Source of the DNA: Candidatus Ornithospirochaeta stercorigallinarum
Lineage (GTDB): Bacteria > Spirochaetota > Spirochaetia > Sphaerochaetales > Sphaerochaetaceae
NCBI GenBank assembly: GCA_018711525.1
Contig: DVIF01000047.1
Location: 1 to 54,850 of the forward strand
Direction: 5' to 3'
DNA: 54,850 nt
Every line of letters begins with the position of its first letter. Position 1 is the stretch's first letter. Made by a program: the position numbers and the translations under genes. Below are positions 1-54,850 of this stretch, piece after piece. The notes beneath the pieces were generated by a model. The model ran no database searches. It was not told the DNA's origin and worked only from the letters and a program-made list of their open reading frames with translations.

Positions 1-93
1 ATGTATATGACTTTCACCGGGACTATGTTTGGTGTGTTTGCAGAAAACGGGGATGCGGTGTTTATCAATGGTTTCGGTTTTAAAGCCCTGTAA
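1..93 (+). CDS. C-terminal end of a probable GH43-type glycosidase (partial)
   Basis: An open frame enters from the left edge and stops at 91-93. The visible residues include FTGTMFGVFAENG and end in GFKAL. In GH43 beta-xylosidases the C-terminal concanavalin-like domain commonly closes with an FTGT(F/M)-G-(M/V)-(Y/F)A strand, so this is probably the last strand of such a domain. The gene starts outside the window. It lies just upstream of the sugar-uptake operon on the same strand, which fits a glycan-degrading role. Only 30 residues are visible, so the family call is tentative; another lectin-like beta-sandwich protein is possible. Confidence 0.45.
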   Translation: MYMTFTGTMFGVFAENGDAVFINGFGFKAL

Positions 94-142
94 TTGAGGC
101 ACTCTTTTTCGTCTGTAAGACCTCAAATAAGTGTATATGACG

Positions 143-177
143 AAAATTGCCACTTTTTCCCAAGTGGCGGAAATTTT
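143..177 (+). terminator. Hairpin terminator after the partial glycosidase gene
   Basis: GCCACTT at 149-155 pairs with AAGTGGC at 162-168, and flanking AAAATT/AATTTT can extend the stem across a small bulge. The right arm ends in a short T run. It lies between the partial gene ending at 93 and the operon starting at 343, as expected for an intrinsic terminator. Confidence 0.5.
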
Positions 178-306
178 AAGATGTTTTATTTAATTACTTT
201 ATATATAAAGAAATATCAGATTTAAATCTCGTAGATGTTTTGCAATGATTTATCATCTGGAAAATTCTGACATAACAGATTAGAAACTGACTATTTACAA
301 AAAATA

Positions 307-337
307 AACCTCCGAAAAGAAAATAACTTAGGAGGTT
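307..337 (+). promoter_or_regulatory. Hairpin that covers the Shine-Dalgarno site of the first operon gene
   Basis: AACCTCC at 307-313 is the exact complement of GGAGGTT at 331-337, the ribosome-binding site 5 nt before the ATG at 343. The loop is 17 nt and A-rich. If it forms, the 7-bp stem hides the ribosome-binding site and lowers translation of the first permease. No known riboswitch is recognised upstream. No convincing promoter was seen in the AT-rich 178-306 stretch. Confidence 0.4.
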
Positions 338-342
338 GAACG

Positions 343-1308
343 ATGGCTGTTATGAAAAAAAAGTCCGCAGCGATGGATTTTGATGGAATGGCAGAACTAC
401 CGCTTTCTAAGAAGTTGAAGAAAGACTGGAGTAAGAATAAAGGTCTTTATCTTTTATTTGTTCCCGTCCTTCTTTGGTATCTGATATTCCAGTATGGACC
501 GATGATCGGTCTTTCCATTGCTTTTGAGGACTATAAACCAAGCCTTGGATTTTTCGGAAGCCCATTTGTAGGGTTCAAGCATTTCATTAATTTTTTCCAG
601 GATTTCTATTTTCAGAGGGTTTTCTTCAATACGATAAGGATTGCAGTCCTTACTCTCGTATGTACGTTCCCTGCCCCTATCATTCTGGCATTGCTCATAA
701 ATGAGCTGAAGAGCAGAAGATTGTCTAAATTCGTCCAGACAATCACATATATCCCTCATTTCATTTCGATTGTCGTTGTCGTTTCCATAATGATGGATCT
801 GACCGCCAGGGATGGAGCCATTACTTATTTTTTGAGCAAATTCGGTTTTGAACCGGTGACGATGCTCAATCAAAAGGAGTATTTCCTGCCGCTTTATATC
901 ATTTCCGCCATCTGGCAGAACATCGGTTGGAACTCCATAATCTATCTTTCCGCACTTACTTCAATTGATGCAGAGCTCTACGAGGCTGCACGCATCGATG
1001 GCGCCGGGAAATTCAGGCAGCTTGTTTCCGTGACTCTTCCGTGCCTTCTTCCCACCATCATAGTCATGCTCATACTTCAGGTCGGTAAGATGTTCAATGT
1101 CGGATATGAGAAGATCATATTGATGTACAATCCTCTGACTTATGAAGTTGCAGACGTAATCAATACATATGTCTACAGGAAAGGTCTTCTTGAGATGAAC
1201 TGGTCGTATTCTGCTGCGGTAGGATTCTTCAATTCCACTGTAAGCTTCCTGCTTGTATGGATTACAAACAAGTTCAGCAACCGTGTAAGCGGAAACAGTC
1301 TTTGGTAA
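343..1308 (+). CDS. lplB: ABC sugar transporter permease, LplB family
   Basis: This inner-membrane permease belongs to an oligosaccharide ABC importer of the LplB/YtcP type. The 321-residue protein has a basic cytoplasmic N-terminus, a first membrane span near residues 35-60, and several further spans. The EAA loop that docks the ATPase is visible near residues 212-235 (YEAARIDGAGK). The start is supported by GGAGGTT 5 nt upstream. It is the first gene of the long operon, 12 nt before the second permease. No ATPase gene lies in the cluster, so a shared MsmX-type ATPase elsewhere probably powers it, as is known for this family. The substrate is inferred from neighbours to be an oligosaccharide with uronate units. 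Confidence 0.9.
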   Translation: MAVMKKKSAAMDFDGMAELPLSKKLKKDWSKNKGLYLLFVPVLLWYLIFQYGPMIGLSIAFEDYKPSLGFFGSPFVGFKHFINFFQDFYFQRVFFNTIRIAVLTLVCTFPAPIILALLINELKSRRLSKFVQTITYIPHFISIVVVVSIMMDLTARDGAITYFLSKFGFEPVTMLNQKEYFLPLYIISAIWQNIGWNSIIYLSALTSIDAELYEAARIDGAGKFRQLVSVTLPCLLPTIIVMLILQVGKMFNVGYEKIILMYNPLTYEVADVINTYVYRKGLLEMNWSYSAAVGFFNSTVSFLLVWITNKFSNRVSGNSLW

Positions 1309-1320
1309 GAGGAGGGGGAT

Positions 1321-2199
1321 ATGAAAGTAAGAACAACGACGGGGGAGAAGATATTTGATGTCGTAAACGTCATCATATGTATTTTCCTGACACTGGCGGT
1401 TTTGATACCGATTTTGAACATCGTATTTGCATCCATTTCCGATCCTGTAGAGGTCATGAAGCATCAAGGGCTTTTCCTCTGGCCGAAGGGGTTTACGACA
1501 AAGGCATATGAGATTGTCGCCCAGAATCCGAATATCATTTCAGGGTACATGAATACAATCTTCATCGTTGTCGTCGGCACGGCATTGAATGTCCTGCTGT
1601 CCTTGATCGGTGCGTATGTACTCTCAAGAAAGGATGCGATGCTTGTGAAGATATTCACATTGATGATCGTCTTCACCATGTATTTCCAGGGGGGAACGAT
1701 TCCATTCTATCTGACGGTCCATACCTTGGGCCTTACAGGAACGATATGGTCACTGATCCTTCCTGTTGGAATCAATACATTCAATCTGATTGTAATGAGG
1801 ACTGCGATGGCCTCTGTTCCTGACAGCCTTCCAGAATCTGCGATGATAGATGGAGCTGGACATGCAAGAATCCTTTTCCAGATCATGACACCTCTGACGA
1901 AGGCCACTGTGGCGGTAATCACATTGTACTATGCAGTCTATCACTGGAATTCATGGTTCAATGCAATGATTTTCATCCGTGACAGGTCGCTCTATCCTCT
2001 GCAGCTTATTCTTCGTGAACTCCTGATCCAGGACGAGGCGAGCTTTGCTACGGCAGGAGGTTCGGATGCGCTAGCCCTTGCAAGTGATGCTGTCAAGTAT
2101 GCGACGATTGTTGTTGCTACTGTTCCTATTCTGATTGTCTACCCATTCCTCCAGAGATATTTTGTCAAAGGCGTTATGGTCGGTGCTGTAAAGGGGTGA
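1321..2199 (+). CDS. lplC: ABC sugar transporter permease, LplC/YtcP family
   Basis: This is the second membrane subunit of the importer (COG0395 type, 292 residues). A first span lies near residues 15-40, and an EAA-type loop near residues 168-190 reads PESAMIDGAGHARI. The C-terminus ends in the YFVKGVMVGAVKG pattern typical of the family. The start follows a GGAGGGGG ribosome-binding site. It is translated directly after the LplB-type subunit and 3 nt before the dehydrogenase gene, so transport and catabolism are in one message. The binding protein of the same importer is encoded further on at 6330. Confidence 0.9.
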   Translation: MKVRTTTGEKIFDVVNVIICIFLTLAVLIPILNIVFASISDPVEVMKHQGLFLWPKGFTTKAYEIVAQNPNIISGYMNTIFIVVVGTALNVLLSLIGAYVLSRKDAMLVKIFTLMIVFTMYFQGGTIPFYLTVHTLGLTGTIWSLILPVGINTFNLIVMRTAMASVPDSLPESAMIDGAGHARILFQIMTPLTKATVAVITLYYAVYHWNSWFNAMIFIRDRSLYPLQLILRELLIQDEASFATAGGSDALALASDAVKYATIVVATVPILIVYPFLQRYFVKGVMVGAVKG

Positions 2200-2202
2200 T
2201 GT

Positions 2203-3201
2203 ATGCGTATTGCTTATGATGACATGGTAAAGGAATTCGTAAGGGTTTTAAACAAATACGGGATTGAAGGGGAGGATGCGGTTGTTTCCGCAAAACTCTT
2301 TGCAGATGCATCGCGTGATGGTGTCCATACCCATGGGCTTCAGCGCTTTCCTAAATTCATTGCTTCCATCAAAAACGGATCTGTTGATGTTACCAAGCGT
2401 GCAGTCCCTGTAGAGAAGATCGGGATGATTGAGCGCTGGGACGGCCAGAGAGGACCAGGAAACCTCAATGCCTATATTTGCATGAACAGGGCGATTGAGC
2501 TGGCAAAGGCGAATGGTGTCGGTGTGGTTGCCCTTAGGAATACGAATCATTGGATGAGGCCAGGAAACTATGGTCTTATGGCTATCGATAATGACTGCAT
2601 CGGAATTCTCTGGACCAATACTGTTCCGAACATGCCTGCATGGGGAGGGAAGGAAGCAAAACTTGGCAACAACCCGATAGTGTTTGCTGTTCCTTACAAA
2701 GACAAACCTGTGATGGTGGATGTCGCAATGTCGATGTTCAGCTATGGCAAACTTGAAAAATACAAGAGGGAGGGTGTCTCGTGCCCTGTCGATGGCGGTA
2801 TTGATAAAGAAGGGAATATCACAAGGGATCCTTCCAAGATCCTTGAGACCCATCAGGTTTTGCCGATTGGATACTGGAAAGGTTCAGGGCTCTCATTAGT
2901 GCTGGACCTCATCGCCTCCTCTCTTTCCGGTGGCACCTATTCCCGTGGGGTGGGGAAATTGCCTGCGGAGACATCCTTGTCCCAGCTTTTCATCGTATTC
3001 GATCTCTCTGCGATGCCGGATAGGAAGCATATTGAAGAGGAGATCGGACTGACCCTTGCTGATATCGATTCATCAACTCCTGTCAAAGAGGGTTCCTCTG
3101 TCCATTACCCAGGGGAAGGAATGATGAAGACAAGGCAGGAAAGTATGAGCATCGGTGTGTTCGCAGATGACTCGCTTTGGAAGACAGTCCAGGAGCTTTG
3201 A
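2203..3201 (+). CDS. dlgD: YiaK-like 2,3-diketo-L-gulonate reductase
   Basis: This NAD(P)H-dependent oxidoreductase of the malate/lactate dehydrogenase-2 family has 332 residues, the same length I recall for E. coli YiaK. Matching motifs run through the whole chain: VHTHGLQRFPKF near residues 42-53, LRNTNHWMRPGNYG near 111-124, MSMFSYGKLE near 176-186, and GYWKGSGLSLVLD near 222-234. YiaK reduces 2,3-diketo-L-gulonate to 3-keto-L-gulonate; here a related keto-uronate or keto-aldonate is a reasonable substrate. The gene sits 3 nt after the permease gene and 1 nt before the next ORF. Family call is strong; exact substrate is inferred. Confidence 0.85.
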   Translation: MRIAYDDMVKEFVRVLNKYGIEGEDAVVSAKLFADASRDGVHTHGLQRFPKFIASIKNGSVDVTKRAVPVEKIGMIERWDGQRGPGNLNAYICMNRAIELAKANGVGVVALRNTNHWMRPGNYGLMAIDNDCIGILWTNTVPNMPAWGGKEAKLGNNPIVFAVPYKDKPVMVDVAMSMFSYGKLEKYKREGVSCPVDGGIDKEGNITRDPSKILETHQVLPIGYWKGSGLSLVLDLIASSLSGGTYSRGVGKLPAETSLSQLFIVFDLSAMPDRKHIEEEIGLTLADIDSSTPVKEGSSVHYPGEGMMKTRQESMSIGVFADDSLWKTVQEL

Positions 3202-3202
3202 T

Positions 3203-3943
3203 ATGTTGATTCCCGGTATTGTTTCAGCCACATTCAAGGAGAAAAGTGCAGAAGATGTGATCGCCTTATGCCTTAAAGCCGGACTGAAAGCCATCGAATG
3301 GAGCGAGAACTGGCATATAGCCGAAGGTGATGTGGAGGAGGCTGCGAGGATAGCTTCCCTTACAGCCATGAACAGCCTGTCTGTAGCTGCTTTCGGTTCT
3401 TATTATCGCCTGGGTGAGCATATGGACTTTTCTTCACGTATCCTTTGCGCAAAAGCCCTCGGGGCGGATGTGATAAGGATATGGGGAGGAGGAAAGCCTT
3501 CAAGTGAATTGACCGACTGCGAGAGGGCATCTCTGGTCGAGGAGGCCAGAAGTATTTCCTCTATGGCAGAGAAGGATGGACTCACAATCGCTCTTGAATG
3601 GCATAAAAATACGGTTACAGATACCAATGAGTCTGGATTGAATTTCTTGAAAGAGGTTTCAATGAGCAACTTCAAGACACTCTGGCAACCTACTCAGGTC
3701 TTGAGCATCCCAGAGCGTATCGAGGGGCTTGAAACACTTCAGGAATATCTGGTGAATCTTCATGTCTATTACTGGGATGACAGTGGTCGCCGCCCCCTCT
3801 CGGAAGGTGCAGAGATATGGAGAGAGTATCTGGATTGTGTTTCCGGGGAGCATTATGCTCTTCTGGAGTTCGTTAAGGATAATACGGTGGAGCAGTTCCT
3901 TTCAGATGCAAAGACGCTTCATGAATTAATTGATAGGAGTTAG
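3203..3943 (+). CDS. Sugar phosphate isomerase/epimerase-like TIM-barrel protein (first copy)
   Basis: This 246-residue protein is of the xylose-isomerase-like (AP endonuclease 2) fold. The start is the ATG at 3203, with AGGAG 7 nt upstream inside the end of the preceding gene; upstream in-frame codons lack a site. A likely metal-binding Glu lies in TIALEWHKN and another in YALLEFVKDN near the C-terminus. The usual central Asp-x-x-His segment is replaced by LWQPTQVLS, so the metal site may be altered. Related proteins isomerise or epimerise sugars, and some act as lyases on 3-keto-glycosides next to Gfo/Idh/MocA enzymes, which are also present here. Substrate unknown. Confidence 0.75.
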   Translation: MLIPGIVSATFKEKSAEDVIALCLKAGLKAIEWSENWHIAEGDVEEAARIASLTAMNSLSVAAFGSYYRLGEHMDFSSRILCAKALGADVIRIWGGGKPSSELTDCERASLVEEARSISSMAEKDGLTIALEWHKNTVTDTNESGLNFLKEVSMSNFKTLWQPTQVLSIPERIEGLETLQEYLVNLHVYYWDDSGRRPLSEGAEIWREYLDCVSGEHYALLEFVKDNTVEQFLSDAKTLHELIDRS

Positions 3944-3946
3944 GAA

Positions 3947-5173
3947 ATGGCAGATTTACATAGTGAAGCTTTCGATATGATCAATCCTTTTGTCATCGCA
4001 TCAAGCCCTGCGACAAGGGGAGCCGACAATGTACTTAGATGTGCGGAGTGCCGTCCAGGTGCGATTGTCCTTCGTAATTTCGGACATGGAATCGGCGGTG
4101 GTAGTTTCATCTACCCTTCAGCAGATGCCATGTACAAGGGGCAGCAGGCATTCCATTCACATGCAGTCGGTACGCAGAAGGCCGACTCCCTCGATTCCCT
4201 TGAAAAGTATTGCGAAGAGGTCAGGAAGATAAAAAAGAACATCTCCAGCGATATAAAGCTCTGGGTATCCATAGGGCACTACAGCGATATCGTTAAAGGT
4301 GGAGACTGGGATAAAGACTGGAAGAACCAGGCGAGAGAACTTAAGAATGCTGGAGCGGATGCTTTTGAACTTCATTTCAACACCCCGGGTGTTGCAGTTG
4401 CGAAAGACCGTCAGTTCAACTACTACCAGCTCGTATATAACTGCACGAAGATGATAAGGGAGACCGAGCCATCCGTGCCTGTGATGGTGAAGCTTGCCGT
4501 TGAGGCATGCGACCCTCTTACAGCGATCCGCCAGGCTGTTGCTGCCGGGGCTTCGGCTGTCGGACCTACTGCAAGATGGAAGGGATTCTATTTCGATCTC
4601 GATTGGAAGGGAACAGAAGCCCGTCCGGGTGCAGGATACGGCGGAACACAGTCCAATCCTATCGTCTGCTATGCTGTTGCAGAGGCCCGTTCGAAAGGAA
4701 TCGACATCCCGATGTTTGCAGGAGGCGGTGTCTTCTCTTATGATCAGGCTCTTCGCTATGTGATGGCAGGAAGCGACATGGTCCAGCTTGGAGCTCTTGC
4801 CTGCGCAGGTGGGCTCGGGGCAGTCAAGAGGGTGATCAAGGAATTCGGTGAGTGGATGGATAAGAATGGATACCCTGATATCAAATCCCTCAAGGGTGAC
4901 GCGCTTAAGCTTTTCAACATGGATCCTGCGTTTGCTAAAGCCAGACAGAACAAGCTTGGCGAGGCCTACCGTACCGCACAGGTCGATAGCGACAAGTGCA
5001 TAGGCTGCTCCAGATGCAGTGATGTCTGCTGGTATGATGGAATCCACATCCAGGACAGAAAGGCGAAAAAGACAGAGAACTGCATTGGTTGCGGCTACTG
5101 CTTCCAGGTATGTCCTACAGGTGCTCTTTTTGTGGAAAAGAAGAAGATCCTGGCTTCAGCTTTCGAGGATTGA
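3947..5173 (+). CDS. PreA-like flavoprotein with C-terminal double 4Fe-4S ferredoxin domain
   Basis: The 408-residue protein has an N-terminal dihydroorotate/dihydropyrimidine-dehydrogenase-like FMN barrel (about 1-330). A two-cluster ferredoxin domain follows: CIGCSRCSDVC near 351-361 and CIGCGYCFQVCP near 379-390. The first cluster motif lacks the usual trailing Pro. In dihydropyrimidine dehydrogenases the loop after ELNFSCPH carries the catalytic Cys; here the same place reads ELHFNTPGVAVAK, so pyrimidine reduction is unlikely. No PreT partner is next to it. In a sugar operon it more likely reduces an enone or keto intermediate, or passes electrons to the other flavoproteins. It starts 3 nt after the isomerase gene. 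Confidence 0.75.
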   Translation: MADLHSEAFDMINPFVIASSPATRGADNVLRCAECRPGAIVLRNFGHGIGGGSFIYPSADAMYKGQQAFHSHAVGTQKADSLDSLEKYCEEVRKIKKNISSDIKLWVSIGHYSDIVKGGDWDKDWKNQARELKNAGADAFELHFNTPGVAVAKDRQFNYYQLVYNCTKMIRETEPSVPVMVKLAVEACDPLTAIRQAVAAGASAVGPTARWKGFYFDLDWKGTEARPGAGYGGTQSNPIVCYAVAEARSKGIDIPMFAGGGVFSYDQALRYVMAGSDMVQLGALACAGGLGAVKRVIKEFGEWMDKNGYPDIKSLKGDALKLFNMDPAFAKARQNKLGEAYRTAQVDSDKCIGCSRCSDVCWYDGIHIQDRKAKKTENCIGCGYCFQVCPTGALFVEKKKILASAFED

Positions 5174-5174
5174 G

Positions 5175-6317
5175 ATGAAGAGTGTACGTGTGCTTCTAAT
5201 CGGGGTAGGAGGCTATGGGGAGAACTATCTGAAGGAGATGCTCGAAGAGGATATCCCTGATGCAGAGCTTGTTGCAATCGCCGATCCGTTTGCTTCAAAG
5301 AGTCAGTATATAGACGCGGTAAGAAGCAAAGGGATACCTGTCTTTTCCTCTCCGGCAGATTTCTATCTCAAGGGAGGGAAAGCCGATCTTGCGGTCATAT
5401 CCTCTCCGATTCATACCCACTATGACTACACAGTCATGGCTCTTGAGAATGATTCATCGGTCCTGGTTGAAAAGCCTGTTGTCATAAACACCTGCAAGAT
5501 GAGGGAGCTTATGGAAAAAGAGGAGAAGTCAGGACATTTCGTAGCGGTAGGGTATCAGCTTTGCTACTCAAGACATGTCCAGGAGCTGAAAAGGGATATC
5601 CTGAGTGGAATGTTTGGAGATCCGATACGTGCAAGGTCGCTGAGGCTGATGAGACGTGGTGACAAGTACTACGCACGAAACGGCTGGGCTGGAAAACTTT
5701 CATGCCATGGGGATTATGTCTTCGACAGTCCGCTTTCGAATGCCTGTGCGCATCAGGTCGAGAACATGCTTTATCTGCTCGGCCCTTCGTTTTCCGAGGC
5801 ATGCGATGTGACGAGCGTCGACGGCATACTTTACAAGGGAAGACCGGATATCCAGAATTTCGATGCAGCTGCGATAAGGATGCTCACCGATACAGGCATC
5901 CCCCTCTACTACTATACCGCCCATCCTGTGGATGCGGCGAAAATAGGTCCGATGAGTACGTTCGAGTTCTCAGATGCCGTTATTGAAGAATCCCAGGGGG
6001 GCTTTATTGCCGAATTCAATGACGGAAGAAGGAAGGAGTACCGCCCTCATGCCGAAGAGAAGAGGATGCAGAAGCTGTACGATGCCATTGCCTGTGTCAA
6101 GAGTGGAGAGAGGCCGGCTTGTACCCTTCAAGCATCGATTGGGCATATAAGCGTAGTACTGAAGACTGAGCAACTACCAGTGTATCTGCGTTATGACGCA
6201 GTCAGGAAGAGTGTGGATGATGATGGCTATTATTCAATTCCAGGGCTTGAAGATGAATTCACATCTTCCTATGAAAAATGGAAACTACCGGATAGGAGAT
6301 CCGGAAAAGAATACTAA
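5175..6317 (+). CDS. Gfo/Idh/MocA family oxidoreductase (first copy)
   Basis: The 380-residue NAD(P)-dependent sugar dehydrogenase starts at the ATG at 5175, 1 nt after the previous stop, with GAGGA upstream. The Rossmann motif GVGGYG is at residues 10-15 and the family EKP motif (LVEKPV) near residue 98. The usual active-site helix GGGxxxxxxxHxxD is replaced by SPLSNACAHQVENM: the His is kept but the following Asp is not in place. It may therefore act on a different ring position or group than the two other family members in this operon. Substrate unknown; it probably oxidises a sugar hydroxyl to a ketone. Confidence 0.8.
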   Translation: MKSVRVLLIGVGGYGENYLKEMLEEDIPDAELVAIADPFASKSQYIDAVRSKGIPVFSSPADFYLKGGKADLAVISSPIHTHYDYTVMALENDSSVLVEKPVVINTCKMRELMEKEEKSGHFVAVGYQLCYSRHVQELKRDILSGMFGDPIRARSLRLMRRGDKYYARNGWAGKLSCHGDYVFDSPLSNACAHQVENMLYLLGPSFSEACDVTSVDGILYKGRPDIQNFDAAAIRMLTDTGIPLYYYTAHPVDAAKIGPMSTFEFSDAVIEESQGGFIAEFNDGRRKEYRPHAEEKRMQKLYDAIACVKSGERPACTLQASIGHISVVLKTEQLPVYLRYDAVRKSVDDDGYYSIPGLEDEFTSSYEKWKLPDRRSGKEY

Positions 6318-6329
6318 AGGAGGAAAAAC

Positions 6330-7940
6330 ATGAAAACCATTAAAAGGTTAGCTGTTTTAGCACTCGTTTTCGTTCTTGTTCTTCCTGTTTTTGCAGGTGG
6401 ATCAAAGGAGAAGGCAACAACAGAAGATGGAAGACCTATAATTACGATGTGGGCTCCAATAAACCCTAACATCACACAGGTCGCACAGAGCTTCGATCAG
6501 ACTGCCTATTGGCAGGAGCTTATGGAGCGCACAGGTGTTCAGATTGAATTTGAGCATGCTTCATCAAGTAATGATTCCGTACTGACTGAGAATTTCAACA
6601 TTCTCATCGCTTCCGGCGATTATCCGGACATCATCCAGTACAAGTGGATTGATTACCCCGGCGGACCGGCGGCAGCAATTGCAGATGGCGTCATAATCCC
6701 TTTAAATGATGTCTTCGAGCAGTATTGTCCGAACATCACGGCATTCCTTGAATCACATCCTGATATCGCCAAGATGATTTCAACGGACGATGGAACGTAT
6801 TACTGCTTCCCGTTCCTCAGAGGCACAAGCTATGAGAACAACAATCTCCTCTTCTCCGAAGGATGGGTATGGAGGAAGGACCTTCTGGATAAGGCAGGTC
6901 TTGATGTCCCTGAGACACCGGAGGAGCTCTACGAGGCCCTTGTGGCTTTCAAGGAGATGGGCATTCAGATTCCTCTTTCAATCCGCCGCGACCACATCTC
7001 ACGTGTCCTTGCTCCTGGATTTGATTCATTCGGTGATTCGATTCAGAGCTTCTACGTAGTCGATGGTGTCGTACACAATGGATATGTCGAGGAGAACAGG
7101 AAGGAGTATCTCAAGTTTGCAAACAAGCTCTATGAAGAGGGACTTCTTGACAACGACTATCTTTCTGTAGACAAGAACAAGCTTGCAGTAAATGTTCTCA
7201 ACGGCCTCTGCGGTGCCGCATATGCTCCAGGCGGATCTGGAATCGGAACATGGCTACCTGCAATGAGACAATCGGATCCTTCCGTCGAGCTTGTTTCAGC
7301 TCGTCCTATCTCCCCTGAAAAGGGAAGGCTTTCAATGTTCGCAAAGATGAGCGACATCTATTCGAATACTGGTTCCTCATCTGCCATCACTACATCCTGC
7401 AAGGATATTGAAACAGTAGCCAGATTCCTCGATTTCTCATACTCAGAAGAAGGCATCCTCCTTGATAACTTCGGAATCGAAGGCGAAACATATGAGATGG
7501 TTGATGGCTATCCGAAGTATACGGATAAGATCGTACCTACATCTGATGATGGATTGACATCTGAAGGTTATACGATCAGTCAGGCGCTTTCCATGTATAC
7601 AAGGACCTATGCGACAGGTGGCTACATCCAGGATCCACGCTATCTTGAGCAGTACTACTCCCTGCCTGAACTTCAGGAGGCGATAAACCTCTGGGCTCAG
7701 ACAGATTACGGTAAGTACATCTATCCACCAGCATCCACAACCGCAGAGGAAGCATCTGAACTGGCATCCATCATGAACAGCATCAACACATATGTCGATG
7801 AGATGGAATCAAGGTTCATCACAGGTATTTCAGATATCGATGCAGAATGGGACGGCTATGTGGAGCAGCTCAAGAACTTCGGTATCGAAAGGGCGATTGA
7901 AATCAAACAGGAAGCCTACGACAGGTATATGTCAAAGTAG
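6330..7940 (+). CDS. lplA: ABC transporter extracellular sugar-binding protein, LplA type
   Basis: The 536-residue secreted solute-binding protein captures oligosaccharides for the LplB/LplC permeases. A basic N-terminus and hydrophobic core end in LPVFAGGSKEK, a cleavage pattern common in spirochaete binding proteins; no lipobox Cys is present, so it is probably periplasmic rather than lipidated. IASGDYPDIIQ near residues 90-105 and several aromatic segments fit family-1 sugar-binding proteins of the large LplA group. A strong AAAGGAGG site precedes the ATG. The gene is followed by a structured element (7950-7990) that may stabilise or process the message. Confidence 0.88.
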   Translation: MKTIKRLAVLALVFVLVLPVFAGGSKEKATTEDGRPIITMWAPINPNITQVAQSFDQTAYWQELMERTGVQIEFEHASSSNDSVLTENFNILIASGDYPDIIQYKWIDYPGGPAAAIADGVIIPLNDVFEQYCPNITAFLESHPDIAKMISTDDGTYYCFPFLRGTSYENNNLLFSEGWVWRKDLLDKAGLDVPETPEELYEALVAFKEMGIQIPLSIRRDHISRVLAPGFDSFGDSIQSFYVVDGVVHNGYVEENRKEYLKFANKLYEEGLLDNDYLSVDKNKLAVNVLNGLCGAAYAPGGSGIGTWLPAMRQSDPSVELVSARPISPEKGRLSMFAKMSDIYSNTGSSSAITTSCKDIETVARFLDFSYSEEGILLDNFGIEGETYEMVDGYPKYTDKIVPTSDDGLTSEGYTISQALSMYTRTYATGGYIQDPRYLEQYYSLPELQEAINLWAQTDYGKYIYPPASTTAEEASELASIMNSINTYVDEMESRFITGISDIDAEWDGYVEQLKNFGIERAIEIKQEAYDRYMSK

Positions 7941-7949
7941 GAGGCCTTT

Positions 7950-7990
7950 AGGGCAGGTCGGCCTAGGGGGGTTCGAATCCCCCCTGCCTT
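7950..7990 (+). ncRNA. tRNA-like minihelix (acceptor plus T arm) between two operon genes
   Basis: A 5-bp GGGGG/CCCCC stem (7967-7971 with 7979-7983) encloses TTCGAAT, so GTTCGAATC matches the tRNA T-loop consensus exactly. Bases 7950-7956 pair with 7984-7990 over 7 bp (one G-T pair), like an acceptor stem. Only 10 nt replace the D and anticodon arms, so it is not a translating tRNA. It lies in the 65-nt gap between the binding-protein and lyase genes. Possible roles are an RNase P or RNase Z processing site, an mRNA-stabilising hairpin, or a tRNA remnant left by integration. The fold is seen; the role is inferred. Confidence 0.5.
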
Positions 7991-8005
7991 AATATTGGAG
8001 AGATT

Positions 8006-9991
8006 ATGGATACTTCAAAAAGATTACTGGAAATCATAGATTTTGATTACGAACCTTTGGAAGGTAGGAAGACTGTACATGAGATTGTAGAACATTTCAG
8101 GACCAGAAAGGGGCCCGTCTACCTTTTCAATAAGGAAGAAGCGGATTTCATAAACGACCAGAGCATAATAGACGATGCTGAAAAAGTGATGAATCATTAT
8201 GTGTTCGGTCATCAGTTCGATGGTCCGATCGTCTGGGATTACAACCCGACAGCAGAGACAAGCCGTGATAATGAATGGACATGGTCGCTTTACCGCACAA
8301 TCTTCTGGCAGCAGCTTGCAAGGGCGTATGCAATTACAGGAGATGATAGGTATGTGAAGGAATTCACAGAGCAGCTGAAGGGCTTTTATGAGACATGGCC
8401 GGCTGAGAAGCACATTCAGAATACGGAGTTTGAAGTCAGAGTACCATTCCCCGGACATGCGTGGAGGACGATCGAAAGCGGCATCAGGATATATACCACA
8501 TGGCTGCCGGTCATGGAGATCTTCCGCAGAAGTCCTGCTTTCGATGATGAGACATGGACGGTTTTCCTCTCTTCAATCCATGATCATGCGACATTCCTGA
8601 TGGGACACTACAGCAATCATAACAGGTCTTCCAACTGGCTGAGCATGGAATCGAGTGCTCTTCTCCAGATGGGGATAATGTTCCCGGAGATGAAGGATTC
8701 TGCTTCCTGGAGGGAGACAGGATACAGACGTGTCATGCATGAGATTGCATACTGTTTCGATGAGGATGGGATACACATGGAGCGTACTCCTGTGTATCAT
8801 CTGGTCGCATCCATCGCGTTCCTGCAGGCTGTGGAACTCTGCCGTCTGAATAATATCGGGATCCCTCCGTATGCAATGACAGTCCTTGAACGTTCTGCAG
8901 ATTTCATCTACCGTATAGTGAAGCCCGATTTCACGACCCCGATGCTTGGAGATGCGGACAGGGAGAACCTTCTTACTAGGAGGTCGGACACATCGATTTA
9001 TGAAGGTATGAACCTTTCCTTCTTCACCGATGACCTGAATGAGATGAGAGCTTATTTCAAGCATATGGCAAAGCTGTTCAACAGACCTGATTTCCTCTAC
9101 CTTGCAACAGGAGGGAAGGAAGGCAAGCCGTCAGATGAGAACCATTCAGCTTTCAGGGAGGCGGGTATATATACCATGAGGGGTGGATTTGGAGATGAGG
9201 ACTACGTCCTTACCCAGATGGTCAAACTTGAAAGAGGGGAGAAAAGCACTCATTCCCATAACGATACGGCTCATGTGGAACTGATGCTCAGAGGTGAGGA
9301 TATACTCATCGATTGCGGACGTTATATCTACAACACCTCGATATGGAAGGATTGGAGGCACTATTTCACATCTGCAGTCTCTCATAACACCTTGTATGTG
9401 GACGACCATACAATGGGAGAGGTTCCCGAGGTCACCAGAGTAAGAGGTGTGCGTGGAGTCTGTCATCAGTTCACTGATGATGACAGGTTCTTCATAATCG
9501 ATATCTCCCACAACGGATATGCATTCATGGATGACCCAGTCTTCCATAGGAGGCATATAGTCCTAGCGAAGAAGATGCATGCGGCATTCATCATCGACTG
9601 GATCATAGGAGAGGGGAAGTCAGATCATGATATGAGGCTTTACTGGAACTTTGCCCGTCCCGGGGTGTTTAAAGATGGGAATGATTATATCTACCAGACT
9701 CAGAGAGGAAGGAAATACAGATTCATCTTCTCTTCAGATCAGGATTGGCATGATGATCTTTACGAAGGATCTGAGAATCCAAAGGGAGGATGGGCTTCCT
9801 TCGGATACCCGGTAAGGGTTCCTGTCTCCCAGGTCGTGCTTTCCAGAGTAGGGAAGGCTCCAGCCTCAATGGCTCAGGCGGTTGTTCCCGACGGTGCTCT
9901 GGTGGATATGAGATGTTCTGATGGGAGTTTTGTCATCAAAGGCGAAGGTTTTGAAATTGTGAGCACGAAAGACGGGGTGGTTTGCAGATGA
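8006..9991 (+). CDS. Heparinase II/III-family polysaccharide lyase, cytoplasmic
   Basis: The 661-residue protein has an N-terminal alpha/alpha toroid (about 1-370) with YSNHNRSSNWLSMESS near residue 202. A C-terminal beta-sandwich of the heparinase II/III type follows, with HSHNDTAHVELMLRGED near 415-432 and SAVSHNTLYVDD near 463-475. The His residues and nearby Tyr (CGRYIYN) are likely catalytic. Lyases of this fold cleave uronate-containing glycans by beta-elimination and leave a 4,5-unsaturated uronate. There is no signal peptide, so it should act on imported oligosaccharides. The start follows TTGGAGAG. Its stop overlaps the next start. Specificity (alginate, GAG or other) cannot be told from sequence alone. 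Confidence 0.85.
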   Translation: MDTSKRLLEIIDFDYEPLEGRKTVHEIVEHFRTRKGPVYLFNKEEADFINDQSIIDDAEKVMNHYVFGHQFDGPIVWDYNPTAETSRDNEWTWSLYRTIFWQQLARAYAITGDDRYVKEFTEQLKGFYETWPAEKHIQNTEFEVRVPFPGHAWRTIESGIRIYTTWLPVMEIFRRSPAFDDETWTVFLSSIHDHATFLMGHYSNHNRSSNWLSMESSALLQMGIMFPEMKDSASWRETGYRRVMHEIAYCFDEDGIHMERTPVYHLVASIAFLQAVELCRLNNIGIPPYAMTVLERSADFIYRIVKPDFTTPMLGDADRENLLTRRSDTSIYEGMNLSFFTDDLNEMRAYFKHMAKLFNRPDFLYLATGGKEGKPSDENHSAFREAGIYTMRGGFGDEDYVLTQMVKLERGEKSTHSHNDTAHVELMLRGEDILIDCGRYIYNTSIWKDWRHYFTSAVSHNTLYVDDHTMGEVPEVTRVRGVRGVCHQFTDDDRFFIIDISHNGYAFMDDPVFHRRHIVLAKKMHAAFIIDWIIGEGKSDHDMRLYWNFARPGVFKDGNDYIYQTQRGRKYRFIFSSDQDWHDDLYEGSENPKGGWASFGYPVRVPVSQVVLSRVGKAPASMAQAVVPDGALVDMRCSDGSFVIKGEGFEIVSTKDGVVCR

Positions 9992-10758
9992 GATTTGGAA
10001 TTTGTGTCGATATCAGCAGGATAAAAGAGGTTGAAGCCCTCGGCTTCGACTATGCCGAAGGCAAGCTCAATGCTGTGGCCTCTCTTCCAGAGGAGGAGTT
10101 TGAATCTCTCTTGGAGCTCTGCTCAAGCTCTTCAATAAGGGTGGAGGCGTTTTCTTTGCTGTTTCCAAAGAACATGAAGCTTCTTGGAGAGGATGCTGTC
10201 ACTAAAGAGGAGCTTTCCTCTTATCTGGATAAGGCGTTCTCCCGTATGAAGGCATTTGGTGCGGACATAGCTGTCTTTGGAAGCGGGAAATCAAGATTCG
10301 TCCCTCCTTCCATGAGATGGCAGGATGCATATAGAAGTCTTGTGGGGATTACGGGATTCATCGGGGAGAAAGCATCTGAATATGGAATCACAGTTGCAAT
10401 CGAACCTCTCAACAGGGATGAGACGAATTTGATAAACTCCCTTGCAGAGGGTGCGGCCCTCATGGCGGATGTGGACATGGGTAGCATCTCATTGCTTGCA
10501 GATTTGTATCATATGAGGAAGGAAGGAGAGCCTATGGAGCGTATTTCCTTGACTTCTCCTCTTGCTCATGCCCATATTGCCGTCCTTGAGAACAGGGGGT
10601 ATCCGGTGGAAAAGAGCCAGGAGGTGGCATCTTTCATCAAGGCGCTCAAAGATGCCTCCTATAACGGGCGTATAAGTATTGAAGGTAAGAGTGATGATTG
10701 GCAGAGAGACAGTTTGAAATCTCTTCTAGTCCTTAGAGAATTGGATGGAGGTATGTGA
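9988..10758 (+). CDS. Sugar phosphate isomerase/epimerase-like TIM-barrel protein (second copy)
   Basis: This 256-residue xylose-isomerase-like protein has a complete-looking metal site: Glu in VAIEPLNRDETN near residue 139, Asp and His in LLADLYHM near 171-175, His in AHAHIAV near 195, and Glu in RISIEGKS near 232. The start ATG overlaps the lyase stop (ATGA), indicating translational coupling. In contrast to the first copy at 3203, it keeps the standard ligands, so this is more likely a true isomerase/epimerase, possibly of the tagatose-epimerase/hydroxypyruvate-isomerase group. It could process the keto-sugar made by the neighbouring Gfo/Idh/MocA enzymes. Substrate unknown. Confidence 0.8.
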   Translation: MRFGICVDISRIKEVEALGFDYAEGKLNAVASLPEEEFESLLELCSSSSIRVEAFSLLFPKNMKLLGEDAVTKEELSSYLDKAFSRMKAFGADIAVFGSGKSRFVPPSMRWQDAYRSLVGITGFIGEKASEYGITVAIEPLNRDETNLINSLAEGAALMADVDMGSISLLADLYHMRKEGEPMERISLTSPLAHAHIAVLENRGYPVEKSQEVASFIKALKDASYNGRISIEGKSDDWQRDSLKSLLVLRELDGGM

Positions 10759-11876
10759 TGGATAAGGTGAGAATCGGAATAATCGGCTTTGGAAAGATGG
10801 GGAGCCAGCACTCAAAGGCATTCAAGGACGGCAAGGTTCCAAATGCTGTCCTGACATGTGTGGCTGATATCGACCCGAAAAGAATCGATGCTGCGAAAGC
10901 TCTGTTGGGTGATGGCGTTTCATATTTTGACAACGCTGAGTCTTTGATCGCTTCCGGCAAGTGCGATGCTGTCATCCCTACAGTTCCGCATTACTATCAT
11001 CCAGTCTATGCCATCGAGGCATTTAACCATGGCCTGAACTATTTATGCGAGAAACCTGCTGGCGTATATACCAATCAGGTGAAGAGGATGAATGAGGCGG
11101 CAGCTGCTTCAGGAAAGGTGTTCGGCATAATGTATAATCAAAGGACCAATCCTGTCTATCAGAAGGCAAGGGACCTTGTAAGAAGCGGTGAGATCGGAGA
11201 GCTGCAGAGAACGAACTGGATCATTACCAACTGGTTCCGCTCTCAAAGCTATTACGACCAGAGCTCATGGAGAGCTACATGGAAAGGTGAGGGCGGTGGA
11301 GTCCTTCTGAACCAGAATCCACACAATCTCGATCTTTTCCAGTGGATCTGCGGAATGCCTTCCCGTGTGAAGGCGGAGATGTACTATGGCAAGTACAGGC
11401 ACCTTGAAGTCGAAGAGGAGGTATATGCCCTCGTCGAGTATCCTAATGGTGCGACCGGGTGCTATATCACTACGATTGCCGATTCCCCGGGGACGAACAG
11501 ATTTGAAATCACCGGCACGAAGGGAAAGCTTGTGATAGAGAACGACAAGATTGAGTTTTTCAGGTTGAGGAAAGACACTGTCTCCTTCAATGAGGAGTAT
11601 AAGGGTGGTATAGGGCAGCCGGAATGCTGGAGATGTGAGATTCCTGTGAAGGGGACATATACATCACATCCCGGCCTGATAAAGAATTTCTGTGATGCGA
11701 TTCTGACCGGCTCTCCTCTGCTTGCTCCGGGAGAGGAGGGAATACTCGGCCTTTCGATATCAAATGCGATGCATCTTTCATCGTGGCTTGGCAGCAAGTG
11801 GATAGATCTTCCTATAGACGGGGATCTCTACGAGGCTGAGCTCAAGAAGAAATGTGGTGGGGAGCTTCCAGCTTGA
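10758..11876 (+). CDS. Gfo/Idh/MocA family oxidoreductase (second copy)
   Basis: The 372-residue NAD(P)-dependent dehydrogenase starts at the ATG at 10758, sharing one base with the previous stop, with GGAGG 6 nt upstream. Features are GFGKMG near residues 10-15, LCEKPAGVYTNQ near 95-106 and the active-site segment GGGVLLNQNPHNLDLFQW near 179-196, which keeps the family His and Asp. It is a typical member of the inositol/glycoside dehydrogenase superfamily. In this operon it probably oxidises a sugar ring hydroxyl, perhaps C3 of a glycoside, ahead of elimination or epimerisation. Substrate inferred only from context. Confidence 0.85.
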   Translation: MDKVRIGIIGFGKMGSQHSKAFKDGKVPNAVLTCVADIDPKRIDAAKALLGDGVSYFDNAESLIASGKCDAVIPTVPHYYHPVYAIEAFNHGLNYLCEKPAGVYTNQVKRMNEAAAASGKVFGIMYNQRTNPVYQKARDLVRSGEIGELQRTNWIITNWFRSQSYYDQSSWRATWKGEGGGVLLNQNPHNLDLFQWICGMPSRVKAEMYYGKYRHLEVEEEVYALVEYPNGATGCYITTIADSPGTNRFEITGTKGKLVIENDKIEFFRLRKDTVSFNEEYKGGIGQPECWRCEIPVKGTYTSHPGLIKNFCDAILTGSPLLAPGEEGILGLSISNAMHLSSWLGSKWIDLPIDGDLYEAELKKKCGGELPA

Positions 11877-11878
11877 AT

Positions 11879-14092
11879 ATGGAAAAGAAGAGGAGTTTCA
11901 AGCGCAATACAATGAAGACATGGGGTATTTCATACTTCATGCTCTTCATCATGCCCCTCCTCTTCTTCATCGTTTTCATAACCGTCAGCATCGAGGTTTT
12001 AAGGAGTGAGATAGCCCATTACAATCAGCTGGCGGTAATGCATGTAGGCTCTATTTTCGATAGCAGCTTCTCTCAGATAAACTCATCTGCGGAAGACATA
12101 TTGTTGAACAACAGGTTCAGCAACATATTCTCATCCGATCCATTTTCCATTCCTGTATATAATCTCTACCAGAGTGCGGCTGAGCTTTCACGTCTTGGCA
12201 GCCAGGATGTGGATGGCGGAACACTGTTCATCTATTCACCATCCCGTGATTTCTTCATCGGAGGAATGAAGTTCGGACATATCGATGATGTCAGCGACTT
12301 GATAGAATTCAATCTGGGAAGTCCGAATACAAACGTCCCGGATATATTCCATAAGAATTTGGAAAGAATGGAGATTTATGATATCTCCTACACATATACC
12401 TCTGGAAACACTGTGAAACGCATCCTGATAACCCGTCCGCTGAGCTATGTCAAATCAAGCCCGGTCGGTGATTACTGCATAGCGCAGATTGTCAATCTCA
12501 GTACCCTTCTAGGTGCCAATACCGAGTTTGATGCATATCACAATCTTATGATCTTCAACCGGCTGGATGGGAATCTTGCATATGCAATCTCTCCATCGGT
12601 TCCAGGTGATGTGAAATTAAGTACGATCACAGCAAATGGAATTGATAAAGGAAACATCATCGCCATCGCCCCCTCGGATGTCTCGAATTTCATTTATGCA
12701 ATCATGATCGACCGTTCTGAATATTTCCATCCGATGCGCATAATGGAGATCATAGCGGTGGTATATTTCTTCTTCACATTGATTCTTGGAATATTCCTTG
12801 TCCTGAGGCTTGTAAGGAAAAGCTGGAGTGAACTTGAAGATGCCATGCGTCAATCCGGTGCCGATACGGACCTGGATGCAGGAGACGGGGTGTATTCGCC
12901 TTTCATCTCCTCTCTTTCCCGTCTTGAAAAGGAGAAGGAGGGGCTGAGCATAATGGTAAGTGCACAGTCCCGGTCCTTGAAGATGAACATGATCGACAGG
13001 CTTTTGTCATCTGCCGATGCTTCCATAATCAGCGAGAATGCATTAAAGGAGTGCGGAATAGAATTCTCCTCCGACTCTTTCATAGTATATCTGGCCCTTG
13101 ATGAGAACGAAGATGTCGTGAATGCCCTGATGGATGCAGGCATTCATACATATCCTTTTTCCTCTTCGTATGCCATGTCTTTGATCCTGAATCTTGGCAA
13201 AGGCTCTGATGAAGCTGCTGCGATGGAGAAGATCAGTGAGATTGCAAATGAGAAAAGGAATAATGCCGCCTCTTCAGACATCGTACACGGCCTGGAGATG
13301 ATCGGGCAGGCATATATAGATGCAATAAATACGATTGACTATAAGAAGGAGAATTCATTCTCCGAGTTCGTCGCATGCTCGGATGTGACTGCGATATCGA
13401 GCAAGGTTCAGTATTCATTCCCTTCCGATTGCGCATACAACCTCCAGAAATATGTGAAGGATGGACGCTCTGATGATGCAGTGAGCCTTATAAGGGATCT
13501 GTTTATGACGAATCAGGCAGCAGGTGTTCCCCCCAGGCATCTGAGGTATCTTCTCCTCTCGATTTCAAACAGGGTCCTGAAGATGAGCCTGCAGCTGGAA
13601 GGCGTATACGGATCTGATGTCGGCATATTCTCACCCCCTCAGATCCTGGAGGCACGTAAAAGCGTGGAGTCGATCCGTCTGGAGCTGGAAGGAAGGGTAT
13701 ACAGGTATGTTGAGAAGATCCTCTCGGCCAGGAACATGCTGGGGGATGTGAATGATGAGACCTACATGATCTATCAGAAGGTGCTTAGGGAGATCAGCGA
13801 AAGATATTCGCAGTCGATGTTCAATGTCTCATCTCTTGCTGATGACCTGGGAGTGACGCTTGCATATCTGTCAAAGGTCTTCAAACGCTATCACAAGATG
13901 AACATCTCAGACTACCTGGCTCATTACAGGGTGGATGGTGCGAGGAAGCTGCTTGAAGAGGGGGTTGCCCTCTCCCAGGTTGCAGAGCAGTGTGGATTCG
14001 GCTCCCTGCGCACATTCATGAGGGTATTCAAGAAGGTCGAGGGTGTGTCCCCCGGACAATACAGGCAATTCAACATGGAGGAAAGGACATGA
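11879..14092 (+). CDS. Membrane-anchored AraC-family transcriptional regulator
   Basis: About 737 residues. A first membrane span (YFMLFIMPLLFFIVF) near residues 15-38 and a second near 280-305 (IAVVYFFFTLILGIF) enclose a sensor domain outside the membrane. A cytoplasmic region and a C-terminal double helix-turn-helix domain follow (about 645-735: SSLADDLGVTLAYLSKVFK and later VAEQCGFGSLRTFMRVFKK). This is the layout of Bacillus YtdP-type regulators found beside LplB/YtcP importers. It likely senses extracellular oligosaccharide and controls this operon. The start is uncertain: ATG 11879 is given, but TTG 11873, which overlaps the upstream stop and has GGAG at 8 nt, is equally good. Its stop overlaps the next start (ATGA). 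Confidence 0.88.
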   Translation: MEKKRSFKRNTMKTWGISYFMLFIMPLLFFIVFITVSIEVLRSEIAHYNQLAVMHVGSIFDSSFSQINSSAEDILLNNRFSNIFSSDPFSIPVYNLYQSAAELSRLGSQDVDGGTLFIYSPSRDFFIGGMKFGHIDDVSDLIEFNLGSPNTNVPDIFHKNLERMEIYDISYTYTSGNTVKRILITRPLSYVKSSPVGDYCIAQIVNLSTLLGANTEFDAYHNLMIFNRLDGNLAYAISPSVPGDVKLSTITANGIDKGNIIAIAPSDVSNFIYAIMIDRSEYFHPMRIMEIIAVVYFFFTLILGIFLVLRLVRKSWSELEDAMRQSGADTDLDAGDGVYSPFISSLSRLEKEKEGLSIMVSAQSRSLKMNMIDRLLSSADASIISENALKECGIEFSSDSFIVYLALDENEDVVNALMDAGIHTYPFSSSYAMSLILNLGKGSDEAAAMEKISEIANEKRNNAASSDIVHGLEMIGQAYIDAINTIDYKKENSFSEFVACSDVTAISSKVQYSFPSDCAYNLQKYVKDGRSDDAVSLIRDLFMTNQAAGVPPRHLRYLLLSISNRVLKMSLQLEGVYGSDVGIFSPPQILEARKSVESIRLELEGRVYRYVEKILSARNMLGDVNDETYMIYQKVLREISERYSQSMFNVSSLADDLGVTLAYLSKVFKRYHKMNISDYLAHYRVDGARKLLEEGVALSQVAEQCGFGSLRTFMRVFKKVEGVSPGQYRQFNMEERT

Positions 14093-15096
14093 GGAAACTA
14101 AGGACTGCCGTCATTGGTTGTGGTGCGGTATCGCGTAACCATGGAAAGGCGTTGAAAGATAACAAATACACGGATCTCGTAGCTGCTGTCGATATCGATT
14201 TGGAGAAGGCCCGGGCTTTTGCCGAGACCTATGGTGGCATTCCGATGACGGATTACCGCGCTCTTGCTGATATGGACATTGATGTCGCTCATGTCGTGAC
14301 ACCACATAATACGCATCCTGAGATCGCAATTCATCTCATGGAGCGGGGTATCAATGTCTTTTGTGAGAAGCCTCTTGCAATAAACGCCTATGATGCAGAA
14401 AGGATGATTGCTGTCAGTGAGAGGACGGGTACGCATCTTGGTGTCTGCTTCCAGAACAGGATGAACAAGGCGAGTATTGAAGCAAAGGAGATCATAGATG
14501 ACGGGCGCTATGGAAAGATTGTCAGCGCCATGGCCCTTGTAGCCTGGGACAGACATGGAAAATATTATTCGGAAAGTCCATGGCGTGGAACATATCGGGG
14601 GGAAGGTGGTGGCTGTATCATCAACCAGTCGATCCATACACTGGATCTCCTCAACTACCTCACAGGAGGGGTGGCATCCCTCTCTGCCTTCTCAGGTAAA
14701 TTGAGGGATACAGGAGACTATGAGGTTGATGACACATCTGCAATCCTGTTCCACCTGAAGAACGGGGCAACCGCAGTAGGCTTTTGCACCAATTGTTATC
14801 CCGAATCCAAGATCTGTACTGTCGAGATCCATCTTGAAAAAGCAACCCTCACAGTCAGACAGAGCGGGCTGACGATAGCTCAAGAGGATGGGAATGTCGT
14901 TTTCCATCCCGCAGAGACCCTCAAGGGGGAGAAATCGGAGTGGGGGATATCCCACGGTGTGTTGATAAACGAATTCTATAAATCCATTGTCGAAGGCTCA
15001 GACTTCATCGCAGACTGCCACACAGGTCTTGCGGCAGTCAGGATTGTCAATGCAATCCAGCATTCGAATGGAAAGGAAATATATATTGGAGGTTGA
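14089..15096 (+). CDS. Gfo/Idh/MocA family oxidoreductase (third copy)
   Basis: The 335-residue NAD(P)-dependent dehydrogenase starts at the ATG overlapping the regulator stop, with GAGGAAAGG upstream. Motifs are VIGCGAVSRNHG near residues 8-19, FCEKPLAINAYDAERM near 91-106 and GGGCIINQSIHTLDLLNYL near 174-192, with family His and Asp in place. It is closest in layout to the second copy (10758) and differs from the first (5175). Three family members in one operon suggest sequential oxidation of different residues or positions of an oligosaccharide. Substrate unknown. Confidence 0.85.
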   Translation: MRKLRTAVIGCGAVSRNHGKALKDNKYTDLVAAVDIDLEKARAFAETYGGIPMTDYRALADMDIDVAHVVTPHNTHPEIAIHLMERGINVFCEKPLAINAYDAERMIAVSERTGTHLGVCFQNRMNKASIEAKEIIDDGRYGKIVSAMALVAWDRHGKYYSESPWRGTYRGEGGGCIINQSIHTLDLLNYLTGGVASLSAFSGKLRDTGDYEVDDTSAILFHLKNGATAVGFCTNCYPESKICTVEIHLEKATLTVRQSGLTIAQEDGNVVFHPAETLKGEKSEWGISHGVLINEFYKSIVEGSDFIADCHTGLAAVRIVNAIQHSNGKEIYIGG

Positions 15097-15097
15097 A

Positions 15098-16462
15098 ATG
15101 GCAGAACACGAGAAATTCAATTTCAAGACATTGGATGAATTGAGAGAGCGTATAGAAGAATTGAAGGTGGACATACAGCTTGATGAGGACACATCAATCC
15201 TGTCCACACCTGTTAAGATCAAGGGTAGGACATGCAGCAACCGTTTTGCCGTCCTTCCTATGGAAGGCTGCGACAGCGAAACAGATGGATCTCCCTCTGC
15301 TCTTGTTAAAAACCGTTATGAGAGGTTCTTCCTCGGAGGCTCAGGACTTGTATGGTGGGAGGCAAATGCTGTCGTAGAGGAGGGCAAGGCGAATGAGCAT
15401 CAGATGATGATTACTCCTGATAACCTTCCTTCGTTCAAGGCTCTTCTTGAAGAGCTGAAGGGAAAAAGCCTTGATAAGAACGGCTATGCTCCAATCTCCG
15501 TGCTGCAGCTGACGCATTCTGGAAGATATTCCCGCCCACACGGGCATAAGGCTGCTCCGATCATTGCCCAGCATGATCCCATCCTGGATCCCCGTGTAGG
15601 TCTTAAGGGGGATGAACCTGTCGTAAGTGATGAGTATCTCTCTTCATTGCCTGCGTATTATGCTAAATCTGCAGAACTTGCAAGGGAGGCGGGTTTTGAT
15701 GGTGTTGATGTCAAAGCCTGCCATAGGTATCTTCTTTCGGAAATCCTTGCATCCCATACCAGGGAGGGAAGCTATGGCGGGAGTTTTGAAAATAGGATAA
15801 GACTTATCCTGGATATCATCAGGGAGATCAGGAGAAGAGTCGGTGATGACTTCATCATAGCATCAAGATTCAATGTGTTTGATGCCCATCCGTATCCATA
15901 TGGTTTCGGAGAGGACAAGGATGATATGTGGAGATTCGACAGCACTGAGCCTATGGAGCTTGTCCGTCGTATGATAAAGGAAGGTGTCTCCCTCCTTTCA
16001 AATTCGGCAGGCAACCCTTATTACATATATCCTCAGGTCACGAGACCTTTTGATTTGTCTTCAATGGGAATACCGACACCTGATGAGCATCCACTTGAGA
16101 GCATCTCCCGTCTTTTTGAATTCACAGAGGAGATTCAGAAAGCAGCCGGGGATGTGCCTGTGATCGGCAACGGCTATTCCTGGCTCAGACAGTTCATTCC
16201 ATATGCTGCAAGTGCGAATATCAGGAATGGAAGATGCACGATGGTCGGGCTTGGGAGGTCTGCCATAGCTTACCCAGATGCACCGGCAGATGTACTTTCT
16301 GCACGTATGATGGATAGCCGTAAATGCTGTATAACATGCTCGAAGTGCACTCAGATCATGAGGGACCATGGAATGACAGGATGTGTCGTCCGCAACAGCG
16401 GAATCTACGCTGAACTCTACAGAAAATACAGAAAGGAAGCGGAGGAGAGGGAAAATGGCTAA
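15098..16462 (+). CDS. Old-Yellow-Enzyme-like flavoprotein with Fe-S cysteine cluster
   Basis: The 454-residue protein matches the FMN barrel of NADH:flavin oxidoreductases/2,4-dienoyl-CoA reductases: VLPMEGCD near residue 48, QLTHSGRYSRP near 143-153, FDGVDVKACHRYLLSEILAS near 202-221 and GGSFENR near 228. A cysteine set near 409-428 (CCITCSKC then C) corresponds to the 4Fe-4S site between the barrel and the missing FAD/NAD domain of dienoyl-CoA reductases (about 670 residues). It therefore needs an outside electron donor, possibly the PreA-like or FAD protein of this operon. Such enzymes reduce C=C bonds next to carbonyls. Start supported by GGAGG 5 nt upstream; it overlaps the next gene by 8 nt. 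Confidence 0.82.
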   Translation: MAEHEKFNFKTLDELRERIEELKVDIQLDEDTSILSTPVKIKGRTCSNRFAVLPMEGCDSETDGSPSALVKNRYERFFLGGSGLVWWEANAVVEEGKANEHQMMITPDNLPSFKALLEELKGKSLDKNGYAPISVLQLTHSGRYSRPHGHKAAPIIAQHDPILDPRVGLKGDEPVVSDEYLSSLPAYYAKSAELAREAGFDGVDVKACHRYLLSEILASHTREGSYGGSFENRIRLILDIIREIRRRVGDDFIIASRFNVFDAHPYPYGFGEDKDDMWRFDSTEPMELVRRMIKEGVSLLSNSAGNPYYIYPQVTRPFDLSSMGIPTPDEHPLESISRLFEFTEEIQKAAGDVPVIGNGYSWLRQFIPYAASANIRNGRCTMVGLGRSAIAYPDAPADVLSARMMDSRKCCITCSKCTQIMRDHGMTGCVVRNSGIYAELYRKYRKEAEERENG

Positions 16463-17222
16463 GATTGCAATAGTCACAGGTGGTTGCAGAGGCATAGGGC
16501 TTGCGATATCAAAACGGCTAGCACATGACGGCTATCAGGTTGTCACCGCAGGGAGGAAAGGAGTGCAGGATGTAAAAGATGCTTTGACATCCATTGCCTC
16601 TGAAGGGCTCTCCCCCCTTTATGTGCAGGCTGATGTATCGCTTTCAGATGATAGGAAGAGGATCCTCTCTCAAACCATAAAGGAGTTCGGAAGGGTCGAC
16701 CTTCTTGTAAACAATGCCGGTGTGGCCCCCCGTGAGAGGAAGAACATACTTGAGATGAGTGAAGAGAGCTGGGATTATGTCATTGATACCAATACGAAAT
16801 CGAACATGTTCATGACCCAGCTGGTGGCGAATGCAATGCTTGAGCAGGATGTCATATACAACAAGAGGGGGACGATCATAAACATATCATCATGTTCCGC
16901 TGAAGTTTCTTCACCGAACAGGGCGGAATACTGTGTTTCAAAGGCCGGCATATCAATGCTGACAAAACTTTATGCCGATGCCCTTGCCCCTTACGGAGTC
17001 TATGTCCATGAGATACGCCCTGGTGTGATTCATTCAGATATGACTGAGTGTGTGGAGGAAAAGTATTCCAGACTGATAGAAGATGGCGTCTTCCCGATTG
17101 CACGCTGGGGTGAAGGGGCGGATGTTGCATCAGCCGTTTCTGTTTTCGCTTCCGATGAATTGCTTTATACGACAGGTAACTACATCGATGTGGATGGTGG
17201 CTTCCATATAAGGAGTCTCTGA
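16455..17222 (+). CDS. Short-chain dehydrogenase/reductase, FabG-like
   Basis: The 255-residue classical SDR has the cofactor motif TGGCRGIG at residues 8-15, NNAGVAP near 88-94, Ser in INISSCSAE near 143 and the catalytic YCVSK near 158-162. The C-terminal TGNYIDVDGGFHI is typical. These enzymes interconvert a ketone and an alcohol with NAD(P)H. In this setting it may act on a keto-sugar or keto-deoxy acid, as KduD does in unsaturated uronate catabolism, but the sequence does not prove this. The start lies inside the end of the flavoprotein gene, with GGAGGAGAGG upstream, and the stop overlaps the next start. Confidence 0.85.
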   Translation: MAKIAIVTGGCRGIGLAISKRLAHDGYQVVTAGRKGVQDVKDALTSIASEGLSPLYVQADVSLSDDRKRILSQTIKEFGRVDLLVNNAGVAPRERKNILEMSEESWDYVIDTNTKSNMFMTQLVANAMLEQDVIYNKRGTIINISSCSAEVSSPNRAEYCVSKAGISMLTKLYADALAPYGVYVHEIRPGVIHSDMTECVEEKYSRLIEDGVFPIARWGEGADVASAVSVFASDELLYTTGNYIDVDGGFHIRSL

Positions 17223-19108
17223 TGGGAACTATGGATATCGAGACCGTTATCGTAGGTACCGGTGCCAGTGGATATAATGCAGCTGATGTTCTTTCATCTC
17301 TTTTTGTGAAGGATTTTGCAATCATTACGGAGGGGGTTAAGGCAGGTACAAGCCGTAATACAGGTTCGGACAAGCAGACATATTATAAGCTGTCGCTTTC
17401 AGGAATGGACTCAGACAGCGTCAGGCTTATGGCCTCCGACCTTTTCAATGGACAGTGTGTGGATGGTGATAACGCCCTTGTTGAAGCATCACTATCCGCC
17501 CCGTCGTTCATACGGCTTTCAAATCTGGGTGTTCCTTTCCCTCAGAACAGATATGGCGAATACATCGGATATAAAACGGATCATGACCCGTATCGCAGGG
17601 CGACAAGCGTAGGGCCGTATACATCGAAACTGATGACGGAGGCCTTGGAGAGATCCGTAATGGAGAAAGGCGTCAGGATAATCGATGGCTATCAGATGGT
17701 GAGAATCATCGTTGAAGACAATGAATTGAAGGGTGCTGTATTCGTAGAGAGGAAGAGCGGAAGATTCCTTCTTATCAGGATGAGGAATTTAATCCTTGCG
17801 ACAGGGGGACCGGCTGGAATGTACATGATGAGTGTATACCCGTCAAGTCAGTTCGGGGCATCAGGCATTGCATTTGAAGCTGGATGCAAGGCCCAGAACC
17901 TTACAGAATGGCAGTATGGTCTTGCTTCCGTCCGCCCAAGATGGAATGTCTCAGGCTCATATATGCAGGTGCTGCCTCGCTTTCTCTCAATCGATGATGA
18001 AGGAGAGGAGCATGATTTCCTTTTCGATTATCCAATAGATAAAGGGGACATGCTTACAAGAATCTTCCTCAAGGGCTACCAGTGGCCTTTTGATGTAAGG
18101 AAGCTATACAGCGGCTCCTCCGTAATAGATATCCTTTGTTACCTCGAGCTTGAGAAGGGCAGGCGGGTCTTCCTTGATTACATCCATAATCCTCTCAAAG
18201 AGGAAATCGATTATGAAATCCTCTCTCCAGAAGCCCGTGAGTATCTCTATTCCTCATCTTCCATCGCACCAAATCCTGTCGAGAGGCTGAGGAGGATGAA
18301 CGAGCCTGCATACCAGTTCTACCTTGAGCATGGTGTGGATCTTGAAAAAGAATATCTGGAGATTTCTCTTTCCGCCCAGCACAATAACGGAGGAATTGCC
18401 GTGGATGCATGGTGGCGGTCAAGTGTGGAAGGCATTTTCGCGGTCGGAGAGGCTGCAGGCACACATGGTGTGTATCGTCCAGGTGGAAGTGCTCTCAATG
18501 CCGGTCAGGTCGGCTCAAAAAGGGCATCTGAATACATTGCCATGCATAGGACCGGCAATTGGGTGAAAAAAGAAATCCGCCCGGAAGAGATATCTTTTAT
18601 AGATGAGATCGTCCAGAATGCGTTAAGAGGCACTCTTGACCTGAATAGTGAATATGATGAAGCACGGCTGAGAATGAGTCTTCATGGTTCCTGTCTGAGA
18701 AACAGGGAAGGGCTGGAGAAAGCTCTTGCTGAAACAGAGTCCGCTCTTGATTCCTTCTCTTTAGTCCATGCAGAGGCAAGTACACTCTGGAAACTTTTTG
18801 AATACAGGACAGCCCTTGTTTCCCAGAAGATATATCTATCTGCAATGCTCGATTACGCCTCACATAATCTTGGAAGCAGGGGAAGTGCGGTCTATAGCGA
18901 TGATGACGGGGAACTCCAGCCTCCTGCCATGGATGATAGATTCCGACATAGCCTTCAGAAGGATGAACACCCTATGATACAGATGGCAGAGCTTGAAAAA
19001 GATGGAAAGGTATCGATTTCATATAGAAATCCCCGCCCGATACCACAAGAGGAAGAAGCTTTTGAAGTTGTCTGGGCACGCTATAGAAAAGACAAGTGTA
19101 TTTATTAA
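17222..19108 (+). CDS. FAD-dependent oxidoreductase, fumarate reductase/L-aspartate oxidase-like
   Basis: The 628-residue soluble flavoprotein has an N-terminal FAD-binding motif (VIVGTGASGYNAADV, residues 9-23), a second FAD segment NLILATGGPAG near 190-200 and HNNGGIAVDAWWRSSVEGIFAVGEAAG near 383-410 (split here for reading). It ends in a helical C-terminal domain like that of succinate dehydrogenase flavoproteins. Family members reduce or oxidise C-C bonds next to carboxylates. No Fe-S or membrane subunit follows, so it probably works in the cytoplasm with the operon's other flavoproteins. AGGAG lies 6 nt before the ATG, which overlaps the SDR stop. Last gene before the terminator. Substrate unknown. 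Confidence 0.75.
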   Translation: MGTMDIETVIVGTGASGYNAADVLSSLFVKDFAIITEGVKAGTSRNTGSDKQTYYKLSLSGMDSDSVRLMASDLFNGQCVDGDNALVEASLSAPSFIRLSNLGVPFPQNRYGEYIGYKTDHDPYRRATSVGPYTSKLMTEALERSVMEKGVRIIDGYQMVRIIVEDNELKGAVFVERKSGRFLLIRMRNLILATGGPAGMYMMSVYPSSQFGASGIAFEAGCKAQNLTEWQYGLASVRPRWNVSGSYMQVLPRFLSIDDEGEEHDFLFDYPIDKGDMLTRIFLKGYQWPFDVRKLYSGSSVIDILCYLELEKGRRVFLDYIHNPLKEEIDYEILSPEAREYLYSSSSIAPNPVERLRRMNEPAYQFYLEHGVDLEKEYLEISLSAQHNNGGIAVDAWWRSSVEGIFAVGEAAGTHGVYRPGGSALNAGQVGSKRASEYIAMHRTGNWVKKEIRPEEISFIDEIVQNALRGTLDLNSEYDEARLRMSLHGSCLRNREGLEKALAETESALDSFSLVHAEASTLWKLFEYRTALVSQKIYLSAMLDYASHNLGSRGSAVYSDDDGELQPPAMDDRFRHSLQKDEHPMIQMAELEKDGKVSISYRNPRPIPQEEEAFEVVWARYRKDKCIY

Positions 19109-19157
19109 AACAATTATTTCTTTCGCAAGCATCAATATATTTAGAGTTGTGTCTGTG

Positions 19158-19196
19158 ATCTACCTGTAGGATGTAAAATCTTGCAGGTAGATTTTT
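19158..19196 (+). terminator. Intrinsic terminator of the large operon
   Basis: ATCTACCTG (19158-19166) pairs perfectly with CAGGTAGAT (19184-19192) across a 17-nt loop, followed by a T run to 19196. It lies 50 nt after the last gene of the operon. Confidence 0.8.
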
Positions 19197-19235
19197 CATC
19201 CTCTCTTTTTATTTTCCTTCTCCGAAATGTTTTTC

Positions 19236-19266
19236 TTGACGATTCGTCATTGGGGGGGGGTAGACT
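19236..19266 (+). promoter_or_regulatory. Promoter with a G9 tract in the spacer
   Basis: TTGACG (19236-19241) and TAGACT (19261-19266) form a -35/-10 pair with a 19-nt spacer. Nine G residues at 19252-19260 fill the spacer up to the -10 box. Loss of two G would give the optimal 17-nt spacing. Slipped-strand changes in the tract would therefore tune expression of the lipoprotein at 19359. Poly-G tracts in tpr promoters of Treponema pallidum are known to act this way. Confidence 0.6.
19252..19260. repeat. Homopolymeric G9 tract
   Basis: Nine consecutive G residues directly before the putative -10 box. No other G run this long was noticed in the window. It is a likely slippage hot spot. Confidence 0.9.
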
Positions 19267-19358
19267 GAGAAAAACAAGAAGGGTTCTTCATATACGGATC
19301 TGAAAGCTTTCATAAGTTCTTCAGTTGATAGAAAACATTTGTTTAAAAGGAGAGATGC

Positions 19359-19985
19359 ATGAAAAAAATGAAAAACACAACAGCTTTTGTACTCTTTCTT
19401 GCCGCACTGTTCCTCCTCTTAGGATTTTCTTCCTGCAGTGCCCCGGCGCCTGATCCCCCACTTACAGATGAGGAGGCCCTCAGAGGACAATGGGCTGTAT
19501 ATACGGAGTTAAGTACTTCAAAAGGGACTGGTGCTTCTGATGAAACTGGAACAACAGGTGAAACAGAATTGGAGTTTAGTGGAATTATCGATATCGAGTA
19601 CACGTTGCCCGGATATTGGTTAATGGGATTAGCCTTTGAGACCGAACCACCAGATCTAAGTGAATCTGAACCAATTGATGATCCATATAAGATAACAGAA
19701 ATAACAGGGGGATATTTCATAAAATCCAACCGTACTCAGAGCAAAGAGGATGGTGGTTTTACTGTATCAAGTTCTATTGAGGGTGAGAACTCAACTGTAG
19801 AATACAAGTTCATTGATGCTGAGAGAAACACCATGGAAGCAAAAGTAATGTCTTTCTCTGACTCAGAAAATGATGTTTCTCAATCAGAAAACACTGAAAA
19901 TGAAGTTATGGTCTATATAATGAAAAGACTCATTGACCATGAAATTAAAGTCAATGCGGATTTTTTATTGATACCAGGTAAATAA
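19359..19985 (+). CDS. Lipoprotein of unknown function under a G-tract promoter
   Basis: The 208-residue product has a lipoprotein signal peptide with a lipobox LGFSSC, Cys26 being the lipid site. The mature part is rich in Ser, Thr, Glu and Gly, with a low-complexity stretch (STSKGTGASDETGTTGETE) near residues 50-68 and no recognised domain. The gene is A-rich compared with its neighbours. The start is supported by AAGGAGAG upstream. Being probably surface or periplasmic and possibly phase-variable, it may meet host or competitor pressure; this is inference. No partner genes are adjacent on the same strand. Confidence 0.75.
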   Translation: MKKMKNTTAFVLFLAALFLLLGFSSCSAPAPDPPLTDEEALRGQWAVYTELSTSKGTGASDETGTTGETELEFSGIIDIEYTLPGYWLMGLAFETEPPDLSESEPIDDPYKITEITGGYFIKSNRTQSKEDGGFTVSSSIEGENSTVEYKFIDAERNTMEAKVMSFSDSENDVSQSENTENEVMVYIMKRLIDHEIKVNADFLLIPGK

Positions 19986-20005
19986 TAGGGTATGAAAACA
20001 ACGTT

Positions 20006-20023
20006 TCAGCCTTTTACGGCTGA
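20006..20023. terminator. Small hairpin after the lipoprotein gene
   Basis: TCAGCC (20006-20011) pairs with GGCTGA (20018-20023) across a 6-nt loop. The T run is poor on the plus strand, so it is at best a weak terminator for the lipoprotein gene. Confidence 0.3.
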
Positions 20024-20102
20024 GGCGTGTGCCTTTGTCTGGAAATCAAATACATTTTAGTGTTGTTGGCAAAATCATCAATCAAAGGCTGGTTGAATCA
20101 GA

Positions 20103-20134
20103 GGAAAAAGAAAACTCAGGCGTTTCCGCCTGAG
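20103..20134 (-). terminator. Intrinsic terminator of the diaminopropionate ammonia-lyase gene
   Basis: On the minus strand CTCAGGCG and CGCCTGAG (20115-20134) form a perfect 8-bp stem with a 4-nt loop, followed by TTTTCTTTTTCC. It lies just after the stop at 20141. Confidence 0.85.
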
Positions 20135-20140
20135 CTGTTT

Positions 20141-21379
20141 CTATTTTCTTGTAAGATAGTTTTCAGGGACGTTGTCCAGTCCGTCCCAGATGATCTGTCT
20201 GAAGTGTGTCGGATCTGTGTTTCCTTCTGTGTTTATTATAAGGACGTTGGATTTCTCATTCAGCCCAAGTACTGCTTTCAATCCTTCAGAACCTTCTTCC
20301 GTCATAATGGAGTAGAGTGCTCCAAGAGGGACCGCTCCGCTTTCTCCTGAGATTACGAACGGATCTCCTTTGAGAGGGACGGCAAGAATCCTCATTCCTC
20401 TTGCTGATGTGTAGTCAGGGACCTTCATGAATGCATCGACTGTTCCATCAAGTACTTTCCATGCAATCGGACTTGCTTCTCCACAGGCAAGGCCTGCCAT
20501 TATCGTATCCAGAGAACCTGTGATGTTATGCAGTGTTCCGTCATTATACTTTGCCGTCTCATATATGCATGCGGCTTTATCTGGTTCAACGACAACGAAC
20601 TTCGGGGGATCATCCTTGAAAAGGGATGCATAGAATCCGATTGTCGCAGCCGCCAGAGCCCCGACTCCTGCCTGTACGAATATATGTGTCGGCTTTATTA
20701 TTCCGAGTCCCGCGAACTCCTCCTGGGCTTCGAGCATTATGGTGGTGTAGCCCTGCATGATCCATGTAGGGATCTCCTCATAACCTGGCCAAGATGTATC
20801 GCTTATGATCTGCCAGCCGTATTTCTCCGCATCTATTGCAATCTGCCTGACCGCATCATCGTAGTTGCCGTCGATGACTTCGACACGTGCCCCGTAGTTC
20901 CTGATTGCATCGATTCTCGCCTGGGATGTGTATTTATGCACGTAGATCACACATTTGAGGTTGAGCTTCATTGATGCCCATGCGATGCCTCTTCCGTGGT
21001 TTCCATCGGTGGCGGATGCGAATGTCAGGTCCTTCAGTTTCTCATGACATTCAGGGCTTACAAGGTAATCATATGTAAGCTGCTCGTCGCTTAGTCCCAG
21101 CTTTTTCTGAATGAAGCGTGCGATTGCAAAACTTCCTCCCATGACCTTGAAAGAGTTAAGGTGAAGACGCTCCGACTCGTCTTTGATGTATATCCCCTCA
21201 AGGCCGATCATATGGGCAAGGTTTGCAAGACTCTTGAGGCTTGTCATCTTATACCCCGGGATCTGACGGTGGAAGGAACGTGCGATACGTGCATATTTTA
21301 TGTTGAAAAGCTCGTCAGCCTTCGCAAAATCCTTTTTCTTTGTTCTTACGATGTACTCGAAATCTCTCTGGTCGTTCAT
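20141..21379 (-). CDS. dpaL: Diaminopropionate ammonia-lyase
   Basis: This cytoplasmic PLP enzyme converts 2,3-diaminopropionate to pyruvate and ammonia. The 412-residue protein carries the PLP lysine in NSFKVMGG (Lys78), the phosphate-binding and substrate segment ATDGNHGRGIAW near 121-132, and the C-terminal GNTDP near 391, all typical of DpaL/YgeX. The start has GAGGAATT upstream and a TATAAT box further up. It is transcribed alone, with its own terminator. In E. coli, dpaL sits with purine/amino-acid catabolic genes; no such partners are seen here. D-Ser or other beta-substituted amino acids are possible side substrates. Confidence 0.92.
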   Translation of the reverse strand: MNDQRDFEYIVRTKKKDFAKADELFNIKYARIARSFHRQIPGYKMTSLKSLANLAHMIGLEGIYIKDESERLHLNSFKVMGGSFAIARFIQKKLGLSDEQLTYDYLVSPECHEKLKDLTFASATDGNHGRGIAWASMKLNLKCVIYVHKYTSQARIDAIRNYGARVEVIDGNYDDAVRQIAIDAEKYGWQIISDTSWPGYEEIPTWIMQGYTTIMLEAQEEFAGLGIIKPTHIFVQAGVGALAAATIGFYASLFKDDPPKFVVVEPDKAACIYETAKYNDGTLHNITGSLDTIMAGLACGEASPIAWKVLDGTVDAFMKVPDYTSARGMRILAVPLKGDPFVISGESGAVPLGALYSIMTEEGSEGLKAVLGLNEKSNVLIINTEGNTDPTHFRQIIWDGLDNVPENYLTRK

Positions 21380-21398
21380 GGTAATTCCTCTGTGAGTA

Positions 21399-21404
21399 TT
21401 ATAT
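21399..21404 (-). promoter_or_regulatory. -10 box of dpaL
   Basis: A perfect TATAAT on the minus strand lies 20 nt before the start codon. TTGCAA about 15 nt further up is a possible -35 box with short spacing. Confidence 0.4.
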
Positions 21405-21452
21405 TGGACGGGAAGAAAATTGCAAGGATGCAGGATGTTTGAATGGAAAACG

Positions 21453-21484
21453 GCAAAAACAAAGGAGGGTGGAAAGCCCTCCTT
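21453..21484 (-). terminator. Intrinsic terminator of the manB-galE operon
   Basis: On the minus strand AAGGAGGG (from 21484) pairs with CCCTCCTT (to 21462) across a 7-nt loop, followed by TGTTTTTG. It lies 8 nt after the galE stop. Confidence 0.85.
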
Positions 21485-21491
21485 CTACCTG

Positions 21492-22481
21492 TCATTTTCC
21501 GGCTTTCTTCTTCATGTTCTCCTCATAGACACGCCATGTGGAGCTTATGATTGTATCCAGGTCGCTGTATTTCGCACTCCATCCGAGCTCTTTCTTCGCA
21601 TATGTGGAAGTCGCAACGAGTTTCGCCGGGTCTCCCGGGCGGCGCGGGCTTATGATTGCAGGAATCTCCTTTCCTGTGATCCTTCTTGCAGCTTCAACGA
21701 TCTGCATGACCGAAAGTCCTTTTTCAGAACCGAGGTTCACTACGATGTTCTTGTTTTTGGAACAGATGTAGTCTGCGGCCTTCACATGTGCATCCGCAAG
21801 GTCTGTGACATGGACATAGTCCCTTACCCCAGTCCCATCGTCGGTAGGGTAGTCGTTGCCGAATATAAGGACGTTGGGGCGCATTCCACATGCTGCCTCC
21901 ATTACGATAGGAATGAGGTTCGCAGGGTTCTTCTCAAGGCCGAGCATCTTTCCATCCACATCATATCCTGCGGCATTGAAGTATCTGAGGGCTGCATAAT
22001 TCAGGCCCTTGAGTTTTGAATACCATGCGAGGTTCTCCTCTATGCAGAGCTTTGTATAGCCATAGTAGTTCTCCGGGTTTGTCGGATGCTTCTCGTCGAT
22101 TGGAAGATACTGCGGCTCCCCGTATGTGGCAGCGGAAGAAGAGAGGATGAAGTTCCTGCATCCCGCCTTGAGGCACTCTGTGATCAGGATAAGGGAACCT
22201 GTGATGTTGTTCTCACTGTACTTCTCAGGTTTCACCATCGACTCTCCTGCAGCCTTGAATGCCGCAAGATGTACAGCTACATCCCAGCCCTCAGAGAGGA
22301 CCTCTCTTACATGCTCCCTGTCAAGGATGTCACCGAGATAGAATTTTGCTTTAGGGCTTACGTTGCTCTCAAGTCCCGTTGAGAGGTTGTCATAGATTCC
22401 GACTTCATCTCCTCTTTCAAGGAAGGCAAGTGCTACATGTGTGCCGATATATCCGGCTCCTCCGAAGAGTAATACTTTCAT
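21492..22481 (-). CDS. galE: UDP-glucose 4-epimerase
   Basis: This cytoplasmic extended SDR interconverts UDP-glucose and UDP-galactose. The 329-residue protein, the normal GalE length, has GGAGYIG near residues 7-13, the active-site Ser/Thr segment LSSSAATYGEP near 118-128 and the catalytic YxxxK in YGYTKL near 148-153. LRYFNAAGYD near 171-180 is characteristic of GalE. A GGAG site precedes the ATG. It is the third gene of a minus operon after a short unknown gene and the phosphohexomutase, so the operon supplies nucleotide sugars for glycan or glycolipid synthesis. Confidence 0.94.
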   Translation of the reverse strand: MKVLLFGGAGYIGTHVALAFLERGDEVGIYDNLSTGLESNVSPKAKFYLGDILDREHVREVLSEGWDVAVHLAAFKAAGESMVKPEKYSENNITGSLILITECLKAGCRNFILSSSAATYGEPQYLPIDEKHPTNPENYYGYTKLCIEENLAWYSKLKGLNYAALRYFNAAGYDVDGKMLGLEKNPANLIPIVMEAACGMRPNVLIFGNDYPTDDGTGVRDYVHVTDLADAHVKAADYICSKNKNIVVNLGSEKGLSVMQIVEAARRITGKEIPAIISPRRPGDPAKLVATSTYAKKELGWSAKYSDLDTIISSTWRVYEENMKKKAGK

Positions 22482-22537
22482 AAACAGACTCCTTTTATAT
22501 GAATTCTACAATGAATGGAAAAAAGATAGAAGATTAT

Positions 22538-23884
22538 CTATTTGAATTGCCCGATAATATCCTTGATCTCTTTCAATCTGTTTTCCATCTCCTCCTTGCT
22601 CTGAGCTTCAAGAACAATCCTCAGATAGGGCTCCGTGTTGCTCTTGCGGATGCTGAACCACCATGACGGGAACTCTATCCTGTAGCCGTCGAACGAGAGG
22701 ATCTTGCTTGGATTCTCGCTCTTGAAGTGCTCGAGTATCCTGGAAATGCACTCATCTTTCTCTTCGAGTTTGAAGTTCACTTCCCCTGTGTTCGAATACT
22801 TGACGATTGAATCGATCAACTGTGATAATGTCCTCCCTTCCTCCTTGAGGCTCTTTACCACGCTCAGTACAAGAAGGGATGCGAGGATGCCGCTGTCGCA
22901 GTTGAAGAAATCCCTTCTGAAATAGTAGTGCCCTGCGAGCTCTCCTCCGAAGACTGCATCGATTTCTCTTATCTTCATCTTTGCGAATGCATGTCCGACC
23001 TTCCATAATGTGGGAGGAAACCCGATTGACTCCAGATATTCCGTCGTGCTGCGGCTTGTGCGTACATCGACAAGGGAGTTCCCGCTAAGCCCTTTCTTCT
23101 TGTAGTAGCAGCCAAGGACGGCAGTGATGTAGTCGGGCTGTATGAATCTTCCCTTCTCGTCGATGAACATGACCCTGTCGGCATCCCCGTCATAGATGAT
23201 GCCCACATCGCTTCTATTCTTGAGCGTCTCTCTTTTGATATCTTCGCAGTTCCTCTCATCAAGCGGATTCGGCTCATGATTGGGGAAGCTTCCGTCGAAA
23301 GTATCATAGATGTAGTGGATGGAATCATCTTTTAAAACATCCTTGATTATAAGGCTCGACATTCCATTGGAGCAGTCGATGCTGATGTCGAGATCCTCAA
23401 TATCGGGACAAAAGCCTCTGAGGTATTTCACATATTCATCCCTCACATATGAGTAGTCCTTGACCTCTCCCTTCTTTTCACTGATGGTTATCTCTCCTTC
23501 ATTGCAGAGCTTTTCGAGGTCTTTGAGTCCCGTATCCCCTCCGACAGGGATGGCATCCTTTCTTGAAATCTTGAGTCCGTTGTATTCTTTCGGATTGTGG
23601 CTTGCCGTAATCTGTACCGAGGCATCGGCTTTCAAAAAGACTGTTGCGAAATACACCATCGGTGTTGTCGCAAGTCCAAGGTCGTAGACATCGGCACCGC
23701 TGTCTGTGATACCTTTCAAGAGATATTCATGTATCTCCGGACTGCTGAGTCTCACATCACGTCCGACAACCACGTGGTCCGTACTCAAAAGAGAAGGAAG
23801 GAAATATCCTACCTTGTATGCTGTTTCCTTATCGAAATCCTTATTGTAGATTCCTCTGATGTCGTAAGCTTTGAATGCTCCCAT
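22538..23884 (-). CDS. manB: Phosphomannomutase/phosphoglucomutase
   Basis: This alpha-D-phosphohexomutase moves phosphate between C6 and C1 of mannose or glucose. The 448-residue protein carries the phosphoserine loop TASHNP (Ser95), the magnesium loop DGDADR near 237-242, the sugar loop GGELAGHYYF near 315-324 and the phosphate-binding RKSNTEPYLR near 416-425. Length and motifs fit the bacterial PMM/PGM (AlgC/ManB) group. AGGAGA precedes the ATG, and the stop of the upstream gene is 8 nt away. With galE it feeds nucleotide-sugar synthesis. Whether mannose, glucose or both are used cannot be told from the motifs. Confidence 0.92.
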   Translation of the reverse strand: MGAFKAYDIRGIYNKDFDKETAYKVGYFLPSLLSTDHVVVGRDVRLSSPEIHEYLLKGITDSGADVYDLGLATTPMVYFATVFLKADASVQITASHNPKEYNGLKISRKDAIPVGGDTGLKDLEKLCNEGEITISEKKGEVKDYSYVRDEYVKYLRGFCPDIEDLDISIDCSNGMSSLIIKDVLKDDSIHYIYDTFDGSFPNHEPNPLDERNCEDIKRETLKNRSDVGIIYDGDADRVMFIDEKGRFIQPDYITAVLGCYYKKKGLSGNSLVDVRTSRSTTEYLESIGFPPTLWKVGHAFAKMKIREIDAVFGGELAGHYYFRRDFFNCDSGILASLLVLSVVKSLKEEGRTLSQLIDSIVKYSNTGEVNFKLEEKDECISRILEHFKSENPSKILSFDGYRIEFPSWWFSIRKSNTEPYLRIVLEAQSKEEMENRLKEIKDIIGQFK

Positions 23885-23892
23885 GTCTTCTC

Positions 23893-24342
23893 CTAATATA
23901 ATAATTTGATGAATTCGTCAGGTTTCATCAGTTCAAAATAGTATCTTGTTCCGTTTTTTAAGATTATCTCCAAGAGTGTTTTCCTGAAAAAACGTGTAAG
24001 CCTTCCCGCTTCTTTGCACGGGATGCCTTTTTCCACGCTTCTTATCGCATCACTCATTGAGACAATCGATGCAGAAAGGACGTCTTCCTTTTTGAAAGAA
24101 TGCTCCATCTTCACATATTCTTCCTTGTCCTTCCTCTTTATCTCTATTCCAAGGAATGTCGGTGGGCGGTAGAAATCCTCGAAGATGAAAGTGCTGCCAT
24201 CGGTATATATGAACACGCCGTATTCTCTTTTCTCCCCGTCTCCAGAGAGGTAGTAGAGTGCATAGGTGCGCATCTTCATCCTGCCGCCGAGCTTCTCCTC
24301 CCTTTCTTTCAGGAATTTCAGTGTTTCGTCATCTAATTGCAT
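23893..24342 (-). CDS. Unknown small protein in the manB-galE operon
   Basis: A 149-residue protein of mixed alpha/beta appearance with no signal peptide, no membrane span and no recognised family. It has many Lys/Glu pairs, an aromatic stretch FIFEDFYRPPTFLG in the middle and a hydrophobic C-terminal YYFELMKPDEFIKLLY. ATG 24342 is taken as the start; a TTG at 24363 would add seven residues. There is no clear Shine-Dalgarno site. Only 45 nt separate it from the divergent methyltransferase gene, so both promoters must lie in that gap. Close linkage to manB (8 nt) suggests a role near sugar-nucleotide metabolism, but no function is claimed. Confidence 0.7.
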   Translation of the reverse strand: MQLDDETLKFLKEREEKLGGRMKMRTYALYYLSGDGEKREYGVFIYTDGSTFIFEDFYRPPTFLGIEIKRKDKEEYVKMEHSFKKEDVLSASIVSMSDAIRSVEKGIPCKEAGRLTRFFRKTLLEIILKNGTRYYFELMKPDEFIKLLY

Positions 24343-24372
24343 AAAACAGTATCCATTTTCCAAAAGATACTA

Positions 24373-24378
24373 TATGAT
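24373..24378 (+). promoter_or_regulatory. -10 box of the rRNA methyltransferase gene, 9 nt before the ATG
   Basis: TATGAT lies 9 nt before the start codon at 24388, with no Shine-Dalgarno site between. Transcription would start about 2-3 nt before the ATG. No clear -35 box was found. Confidence 0.4.
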
Positions 24379-24387
24379 ACCATAAAT

Positions 24388-25962
24388 ATGCAGGAGTTTC
24401 TAAGAAAAGATTTTTCCAAGATATTGAAACATAACGGACTTGAAGCCAGACGCCTGATGAGGGAGAGCGATTCCACCGTTTCCCGTGTATACGACAGGAA
24501 TCTGGAAGGCCTTGATGTGACTGTCGAGCTTTATGGTCCATATGCCAGGATAGTGGATTACGGGGATGAATCCCTTTGCGATGATGACAGGATTGAAGTG
24601 ATCGATCTTGTCAGACGCTTTCTATATATCGAGAGCGACAAGGTGATCTTCCGCGAGAGGAGGAAGAGGCCGAACGGAGAGCAGCATGAGAAGAATGACG
24701 AGAGCCTTGTAGTGGAGGTCAGGGAGAATTCCCACATCTTCAAGACCGAACTCTTGAAATATGTCGATACGGGATTGTTCTTGGATCAGGAGAAGACCCG
24801 CAGGAGTGTCGAGGCTTCCTCGTTCGGGATGAAGGTCCTCAATCTTTTCTCCTATACAGGCTCTTTCAGTGTATATGCGGCATACGGTGGGGCAGAGCGT
24901 GTGGACAGTGTCGATTTGTCGAATGTATATACTGCATGGGCACGTGAGAACCTGGACAACAACGGATTCTTCGACAGGAACAAGTATCCTACATATGCAG
25001 AGGATGCGGAGACTTTCATAGAGACTGCGATAAGGGAGAGGAAGAAGTGGGATATCATAATTTTCGATCCACCTGCGTTCTCCAATTCCCATAAGGCACA
25101 TGATTTCGATTTGAAGAAGGATTATCTCTTCTATCTGTATAATTTCACAAAGATACTCTCTGATGGGGGAGTGGTCATCTTCAGCGAGAATCTTTCTTCT
25201 TTCAATCTCGATAAGGGAAAGATAAAAGCGTATTATAAGAGTCAGGAAGTTACGGATGAGTTAAGGGCGTTCGGTTTCTCGAAGAAGAGAAGCTCGGTCC
25301 GCATATTCCGTTTGGAGAAGGTTAAAGAATTTAAGGGAGAAATGATGAAAAGGATTATTGACGATGATAGTCTTGAGATGCTCAGTCTTGGAGATGAAGG
25401 GGAAAAGAAGGAAAGAAAGCCCTTTAAGAAAGAAGAGAGAAGAGAGAGAAGACCTGAGCGCAGGGAGTTTGAGAGAGGGGAAAAAAGAGGCTACGGAGTA
25501 GAAAGAGGAAGCTTCAAAGACAGGAAGCCCTACACTGAGGAGAGAAGATGGGAAGGAGGAAGAAGGGACTCTGAGCGTCCTTCCTATAGAAGAGACTCTG
25601 ACAGCTACAGGGAAAGAAGAAGATATGATGATCGTCCGTCATTCAGGGATGACTATGAAGAGAGACCGCGCAGAAGGGACTATGAGCGACCCCGTGATGA
25701 CAGGGATGGCAGATGGAATCGTGACGATCGTCCTCAAAGACGTGATTATGATGACCGACCGAGGAGAAGGGACTGGGAGGAAAGACCTTCTTACCGCAGG
25801 GAGTATGATGATGAGAGGCCAAGAAGGAGTTTCGATGACCGTCCAAGGCGACCACGGGATGCGGAGGAGAGGCCCAGAAGGCCGAGAAAGGCCCCTGTTC
25901 CCTATGGCTATGATGAATTCAGACGTACCAAGGGACGTGATGAAAAAAAGGAAGATGAATGA
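24388..25962 (+). CDS. RlmI-type 23S rRNA methyltransferase with a long charged tail
   Basis: A class I SAM methyltransferase of the RlmI/RlmL family that probably modifies 23S rRNA. Residues 1-315 hold the family core: VLNLFSYTGSFSVYAAYGGA near 151-170 (SAM site) and the base-flipping/catalytic segment FDPPAFSNS near 230-238. From about residue 337 to 524 a tail of roughly 188 residues follows, made of Arg, Asp, Glu, Tyr and Pro in loose repeats such as YDDRPRRRDW. Such tails are disordered and bind RNA; the family normally lacks one. The start ATG 24388 has no Shine-Dalgarno site. The DNA of the tail is strongly purine-rich on this strand. Confidence 0.85.
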   Translation: MQEFLRKDFSKILKHNGLEARRLMRESDSTVSRVYDRNLEGLDVTVELYGPYARIVDYGDESLCDDDRIEVIDLVRRFLYIESDKVIFRERRKRPNGEQHEKNDESLVVEVRENSHIFKTELLKYVDTGLFLDQEKTRRSVEASSFGMKVLNLFSYTGSFSVYAAYGGAERVDSVDLSNVYTAWARENLDNNGFFDRNKYPTYAEDAETFIETAIRERKKWDIIIFDPPAFSNSHKAHDFDLKKDYLFYLYNFTKILSDGGVVIFSENLSSFNLDKGKIKAYYKSQEVTDELRAFGFSKKRSSVRIFRLEKVKEFKGEMMKRIIDDDSLEMLSLGDEGEKKERKPFKKEERRERRPERREFERGEKRGYGVERGSFKDRKPYTEERRWEGGRRDSERPSYRRDSDSYRERRRYDDRPSFRDDYEERPRRRDYERPRDDRDGRWNRDDRPQRRDYDDRPRRRDWEERPSYRREYDDERPRRSFDDRPRRPRDAEERPRRPRKAPVPYGYDEFRRTKGRDEKKEDE

Positions 25963-25989
25963 TATTGCCGCCTGAGTGCGGCATTATTT
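25963..25989 (+). terminator. Hairpin terminator after the methyltransferase gene
   Basis: TGCCGC (25966-25971) pairs with GCGGCA (25978-25983) across a 6-nt loop, followed by TTATTTAT. The AT-rich stretch 25990-26109 holds no gene I can support. Confidence 0.65.
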
Positions 25990-26109
25990 ATAACCGAAGA
26001 ATTTCTAAAAATGCACAAAAACGTTGTAAAATACTACTATTTCGTACTGAAATGGAAATAAGGGAAGTTAAGCCTCTTTTAAAAGGGATTCTAATATAAG
26101 GTTGTAAAT

Positions 26110-26700
26110 CTAATTCTTCAACGTTTTGTAAAACTCTATCAGCTTTATATCCTTCAGTACCCTGACTGGCAGGAATTCTGTCATGCTGTCATTCTCCTCT
26201 ATGTTAAGCATCATCTGGCCGAAAGTTCCCATGATGGGTACATTATCTCCTTCAACCTTGTCCGGGCCCTTGAAGTCTGTATTGAGATGGCAGTGTGAGA
26301 ATTTCTTCTCTCCGTTTTTCCCCTGGAAACATGACTGGGCGAAAAGACGGCAGATCAGAGGCCTTGCTTCATAGCACATGCAATGCTTCTCATTCTTCTC
26401 GTCATATAAAGGACATGGCCCTTCCTTCTGCTCAACCGCATTCCCAAGTCTGCTTATCAATTCATCTTTATTCTCTGAGAATGAGACATACGCAGCAAGG
26501 TAGAGGCTTTCAAGTTTTGTGATGTCAGGAAGGAACTTCTCACAGCATGTACCACATCCTTTGGGACATGACACCCCTTCCTTCTCTGAAAACGGGATGA
26601 TGCTTTCCTCGACACTGCAGAAGAAGGCGTGCATGTTCCTTACCGCTTTTTCAATCGAGGTCCCGTCAAGCATTTCAACAGCTTCTTCGAATTCAATCAT
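26110..26700 (-). CDS. YkgJ-family cysteine cluster (zinc/iron-binding) protein
   Basis: The 196-residue protein shows the YkgJ signature: CPKGCGTCCEKF near residues 46-57, then CPLY near 98, and CMCYEARPLICRLF near 109-122, with further Cys and His (SCFQG, HCHL). Members bind a metal, zinc or iron-sulfur, through these Cys; the function is not settled. ATG 26700 is preferred over an upstream TTG because a promoter (26711-26739) ends only 10 nt before it. There is no Shine-Dalgarno site, so the transcript is close to leaderless. It is divergent from the HD gene. Confidence 0.82.
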   Translation of the reverse strand: MIEFEEAVEMLDGTSIEKAVRNMHAFFCSVEESIIPFSEKEGVSCPKGCGTCCEKFLPDITKLESLYLAAYVSFSENKDELISRLGNAVEQKEGPCPLYDEKNEKHCMCYEARPLICRLFAQSCFQGKNGEKKFSHCHLNTDFKGPDKVEGDNVPIMGTFGQMMLNIEENDSMTEFLPVRVLKDIKLIEFYKTLKN

Positions 26701-26710
26701 AAACGAGAGA

Positions 26711-26739
26711 GTAATAGATGGTTTTGAGAAAAAATGCAA
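26711..26739 (-). promoter_or_regulatory. Promoter of the YkgJ-family gene (near-leaderless)
   Basis: On the minus strand TTGCAT (26739-26734) and TATTAC (26716-26711) are separated by 17 nt. The start codon follows 10 nt after the -10 box, so the expected leader is about 3-4 nt. Confidence 0.5.
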
Positions 26740-26763
26740 TATTGAGAGATGTTTTTCCTCCAA

Positions 26764-26793
26764 TTAACAAAGTCTTTTGTTTTATGGTACTAT
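26764..26793 (+). promoter_or_regulatory. Promoter of the HD-domain gene (leaderless)
   Basis: TTAACA (26764-26769) and TACTAT (26788-26793) have an 18-nt spacer. The ATG at 26801 lies 7 nt after the -10 box, at the expected transcription start. Confidence 0.5.
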
Positions 26794-26800
26794 CCTGAAT

Positions 26801-27268
26801 ATGGACAGGATTCATGCAGTTGAGAACATGGCTTTCACCATTCTTGATGAAATAGGTGATGAAGTCGAGAAGATGGAGGCTATCGCACATCTGTCCGGGG
26901 TCGCGAAATTTTCGTTCCTTCTGGCTTCCAGACGTTCTGTAAATCCTGAACTTGCATATATTTCCGGAATACTGCATGACTTATATGCCTTTACTCATGA
27001 GAGGAAGGAGCATGCCCTCCATGGCTCGGTTCTTGCACTTGGAGTATTGAAGTCCCTGAATACATTCAATGATGATGAGATAGATGCCGTAGTCATGGCG
27101 ATAAAGCACCATAGCGATAAGAAAAGGGTGCATGACCCTCTTTCCGAGGTGCTCAAGGATGCGGATGTCCTCGATCATTTCCTTTCAGACCCTTTCCAGA
27201 GTCCGTCCGTGAAGGACTACCAGAGATACAGGAGCCTGAAGAAGGAGCTTGGTATAAATCTGCCTTAG
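26801..27268 (+). CDS. HD-domain phosphohydrolase
   Basis: A 155-residue single-domain HD protein. The metal-binding pattern is visible as His in AIAHLSGVAKF near residue 29, the HD pair in GILHDLYAF near 59-60, His residues in EHALHG and KHHSDKK, and the final Asp in KDADVLDHF near 122-125. Such proteins hydrolyse phosphate esters or nucleotides; the exact substrate is unknown. The start ATG has no Shine-Dalgarno site and sits where a transcript from the promoter at 26764-26793 should begin. Its 3' end overlaps the convergent MFS gene by 4 nt. Confidence 0.82.
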   Translation: MDRIHAVENMAFTILDEIGDEVEKMEAIAHLSGVAKFSFLLASRRSVNPELAYISGILHDLYAFTHERKEHALHGSVLALGVLKSLNTFNDDEIDAVVMAIKHHSDKKRVHDPLSEVLKDADVLDHFLSDPFQSPSVKDYQRYRSLKKELGINLP

Positions 27269-28443
27269 CTTTTGTAGAGGCTTCTTTTAAGGAAGGCGAC
27301 AAGAAGTTCAAGCAAAACGAATACAATCAGGACTACAGGCAGGATTCCTGAGCCTGTAATCCTGGTCACAAGTCCGAATGTAAATGGTGTAAGGCTCGAG
27401 CCTATGTATGCCGAAGACATCTCAAGCCCCATTATTTTCTGAGAGTCATCCATTCCGAAAAGTGATGGGGTCTGATGCAGCAGTGATGGATAGACAGGTG
27501 CAAAGCCCAGCCCGATAAGGAATATCGAGAGAGCGATAAGGGTAAATGATGTCGAGAATACAAGCATAATCCCACCGATCAAAGAGATTACGAGGCCGAG
27601 TGTTATCATGAAACGGTCCCCCGTCTTCTCGTTGAACACCCCTGTAAGGAGCCTCCCGATAGTCATCCCCCAGTATATGAATGATGCGATCTGCGCCCCC
27701 TGGCTTTCTGTAAGGGCCTTCGCAAATACCGTAAAGGATGCACTCCAGTTCAGCATTGTCGATTCTATGGCGCAGTAGAGGAAGAAAGAGAGTAGGACGA
27801 TCTTCGCTCCCTTGAGCCTCAACACACCTTTCTTCTTTGCAGGTATCTCTCTTTCCTTTTTTTCAGGCTGCTCTCTTTTTATGCTGTTCTTTTCGTTCTT
27901 CTTCCACAGCGGGAAGGAGAGGAGAAGCATCAGTACAATCAGGCTCTGTACGATGGCCATTATAAGGTATGCATCGTTCCATGTCCTGCCTTGAGCAAAG
28001 AACAGTGCAAGGACTGTAGGTCCGAATGTCGTTCCCAGTCCCCAGAATGCATGCAGCCAGCTCATGTGCCTTGCCTTGTAGTGCAGGGCGACATAGTAGT
28101 TGAGCCCTGCATCGACACTTCCGGCCCCCAGTCCAAGCAGCAGTGCGATTGGGAATATCGTGTATATGTTCGCTGCGAATGCAAATAAAAAGAGTGCGAG
28201 GGCTGTCATCATCACAGATACTGTTGTGATTTTCTCTGTTCGGAAGCGGGATGAGAGCCTCGAGTAGAGCAGGGAGGATATCACAGTACCGATACAGATT
28301 ATGAATGAGATGTAGCCCAGGTTCGATACATCGAATCCCAGCGATAGATGCATCATGGGCCACGATGCCCCCAGGAGGCTGTCAGGAAGCCCGAGTGAGA
28401 TGAAAGATATGTAGATTACTATCAAAAGCAGTGTAGATACCAT
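27265..28443 (-). CDS. Major facilitator superfamily transporter
   Basis: A 392-residue inner-membrane carrier with about twelve hydrophobic spans, six on each side of a charged central loop (near residues 185-215, rich in Lys and Glu: KKNEKNSIKREQPEKKERE). The N-terminal LGLPDSLLGASWP segment and YKARHMSWLHAFWGLG near 137-152 resemble the FucP/NarK-like group of sugar or small-molecule carriers. The substrate is not predictable. No clear Shine-Dalgarno site is seen before the ATG. It is convergent with the HD gene and lies downstream of the glnS terminator, so it needs its own promoter. Confidence 0.85.
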   Translation of the reverse strand: MVSTLLLIVIYISFISLGLPDSLLGASWPMMHLSLGFDVSNLGYISFIICIGTVISSLLYSRLSSRFRTEKITTVSVMMTALALFLFAFAANIYTIFPIALLLGLGAGSVDAGLNYYVALHYKARHMSWLHAFWGLGTTFGPTVLALFFAQGRTWNDAYLIMAIVQSLIVLMLLLSFPLWKKNEKNSIKREQPEKKEREIPAKKKGVLRLKGAKIVLLSFFLYCAIESTMLNWSASFTVFAKALTESQGAQIASFIYWGMTIGRLLTGVFNEKTGDRFMITLGLVISLIGGIMLVFSTSFTLIALSIFLIGLGFAPVYPSLLHQTPSLFGMDDSQKIMGLEMSSAYIGSSLTPFTFGLVTRITGSGILPVVLIVFVLLELLVAFLKRSLYKS

Positions 28444-28467
28444 GAAAAAGGATGTTAGCTGAAGTTC

Positions 28468-28501
28468 ATGAAAAAGAAAAGGACCTCAGAAGAAGTCCTT
28501 T
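28468..28501 (-). terminator. Intrinsic terminator of glnS
   Basis: On the minus strand AAAGGAC (28501-28495) pairs with GTCCTTT (28484-28478), followed by TCTTTTTC. It lies 24 nt after the glnS stop. Confidence 0.8.
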
Positions 28502-28524
28502 CCCGAATTATGTTCAGTTGATTG

Positions 28525-30219
28525 TCAGAGACCCATTTTCGCTTTCTGCTTAGCCCAGCTGTCCTTGAGTGTACAGGTCCTGTTGAATACCATATGATCC
28601 TCTCTGCTGTCCTTGCTGTCTACGCAGTAGTAGCCGTTTCTTATGAACTGCAGATAGTCTCCGACTTCGACTTTCCTTGCCTCTTCCTCGATATATGCCT
28701 TCTCGATTACGACAAGCGAGTCGGGATTGAGGTCGTCAAGGTAGTTTCCTGTCGCAGCTCCCGGGTTCTCAGCTTTGAAGAGTTTGTCGTACTGTCTGAC
28801 TTCGGCTACGAGTGCATGGTCTTTGGATACCCAGTGGCTTGTGCCCCTTACTTTTCTTCCGTCAGGTGTGGTGCCGCCTTTGCTCTCCGGGTCGTAGGTC
28901 GCATGTACGGCGATTATGTTGCCATCCGCATCCTTCTCGACACTTTGTGCGGTGATGTAGTAGGCGTGCTTGAGTCTGATCTCGTTTCCGATATAGAGCC
29001 TGTGATAGCCCTTCACCGGATTCTCCATGAAATCTTCCCTCTCGATATAGATGTTCTTTGAGAATGCGACCTTGTGCACTCCTGAATTATCATCCTCAGG
29101 ATTGTTCTCTGCATCGAAGTATTCGACCTTGTCCTCTGGATAGTTGTCGATTACTACAAGCAGCGGATCGAGGACCGCCATGAGCCTTTTAGCCCTCTTA
29201 TTCAGATCCTCACGTACGCAGAACTCCATCAGGGAGTAGTCTACGACACCCTCCACCTTCGCAACACCCACACGGCTTACGAAATCCTTCATGCTCTCCG
29301 GGGAGTATCCTCTTCTCCTGATTCCGCTTACTGTCGGCATCCTCGGGTCGTCCCATCCTGTGACGAAGTTGTTGTTTACAAGGTAGAGCAGCTTCCTCTT
29401 GCTCATCAGAAGATAGTTTATGTTCAGTCTTGCAAATTCGTACTGATGAGGTGCGTGTTCGATTCCATCGATGCTTGTCGCCCAGTCGTATGCAGGGCGG
29501 TGGTCTTCGAATTCGAGTGTGCAGATGCTGTGGGTTATACCTTCGATGGCATCTGAGATCGGGTGCGTGAAGTCATACATCGGATAGATGCACCATTTGT
29601 CTCCCGTACGAGGGTGTGTTGCATATTTTATCCTGTAAAGGGCAGGGTCACGCAGGTTGATGTTCGGACTTGCCATATCGATCTTCGCCCTCAACGTGTA
29701 TTTGCCTTCCGGATATTTTCCTTCCTTCATCTCTTCAAAGAGCCTGAGGTTCTCCTCTATGGGCCTCTCCCTGTCCGGGCTGTTCTTTCCCGGCTGTGTA
29801 AGCGTTCCCCTGTATTCCTTCATCTCCTCTGCAGAGAGGGAGTCAACATATGCCTTTCCTTCTTTTATCAGGCGTACAGCGATTTCATAAAGCTGGTCGT
29901 AGTAGTCTGATGCGTAGTACTCATGCCTGCCCCAGTCGAATCCGAGCCACTTGATGTCCTCTTTGATCGAGTCGATATACTCAGTCTCTTCCTTTGCGGG
30001 GTTCGTATCATCAAGCCTTAGATGGCAGCGTCCGCCATATTTCTCTGCAAGACCGAAGTTTATGCAGATGCTCTTGATGTGTCCGATATGCAGATATCCA
30101 TTGGGCTCCGGTGGAAATCTCGTAACAATCTCATTGCCTGGGACCCTACCGTTCTTCAAATCATCCTCTATGATCTTCTCCAGGAAATTAAGAGGCTTCT
30201 CTTCTTTCACGTTTTCCAT
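28525..30219 (-). CDS. glnS: Glutaminyl-tRNA synthetase
   Basis: This class I synthetase charges tRNA-Gln with glutamine in the cytoplasm. The 564-residue protein contains RFPPEPNGYLHIGH with the HIGH motif at residues 44-47, the glutamine/ATP pocket LRLDDTNP near 68-75, and the KMSKS equivalent MSKRK near 270-274. The C-terminal anticodon-binding beta-barrels are complete, ending in KQKAKMGL. A clear AAGGAGTG site precedes the ATG. Presence of GlnRS means tRNA-Gln need not depend on the Glu-tRNA amidotransferase route. The gene is monocistronic, with its own terminator. Confidence 0.96.
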   Translation of the reverse strand: MENVKEEKPLNFLEKIIEDDLKNGRVPGNEIVTRFPPEPNGYLHIGHIKSICINFGLAEKYGGRCHLRLDDTNPAKEETEYIDSIKEDIKWLGFDWGRHEYYASDYYDQLYEIAVRLIKEGKAYVDSLSAEEMKEYRGTLTQPGKNSPDRERPIEENLRLFEEMKEGKYPEGKYTLRAKIDMASPNINLRDPALYRIKYATHPRTGDKWCIYPMYDFTHPISDAIEGITHSICTLEFEDHRPAYDWATSIDGIEHAPHQYEFARLNINYLLMSKRKLLYLVNNNFVTGWDDPRMPTVSGIRRRGYSPESMKDFVSRVGVAKVEGVVDYSLMEFCVREDLNKRAKRLMAVLDPLLVVIDNYPEDKVEYFDAENNPEDDNSGVHKVAFSKNIYIEREDFMENPVKGYHRLYIGNEIRLKHAYYITAQSVEKDADGNIIAVHATYDPESKGGTTPDGRKVRGTSHWVSKDHALVAEVRQYDKLFKAENPGAATGNYLDDLNPDSLVVIEKAYIEEEARKVEVGDYLQFIRNGYYCVDSKDSREDHMVFNRTCTLKDSWAKQKAKMGL

Positions 30220-30321
30220 GCTACACTCCTTACTTGCCTTTCAAAGGGCAATTTAGATTTGGATGGCTTACTTTACCACTTTATTGTCTTCTGCGTAAAG
30301 TTTTTTGATGAAATATTGCTT

Positions 30322-30735
30322 TCAGAACAGCTCTAGGAGGATCTCCTCATCTGAGGGCTCTATGAGGAAACCGAATGATGCGGAGGAGGTGAATGCCTCG
30401 TTCTCGATCTCCATCAGCTTTCCGCCCTCTGTTGAGAAAGAGATGCTCTTTCCTCTCTTTTCAATCAAGAGTACATCTCCCGTACTTTTTGTGATTGTCT
30501 CCCTGAGGGAGAAGAACTTCAAATCGATGAAGTCGTCTTTGAAGATGATCCTGTCCTCTTTCGTATGCAGCATGAGGAATGAGACCGATTTGTTATGACG
30601 TATGAGCCTCAGCTCTCCATTCTCTTCAAGTGTGTAGAGTGCGGCACATCTCTTTGCCGTCTTGAATGAGAGGCTGTGCGCCCTGACTTTCACCTTCTCC
30701 GGTCTTCCTATCCAGTCCGTCTTTTTTATCTGCAT
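30322..30735 (-). CDS. Unknown 137-residue protein, divergent from the pfkB-apbE pair
   Basis: A soluble protein of predominantly beta appearance with alternating charged and hydrophobic residues, such as ALYTLEENGELRLIRHNKS, and an acidic C-terminus (SDEEILLELF). No signal peptide, membrane span or recognised family. The start ATG lies 6 nt after a TAGTAT -10 box, with no Shine-Dalgarno site, pointing to a leaderless message. Its promoter mirrors that of the divergent gene at 30786. The 102 nt between its stop and the glnS start contain the glnS leader. Confidence 0.7.
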   Translation of the reverse strand: MQIKKTDWIGRPEKVKVRAHSLSFKTAKRCAALYTLEENGELRLIRHNKSVSFLMLHTKEDRIIFKDDFIDLKFFSLRETITKSTGDVLLIEKRGKSISFSTEGGKLMEIENEAFTSSASFGFLIEPSDEEILLELF

Positions 30736-30741
30736 ATGAAG

Positions 30742-30771
30742 ATACTACACTTGAGCGTATTCATTATTCAA
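30742..30771 (-). promoter_or_regulatory. Promoter of the 137-residue unknown gene (leaderless)
   Basis: On the minus strand TTGAAT (30771-30766) and TAGTAT (30747-30742) have an 18-nt spacer. The ATG follows 6 nt later. It overlaps and mirrors the plus-strand promoter at 30751-30779. Confidence 0.5.
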
Positions 30772-30779
30772 GCTAGTAT
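30751..30779 (+). promoter_or_regulatory. Promoter of the pfkB-apbE pair (leaderless)
   Basis: TTGAGC (30751-30756) and TAGTAT (30774-30779) have a 17-nt spacer. The ATG at 30786 lies 6 nt after the -10 box, with no ribosome-binding site. Confidence 0.5.
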
Positions 30780-30785
30780 ACAATC

Positions 30786-31577
30786 ATGATAGCTGTTATG
30801 GGTGATGCCTGTCTTTCCTTCAGAGAGAAAGAGGGTGGTGTTTTTGATTGTGAGGTTTCCGGATACGGATATCGTGTTGCAAGGACATTGGCGGAAAAAG
30901 GGGCGTTCCCAGCATTGTTCTCACCCCTTGGTGATGACAAGGCCGGCACCATCATAGTAGAGCGCCTTGTGGAGGATGAGATACTCTTCGACCCGGATAT
31001 CGTGCGCCTCCCTTTCAAAAGCAACATCGAAATCCGCTACGCAGACGGCACCGTCTCTGATTTCTTCCAGTATTCATCTTCCGCATTGCTCTCATCAGAG
31101 GCTCTTCAGGCAGCACTGTCGGTGCATACGAACATCAAGGCCGTCCATCTGAGCGGTAGGAGTCTTTGCTATAACCCCACATCGACATCCTTCATCGACC
31201 AGGCCCTTTTCATCTCTCCAAGGCCGTTCCTGCTAGTCGATTTGAACGGCAGTCCCTCCAGCCAGGTTCTTTCACGCTCCATCCAGGGCATCCTTCCATA
31301 TTCCGATCTCTTCATAACAGGAGAAGGTGATGCCTTCCCTGAGGTCATGGAGGGCGGCAGGCTTGTTCTCATTCTCAGAAAGGATTCTGTGGATGTCTTA
31401 AGAAAGGGGGAGGCGGTCTTCTCCGTGCCTCTTGAGAGAAAAACAGCTGGGGATGAGTTCTCCTCTTCGATTCTCTTCTACCTTGAGAGGTCGGGCTTCC
31501 TCCCTCCAGATGGCGAGGATATCGTGGACTATGAGCTTGATGATGGCTTTATAGAAGAGATGATCAAGGCAGTATGA
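30786..31577 (+). CDS. Divergent PfkB-family carbohydrate kinase
   Basis: The 263-residue protein is of the ribokinase/PfkB fold. The N-terminus has the family MGDACLSF start, GYGYRVARTLAEKGAFPALFSPLGDD near 27-52 corresponds to the usual G-G-x-x-N-x-A region, and TAGDEFSSSIL near 222-232 stands for the canonical GAGDxF ATP/anion-hole motif. The usual first Gly of GAGD is Thr here, but the catalytic Asp is kept. It is shorter than typical members (about 300). It probably phosphorylates a sugar or nucleoside; specificity is unknown. It overlaps apbE by 4 nt. Confidence 0.75.
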   Translation: MIAVMGDACLSFREKEGGVFDCEVSGYGYRVARTLAEKGAFPALFSPLGDDKAGTIIVERLVEDEILFDPDIVRLPFKSNIEIRYADGTVSDFFQYSSSALLSSEALQAALSVHTNIKAVHLSGRSLCYNPTSTSFIDQALFISPRPFLLVDLNGSPSSQVLSRSIQGILPYSDLFITGEGDAFPEVMEGGRLVLILRKDSVDVLRKGEAVFSVPLERKTAGDEFSSSILFYLERSGFLPPDGEDIVDYELDDGFIEEMIKAV

Positions 31578-32542
31578 AGAGGATATCCATATTCTTTCTC
31601 ATAATCCTTTCTCTTCTTTTCATATCCTGCGGGAGTAATGAAGCAAGGACATTCACAGAGCTCTCCCTCAACACAATCTGCTCCATCACGGTCTATACCG
31701 ATGAGGATGAGGATCTTGTCCCAGGTGCCTTCGCTCTTATGCAGGAGCTTTCTCAGATGATCGACATGTATGATCCGGGTAGTGAGCTCTCAGAGGTAAA
31801 CAGAGCGGCATATGGGAATCCTGTAAAGGTAAGTGATGAGCTTTTCTCCCTGATAGAATACGCCTACGATATCACCGTCGATACCGATGGGGCGTTCAAC
31901 ATAGCAATCGGACCCCTTGTCAGGCTGTGGGGGATTGGAGGCGGGGATGAGAAGAGACCGTCTGATGAAGAGATAGAAGAGACTTTGGAGCTTGTCGATT
32001 GGAAGGATATCGTCATCGATGAGCAGGAGCACAGCATAAGGTTCCTCAAAGAGGGGATGCTTATCGACTTGAGTGCGGTAGGAAAGGGGTATATATCCGA
32101 GATTGTGGCCTCGTATTTCAGGGATAACGGGGCGGAAAATGCAATCATCAATCTCGGTGGCAATGTATATGCCCTTGGAAGGCACCCGGGGGGAAGGCCT
32201 TGGAAGATAGGTCTTCAGAATCCTGATTCCGAGAGGGGAGGATACTACAGTACAGTGGAATGTACTGATGAGGCGGTGGTCACAAGCGGAGGCTATGAGA
32301 GGTTCTTCATCGATGAGGACGGCACAGTCTATCATCATATCCTCGATTCAGATACGGGATATCCATCCTCTTCGGATATCATATCATCATCCATCATTTC
32401 AAACGATGCGACACTTGCCGACATGCTTTCCACCGCATGCTTTGTCTCAGGAAGTGAAAAGGCTGTCACGATAGCTGAATACTATGGAGTGAAGGCCGTA
32501 TTCCTCACAAAAGACGGGAGCGAAATCAGAGTCGGGTTTTGA
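31574..32542 (+). CDS. apbE: FAD:protein FMN transferase (ApbE), lipoprotein
   Basis: ApbE attaches FMN covalently to Thr residues of flavoproteins such as NqrB/NqrC and RnfD/RnfG outside the inner membrane. The 322-residue protein has a lipobox LLFISC (Cys19) and the family segments MYDPGSELSEVNR near 56-69, DLSAVGKGYISE near 163-174, NLGGNVYALG near 190-199 and HHILDSDTGYP near 254-264. The 5' end overlaps the kinase gene by 4 nt. Its 3' end overlaps the convergent methyltransferase gene by 17 nt. The flavin targets are not in this window. Confidence 0.93.
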   Translation: MKRISIFFLIILSLLFISCGSNEARTFTELSLNTICSITVYTDEDEDLVPGAFALMQELSQMIDMYDPGSELSEVNRAAYGNPVKVSDELFSLIEYAYDITVDTDGAFNIAIGPLVRLWGIGGGDEKRPSDEEIEETLELVDWKDIVIDEQEHSIRFLKEGMLIDLSAVGKGYISEIVASYFRDNGAENAIINLGGNVYALGRHPGGRPWKIGLQNPDSERGGYYSTVECTDEAVVTSGGYERFFIDEDGTVYHHILDSDTGYPSSSDIISSSIISNDATLADMLSTACFVSGSEKAVTIAEYYGVKAVFLTKDGSEIRVGF

Positions 32543-33302
32543 CATAGTTGAATGCCAGGAAGCTGTCATGGATGAATGAGTCGACAGTCTCATTGAGCGA
32601 TTCATCACTGTAGAAATCGACAAGGACCATCCCTTTTTCAAAGAGTGGTGACATGATTGAAGAGAGTGTATGGCTCGACTCGAACGTGTCTTTTTCCCTT
32701 ATCATCCTCTCTTTTTCCTTTTTGCCTCTGCTTCTCTCATCTGAGAAGGGGAGCGTGTATTTGACTTTGAGCTTTCCCCTCATCTCCTTCTTCTCGTCGA
32801 AAATATAGAGGACCGGGTTGGCACAGCCGAAGAGGAAATGCCCTCCGTCTTTCAAGACCCGTACAACTTCGGAGTAAAGCTTGGAAAGCGATGAGATGAA
32901 ATTAATCGAATGGGGGATGAACACATAATCGATAGAGGAGTCATCGAACATGCTTAAGTCGCACATGTCTCCTACGATCGTCCTTCCCTCAAGGCCGTAC
33001 TTTTCCAGTGTCTCCTCATCCCTTCTTATCTGTTCCCTTGAGATGTCGATGCTTGTTATATCAGCACCATATGCTGAGAAGAGGACGCTCTGCTGCCCTC
33101 CTGCCGAGGCGAGCAGGAGCATCTTGCTCCCCTTCGTCCCCTTTACCCACGATTCCTTTACAAACCTTGATGGTGTCAGACGCACAAGTATCTTTCCGTT
33201 TCTTGCACTCAGTACATCCTCATCATTCACCGGGCGTGTCCAGAAATTCCCTCTCTTTGCCTCATAATCCCATGCCTCTGCATTCAATTTCTTTTCAAGC
33301 AT
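32526..33302 (-). CDS. Class I SAM-dependent methyltransferase
   Basis: The 258-residue protein has a Rossmann SAM site at LLLASAGGQQSVLFSAYGAD near residues 62-81, in which the usual E/DxGxGxG is changed to ASAGGQQ. SIDISREQI follows near 84-92, GDMCDLSMF near 110 and VLKDGGHFLFGC near 148-159. This variant SAM motif is seen in a small group of bacterial methyltransferases of unknown substrate. The start is only 47 nt from the divergent htrA start and has no visible Shine-Dalgarno site. A biosynthetic or stress role cannot be assigned. Confidence 0.8.
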   Translation of the reverse strand: MLEKKLNAEAWDYEAKRGNFWTRPVNDEDVLSARNGKILVRLTPSRFVKESWVKGTKGSKMLLLASAGGQQSVLFSAYGADITSIDISREQIRRDEETLEKYGLEGRTIVGDMCDLSMFDDSSIDYVFIPHSINFISSLSKLYSEVVRVLKDGGHFLFGCANPVLYIFDEKKEMRGKLKVKYTLPFSDERSRGKKEKERMIREKDTFESSHTLSSIMSPLFEKGMVLVDFYSDESLNETVDSFIHDSFLAFNYVKTRL

Positions 33303-33349
33303 ATTCTAAGTGAAACACAAAAACGCTCTTTTGTGATATTTTATTTGTG

Positions 33350-34591
33350 ATGCTGGACAAGAAATTTTCTTCAAAGGAATTGAAATTGATATTCCCCATC
33401 CTTTTGATTATCACTCTGGTGGTCGTTCTCGGCATATGGACCTCCCATATATATGAGAACAGGAGGAAGGAGGAGCTAAGAAGCGCCCTTGAGTCCGTCA
33501 TAAGCGAACGCGGGGAGAAGGGGCTCTTCGATCTGGCGGGAATCCCGAGTGAAAGTATGAACTACGGACCGGTCGACCTCTATCTTGAAGAAAGGGGTGC
33601 ATGGACGTTCCAGGATAATGAACTGAGCGATATCGCCGCATATGACAAGGCGAAGGTCTCAACAGTGCAGATAATCGGCTCGACAAGCCTGAGGGACGAG
33701 AGCCAGGCATCCGGTGTGATAATCTCGAGCGACGGATATATAGTGACAAACAAGCATGTGCTTTCCTCCGGGGAGAGCATAAGCGTGAACTTCTATGATG
33801 GTACGAGTGCGGATGCTCTCGTCATAGGCTCGGATAGCCTTACGGACCTTGCTGTGATAAAAACGGAGTGCACGGATCTCGAGCCTATATCTTTTTCCTC
33901 CCATGATCCTGTGATCGGGAGCAGGGCGATAGCCATTGGAAACCCATATGGATATACATGGAGCATGAGTGCGGGCGTCGTCTCCGGCCTCGGACGTTCT
34001 CTTTTCACTCCTGATGGCATGATAATCCCCAATCTGATCCAGACGGACAACTTCATAAACCCTGGAAACAGCGGAGGACCTCTTCTTGACAGCCGTGGGG
34101 ACATGATAGGTCTGATCTCCTCGATATATTCCACCAGCGGCAGCGCGCAGGGGATTTCATTCGCAATACCGTCTTCGACAGTAAAACGAATAAGCGGGGA
34201 GATAATAGAGAATGGAAGTGTCAGCCGGGGGATGGTGGATGCCGTTCTTCTAGAGCTCAATCCTCAGATAGTCTCATACCTTGGTCTTCCAATCTCCTCA
34301 GGCCTGATGGTGAGCGAGGTCGTTGATGGGGGCTCTGCTGAGAAGGCTGGACTGAAAGGTGGACGGGAGATGGCGCAGTATGGGGATGCGATAGTCTATC
34401 TTGGCGGTGATGTCATTGTCGAGATGGATGGCAATCCGATAGAAAGCTATTCAGATTACTTCCTCTCCCTCTTCGGCACTCAGAGCGGGGATGAGGTCGA
34501 GATAACGGTATTCAGGGATGGAAAGATGGTCGTCCTTGACACAGAGCTCGTCGAACAGAATGATGAGAACATGAGGTGGATTCTCCAATGA
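33350..34591 (+). CDS. Membrane-anchored HtrA/DegP-type serine protease with PDZ domain
   Basis: A 413-residue S1C protease of the periplasm. One N-terminal span ([18 protein letters not shown]) near residues 13-30 anchors it. The trypsin-like domain carries the triad His in VTNKHVL near 136, Asp in SLTDLAVI near 165 and Ser in NPGNSGGPL near 240. A PDZ domain follows, near 300-400, with [20 protein letters not shown]. It degrades or refolds damaged envelope proteins. The start ATG (or GTG one codon earlier) lacks a Shine-Dalgarno site, with an AT-rich TATTTT box at 33337-33342. The last base pairs overlap the uvrB start (ATGA). Confidence 0.92.
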
Positions 34592-36600
34592 ATGAACTTA
34601 ATTTCCAGACAGGCAGGTCCAAGCCGTTCAAGGTCGTCTCCTCTTTTGATATGGCTGGAGACCAGAGGGAGGCGGTAGAGAGTCTTTACAAAGGATACCT
34701 CGAAGGGGACAGGGCGCAGACGCTCAAGGGTGTGACCGGATCGGGTAAGACATTCACAATGGCGAAGCTCATAGAGAAGATCCAGAAGCCGACGCTGATC
34801 CTCTCCCATAACAAGACCCTTTCGGCGCAGCTCTACAGGGAGTTCAAGACATTCTTCCCTGAGAATGCCGTAGAGTATTTCGTCTCCACATACGACTATT
34901 ACCAGCCTGAGGCATATGTGCCGGGTAAGGATCTGTACATAGAAAAGGAGACCGATATAAACGACGAGATCGACAGACTCCGCCTTGCCGCATCATTCTC
35001 CCTTTTGGAGAGGAGGGATGTGATAGTAGTCGCGACCGTCTCCTGCATATATGGACTTGGAAACCCTGTCGCCCTTACGGACATGGTCCATACATACAAT
35101 ACAGGGGACACCTTCGACCATAAGAAGGAGTTCGGCCAGCTTTCCAGGATGCTCTATGAGAGGAATGAATACTCCCTTGAGCGTGGTACGTTCCGAAGCC
35201 GTGGTGATGTGATTGAGATCTACCCTGCATATCTTGAGAGTGCATTCAGAATCTGTCTCGACTGGGATGAGATCGTGGACATCACATGGTTCAATCCTGT
35301 AAGCGGAGAGAAATATGAGTCCGTCGACTCCCTGACGCTCTATCCTGCCAAGCAGTTCGTCCTTCCCGAAAGCTATATAAAGAAGGGGATCGAGAGGATA
35401 AACGAGGAGAAGGAGGAGAGGGTTGAATACTTCAAAAGCCTCGGCAAACTCGTCGAGGCCGAGAGGATAAAGACAAGGGTCGAGTATGACCTTGAGATGC
35501 TCGCAGAGACCGGGCACTGCTCAGGAATCGAGAACTATTCCCGTCCTCTCTCCGGGAGGGCTCCCGGAGAGCGTCCTGCAGTACTTCTCGACTATTTCCC
35601 AGATGATTTTGTGACATTCATAGATGAGTCCCATGTGACTCTTCCTCAGATCGGTGCGATGTATGAAGGGGACAGGTCGAGGAAGCTCAATCTTGTGAAC
35701 TATGGTTTCCGCCTTCCCTCCGCCCTCGACAACCGCCCTCTGAAATATGATGAATTCGATCAGAAGGTCGGGCAGAGGATATACGTCTCCGCAACGCCTG
35801 GGGAGAGGGAGAGAAAGGAGTCCAGCCGGATTGTGGAGCAGCTGATCAGGCCTACGGGGCTTTTAGATCCGAAGATCGAGGTACGAAGCACCGAAGGGCA
35901 GATGGAGGACCTCTATGGGGAGATCAGGAAGACGATGGATGCCGGGGAGCGTGTCATCGTTACGACCCTCACAAAACGCATGGCTGAGGATTTGACTGAT
36001 TACCTTGCATCCTTGGGCCTCAAGGTCCAGTATCTGCACTCCGAGGTCGATACGATAGAACGTGTCGAGATCCTGAGGGACCTGAGGAAGGGTAGATACG
36101 ATGTCCTTATCGGAATAAACCTCTTAAGGGAAGGCCTCGATATGCCCGAAGTCTCTCTTTGTGCGATTCTCGATGCTGATAAGATCGGCTTCCTCCGCTC
36201 CGCCACATCCCTCATCCAGACTATAGGAAGGGTCGCCCGGAATGCAAACGGAAGGGTGATCATGTATGCCGACAGGATCAGCGATGCGATGGCTGAGGCG
36301 ATCGAGGAGACGGAGCATAGGAGGGCTGTCCAGATGGAGTACAACAGGGAGCATGGAATAACTCCTACCACTGTGAAGAAGGCCATCGAGGACATAATAG
36401 AGAGGGATGCAGGGGAGAAGGAGGAGATAGCCAGAGAGGATATCAAGATAAGAAAGGCTGGTTATAACCTTCTTGTGGAGAAGGATAGGAAGAAATATGT
36501 CCGCGACCTTGAGAAGCAGATGCTTGAATATGCCAAGAATCTTGAATTCGAGAAGGCCGCGGCCGTACGTGATGAACTTGCCAAGTATAAGGCTATCTGA
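34588..36600 (+). CDS. uvrB: Excinuclease ABC subunit B
   Basis: UvrB is the damage-verifying helicase of nucleotide excision repair. The 670-residue protein has Walker [11 protein letters not shown] near residues 39-48, the beta-hairpin region near [16 protein letters not shown] (about 93-108), helicase motifs including DESHVT and [16 protein letters not shown], and a C-terminal UVR domain near 630-665 that contacts UvrC. The length is normal. Start ATG 34588 overlaps the protease stop, with GAGGTGG upstream, so translation is coupled. The 3' end overlaps the convergent caspase-like gene by 8 nt. Confidence 0.97.
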
Positions 36601-37567
36601 AGTCGAAGACCACCATGTCGTATTTCGAGGCGGTGGTGTTCGGTGTGCTCTTTCTTTTGTAGTCCCTGATTGGAAAGTTATCTACGATTCCTCTGTAGAG
36701 GTCTGCAACACTGACGCTTTTGCCGTCGAATTTACTTGTGAATACTGCCTCCTCCATATCGGTATCGTAATCGAGGTATTCAAGAAGGGCATGGGTGAAG
36801 AGTCCATGCCTCACCCCTCCCACATTCTCATATGAAAGCTGGTCCCTGCCTGCGGCGGAGATTACGAATACATCCGGTCTTGCGTTGTTTGAAGATGAGA
36901 GTGAGCTGAATGAATCTCCAAGGGATGAGAATAGGTTGAATCCAGAGAGGAAGACGTCTCCGTCCTCTGAGTAGAAGATTGTTGATGCTAGATCCCCCTC
37001 TTCAATGAAATTGCCGCTGTAGCATGAGTCAAGCAGCAATAGCTTCCTGCACTTGAAGAGTGAGATGATGTCGTCATAGAAATCCCTTGATGAGAGAGTG
37101 CCATAGACGTTTGTCCCATACCTGTATGTATAGACAAGGGATCCCGTCTCGTCATAGCCATGACCGGCATAGTAGAAGATCAGGATGTCGTTCTTCTCCG
37201 GCTTCGATGTGAAGCCTTCAGTGAATATCTCCTTGAATTCCTCTTTCGTCATGAGCTTGTCGGAATCATATTTCTTTATCTCTTCAATCCCTTTTGCTGT
37301 GTGCCTTCCAAGAGTGAAACCCTCTTCTTCATCCGAGAGTGAAAGTATCTCGTAATCCATCTTCCCTGATAAGAGGCTCTCCATCTGCGCCACAAGTGCA
37401 TTCAAATCGGCCTTCGTGTATGTAAGGTCGTTTATCCTTGAGTGTTCATATCCGATGCCGACTGCTACCATGTATAGCTTAGGTTCGACCTCGATTCCAG
37501 GGGCCATGAAATATTCGCATGATGTCATTGTCAGCACAATGACGGCTATTAGTAGCAGTCTTCTCAT
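36593..37567 (-). CDS. Caspase-like (peptidase C14) lipoprotein
   Basis: A 324-residue protein with a lipobox LTMTSC (Cys17) followed by a caspase/metacaspase domain. The catalytic His lies in [10 protein letters not shown] (His136) and the catalytic Cys in [12 protein letters not shown] (Cys182). A further segment, [13 protein letters not shown], near 240 matches the substrate-pocket strand of the fold. Metacaspases cut after Arg/Lys or Asp; both catalytic residues are present, so activity is likely. Being lipid-anchored it should act outside the inner membrane. The start overlaps the stop of the beta-barrel gene by 4 nt, so the two are co-translated. The cellular role is unknown. Confidence 0.85.
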
Positions 37568-38088
37568 CTCTCACCTCCGAAATGAACAAGGCATCCGATT
37601 CCGAGTGAGAGTGCAAACTCGTCTTTTGTGAAAGTGAAATTAAAAGGAAGGACTATCGCAGTATAATCTGCGGGGTAGAACTCGAATGCAGGGGAGATTG
37701 TGAATGCTGCCGTGGATGCATCTATCTCCTGGTAGTACCTGTATGAGACTAGTCCCTTCGCCTTCAGCGTGAAGAGGGGAGAGAATGCATAGCGGTATGC
37801 AAGGCCGATACCGAAATCGAGATGGCTGTTGAGCATGTAGTAGTCGTATATCAGGGACTTTGAGAAATACGTGAGCGTCAGCGGAATGCTGATGCTGCTG
37901 TTGCCGAATCTTATTCCAGCCGGTTCCGCCTCTAATGTGAGCTGATAGCTTGTCCTGAGCATCTCATCATCAGAGACCTTCGTGAATGATGCTCCGGAGC
38001 TCAGTGTTATGAATGCCGAGTAGGAGAGGGCATATGCCCCGCCGATGGCAAGAAGCATGATTAGAATCAGTGAAAAAATCTTTTTCAT
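37564..38088 (-). CDS. Small outer-membrane beta-barrel-like protein
   Basis: The 174-residue product has a cleavable signal peptide ending near GGAYA-LSYS (residues 15-22). Alternating polar/hydrophobic strands follow, with many Tyr and Phe, ending in [17 protein letters not shown]. The pattern fits a small beta-barrel outer-membrane or periplasmic protein, but no named family is recognised. A strong GGAGGA site precedes the ATG. It is the first gene of a two-gene operon with the caspase-like lipoprotein, which suggests a shared location at the cell envelope. Confidence 0.7.
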   Translation of the reverse strand: MKKIFSLILIMLLAIGGAYALSYSAFITLSSGASFTKVSDDEMLRTSYQLTLEAEPAGIRFGNSSISIPLTLTYFSKSLIYDYYMLNSHLDFGIGLAYRYAFSPLFTLKAKGLVSYRYYQEIDASTAAFTISPAFEFYPADYTAIVLPFNFTFTKDEFALSLGIGCLVHFGGER

Positions 38089-38130
38089 TTATTTCCTCCA
38101 TACTTCTTAATGCGGAAAACCTCAAAAGTG

Positions 38131-39114
38131 TTAAATCCGGGTGATGCTTTCTTCGTTTATCAAGAGGCTCACGTAGCTCTTGCTCGGCTTTACCAGTGAC
38201 AGTGCAAGGATGTAGGAGCCGTTGTAATCGGCGCAGAGCAGGTAGTGGGAACCTGTGTACTCGACCCCTGTTATCCTCACATTGTTTATAACAAGGTAGG
38301 ATGGATACATCTGAGGGTTTACAGCCTCATCGGATATTATGACGCTCTCAGGACGGAAGAAGATCGACCCGCTCTGATTCTGGAAGAACATTGATGCATC
38401 CAGCAGCGTCCCATCTCCTGTGAAAGATGCAGTGAATGCGCTGTTCGGCCTGTTGTAGAGACTTTCAGGCGTTCCATCGGCTGCAATCATCCCATCCTTC
38501 ATTATTATGATCCTGTCTGAAATTGCGAAGGCCTCCTCCCTGTCATGGGTGACATAGACCATCGTAATCCCTGTTCTGTTATGGATGTCGCGGATTACGG
38601 TTCTCAGTCTTTTCCTCAGCGGGGCATCGAGTGCCGAGAGCGGCTCGTCCAGGAGAAGCACCTTAGGCTCCGAGGCAAGGCTTCTTGCAAGGGCGACCCT
38701 CTGCGCCTCTCCGCCTGAGAGGCTTGTGACGCTTCTTTTCCCGTATCCGACGAGATCGACATATTCAAGCAGCAGATCTGTCTGCTCCCTTATCTCCTTG
38801 CTGCTCTTATGCTTCTTGTCCATACCATACTGTATGTTCTTTTCGACATTCATATTCGAAAAGAGTGCATAGTCCTGGAAAACAAGCCCTATGTTCCTCT
38901 CCTGTGTGCTCTTTCTTGTGATATCCTCCCCGTCGAGGACTATCATGCCTTCGTCCGCCTCTTCAAGTCCTGTCAGAAGGGAAAGGACCGTACTCTTTCC
39001 AGAGCCGGACGGGCCTATGATGGAAAGGAATTCCCCTTCCCGCACGCTGAAATCGACATTCAGCTCAAAATCACCATATTTCTTCTTCAGATTGTTTATT
39101 TCCAGGTATTCCAT
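38131..39114 (-). CDS. thiQ: Thiamine ABC transporter ATP-binding protein
   Basis: The 327-residue ATPase of the thiamine importer has Walker A GPSGSGKST at residues 34-42, the Q-loop in LVFQDYALFS near 76-85, signature LSGGEAQRVALARS near 136-149, Walker B VLLLDEP near 156-162 and the switch His in VTHDREEA near 190. A C-terminal domain of about 100 residues is TOBE-like, making it longer than the roughly 230-residue E. coli ThiQ and closer to the PotA/FbpC layout. It overlaps the permease gene by 19 nt. The thiamine assignment rests on the TPP riboswitch and gene order. Confidence 0.88.
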   Translation of the reverse strand: MEYLEINNLKKKYGDFELNVDFSVREGEFLSIIGPSGSGKSTVLSLLTGLEEADEGMIVLDGEDITRKSTQERNIGLVFQDYALFSNMNVEKNIQYGMDKKHKSSKEIREQTDLLLEYVDLVGYGKRSVTSLSGGEAQRVALARSLASEPKVLLLDEPLSALDAPLRKRLRTVIRDIHNRTGITMVYVTHDREEAFAISDRIIIMKDGMIAADGTPESLYNRPNSAFTASFTGDGTLLDASMFFQNQSGSIFFRPESVIISDEAVNPQMYPSYLVINNVRITGVEYTGSHYLLCADYNGSYILALSLVKPSKSYVSLLINEESITRI

Positions 39115-40727
39115 GTCCTTTCCTTCTTTCCTATTCTCTCTCCAAGTATGAAAACAATGAATGCGAGAAAGAGTAGAACGCTTCCAAGGGCGCTTGCACC
39201 CTGGTAGTTATAGCTTCCGATAAGACGGTAGATCTGTATCGGCAGTGTCTCAATCCTTCCTCCTGCGAGGGAGAGTGTCGCATTGACCTCTCCGAGTGAT
39301 AGGGCGAAGGCGAATATGAACGCCTTCCTCCTGTAGTTCTTCAACAGCGGACGCTCTGTTTTCATATATGTTTCGAAAGCACTCTTCTTGAGGGTGTATG
39401 ACGCATCGGAAACCCTTTGCGGTATCTCCTTCGCCCCTGGAAGAATGGTTCTTATTGCAAACGGTATGGCAAGCACAAGATGGGTTGCAAGTATCATGAG
39501 ATAGTCGGAGTATATGCTGTTGATTCCCAGATGGGAGGAGAGAAAATTGTACCCGAGTCCCAGCGTAACGCTGCCGGTTGCCAGAGGAAGTGTTGCAAAA
39601 AGCGGGGAGATCCTGCTGTTGCACTTGACGGAGTACATAGCTATGTTCTCGGCAAGGATTGTCGCCAGTCCTGCCGCCGTGATTGCTATAATCAGACTGT
39701 TGAGTATGGAGGAGAGGAATGAGGATGCGCTGAAAACCGTGTTCCATGCCTCAAGCGAGAAGATGCCTTTCCTGTCGAAGAATGAGCGGTAGAGGATGCT
39801 CAGCATCGGAGGAAGGATGAAAAGAAGCATCGAAAGGGTCATCAAAGCCGCAAGAGCCTTCATCCCTTTCCCTTTTATTTTCCTTGCCCTTCCTTCACGT
39901 CTGACCATTTTCTCCCTTCTTCTTCCGATATATGTGAGAGAGAGCGCCAATGTGGTTATGATGAATGAGAATATCGAAAGCGCACTTGCCCCGCTGTAAT
40001 CCAGGGAGATATGAGCTCTTCTGTAGATCTCACTTTCAAGTGTGGAATACTCAGGACTTCCTCCGAGGACCATGACGATTGCGAAGGAAGAGAAACAGAA
40101 TAGGAATATGATGATGAACGCGTTGGCTATGACACCTCTGAGCTTTGGAAGGGTTATGCTGAAGAAGGTCTTCATCTTTCCCCTGCCCAGGGTGTAGCTC
40201 GCCATCTCCTCATTCCTTGGTAGGCTTGTCCATCCGTTTGTAATGAGATTGAATGCCACGGGAAGGTTGAGGTAGACGTGCGCGAATATTATTGCAGAGA
40301 ATGAATAGAGAAACCTTACAGGAGACTCTTCAAGAGAGAATATGTCTTTTAAAAGAGAATTGAGAACTCCGTTGTTTCCATAGAAGATTACAAAGCCCAG
40401 TACTACAAGTATTGATGGAATCGTGAAAGAGAGCGCAGAGAGTGCAAGGGTCATCTTCCTGAGCCTGAAATCATAGGAAGCGAAGAATGCTGCGAATGGA
40501 AGGGCGACCAGGCATGAGATGAAGGCCGACAAGAGGCTCTCAATAAGTGTGAACCGTACGAGGCGGTAGGAATATGCGCTTGTGAAGACGGATCTGATTG
40601 TATCAAACCCGCCTTCGAAAGCCGTAGAGAAAGTGAAATAAAGAGGTAAGGCAAATAAGAACACCAATATCAACAATGCCGGGGCTGCCAGGGCCCTGTA
40701 TATCCTATCTGCCTTCTTGCTCTTCAA
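39096..40727 (-). CDS. thiP: Thiamine ABC transporter permease
   Basis: The 543-residue permease is built of two fused six-span halves, as in ThiP. EAA-type loops are visible in the first half (YTLGRGKMKTFFSITLPKL near 178-196) and the second half (YTLKKSAFETYMKTERPLL near 447-465). The start codon is TTG at 40727, which overlaps the thiB stop as TTGA, with GAGGTG about 11 nt upstream. Fused permeases of this form also carry iron in other systems. Here the upstream TPP riboswitch indicates thiamine or a thiamine phosphate. Confidence 0.88.
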   Translation of the reverse strand: MKSKKADRIYRALAAPALLILVFLFALPLYFTFSTAFEGGFDTIRSVFTSAYSYRLVRFTLIESLLSAFISCLVALPFAAFFASYDFRLRKMTLALSALSFTIPSILVVLGFVIFYGNNGVLNSLLKDIFSLEESPVRFLYSFSAIIFAHVYLNLPVAFNLITNGWTSLPRNEEMASYTLGRGKMKTFFSITLPKLRGVIANAFIIIFLFCFSSFAIVMVLGGSPEYSTLESEIYRRAHISLDYSGASALSIFSFIITTLALSLTYIGRRREKMVRREGRARKIKGKGMKALAALMTLSMLLFILPPMLSILYRSFFDRKGIFSLEAWNTVFSASSFLSSILNSLIIAITAAGLATILAENIAMYSVKCNSRISPLFATLPLATGSVTLGLGYNFLSSHLGINSIYSDYLMILATHLVLAIPFAIRTILPGAKEIPQRVSDASYTLKKSAFETYMKTERPLLKNYRRKAFIFAFALSLGEVNATLSLAGGRIETLPIQIYRLIGSYNYQGASALGSVLLFLAFIVFILGERIGKKERTWNTWK

Positions 40728-41746
40728 TTTGTCATCACCTCAATCCAGTTGGAAAGTATATCCTCAAGATGATTTTCCACCACATCGCTATCACTTGTAA
40801 AGAGGATTTCCGGTTCTGGTGCATACTCGTATGCATCAGGCAGCTCGATTGTGCTGTTCACAGGGTACATGCTGTTGAGTACTGCTATGTCCTCCTGTCC
40901 TTCCGTGAGGATGAAATCCACGAATATCTCAGCATTCTCCCTGTGTTTTGCATTCTTGAGTATTCCTATTCCTTCGATGGTCTCCTGATGGCCTTCAGGG
41001 AAGATCACCGCCTGGTACCTTGTCGTATCCTCGTTGAGCACGTGGTAGACAGGGCTTGTCGTGTAGCTGATTACCAGAGGAGCCTCTCCCTCAGTGAAGA
41101 GACCATAGGCGCTTGACCATCCATCTGCCATAGTGAGCATGTTCTCCCTCATCGCACTCCACCATGAGAGATATTCATCCTCTCCCAGGACGTTGTATGT
41201 CCACATCAGAAGCCCAAGTCCTACGCTGCTTGTCCTAGGGTCGATGAGAACGACCTGGTCCTTATATATGTCGCTTGTGAGGTCTTCAAGGGAAGAGGGG
41301 ACAGGGATATCGCTCTCTGTATCCATTACGAATGAGAATACGCCATAGTCGAAAGGTAGCAGGCGGTTCTCAGGATCGAACTTCAGATGGTCTGCCATGG
41401 TCTCCAGTACAGGACTTTCATATGGCGAGAGGATATCCGCCTCATATGCCTTGTATGCCATGTCGTCAGTGATTCCGAGCACAACATCTGCAGGGCAGGC
41501 GTCTCCTTCCATGATGATCCTTGAGAGCATCTCTCCTGCGTCTCCTGCGCTTACCAGATTGACTTTGATTCCGGTCTTCTCCTCAAAAGCAGGAATGACC
41601 TCAGATCCAGGGCCCCAGTCCCCTGCGAAGGAGTCATATGCGTAGACGGTTACGATATCCTCCCCCTCTGTTTCCTTTACACCCTCAGAGAATGCAAATG
41701 ATGCTGATGCAACAAGAACGAGTAACAGTATGAGAATCTTTTTCAT
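40724..41746 (-). CDS. thiB: Thiamine ABC transporter substrate-binding protein
   Basis: A 340-residue periplasmic binding protein. The signal peptide (MKKILILLLVLVASASFAFS) is followed by EGVKETEGEDIVTVYAYDSF. The segment YAYDSFAGDWGPGSEVIPAFEEKTG near 32-56 (split here for reading) is the ThiB/TbpA start. FDYGVFSFVMD near 127-137 and DPRTSSVGLGLLMWTYNVLG near 171-190 match the thiamine-binding family. ATG 41746 follows GGAGG; an upstream in-frame codon in the riboswitch is not used. It is the first gene of thiB-thiP-thiQ. Confidence 0.92.
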   Translation of the reverse strand: MKKILILLLVLVASASFAFSEGVKETEGEDIVTVYAYDSFAGDWGPGSEVIPAFEEKTGIKVNLVSAGDAGEMLSRIIMEGDACPADVVLGITDDMAYKAYEADILSPYESPVLETMADHLKFDPENRLLPFDYGVFSFVMDTESDIPVPSSLEDLTSDIYKDQVVLIDPRTSSVGLGLLMWTYNVLGEDEYLSWWSAMRENMLTMADGWSSAYGLFTEGEAPLVISYTTSPVYHVLNEDTTRYQAVIFPEGHQETIEGIGILKNAKHRENAEIFVDFILTEGQEDIAVLNSMYPVNSTIELPDAYEYAPEPEILFTSDSDVVENHLEDILSNWIEVMTN

Positions 41747-41795
41747 CTCAACCTCCAAATATGTATTGCTGGGGATTTTTAAGGTTTTATACATC

Positions 41796-41870
41796 GCGCT
41801 CCCTACGCTGGTATTATCCAGATCAGGTTGACGGGTATGATCTCAGGCAAAAACGCCACCCCGGCACTAA
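41796..41870 (-). promoter_or_regulatory. TPP riboswitch (THI element)
   Basis: On the minus strand the hallmark pieces appear in order: GGGGTG near 41864, CTGAGA near 41845, then ACCTGATCTGG and ATAATACCAGCGTAGGGA ending near 41800. This is the THI-box core that binds thiamine pyrophosphate. It sits about 50 nt upstream of thiB. No T-run terminator follows, so the control is probably at translation, by masking the GGAGG site. Confidence 0.95.
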
Positions 41871-41872
41871 CA

Positions 41873-41901
41873 AAATTAGATTAATTCAATCTCCTCGTCA
41901 A
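41873..41901 (-). promoter_or_regulatory. Promoter of thiBPQ
   Basis: On the minus strand TTGACG (41901-41896) and TAATTT (41878-41873) have a 17-nt spacer. Transcription would start a few nt before the riboswitch. Confidence 0.65.
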
Positions 41902-41921
41902 GAGAAAAAGAATTATTAATC

Positions 41922-41949
41922 TTGACTTTAGACTTCTCTTGGGTAAGCT
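41922..41949 (+). promoter_or_regulatory. Weak promoter of the small lipoprotein gene
   Basis: TTGACT (41922-41927) is followed after 16 nt by TAAGCT (41944-41949). The -10 box is poor, so the call is tentative. Confidence 0.3.
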
Positions 41950-41984
41950 GTTTCTTATAGAAAAACATTTTATAAGGGTTTGAT

Positions 41985-42386
41985 ATGAGGAAAATACTGT
42001 TTTATGTCTCTGTTCTTATTCTGACTGCCTCTCTTCTCTCCTGCTCATCAGAGCCTAAGGAGGCGAGTGAGGAGCAGGCTGCGCTTTTTTTTGATGTCAC
42101 GGGCTTTGCACTTGTAGGATGGCTTATCGGCGGTGATGGTGTCGATATGGTCACAACCGATGAAGGCTTCAGGGTCCTCTATAAGGATTACCCGATCGAT
42201 GAGGAAGGCACGAGCCTCCTTACCGGGATGGTAGTATACGAGAAGGTCGAGGAGGGGGATTATTACGAGGTTGCCCTCGATGCAACTGTTTCTGGAAAGA
42301 AGCACAGCATGGAATCGAGCTTCATAGACGGGCAGGAAAGGGTGGATTTCACCCTTGATGGAAAAGAACTCTACGTACTCCAGTAG
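41985..42386 (+). CDS. Small lipoprotein of unknown function
   Basis: A 133-residue product with a lipoprotein signal peptide, lipobox ASLLSC (Cys20), followed by SSEPKEASEEQ and a short beta-rich domain with acidic residues. No family is recognised. AAGGG precedes the ATG. It is divergent from thiB and lies 14 nt before nnr on the same strand, so the two may be co-transcribed, though no functional link is evident. It does not resemble the lipoprotein at 19359 apart from the secretion signal. Confidence 0.72.
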   Translation: MRKILFYVSVLILTASLLSCSSEPKEASEEQAALFFDVTGFALVGWLIGGDGVDMVTTDEGFRVLYKDYPIDEEGTSLLTGMVVYEKVEEGDYYEVALDATVSGKKHSMESSFIDGQERVDFTLDGKELYVLQ

Positions 42387-42400
42387 GGTGTCAAAGCTAT

Positions 42401-43732
42401 ATGAAGAAACTGTATAAGGCAAGGCGGGTGAATGACTTTGACAGGGCAATGAGGGCAAAGTACTCCTTGAGCAGCCTTGATCTGATAGCAAATGCCGCAA
42501 GGGGAGCACTGGAGATGATGAGGGATAGGCTCCAGGGTAGGAAGACACTCATCCTTGTCGGATCGGGCAACAATGGTGCTGATGGTATCAACCTTTTCCT
42601 TCTGATGCAGAAAGAGGGGATGGATGTCTGTATCTATTATGCGTCTGAAGGAAAGAGCGAGGAGAACAGGAGCCTGAGGGCTCTTGTGCCGCCTATTTCC
42701 GTCTCTTCGACTCTTTGTGGTTATGATGTCATCGTGGATGCAATCTATGGTGCATCCTTCCATCCACCGCTGAGTGATGATGTACGCTCCCTTCTTGATG
42801 AGGTCAACAGCCTTTCTGCTTTCCGTGCTGCACTCGATGTCCCCTCTGCATATTATTTCAAAGCGGATCTTACCATAACATTCACAATGCTCAAGGAAGA
42901 AGAGGTCTTGAGTGCACATAATGCAGGAAGGATTGTTCTTTTCAATCCCGGGTTTCCTGATGATGAGATTGAATCCTATGCAGAAGACTCATGCCTCTTG
43001 GAGGATGAGGATTACTTTGCTCCGTCTTTCTCTGATGTTGATTATAAGAACACAAGGGGACACCTGTTGATGAAAGCGGGGTCTCCCTCCTATAAAGGGG
43101 CTGCAATCCTGAGTGCCAAGGCGGCATTCCATGCGGGGTGCGGTCTTGTGACATTGAATGCAGATAGGGGTGTAAGGGATATGGTATACAGCTATCCTCC
43201 TCTGATCATCAGGGAGGGAAATGTCGATTACACCTCTTATTCGGCACTTCTCGCAGGACCGGGGTGGGGAGAGTGCGGCAACCGCAGCTTCCTTGGCTTC
43301 AAAGGGAACATGGTGCTCGATGCCGATGCCCTTGCAATGATTGAAAAAGGTGATGATTTTGAATATCGTGCGGTTCTCACACCCCATGTGGGGGAATTCA
43401 GAAGGCTTTCAAGGAGGCTTGGGATAGGGGAGGATGCTGTCGCCCTTTCCAAGGCCCTCAGAGCTGTTGTGGTGAAGAAGTCTAATATAGTTGAAATCGC
43501 CTATTCATCTGCTCGTTATTTCTATGTAGGGGATAACCCCAGTCTCGGTGTTGCTGGAAGCGGTGATGTGCTAGCCGGGATAATCGGGGCTTTCCTTGCT
43601 TCTGGGCTTTCTCCACTTGAAGCGGCAATCAATGGTGTCATATTGCATCAGATGAGCGGTAGGAAGGCTCATGAAAGACTAGGGTACTATGACAGCCTCG
43701 ACCTGATTGAAGAAGTAGGGAGGCTCAGGTGA
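42401..43732 (+). CDS. nnr: Bifunctional NAD(P)HX epimerase/dehydratase
   Basis: This enzyme repairs hydrated NADH/NADPH. The 443-residue protein joins a YjeF-N epimerase domain (about 1-195; GSGNNGADG near 52-60) to an ADP-dependent dehydratase domain (about 205-443; LTPHVGEFRRL near 326-336 and GVAGSGDVLAGIIGAFLASG near 384-403). The usual length is about 500. The epimerase part is shortened: after DVPSAYY it lacks the usual SGxxxxxG stretch, and the following strand is changed (TFTMLKEEE). Dehydratase activity looks intact; epimerase activity is less certain. It overlaps the next gene by 4 nt. Confidence 0.88.
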   Translation: MKKLYKARRVNDFDRAMRAKYSLSSLDLIANAARGALEMMRDRLQGRKTLILVGSGNNGADGINLFLLMQKEGMDVCIYYASEGKSEENRSLRALVPPISVSSTLCGYDVIVDAIYGASFHPPLSDDVRSLLDEVNSLSAFRAALDVPSAYYFKADLTITFTMLKEEEVLSAHNAGRIVLFNPGFPDDEIESYAEDSCLLEDEDYFAPSFSDVDYKNTRGHLLMKAGSPSYKGAAILSAKAAFHAGCGLVTLNADRGVRDMVYSYPPLIIREGNVDYTSYSALLAGPGWGECGNRSFLGFKGNMVLDADALAMIEKGDDFEYRAVLTPHVGEFRRLSRRLGIGEDAVALSKALRAVVVKKSNIVEIAYSSARYFYVGDNPSLGVAGSGDVLAGIIGAFLASGLSPLEAAINGVILHQMSGRKAHERLGYYDSLDLIEEVGRLR

Positions 43733-44124
43733 TACAGCTCTATCCGCTTTCCCTTCTCGTCATTGCTTTCTCCTCTCTTCTTTCTTTTGTCGAGGTCTAT
43801 CGCACAGAGCTTTCATTTCTTCTCAGATTCAAGATCGCACTTAGAAAGAACGAGAGGCTGAGGACTGCTCTGTCCCTCGTTGTTCTCATATTGTCTCTTC
43901 TGATGCTTTTATTCCCTCTTTATCCCGGTCCCATGATACTGGGAGACCTGCTCCCATCCATCACCATGATTTATGCCTCCCTCTTCATACGGAGAATCGA
44001 TGATAGTGTTGCCGACATGGATGTGGATGGAAGGAAGGAGGGGAGTGTGCATTTCAAGAGAGGTGTCTTCTTCTCCCTGGTTTTTCTTCTGCATTTCCTC
44101 TTCCCTTCGTTTATAATTCTCTAA
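43729..44124 (+). CDS. Small integral membrane protein of unknown function
   Basis: A 131-residue protein with about four hydrophobic segments: residues 3-20, 45-65, 68-86 and 112-130. A basic loop lies between the first two (FKIALRKNERLR) and an acidic loop, DDSVADMDVDGRKEG, before the last. The start is a GTG whose last two bases overlap the nnr stop (GTGA). The NUDIX gene follows 14 nt later, so the three are one unit. No family recognised. Confidence 0.65.
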   Translation: MIQLYPLSLLVIAFSSLLSFVEVYRTELSFLLRFKIALRKNERLRTALSLVVLILSLLMLLFPLYPGPMILGDLLPSITMIYASLFIRRIDDSVADMDVDGRKEGSVHFKRGVFFSLVFLLHFLFPSFIIL

Positions 44125-44138
44125 AAAGGAGGAAACAG

Positions 44139-44540
44139 ATGGAGAGAAGCGAGAGAGTGACGACAGCGGGAATCTATATCAAGGATGGACGTGTCCTTGT
44201 CGCAAAAAGACTTAGTGGCGGCTCCATTTCCGAGAAATGGGAGTTCCCCGGGGGAAAGAACAGATGGGGGGAGAGCGTCGCAGAGACACTTGTGAGGGAA
44301 TACTCGGAGGAGCTTGGTGTAGATATCATCGTAAAGGATGTTGTCTTCACATACGAGTTCGAGAACAAGGGTACGCTTTATCATCTGAAAGCCGCTTTGA
44401 TAGACATTCCGAGGCCCGATTTCACCCTTCATTTCCACTCGGAGGTGCTGATGGTCGGTCGAGAGAGGCTTTTAGCACTCGATTTTGCACCTTCTGATTG
44501 TCAGATTGCCTCTTATCTAGTTGAAAATAACTTCCTTTAG
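44139..44540 (+). CDS. NUDIX hydrolase, MutT-like
   Basis: The 133-residue protein has a complete NUDIX box: GGKNRWGESVAETLVREYSEELGV near residues 38-61 (split here for reading as GGKNRWGESVAETL and VREYSEELGV), with the metal-binding REYSEE core. The preceding EKWEFPGGK is typical of MutT-like 8-oxo-dGTP or (d)CTP pyrophosphatases. A strong AAAAGGAGG site precedes the ATG. It follows nnr, a nucleotide-repair enzyme, so both may serve metabolite clean-up. Confidence 0.9.
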   Translation: MERSERVTTAGIYIKDGRVLVAKRLSGGSISEKWEFPGGKNRWGESVAETLVREYSEELGVDIIVKDVVFTYEFENKGTLYHLKAALIDIPRPDFTLHFHSEVLMVGRERLLALDFAPSDCQIASYLVENNFL

Positions 44541-44577
44541 TTCTATCTTTTTCTTAAGTTTCTTAAGGAGGAATACT

Positions 44578-45603
44578 ATGGAGAAGAAGAACTTGGATTG
44601 GGGTAACCTCAGTTTCGCCTACATGCCGACAGATTACCGTTTCGTCGCCCATTACAAGAATGGGGCCTGGGATGAAGGTGGGCTCACCACCGATTCCATG
44701 TGCACCATGAGTGAGTGCGCAGGTGTCATCCAGTATGCACAGACATGTTTTGAAGGGCTCAAGGCCTATACGACCAAAGATGGCAGGATTGTGGCATTCC
44801 GCCCCGACCTCAATGCAGAGCGCCTGATGAACTCTGCCGACCGTCTCATGATTCCCCAGGTAAGCAAGGAGATGTTCCTCAGAGCTGTAGATGAAGTTGT
44901 AAAGGCAAACGCCGCATGGGTTCCTCCATATGGTTCGGGTGCGACACTTTATATCAGGCCATGCCTTTTCGGATGCGGTCCTGTCATAGGAGTAGCACCA
45001 GCACCGGAGTATGAGTTCCGTATCTTCTGTACTCCTGTAGGTCCTTATTTCAAAGGTGGAATCAAGCCGATCAGACTGCTATTAAGCCAGTACGATAGGG
45101 CCGCTCCTCATGGAACTGGTGATATAAAGGCGGGACTTAACTATGCAATGAGCCTCTATCCGGGGCATGTGGCGAAGGATCGGGGATACTCTGAGAACAT
45201 GTATCTCGATGCCGCTACGAGAACAAATGTCGAGGAGACGGGAGGTGCGAACTTCCTATTCATAACAAAAGATGGAGTCGTCGTCACACCTAAGAGCGAT
45301 ACGATTCTTCCTTCAATCACAAGAAGAAGTCTTGTTTATATAGCAGAGCACTACCTTGGACTCAAGGTCGAGGAGAGGGTGGTTCCATTCAGTGAGATCA
45401 AGGATTTTGCAGAATGTGCGCTCTGTGGTACTGCAGCTGTAATCAGTCCGGTATTTGCAGTCGATTATGAGGGAGGCTCAATCGAATTCCCAAGTGGAAG
45501 TGAGAAGATGGGGCCAGTTACACAGAAGCTCAGAGAGACGATTGTCGGTATCCAGGAAGGCACAGTCGAGGCTCCAGAGGGATGGATAAGAACTATCTGT
45601 TGA
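44578..45603 (+). CDS. ilvE: Branched-chain amino acid aminotransferase
   Basis: A cytoplasmic fold-type IV PLP enzyme that transfers amino groups between branched-chain amino acids and 2-oxoglutarate. The 341-residue protein shows the PLP lysine in GDIKAGLNYA near residue 184, ETGGANFLF near 222-230 and the phosphate-binding CGTAAVISPV near 282-291. The length and FEGLKAYTTKDGRI near 60-73 fit the bacterial/eukaryotic BCAT group (COG0115, the longer form). The ATG at 44578 follows AAGGAGG. It ends at a bidirectional terminator. Confidence 0.93.
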   Translation: MEKKNLDWGNLSFAYMPTDYRFVAHYKNGAWDEGGLTTDSMCTMSECAGVIQYAQTCFEGLKAYTTKDGRIVAFRPDLNAERLMNSADRLMIPQVSKEMFLRAVDEVVKANAAWVPPYGSGATLYIRPCLFGCGPVIGVAPAPEYEFRIFCTPVGPYFKGGIKPIRLLLSQYDRAAPHGTGDIKAGLNYAMSLYPGHVAKDRGYSENMYLDAATRTNVEETGGANFLFITKDGVVVTPKSDTILPSITRRSLVYIAEHYLGLKVEERVVPFSEIKDFAECALCGTAAVISPVFAVDYEGGSIEFPSGSEKMGPVTQKLRETIVGIQEGTVEAPEGWIRTIC

Positions 45604-45625
45604 TTGAGCTATGTCAGTATCAGGG

Positions 45626-45656
45626 TAGGGCGGGTTTTTCGAATCCGCCCTATTTG
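45626..45656. terminator. Bidirectional terminator between ilvE and the GNAT gene
   Basis: TAGGGCGG (45626-45633) pairs with CCGCCCTA (45645-45652), 8 bp. A T-rich tail follows on the plus strand. It overlaps the last codon of the minus-strand GNAT gene, so it serves both converging genes. Confidence 0.75.
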
Positions 45657-46216
45657 TATCTGTAAGGCCTTACAGATGTGGTTTCAGCATCATGTGCTCC
45701 GATGACCTTCTCCATCCAGATCATGGAATACCATCGGTCGAACTTTCTTCCACAGTCCTTGAATAGTCCGACCGTCTTGAATCCCATGTGCTGGTGGAAA
45801 AGCACACTGCTTCTGTCAAGGTATTCATCATCACATACGTCCGGGTAGGCTATGCAGGCATAGAGGTTCTTGATGCCCATGCTTTCAAGTCTTTCTTCAA
45901 GAGCTTCATACAGCCTTCTTCCCAACCCGTTTCCTCTTGAATCCCTTTTAATGTAGATCGAGAGCTCAACAGACCAGTCATATGCCTTTCTGTCCTTGAA
46001 TGTGTTCGCATAAGCATAGCCGAGTATTTTCCCCTCTCCCTCGATTACTATGTATGGATATCTTTTCATGATACCCTCCATCCTCTCTTTGAATTCACGG
46101 ATACATGGTGTTTTGTATTCAAAAGATATGGCGGTGTTTTCAACGTAGTAGGAATATATTCCCAGGATGTCTTCTGCATCGCAGAGGCAAGCATCCCTTA
46201 CAATAAGGTCATTCAT
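45650..46216 (-). CDS. GNAT N-acetyltransferase, Pat/MnaT-like
   Basis: The 188-residue acetyl-CoA-dependent transferase begins MNDLIVRDACLCDAEDILGIY. NTAISFEYKTP near 29-39 and the acetyl-CoA site RDSRGNGLGRRLYEALEE near 89-106 (R-x-x-G-x-G/A) resemble phosphinothricin/methionine-sulfoximine acetyltransferases and MnaT. Substrates are likely amino acids or amines. ATG 46216 is chosen because the ORF upstream runs through the glgC terminator. No Shine-Dalgarno site is visible; the start lies 15 nt beyond the glgC terminator's T run, so expression may depend on read-through. Confidence 0.82.
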   Translation of the reverse strand: MNDLIVRDACLCDAEDILGIYSYYVENTAISFEYKTPCIREFKERMEGIMKRYPYIVIEGEGKILGYAYANTFKDRKAYDWSVELSIYIKRDSRGNGLGRRLYEALEERLESMGIKNLYACIAYPDVCDDEYLDRSSVLFHQHMGFKTVGLFKDCGRKFDRWYSMIWMEKVIGAHDAETTSVRPYRYK

Positions 46217-46230
46217 GGCTTTTTTTCTTG

Positions 46231-46260
46231 AAAAAAGGCAGACCAATTACGATCTGCCTT
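46231..46260 (-). terminator. Intrinsic terminator of glgAC
   Basis: On the minus strand AAGGCAGA (46260-46253) pairs with TCTGCCTT (46242-46235), followed by six T. It lies 20 nt after the glgC stop. Confidence 0.85.
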
Positions 46261-46280
46261 ATCATTCGACTACTTCCGGA

Positions 46281-47576
46281 TCAGATTACTGTTCCATCTG
46301 GAATCACTGCATTCTTGTTGATGACAATGATTCCATCATGGACGGAGTACATCTCGAAGTCCCCTTCAGGGCGGTCGATGTTGTCGATACCGATTCTGCA
46401 GTTCGCTCCGATTCTCACGTTCTGGTCGATAATTGCTCTCTTTATGATCGTAGCCCTTCCGATTCCGATGTTTGGAATACCCTTTCTGGCATTCTCTGCC
46501 TTCTCTTCCTCCGTCTCATAACGACTTGCACCCATGCAGTACACGCCATCAAGGCTTGCACCTGCTTCGATGAAGGTCCTCACTCCGATGATGGAGTTGA
46601 CGATGTAGGCGTTCGTTATGATGCTTCCCTCACTTGTGAGCGAGCAGCTGATGTTGCAGAAGTTCGCCTTCGTAGCAGGAAGATGTCTTCTGTGCGTATA
46701 GATCGGCATATCCTCATCATAGAAGTTGAATGCAGGCTTTTCAGAGGCGAGGTTGAGGTTTGTCTCGTAGAAAGCCTTGATTGTTCCGATATCCTCCCAG
46801 AATCCATCGAAGAGGTATGCTGCGACCGGACGTGTCTTGATGATTTCAGGAATGATCTCCTTACCGAAATCCGTCTTGTCGTTGTTCAGTGCCTGCTCCA
46901 TCGTTTTTGCCGTGAAGATGTAGATGCCCATTGATGCAAGATATTCGTTCTTGTCTGTCACCGCCTGGTTGAGCTGCTCCTTCATGAGCTTTGCAGGAAC
47001 CTTGTAGTCGGATATGTCGAGGTCCTTTGCCGGCTTCTCATAGAACTGCTTTATCATTCCCTTCTCGTCACATCCGATGATTCCAAGACCTGTTGCCTGG
47101 CTTCTGCTGATCGGCTTTGCGGCAATAGTGAGCTCTGCTCCTGATTTGATATGCCTGTCGAGCATCTCCCTGAAATCCATTCTATAGAGCTGGTCGCCTG
47201 AAAGGATGACATAGTAGTCTGCATTCTGGTCTGAGAAGTGCTTGAGGTTCTTCCTTACAGCGTCTGCTGTTCCCTGATACCAGCTTTCCGAGGTGTATGT
47301 CTGCTCTGCAGCAAGGATTTCTACGAAACCGTTCGTGAACTGGTCGAAGGTATATGTGTGTGCGATATGGTTGTGAAGACTTGCTGTGTTGAACTGTGTA
47401 AGTACATAGATCTTCTTCATGTCGCTGTTGATACAGTTTGAGATAGGAATATCGACGAGACGATATTTTCCAGCAAACGGTACTGCTGGTTTACTTCTTT
47501 CCATTGTGAGAGGGTATAATCTTGTACCTCTTCCTCCTCCTAGAACAATGGCTACTACGTTATTGCCTTTCTTCAT
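46281..47576 (-). CDS. glgC: Glucose-1-phosphate adenylyltransferase
   Basis: It makes ADP-glucose from ATP and glucose-1-phosphate, the first committed step of glycogen synthesis. The 431-residue protein has the nucleotidyltransferase start VLGGGRGTRLYPLT near residues 12-25, KPAVPFAGKYR near 29-39, WYQGTADAV near 105-113 and a C-terminal left-handed beta-helix (I-G-x-x-x repeats). Activity in the family is set by sugar-phosphate effectors. ATG 47576 follows GGGAGGAG. It starts 10 nt after glgA in the same operon. Confidence 0.95.
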   Translation of the reverse strand: MKKGNNVVAIVLGGGRGTRLYPLTMERSKPAVPFAGKYRLVDIPISNCINSDMKKIYVLTQFNTASLHNHIAHTYTFDQFTNGFVEILAAEQTYTSESWYQGTADAVRKNLKHFSDQNADYYVILSGDQLYRMDFREMLDRHIKSGAELTIAAKPISRSQATGLGIIGCDEKGMIKQFYEKPAKDLDISDYKVPAKLMKEQLNQAVTDKNEYLASMGIYIFTAKTMEQALNNDKTDFGKEIIPEIIKTRPVAAYLFDGFWEDIGTIKAFYETNLNLASEKPAFNFYDEDMPIYTHRRHLPATKANFCNISCSLTSEGSIITNAYIVNSIIGVRTFIEAGASLDGVYCMGASRYETEEEKAENARKGIPNIGIGRATIIKRAIIDQNVRIGANCRIGIDNIDRPEGDFEMYSVHDGIIVINKNAVIPDGTVI

Positions 47577-47586
47577 ATGCTCCTCC

Positions 47587-49020
47587 CTAGTTGGCAATTG
47601 AATTATAAAGATCGTTATATAAACTGGCGGACTTCACCCATGTGAAATCCTCCATCATTCCCCTTTTGCGAGCCTCTTCGATTTCCTTCTTTGGTGCGCT
47701 GTTATAGAAATCTACCGCCCTGTCCACAGCTTTCTCCATCTCCTCCGGGTTCATGTCCTTGAACAGGAAGCCCTGGCCGTTCACCTTGTCTGATGTGATA
47801 TCCACTATGGTATCCTTAAGTCCTCCCGTTTCATGTGCGATGGGAAGAGTTCCATAATGGAGCGAATACATCTGGTTCAGTCCGCATGGTTCATACCTGG
47901 AAGGCATGAGGAAGAAATCCGAGCCGCCTTCCACCCTGTGTGCGACTTCATTTGAAAATACGATCCTGGCACTCAGATTCTCATATCTGCCATCGAGTTC
48001 AATGAGTTTGTCCTCAAATCTCTTATCGCCCGTTCCGATTATTATGAAATTCGAATTATTCTTATCGAGCATGTTCTCAAGCAGTGACGGACTTCCTGAG
48101 AGAAGCTCCTGGAAGCCTTTCTGGTCCGCAAGGCGGCTGATCATGGAGATAAGTGGAAGCTCAGGCCTCTTGAGTCCGAACTCCTTCATCACCTCCTCTT
48201 TAAGAAGCTGCTTGTTCTTGAGGTTCTTCGCAGAGAAACCCGGAGTGAAGAACTTGTCCTTTTCCGGATTCCACTCCTTGTAGTCTATGCCGTTTATTAT
48301 CCCGCTCAGATCCTCTTCCCTTTCCTTCAAAAGCCATTCAAGGGAGCAGCCCTGTTCCTTTGAAGTAATCTCCTTTGCGTATGTAGGGCTTACTGTGGTG
48401 ACCTTGTCTGCAAATGAAATCCCTGTCTTCATCATGTTGAAGCGGGAAGAGAGGCCTGTTCCTGTGAAAAGCTCATCCCTCAGAGGAAGACCTGAGAGCA
48501 GTACGTCGTATCTGCTTGCCTCCCCCTGATAGGCGAGATTGTGGATCGTATAGACGGTTTTGATCTTCTTCGAATTGAGTTTCACTATGTATGGTACAAG
48601 TCCAGTCGTCCAGTCATGGCAGTGGATTATGTCGGCATCGAAACCTGAAGCCTCAAGATAGGGCAGGACAGAGAGGGAGAAGAGAGAGAAGCGTTCGGCA
48701 TTGTCAGGATAAGGGGTGAACGATGTGTCTCCATATATCCCTTTCCTTTTTGTGAAATAAGGATGCACAAGGCCTACGAACTCGACATTCTCAACGGTCT
48801 TCGAGCATGTTGACACCTCTTCCTCTGCACCTAGCATTTCGACTGTGAAGCTTTGACCCTTTTTAAATCCCTTCTTGTCTATGAAGGAATACATGGGCAT
48901 CAGAACCTTGACATTCGTCCCTGTCTTGGCCAATGCAAAAGAGAGGGCTCCGATCACATCTGCAAGCCCGCCTGATTTTGAAAAAGGCACAGTTTCACTC
49001 GATACCATCAAAACATTCAT
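47587..49020 (-). CDS. glgA: Glycogen synthase
   Basis: This GT5 enzyme adds glucose from ADP-glucose to growing glycogen. The 477-residue protein has the ADP-binding KSGGLADV near residues 15-22 (KxGGL motif), IHCHDWTTGLVP near 127-138, YTIHNLAYQG near 152-161, RLADQKG near 300-306 and the GT-B donor segment PSRYEPCGLNQMYSLHYGT near 367-385. ATG 49020 is 7 nt after a strong -10 box, with no Shine-Dalgarno site, so the message appears leaderless. With glgC it makes glycogen for storage. Confidence 0.95.
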   Translation of the reverse strand: MNVLMVSSETVPFSKSGGLADVIGALSFALAKTGTNVKVLMPMYSFIDKKGFKKGQSFTVEMLGAEEEVSTCSKTVENVEFVGLVHPYFTKRKGIYGDTSFTPYPDNAERFSLFSLSVLPYLEASGFDADIIHCHDWTTGLVPYIVKLNSKKIKTVYTIHNLAYQGEASRYDVLLSGLPLRDELFTGTGLSSRFNMMKTGISFADKVTTVSPTYAKEITSKEQGCSLEWLLKEREEDLSGIINGIDYKEWNPEKDKFFTPGFSAKNLKNKQLLKEEVMKEFGLKRPELPLISMISRLADQKGFQELLSGSPSLLENMLDKNNSNFIIIGTGDKRFEDKLIELDGRYENLSARIVFSNEVAHRVEGGSDFFLMPSRYEPCGLNQMYSLHYGTLPIAHETGGLKDTIVDITSDKVNGQGFLFKDMNPEEMEKAVDRAVDFYNSAPKKEIEEARKRGMMEDFTWVKSASLYNDLYNSIAN

Positions 49021-49027
49021 AGATATA

Positions 49028-49056
49028 ATTAGAAACCATGCCAATTCAACAGTCAA
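49028..49056 (-). promoter_or_regulatory. Promoter of glgAC (leaderless)
   Basis: On the minus strand TTGACT (49056-49051) and TCTAAT (49033-49028) have a 17-nt spacer, each matching consensus in 5 of 6 bases. The ATG begins 7 nt after the -10 box, exactly where transcription should start. Confidence 0.65.
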
Positions 49057-49094
49057 GGAAATTGTTTTTTAAATTCTATTTAAAATCTAAAAAA

Positions 49095-50000
49095 TCACAG
49101 ATTCGAGATGTATTCATCAGCACTGTGTGCGGCAATGGCACCGTCTGCGGCAGCTGTGGCAACCTGCCTGAACGGGGTTGTGCGTACATCACCTGCAGCG
49201 AACACTCCCTCAAGGGAAGTCTCCATCCTCCCATTTGTGATGATGAAGCCGTTTTTGTCGAGGTCTACAAAACCACTGAAGAGGGATGAGTTAGGCACTA
49301 TTCCTACAAAGACGAAAACTGCATCTGCATCCAATGTCTCACCTGTGTCGAGCTTTGCACCGACAACCTTCTTTCCATCGCTGAGGATTTCAATGACGTT
49401 GCAGGATAGTTTCGTCCTGATGTTCGCACAGCTGGACAGTCTGTCCTGAAGAGCCTTCTGTGCCCTGAATTCGTTTCTTCTGTGGACTACAGTCACGCTC
49501 TTAGCGATTTTCGACAGGTATATGGCGTCTGTAAGGGCAGTATCCCCTCCGCCTACGACCACGACGTCCTTTCCTTTGAAGAACGGTCCGTCGCATGTGG
49601 CACAGTAGCTTACTCCCTTGCCCTGGTTCTCCTCTTCACCCTTCACACCAAGATGCCTATGGTCCGCTCCTGTTGCGATTATGACGGCCTTGGCCTCGAT
49701 TTCCCCCGAGTCTGTCAGTGCTATGAATCTTCCCTCTCCTTCCTTTCTGATTGCACTTAATGCCGTATACTCGACTTTCGCTCCAAAAAGCACTGCCTGG
49801 TTCTCCATGTCCTCGGCAAGCTTGTATCCTTTTGTCAGCGGAAGACCGGGGTAGTTCTCTATTTCATCTATGAGGAGCAGCTGTCCTCCCGGGGAAAGCT
49901 GATCGATTGCAGTGACGCTGTAGCCTGCCCTCGCTGCATAAGATGCGGCAGAAAGTCCTGCAGGACCTGCGCCTATGACAAGGATGTCCGTCTTATCCAT
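49095..50000 (-). CDS. trxB: Thioredoxin reductase
   Basis: The 301-residue NADPH-dependent flavoenzyme keeps thioredoxin reduced. It has the FAD motif GAGPAG at 10-15, the redox pair CATC (Cys133 and Cys136), NADPH-binding GGGDTALTDAIY near 152-163 and GVFAAGDVRT near 265-274. The length is normal. GGAGG precedes the ATG, and its start overlaps the tsaB stop by 8 nt, so it is the last gene of the TPR-tsaE-tsaB-trxB unit. Apart from general housekeeping no functional link to tRNA modification is known. Confidence 0.95.
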   Translation of the reverse strand: MDKTDILVIGAGPAGLSAASYAARAGYSVTAIDQLSPGGQLLLIDEIENYPGLPLTKGYKLAEDMENQAVLFGAKVEYTALSAIRKEGEGRFIALTDSGEIEAKAVIIATGADHRHLGVKGEEENQGKGVSYCATCDGPFFKGKDVVVVGGGDTALTDAIYLSKIAKSVTVVHRRNEFRAQKALQDRLSSCANIRTKLSCNVIEILSDGKKVVGAKLDTGETLDADAVFVFVGIVPNSSLFSGFVDLDKNGFIITNGRMETSLEGVFAAGDVRTTPFRQVATAAADGAIAAHSADEYISNL

Positions 50001-50691
50001 TTTTTTCCTCCATCTTCTTCAAAAGCGCCTCCTCGGCATCACTGCGTCTTACATAGAGAGGGCCTTCTCCGATGTCATCCTCTCCAGAGCTGCTGAGTTT
50101 CCTTAGTCCAAGTGCCATCAGTGACGATGCTATGTTCCTCGGGCACGAGCTGTCTATTATGAATTTCTCCCTGAGCTTTTCATCGGAGAGCTTTGAAAGA
50201 AAGAGCGGGGCGTCCTTTCCTGTGATTATGATCTTTTCATATCCGCTCACATCATCTGCGATGTTGTTGGGATCGGAATCCCTTATCTCTGTAAGTGGAT
50301 TGCCGCTCTCATCATAGAGGGCGTAGTAGAATCTGTTCTTCTTCGCATCTATGCAGGATAGGACAGGGTAGGGGGAGAGTCCTTTTACGGCATGGCCCAT
50401 CGCCTCAAGGGTAGGTACTGTGACAAGTTTTGCATCTCCCGCGGCCCTGATTCCTTTTAGACTGGCTATTCCGACCCTGAGCCCGGTGAATGATCCCGGA
50501 CCCTTTGCAGCGATGAGAACGTCCAGATCCTTAAGTGAGAGATGGGCTCTTTCCAAGAGGGACATGATCTCCGTCAATAGGCATTCCGAGTGGGAGAAGT
50601 TGCCGTTTATAAGTCTTTCCTCGTAGCTGGTATCGGTCTTAAGAGCTATGGAAAGCACGTCTGTCGAGGTGTCAAGAGAGAGAATATTCAT
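49993..50691 (-). CDS. tsaB: tRNA threonylcarbamoyladenosine biosynthesis protein TsaB
   Basis: TsaB is the scaffold partner of TsaD in making t6A37 of ANN-decoding tRNAs. The 232-residue protein is of the ASKHA fold: LSLDTSTDVLSIAL near residues 4-17 and KGPGSFTGLRVGIASLKGI near 63-81 are the family signatures. It overlaps the tsaE gene by 20 nt, with AGGAAGG before the ATG. TsaD and TsaC are not in the window. Confidence 0.93.
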   Translation of the reverse strand: MNILSLDTSTDVLSIALKTDTSYEERLINGNFSHSECLLTEIMSLLERAHLSLKDLDVLIAAKGPGSFTGLRVGIASLKGIRAAGDAKLVTVPTLEAMGHAVKGLSPYPVLSCIDAKKNRFYYALYDESGNPLTEIRDSDPNNIADDVSGYEKIIITGKDAPLFLSKLSDEKLREKFIIDSSCPRNIASSLMALGLRKLSSSGEDDIGEGPLYVRRSDAEEALLKKMEEKNG

Positions 50692-51106
50692 GCCTTCCTC
50701 CTTCTACGTTGATAACCCTGTTTCCATCATCATCTATGCTTATATCCACATAGATTGTGGATTCAGGAAGCATAGATTCTATCTTCTCAGACCATTCGAT
50801 CAAAGCCACACCATCGCTGTAGAGGAAATCCTCTCCACCCATGGATTCGAACTCATCCTCTCCAGAGAGCCGGTACAGGTCCAGATGGTACATCTTGATC
50901 CTGCCGTCATACTCCTGGACTATTGTGAATGTCGGGCTTACGATGGCCTCTTCGATCCCCAGGGATTCAGCAATGCCCTTGGCGAACACTGTCTTACCTG
51001 CGCCAAGACTTCCTCTGAGGGAGACGACATCACCTTTTTCCAGGGTCTCTGCAAAGCTTTTCCCCGCTTTCCTTGTATCTTCTTCACTCTTGGAGATGAT
51101 CTGCAT
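50672..51106 (-). CDS. tsaE: tRNA threonylcarbamoyladenosine biosynthesis ATPase TsaE
   Basis: TsaE is the P-loop ATPase that regenerates the TsaBD complex in t6A synthesis. The 144-residue protein has Walker A GSLGAGKT at 32-39, SPTFTIVQEY near 56-65, HLDLYRL near 73-79 and ALIEWSEKI near 101-109. ATG 51106 has GAGGAA upstream, formed by the last codons of the TPR gene. The longer in-frame ORF upstream is a shadow of the His-rich tail and should be ignored. Confidence 0.93.
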   Translation of the reverse strand: MQIISKSEEDTRKAGKSFAETLEKGDVVSLRGSLGAGKTVFAKGIAESLGIEEAIVSPTFTIVQEYDGRIKMYHLDLYRLSGEDEFESMGGEDFLYSDGVALIEWSEKIESMLPESTIYVDISIDDDGNRVINVEGGRHEYSLS

Positions 51107-51107
51107 C

Positions 51108-52550
51108 TTATTCCTCGTGATGGTGGCAGCAGTGATGTCCACCTTCCTCTCCATCATGGTGATGGCAGCAGTGTCCTTCCTCATGCTCCGTATCGTGGTG
51201 ATGGCAGTGGTGTCCTTCATCCCCGTCATGATGGTGGCAGCAGTGCCCGTCATGCTCATCATGTCCTTCATGCTCGTGGTGGCAGCAATGTCCTGCTCCT
51301 TGCTGATGATGGCCATGACAGCAGTGTCCTTCTTCATGCATTCCTTCTGTATTTCCCTTCTCTAACTCTTCCATGATTTCCTCCATGCTTTCATCTTCCT
51401 CGCTGTCGACGACTTCTTCTGTGATCTTGTCACCGATCTTCTCGCCTGTAGCTTTCTCGTAGTTTGAAATCAGATTCTTTATTATCTCATCATCTTCTGC
51501 TATGTTCCTTGCTTTTTCAAGGTAGTATCTTGCATCATCGAACTCTTTGTCCTCGAGATGCAGGAATGCAAGGTTGGACATGGCTGTAAGGTTTGTCTCG
51601 TCAAGATCGACGGCGGTGTTGAGATACTGTTTTGCGAGTTCCCTGCTTCCTCCCTCAAGCTCGCATATCGAGAGTTCGTTATAGATATCCGTATTGCTCT
51701 CTCCAAGCTCAATGCATTTCAGCAGGCATTCCTTCGCCTCGTCATATCTACCAGCCTTCCTCAGTGCCCATGCCTTGATGAAATAGCCGTTCCAAATCTT
51801 GTTGTTCTTCTCTATGAAGCCGTCTATCGAGCTGATCGCCTTTTCTGGCATGTCGAGCATGATGAAGTCGTATGCCTCTTTGAATGCATTGTCGCTCTCA
51901 AGATGTGCATTCACTTCCTTGAGGAATTTCTTTATCTCCTCTTTCCTCTCTCCCTCGCTTGCGACCTTGAGATACCTTTCGGCGTAGTCTTTCGCCTCTT
52001 CAAGGTTGCCCAGGAATCCTTCGAAAGATGCGAGTTCTGCGAGGATCCATTCGTTCTCCCCGAATCTCCTGAGTCCGTCGAGCAGTGTCGCCTTGGCTTT
52101 TGCAAGGTATTCATCCGCCTTGTCCAGATCCTTCTTGTTCTCCTCTTCAACGCTCATATATGAATAAAGTGTTGCAAGATTTATGCATGATGCACTCTGG
52201 GGCTCAAGATGGTATACGGCAAGGAAGAGCTCCTCTGCAAAGTCGTAGTCTTTCGCCTCCTGCTTTGCGATAGCCGCTGTGTTGAGGTTCTGTGCGATAT
52301 CCGGTTCGACGGCTTTTACGAATGCCTTGTAGTAGTCTATATCCTTGTTAAGCTCATCATAGGCGATGAGTGTGAGCATGCCCGCAACGATAGCTTCAAT
52401 CGTAAGATCTTCCTCTTCCAGGTTCTTCCTGCCTTCCTTAAGCTGGATGGGAAGTCTTATCGAAGGGTCGATTTTGAATGATCCCTCTACGATTTTCAGA
52501 TTCTGAGGGACCTTGATGTACCTGATTCTACTTAATTCGTGATTTTCCAT
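51108..52550 (-). CDS. TPR protein with a His/Cys-rich metal-binding tail
   Basis: A 480-residue cytoplasmic protein. Residues 1-70 form an N-terminal domain of unknown type; about 85-375 are TPR-like helical hairpins, such as NGYFIKAWALRKAGRYDEAKE and AMSNLAFLHLEDKEFDDARYY. An acidic linker (VVDSEEDESMEEIMEELEKG) leads to a 78-residue tail with 30 His and 11 Cys in repeats like GHCCHHHDGEEG. The tail should bind zinc, nickel or copper. The tail may store or sense metal, or deliver it to a partner held by the TPR part. It is co-transcribed with tsaE, tsaB and trxB, and lies directly after 6S RNA. No Shine-Dalgarno site is seen. Confidence 0.85.
   Translation of the reverse strand: MENHELSRIRYIKVPQNLKIVEGSFKIDPSIRLPIQLKEGRKNLEEEDLTIEAIVAGMLTLIAYDELNKDIDYYKAFVKAVEPDIAQNLNTAAIAKQEAKDYDFAEELFLAVYHLEPQSASCINLATLYSYMSVEEENKKDLDKADEYLAKAKATLLDGLRRFGENEWILAELASFEGFLGNLEEAKDYAERYLKVASEGERKEEIKKFLKEVNAHLESDNAFKEAYDFIMLDMPEKAISSIDGFIEKNNKIWNGYFIKAWALRKAGRYDEAKECLLKCIELGESNTDIYNELSICELEGGSRELAKQYLNTAVDLDETNLTAMSNLAFLHLEDKEFDDARYYLEKARNIAEDDEIIKNLISNYEKATGEKIGDKITEEVVDSEEDESMEEIMEELEKGNTEGMHEEGHCCHGHHQQGAGHCCHHEHEGHDEHDGHCCHHHDGDEGHHCHHHDTEHEEGHCCHHHDGEEGGHHCCHHHEE
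51111..51341. repeat. DNA repeats encoding the His/Cys-rich tail
   Basis: The plus strand shows recurrent GTGGTGGCAGCAGTG-like units across this stretch, which encode the HCCHHH motifs on the minus strand. Such in-frame repeats can expand or shrink by slippage and so vary the number of metal-binding sites. Confidence 0.7.
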
Positions 52551-52567
52551 ATTTCTTAAAATAACAG

Positions 52568-52755
52568 AAGACCCATAAGGCCGGCAAGCTACGTGCTCTT
52601 GAACTAAGGTTCAAGGGGGACTGCTAGTTTGCCTTGGCGTTCTGTTCCTTTAAACCCTTTCGGAGTTGGATCAATGCTGCCATGCTATGCCACAGTCCAT
52701 ATAATAAGATTTGCTCCAAGAGGCCTGAGGTAGCCGGACCAATATGGGCTGTCTT
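52568..52755 (-). ncRNA. ssrS: 6S RNA
   Basis: This 188-nt stretch folds like 6S RNA, the RNA-polymerase-binding regulator of stationary phase. The ends pair: AAGAC and CCCATA at the 5' end with TATGGG and TCTT at the 3' end, continuing through GGTCCGGCTAC/GTAGC-TTGCCGGCC. A large internal bubble follows. Near the 3' side the small hairpin CTTGAAC-CTTA-GTTCAAG matches the CCUUGAACC...GGUUCAAGG hairpin of E. coli 6S RNA. A TATCAT -10 box lies just before the 5' end. The TPR gene starts 18 nt after the 3' end, like the ssrS-ygfA arrangement. Ends are approximate. Confidence 0.82.
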
Positions 52756-52781
52756 CATGATAACAGATTATTTGTGAAATG

Positions 52782-52810
52782 AAAACGGGTCGCATAAGGC
52801 AACCCGTTTT
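52782..52810 (-). terminator. Intrinsic terminator after the coiled-coil gene
   Basis: On the minus strand AAAACGGGT (52810-52802) pairs with ACCCGTTTT (52790-52782), ending in four T. It closes the infC operon and separates it from 6S RNA. Confidence 0.75.
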
Positions 52811-52819
52811 GCATAAGAG

Positions 52820-53155
52820 TTAAAGATTCTCGTTCTCGAATGTATCGAGGTCTTCTTCAGACGATCCGTCGAGTGTGAATGCCTCAGCATCCTCAAGCTC
52901 ATTAAGGTCGAGCGTTCCGAAGCTCTCGAGTTCTCCGAGTGACTCAAGTCCTTCAAGGGCGGATTCGATAGCCTCTTCGACAGCACTCTGGTCTGCGCTT
53001 ACCCTGTTGATGAGGTCCTGAAGTTCGAGATTGTGGTTCTCCACCATATTGAATCTCGTCTGGAGCTCCCTATATGACTCTCTAAGCTGTTTCACAAGAG
53101 TCATAGCTTTCATGATACGCAATGCAGCCAATTTCGTCTCTTCTACTTGATTCAT
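52820..53155 (-). CDS. Acidic coiled-coil protein after rplT
   Basis: A 111-residue protein. Residues 1-70 form a coiled coil (heptads in VKQLRESYRELQTRFNMVENHNLELQDLI), followed by a very acidic tail (about 75-111: GELESFGTLDLNELEDAEAF, SSEEDLDTFENENL). There is no known catalytic motif. GGAGGGG precedes the ATG; it is the last gene of the infC-rpmI-rplT operon. A gene of unknown function following rplT is familiar from treponemes. A cell-division factor of the ZapB kind is one possibility, but this is only a shape resemblance. Confidence 0.75.
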   Translation of the reverse strand: MNQVEETKLAALRIMKAMTLVKQLRESYRELQTRFNMVENHNLELQDLINRVSADQSAVEEAIESALEGLESLGELESFGTLDLNELEDAEAFTLDGSSEEDLDTFENENL

Positions 53156-53188
53156 CGTCTACCCCTCCTTTGTAAGTGGATTCAAGTC

Positions 53189-53545
53189 TTACTTGAGTGT
53201 GCTCTTGACCTGACCACAGAGAGCTGTGAATGCAGCCTTGTCCTCGATGGCCATGTTTGAAAGAGCTTTTCTGTTGAGCTCGATGTTTGCAAGCTTGAGG
53301 CCGTGCATGAACTGTGAGTAGTTAAGACCCTCAGCCTTCACAGCAGCGCTGATTCTTGCAATCCAGAGCTTCCTGAAGTCTCTCTTTCTCTCGTGTCTTC
53401 CGCGGTAGGCATACTGTCCTGCTTTTGCTACAGCATCCTTTGCTACACGATGGTTGGTGCTTCTGCGGCCATAATATCCTTTGGCCTGCTCAAGAATCTT
53501 TTTCCTTCTGTCCTTACGCCTTGTTCCGTCAACTGCTCTTGGCAT
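53189..53545 (-). CDS. rplT: 50S ribosomal protein L20
   Basis: The 118-residue protein binds 23S rRNA early in 50S assembly. It starts MPRAVDGTRRKDRRKKILEQ; KGYYGRRSTNHRVAKDAV near residues 22-39 and AYRGRHERKRDFRKLWIARI near 47-66 are family hallmarks. L20 commonly represses its own operon by binding the mRNA leader. AAGGAG precedes the ATG. It lies 18 nt after rpmI. Confidence 0.98.
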   Translation of the reverse strand: MPRAVDGTRRKDRRKKILEQAKGYYGRRSTNHRVAKDAVAKAGQYAYRGRHERKRDFRKLWIARISAAVKAEGLNYSQFMHGLKLANIELNRKALSNMAIEDKAAFTALCGQVKSTLK

Positions 53546-53563
53546 ATTCTCTTCTCCTTATCC

Positions 53564-53761
53564 TTAGCTGTAAGGGAGCATTGTCTTTGCTCTCTTTGCT
53601 TCTGATTCGCAAAGTACTCCAGCGTGTCTGAGATTCATCTTACGCTTGGAGGACTTCTTTGTGAGAATATGGCGAAGTCCCATCTTCTTGATGATAACTT
53701 TTCCGGAGCTGGTTACCTTGAACCTCTTGGCTGCGGACTTTCTTGTTTTCATCTTAGGCAT
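53564..53761 (-). CDS. rpmI: 50S ribosomal protein L35
   Basis: The 65-residue basic protein has the family start [20 protein letters not shown] and the [17 protein letters not shown] segment near 29-45. The Shine-Dalgarno site is GGAAGG. It sits between infC and rplT. The 79-nt gap before it contains a small hairpin (53788-53805) and a TATAAT box (53817-53822). Confidence 0.97.
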
Positions 53762-53787
53762 TTTCCTTACCTTCCTTTAGGTGCTGC

Positions 53788-53822
53788 AGGGCACAAGAAA
53801 GCCCTACATACATCGTATTATA
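53788..53822 (-). promoter_or_regulatory. infC-rpmI intergenic hairpin and possible internal promoter
   Basis: On the minus strand AGGGC (53805-53801) and GCCCT (53792-53788) form a short hairpin before rpmI, and TATAAT lies at 53822-53817. The hairpin could be part of an L20 binding site and the box an internal promoter; both are guesses from position. Confidence 0.3.
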
Positions 53823-53840
53823 AACCCCATACGGAGTTAT

Positions 53841-54371
53841 TTACATCTTTTTCTTCATCGGAGAGAGCGTCATGCTCATCATCTTGCCTTCAAGCAATGC
53901 CGCCTTGTCCAGATTATAGGATACTCCGTTTTCCGTCAGGATATCCAGGATCCTGTCGAGAACGGCCTTTCCAAGCTCCGGGTGTGCAAGCTCCCTTCCT
54001 CTGAATCTTATAGAGACCTTCACCTTGTTTCCTTCCTGAAGGAACTCGGTGATTGCCTTGCTCTTAGTCTCAAGGTCGTGCTTTTCAATTTTAGGCTGCA
54101 TCCTGATTTCCTTGATCTTGACGACAACCTGGTTCTTCTTTGCTTCCCTGCTTTTCTTCTCCATCTCGTAGCGGTATTTACCGAAATCAAGAATCTTACA
54201 TACAGGAGGATTCGCGTTTGGACTTACTTCCACCAGGTCCAGTCCTGCTTCCTCTGCTAGTGCGTTTGCAGAGCGTACATCCATAACACCTCTCTGGTTT
54301 CCGTTCTCATCGATTACCAGAACTTCACGCGCCCTGATCTGGCGATTAATCCTCAAATCTTTTGTAGCCAA
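53841..54371 (-). CDS. infC: Translation initiation factor IF-3
   Basis: IF-3 checks start codons on the 30S subunit. The 176-residue protein has the N-terminal domain start RINRQIRAREVLVIDENGNQ near 6-25, the linker NANPPVCKILDFGKYRYE near 52-69 and the C-terminal RFRGRELAHPELGKAVL near 128-144. The start codon is TTG, with AAGGAG 6 nt upstream. In E. coli infC starts with AUU so that IF-3 rejects its own message; the TTG here may act in the same way. The promoter is at 54442-54470. It is the first gene of infC-rpmI-rplT. Confidence 0.97.
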   Translation of the reverse strand: MATKDLRINRQIRAREVLVIDENGNQRGVMDVRSANALAEEAGLDLVEVSPNANPPVCKILDFGKYRYEMEKKSREAKKNQVVVKIKEIRMQPKIEKHDLETKSKAITEFLQEGNKVKVSIRFRGRELAHPELGKAVLDRILDILTENGVSYNLDKAALLEGKMMSMTLSPMKKKM

Positions 54372-54441
54372 GAATACTCCTTGAAAAGGTCAAAACCTTA
54401 AATTCAGCTAAAAGTCTATGTGTTTTCACACACAGAGTATG

Positions 54442-54470
54442 ATATTAGCATACTAATTTTTTTATGTCAA
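54442..54470 (-). promoter_or_regulatory. Strong promoter of the infC operon
   Basis: On the minus strand TTGACA (54470-54465) and TAATAT (54447-54442) have a 17-nt spacer. The leader is about 65 nt and contains a GTGTG/CACAC hairpin. Confidence 0.75.
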
Positions 54471-54479
54471 AATGGTTGC

Positions 54480-54580
54480 AGAGGTTTTTTGAAGGGAAAT
54501 CAGCCGAAAGTCTTCTTGAAAACACCATCCTGCTCAGCAAGGTGTGTAACGTGACCGTACCACCTAAGCAAGCTTAGGGG
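54480..54580 (-). mobile_element. Right end of an IS200/IS605-type element
   Basis: The inverted repeat CCTAAGC-AA-GCTTAGG (54563-54578) covers the tnpB stop and resembles the subterminal hairpin recognised by TnpA transposases. The exact insertion boundary cannot be set from one copy; it lies between this hairpin and the infC promoter at 54470. No tnpA is visible; it may lie outside the window or be absent. Confidence 0.55.
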
Positions 54581-54850
54581 CTTCCCGGGTGCATCCCGGT
54601 TCTTTTTCCTCGTTCACGGAAACCATGCTTCTTATGCAGGTGCAAACCCTGCTTTCGTCCACAGTGGGCTTCTCCGGAGGCTTGACTTCGCCGGCGTCCC
54701 CGGCTAGGGCCTTCAGGCCAAATGATTTCAAATTATAACTGGCGTTGCGGTCCCTGTCATGACGGGTATGACATACAGGACACTCCCACTCCCTGTCGCG
54801 GAGCGTGAGCCCGTCGTTATGCCAGCCGCAGTTGCTGCATGTTCTTGAAG
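54564..54850 (-). CDS. tnpB: C-terminal part of TnpB (IS200/IS605-type), partial
   Basis: The frame enters from the right edge on the minus strand and stops at 54564. The visible 94 residues start with TCSNCGWHNDG and WECPVCHTRHDRDRNASYN, the zinc-ribbon and the DRDxNAxxN RuvC-III motif of TnpB. A Pro/Glu-rich tail follows and ends CTREAPKLA. TnpB is an RNA-guided nuclease that helps the transposon persist. The N-terminus lies outside the window. Its guide RNA (omega RNA) normally comes from this 3' end and the right end of the element. Confidence 0.9.
   Translation of the reverse strand, partial: SRTCSNCGWHNDGLTLRDREWECPVCHTRHDRDRNASYNLKSFGLKALAGDAGEVKPPEKPTVDESRVCTCIRSMVSVNEEKEPGCTREAPKLA

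Follow-up and report, generated by a model that had tools for sequence, protein, structure and literature searches.

Glycoside pathways that proceed by oxidation, elimination, hydration and reduction are described for the puerarin dgp operon of strain PUE, the levoglucosan operon of Bacillus smithii and the AtOGE operon of Agrobacterium (PMC10628242). The locus reported here resembles these systems in that Gfo/Idh/MocA oxidoreductases and sugar-phosphate-isomerase-type TIM barrels lie together in one operon, but its conserved core also holds a polysaccharide lyase, a PreA-like iron–sulphur flavoprotein and a YiaK-like reductase. The kduI/kduD and dhuI/dhuD pathways (PMC12838403) begin where this operon is also expected to begin, with a 4,5-unsaturated uronate; none of the operon's 15 proteins matches KduI, which is encoded elsewhere in the same genome. 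In the open PMC literature we found no paper linking a heparinase II and Gfo/isomerase operon with uronic acid, nor one linking uronic acid with an FAD-dependent route, and no published activity for the operon's proteins.

Results

The window analysed is an entire contig of 54,850 nucleotides from Candidatus Ornithospirochaeta stercorigallinarum, which starts 342 bases upstream of the operon's first gene. Fifteen co-oriented genes, mostly overlapping or separated by a few bases, run from 343 to 19108 on the + strand (Table 1); an earlier note on this DNA had correctly recognized a co-oriented operon here but had counted 13 proteins. The parts it had listed are all found within these limits, namely two permeases, a solute-binding protein, three Gfo/Idh/MocA oxidoreductases, two AP_endonuc_2 TIM barrels, a YiaK-like reductase, an SDR and three flavoproteins (PreA-like with 4Fe–4S motifs, OYE-like and FAD_binding_2), as is the heparinase II/III-fold lyase, which has no signal peptide as judged by inspection. 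The run also includes an AraC-family regulator of 746 aa (ORF from 11852, likely start 11879). The YiaK-like protein passes the equivalog cut-off for 3-dehydro-L-gulonate 2-dehydrogenase YiaK (NF009750, 391.4 bits versus 316). A stem-loop lies ahead of the lyase gene (Table 1); terminator-like sites are no more frequent in the region than in shuffled sequence.

Table 1. Features of the operon, with positions in the window.
Feature	Position	Strand	Basis
ABC sugar permease 1	343..1308	+	PF00528 above cut-off
ABC sugar permease 2	1321..2199	+	PF00528 slightly under cut-off; GlcU/UgpE-like (NCBIfam)
YiaK-like Ldh_2 2-oxo acid reductase	2203..3201	+	NF009750
TIM1, AP_endonuc_2 sugar isomerase-like protein	3203..3943	+	PF01261
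PreA-like flavoprotein, DHOD-type FMN domain and two 4Fe-4S motifs	3947..5173	+	Pfam/NCBIfam
GFO1, divergent Gfo/Idh/MocA oxidoreductase	5175..6317	+	PF01408 only
Solute-binding protein	6330..7940	+	PF01547
8-pair stem-loop between binding-protein and lyase genes	7964..7986	+	
Heparinase II/III-fold lyase, putatively cytoplasmic	8006..9991	+	PF16889, PF07940
TIM2, ketose-epimerase-like protein, conserved metal-type site	9988..10758	+	
GFO2, glucuronide-3-dehydrogenase relative	10758..11876	+	Match to PDB 8TDI
AraC-family regulator, long N-terminal part	11879..14092	+	PF12833
GFO3, Gfo/Idh/MocA oxidoreductase	14089..15096	+	Pfam
OYE-like flavoprotein, C-terminal Cys motif	15098..16462	+	PF00724
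SDR of the SDR–FAD pair	16455..17222	+	NF009386, 293.8 vs cut-off 250
FAD protein, FrdA/SdhA/NadB fold	17222..19108	+	

We searched 451 genomes with the lyase and the PreA-like protein: 60 relatives, the window's own genome included, and 391 genomes of one Clostridia-type class, in which the best few first-look candidates per genome were scored. At orthologue levels (at least 52% identity for the lyase and at least 69% for the PreA-like flavoprotein), the two occurred together in eight of the 451 genomes (Fisher 2.5e-17, kinship ignored), and no genome held either without the other. All ten lyase operons that were read carry the full core of lyase, PreA-like, YiaK-like, GFO1, GFO2, TIM1 and TIM2 genes in linkage, where linkage means two contigs in G011, each breaking inside the binding-protein gene, and adjoining stretches in two named spirochaete metagenome-assembled genomes (MAGs). 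Permease 1 is present in nine; the contig of the tenth (G013) stops before reaching it and has a partial YiaK-like gene at its end. In the two distant operons, GFO1 is 34% identical. One relative (G031) has a matching site from which ∼18 kb, from mid-FAD gene to a GH43 gene, is absent, and the cluster has therefore been lost there as a block. The core of the operon is conserved across phyla, and two groups of bacteria keep its lyase, PreA-like, YiaK-like, GFO and TIM genes together. The expectation that the flavoproteins and Gfo/Idh/MocA enzymes accompany the lyase in other genomes is thus borne out for the PreA-like protein, GFO1 and GFO2 (10/10), partly for the OYE-like protein, which lies in or beside six of the ten operons, and not for the FAD protein, which behaves independently.

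The lyase has both Pfam domains and the Asn/Tyr/His set of a heparinase II/III-fold polysaccharide lyase. It matches heparinase III in the PDB (4.8e-38), with N210, Y264 and H416 aligning with the Asn, Tyr and His of that enzyme; these residues, which we take to be the active site, are invariant in the orthologues aligned (8 of the 10). Although heparin-sulfate lyases are the named entries that it matches best in NCBIfam and the PDB, identification as the heparan sulfate lyase HepC (PL12) was rejected, the scores of 149 and 117 bits being far under the NCBIfam cut-offs of 700 and 600. No sulfatase or GH88 match occurs among the 15 operon proteins. A GH43 gene lies divergently upstream of the operon in five of six readable spirochaete relatives and GH106 lies near both distant operons, so that one or the other is near seven of the eight relatives' operons with readable upstream sequence. 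This neighbourhood leans to a plant-type substrate over a glycosaminoglycan. The 1,047 readable upstream bases of G029 hold a tRNA-Asp gene and no GH43, and the 342 bases of the window ahead of the operon show no GH43 start; the plant-type reading therefore rests on the relatives.

GFO2 is an end-to-end relative of PDB 8TDI ("Glucuronide-3-dehydrogenase"), with 44.6% identity over 390 columns (E 1.4e-97), which suggests 3-keto chemistry on a uronide. The 8TDI enzyme, P2B11 glucuronide-3-dehydrogenase, is reportedly associated with work on alternative glycan breakdown published in Nature in 2024; our search of the open PMC literature found no paper describing P2B11. GFO3 matches 8TDI (4.8e-33) and DgpA (2.4e-23) in the PDB and GFO1 gives weak matches only, both proteins being candidates for the reductase that would return the 3-keto sugar. 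The GFO2 family is present in 114 of the 391 Clostridia-type genomes and the oxidation step may therefore be widespread. We read 37 of these loci, drawn from 35 of the 114 genomes: two have the lyase and PreA genes, two others have OYE–SDR–FAD and the remainder have neither.

Of the two TIM barrels, TIM1 has a single weak PDB match, AsbF (1.3e-6). TIM2 keeps an E/D/H/E site, presumably of metal ligands, in 16 of 16 sequences, and shares its fold with ketose 3-epimerases and with E. coli YcjR, a 3-keto-D-glucoside 4-epimerase (PDB 6WN6) of the ycj cluster. Identity to YcjR is 18% and the ketose 3-epimerases rank closer. Of the 3-keto chemistry that the earlier note had ascribed to the Gfo/Idh/MocA and TIM-barrel proteins, uronide oxidation is thus suggested by GFO2, whereas the matches listed for TIM2 are closest to epimerases and include no named 3-keto lyase.

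Among PDB matches of the PreA-like protein is dihydropyrimidine dehydrogenase, and the likeness to PreA of that enzyme consists of the DHOD domain and the 4Fe–4S motifs. Assignment as PreA itself was rejected (117.7 bits versus a cut-off of 335), and there is no PreT-like gene among the 15 of the operon. The sequence ELHFNTPG and eight cysteines are invariant in the orthologues aligned (8 of the 10). Dihydropyrimidine dehydrogenase has at this place an NxSCP motif with the catalytic cysteine, whereas the PreA-like protein has ELHFNTP, so ene reduction by this protein is putative. The OYE-like protein has CITCSKC at 411, and the Pfam domain search found no FAD/NADPH domain in it. Its gene is absent from the operons of G029, where a 39% copy lies elsewhere in the genome, of G011 and of the two named spirochaete MAGs, and the FAD gene is missing from the G011, G321 and G390 lyase operons as read; neither is therefore essential.

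The FAD protein has the FrdA/SdhA/NadB (fumarate reductase/succinate dehydrogenase) fold, with a score under the family cut-off (107.8 versus 718, the best among 25 matches listed). In 51 database loci, a biased sample because they were found by exact matches to peptide words taken from the protein in the window, the SDR lies directly upstream of it in 49. The lyase is present in two of the 51, the sequence read reaching up to 10 kb on each side and less for some loci. The actinobacterial gene calls in this set are rough, having been made by a simple codon-position score, and two loci (L043 and L045) are near-identical copies within one record. Within the genus, the FAD protein is found at a level of at least 50% in nine of 36 genomes (own included), five of which are among the six lyase genomes (Fisher 1.3e-4, kinship ignored), an association yet no bond. 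The view that it belongs to the lyase was accordingly rejected, and the three flavoproteins do not form the single unit that had been supposed. Neighbouring genes are consistent with the SDR–FAD pair being an accessory module for sugar-acid oxidoreduction: G029 has a galactarate/altronate dehydratase and a DHDPS-type aldolase after the FAD gene, G014 has ILVD/EDD and KDPG aldolase genes near the pair, and Cellulomonas FAD loci have, within 10 kb, glucuronate isomerase, a fructuronate-reductase-like protein (under cut-off) and KDPG aldolase.

The absence of kduI, kdgK and kdgA, from which the earlier note had concluded that the usual uronate pathway does not apply, is true of the operon but not of the genome. 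KduI is encoded elsewhere (NF002091, 420.6 bits versus a cut-off of 250). An SDR gene follows it, whose product scores best with the model for gluconate 5-dehydrogenase (484 versus 369) and reaches 260 with that for KduD, where the cut-off is 369. A KDPG aldolase gene (TIGR01182, above cut-off) adjoins one for a PfkB sugar kinase, which is similar to KDG kinase but scores under the NCBIfam cut-offs listed. Of three GH88/GH105 matches in the genome, two are strong and the third is marginal (28.7 versus 26.6 bits). The standard route is therefore present in the genome, its kinase by resemblance, and the notion of a genome without it is rejected. The GH88/GH105 and kdu/kdg-type genes could take the lyase product, which counts against the explanation that we favour below.

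Discussion

We propose, with a probability of roughly 0.4, that the operon serves the catabolism of an imported oligosaccharide containing uronic acid, which is likelier to be of a plant cell-wall kind than to be a glycosaminoglycan. From what is known of the family, the ABC importer would bring the oligosaccharide in, and the fold and conserved residues of the lyase indicate that it would β-eliminate the C4 group of a uronate, giving a 4,5-unsaturated uronosyl residue. GFO2, judging by its full-length relative, would oxidize C3 of the uronoside with NAD. By analogy with the puerarin, levoglucosan and Agrobacterium glycoside operons, a TIM barrel might then use the 3-keto group for epimerization or elimination at C1/C2, releasing the C1-linked sugar with no hydrolase, and GFO1/GFO3 with the other TIM barrel might finish or reverse the oxidation. 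The PreA-like flavoprotein (and the OYE-like protein where present) could reduce the ring double bond that results from lyase action. The 2-oxo acid formed could be a substrate of the YiaK-like reductase, the products passing, as neighbouring genes hint, to sugar-acid dehydratases and 2-keto-3-deoxy aldolases. Such a coupling of lyase cleavage, 3-keto elimination and ene reduction would make chemical sense, with the substrate and the flavoprotein roles inferred.

It is unlikely that the lyase product is instead handled by the GH88/GH105, KduI/KduD-type, KdgK and Eda proteins encoded elsewhere, leaving the operon's oxidoreductases to serve another sugar, for instance a methylated uronide or an unusual one. 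The genome has the genes for this, that for the kinase being assigned by similarity only, and more distant heparinases in the genus do have GH88 matches no more than a few kb away (G032, G030 and G003 are examples). However, a GH88 match is found on no operon contig of the six panel genomes (out of 60) that have the lyase, none was seen in the other four operons (by inspection only), and the lyase never occurs without the PreA-like protein at orthologue level in the 451 genomes. An operon that scavenges glucuronide conjugates, in which the flavoproteins act on an unsaturated aglycone (phenolic or other enoate) and not on sugar, is improbable given the polysaccharide lyase in the core and the GH43/GH106 genes flanking most relatives' operons. 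The name of GFO2's relative would suit it, as would the reduction of enoates and aromatic-like rings by OYE-, PreA- and fumarate-reductase-like proteins elsewhere; two loci (L125 and L129) have OYE–SDR–FAD with GFO2 and no lyase nearby, but the neighbours encountered there are glycerol genes, not aromatic-acid genes. Glycosaminoglycan degradation, to which the heparinase name, the heparin-sulfate lyase matches and the missing GH43 in G029 and the window's first 342 bases would point, was set aside as first choice and is very improbable in view of the HepC scores, the lack of sulfatase or GH88 matches among the 15 proteins and the GH43/GH106 neighbours.

For the favoured uronic-acid oligosaccharide pathway, a speculative and very unlikely extension is that the lyase (C4=C5) and 3-keto elimination (C1=C2) act on one uronate, so that uronosides would be degraded via a pyrone and ferredoxin-driven reduction would return the product to central metabolism. 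As a drawn structure, a 3-keto uronate that carries the two double bonds together would be 5-hydroxy-4-oxo-4H-pyran-2-carboxylate (comenate), a stable, aromatic-like γ-pyrone. Iron–sulphur flavoproteins of the dihydropyrimidine dehydrogenase type are the kind of enzyme that reduces heteroaromatic rings, and such a route would explain why our searches never found the PreA-like gene without that of the lyase. The matches listed for comenate in the open PMC literature concern chemistry, pharmacology, physiology and pain or neuroscience.

If the proposed pathway is true, the cluster would hold an unusual pairing of lyase, oxidation-based cleavage and flavin reductase, and polysaccharide lyases and the oxidation–elimination route would be parts of one pathway, not alternatives. 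An iron–sulphur ene reductase would gain a place in sugar catabolism, a function would be at hand for a group of flavoproteins best matched by models named for pyrimidine enzymes, and a lyase-linked branch would be added to uronate breakdown.

A conserved operon in which the lyase and the PreA-like flavoprotein co-occur

The analysis confirms the operon and shows it to be conserved. It belongs to a genome of 1.93 Mb, 82.86% complete, in which the window is one complete contig of 54,850 bases (C33). With refined gene starts, neighbouring genes mostly overlap or lie a few bases apart, the sole larger gap being the ∼65 bases from the binding protein to the lyase, which contain a stem-loop. An earlier note had the gene classes right but counted 13 genes, where we find 15.

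Features of the window and of one related locus (GFO, Gfo/Idh/MocA oxidoreductase; TIM, AP_endonuc_2 TIM-barrel protein)
Sequence	Position	Strand	Content
Window	343-19108	+	Operon of 15 genes, in order: permease, permease, YiaK-like Ldh_2, TIM1, PreA-like, GFO1, binding protein, heparinase-fold lyase, TIM2, GFO2, AraC regulator, GFO3, OYE-like, SDR, FAD protein
Window	19359-19985		Past the operon, 208-aa lipoprotein-like ORF, no Pfam match
Window	20141-23884	-	Ordinary genes for diaminopropionate ammonia-lyase, GalE and a phosphohexomutase
L117 (Clostridia-type class)	273-3040		Two PmbA/TldD metallopeptidase genes (Pfam) after the core operon; similar ORFs at the same place in L118

Orthologs of the lyase (52–100% identity) and of the PreA-like flavoprotein (73–100%) were found in an identical set of 6 of 60 relatives, own genome counted. 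Looser thresholds added heparinases of at most 33% identity in 14 other genomes of the 60, with one 55-residue piece at 40%, and PreA-like matches at 33–34% in two. Among 391 genomes of a second, Clostridia-type class, G321 and G390 each had both proteins at E ≤ 1e-60, and no other genome had either. The co-occurrence check asked for in the earlier note gives a strong link for this pair. Fisher's exact test returned 2.5e-17 over 451 genomes and 2.0e-8 over the 60, but these values ignore kinship and the second-class occurrence is the better argument.

We compared ten lyase operons: those of the window, five relatives (G035, G029, G022, G013 and G011), two named spirochaete MAGs (L074+L138 and L075+L137) and the other class (L117+L157 and L118+L158). 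The records carrying the operon under L074 and L075 are Spirochaetales/Spirochaetaceae MAGs, obtained by a database scan with the FAD protein as query, to which operons lacking that protein are undetectable. The PreA-like and YiaK-like proteins, GFO1, GFO2, TIM1 and TIM2 are present in all ten, counting a YiaK gene partial at a contig end in G013 and an operon split over two contigs in G011; GFO3 is present in nine, G011 being cut at that place. The link between the FAD protein and the lyase is weak. SDR and FAD genes are found in seven operons. Both are absent from the loci read in G321 and G390; a search of the G011 genome gave no FAD match, the SDR place being cut, and the G013 FAD gene sits on a separate contig that starts within it. 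OYE is linked in six operons and lies inside four; in G321 and G390 it is upstream and divergent (45–47%), beyond an opposite-strand gene, which Pfam assigns to the AraC type in G321. The G029 genome encodes a 39% copy at another place, G011 has none at E ≤ 1e-20 and the two named MAGs have none in the loci read.

SDR, FAD and OYE genes also occur away from the lyase. At two Clostridia-type loci (L125 and L129) they adjoin GFO2 and glycerol genes, hinting at a glycerol-linked substrate; these are a glycerol-3-phosphate antiterminator with a partial oxidase-like gene at one, and Fe-ADH_2 with an FGGY kinase at the other. Four same-genus loci (L025, L027, L028 and L032) hold FAD-SDR-OYE, or FAD-SDR with dehydratase genes, with no lyase nearby; three of the four encode a small Cupin_2 protein, which we take to be KdgF-like.

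Predicted uronoside oxidation and the standard uronate pathway

Among the pathway steps, uronoside 3-oxidation is the best supported by homology, since GFO2 matches the solved PDB chain 8TDI, whose deposited name is P2B11 Glucuronide-3-dehydrogenase, at E 1.4e-97 over residues 2 to 369, with 44.6% identity over 390 columns, and its second-ranked PDB match reaches 7e-29. Homology lends good support to the 3-keto part of the earlier proposal. GFO3 is more distantly related to 8TDI (4.8e-33); another of its matches is the solved Gfo-type protein DgpA. GFO2 relatives (E ≤ 1e-80) are carried by 114 of the 391 genomes of the Clostridia-type class, that of G062.

The earlier note had also argued from the absence of the usual uronate pathway. 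This is wrong for the genome, and the argument fails because the enzymes are encoded on other contigs. KduI on C28 is followed by a gluconate-5-dehydrogenase/KduD-like SDR, which scores above the gluconate 5-dehydrogenase cut-off and below that for KduD. On C80, a KDPG aldolase adjoins a PfkB kinase resembling KDG kinase, which is above the Pfam PfkB cut-off and below every NCBIfam cut-off among the matches listed. KduI and the aldolase pass curated cut-offs, and GH88/GH105 matches are strong on C87 and C88 and barely above cut-off on C67.

Proposed mechanism and substrate

In the operons described in PMC10628242, C3 oxidation primes a glycoside for C1 elimination, followed by hydration and reduction. 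By analogy, GFO-type C3 oxidation would lead here through the same steps. A lyase acting ahead of that oxidation would leave C4=C5, so that the 3-keto intermediate would be an enone, the kind of compound on which ene reductases naturally act. Hypothetically, both eliminations on one residue might yield the gamma-pyrone comenate, reducible by a pyrimidine-dehydrogenase-type enzyme.

In the relative G031 (locus L039 compared with L023/L024), what is left of the FAD gene passes directly into a GH43 gene that is itself truncated, and ∼18 kb of the G022 arrangement is gone, so the cluster was lost as one block. The window has no GH43 start within its first 342 bases, and G029 has a tRNA but no GH43 in 1,047 upstream bases. 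A divergent GH43 gene, backed by Pfam in every case, lies upstream of the operon in the other five of the six spirochaete relatives with readable upstream sequence (G035, G022, G011, L138 and L137), and GH106 family proteins are encoded near both other-class operons. Judged from these neighbouring genes, the substrate leans to a plant-type uronic oligosaccharide.
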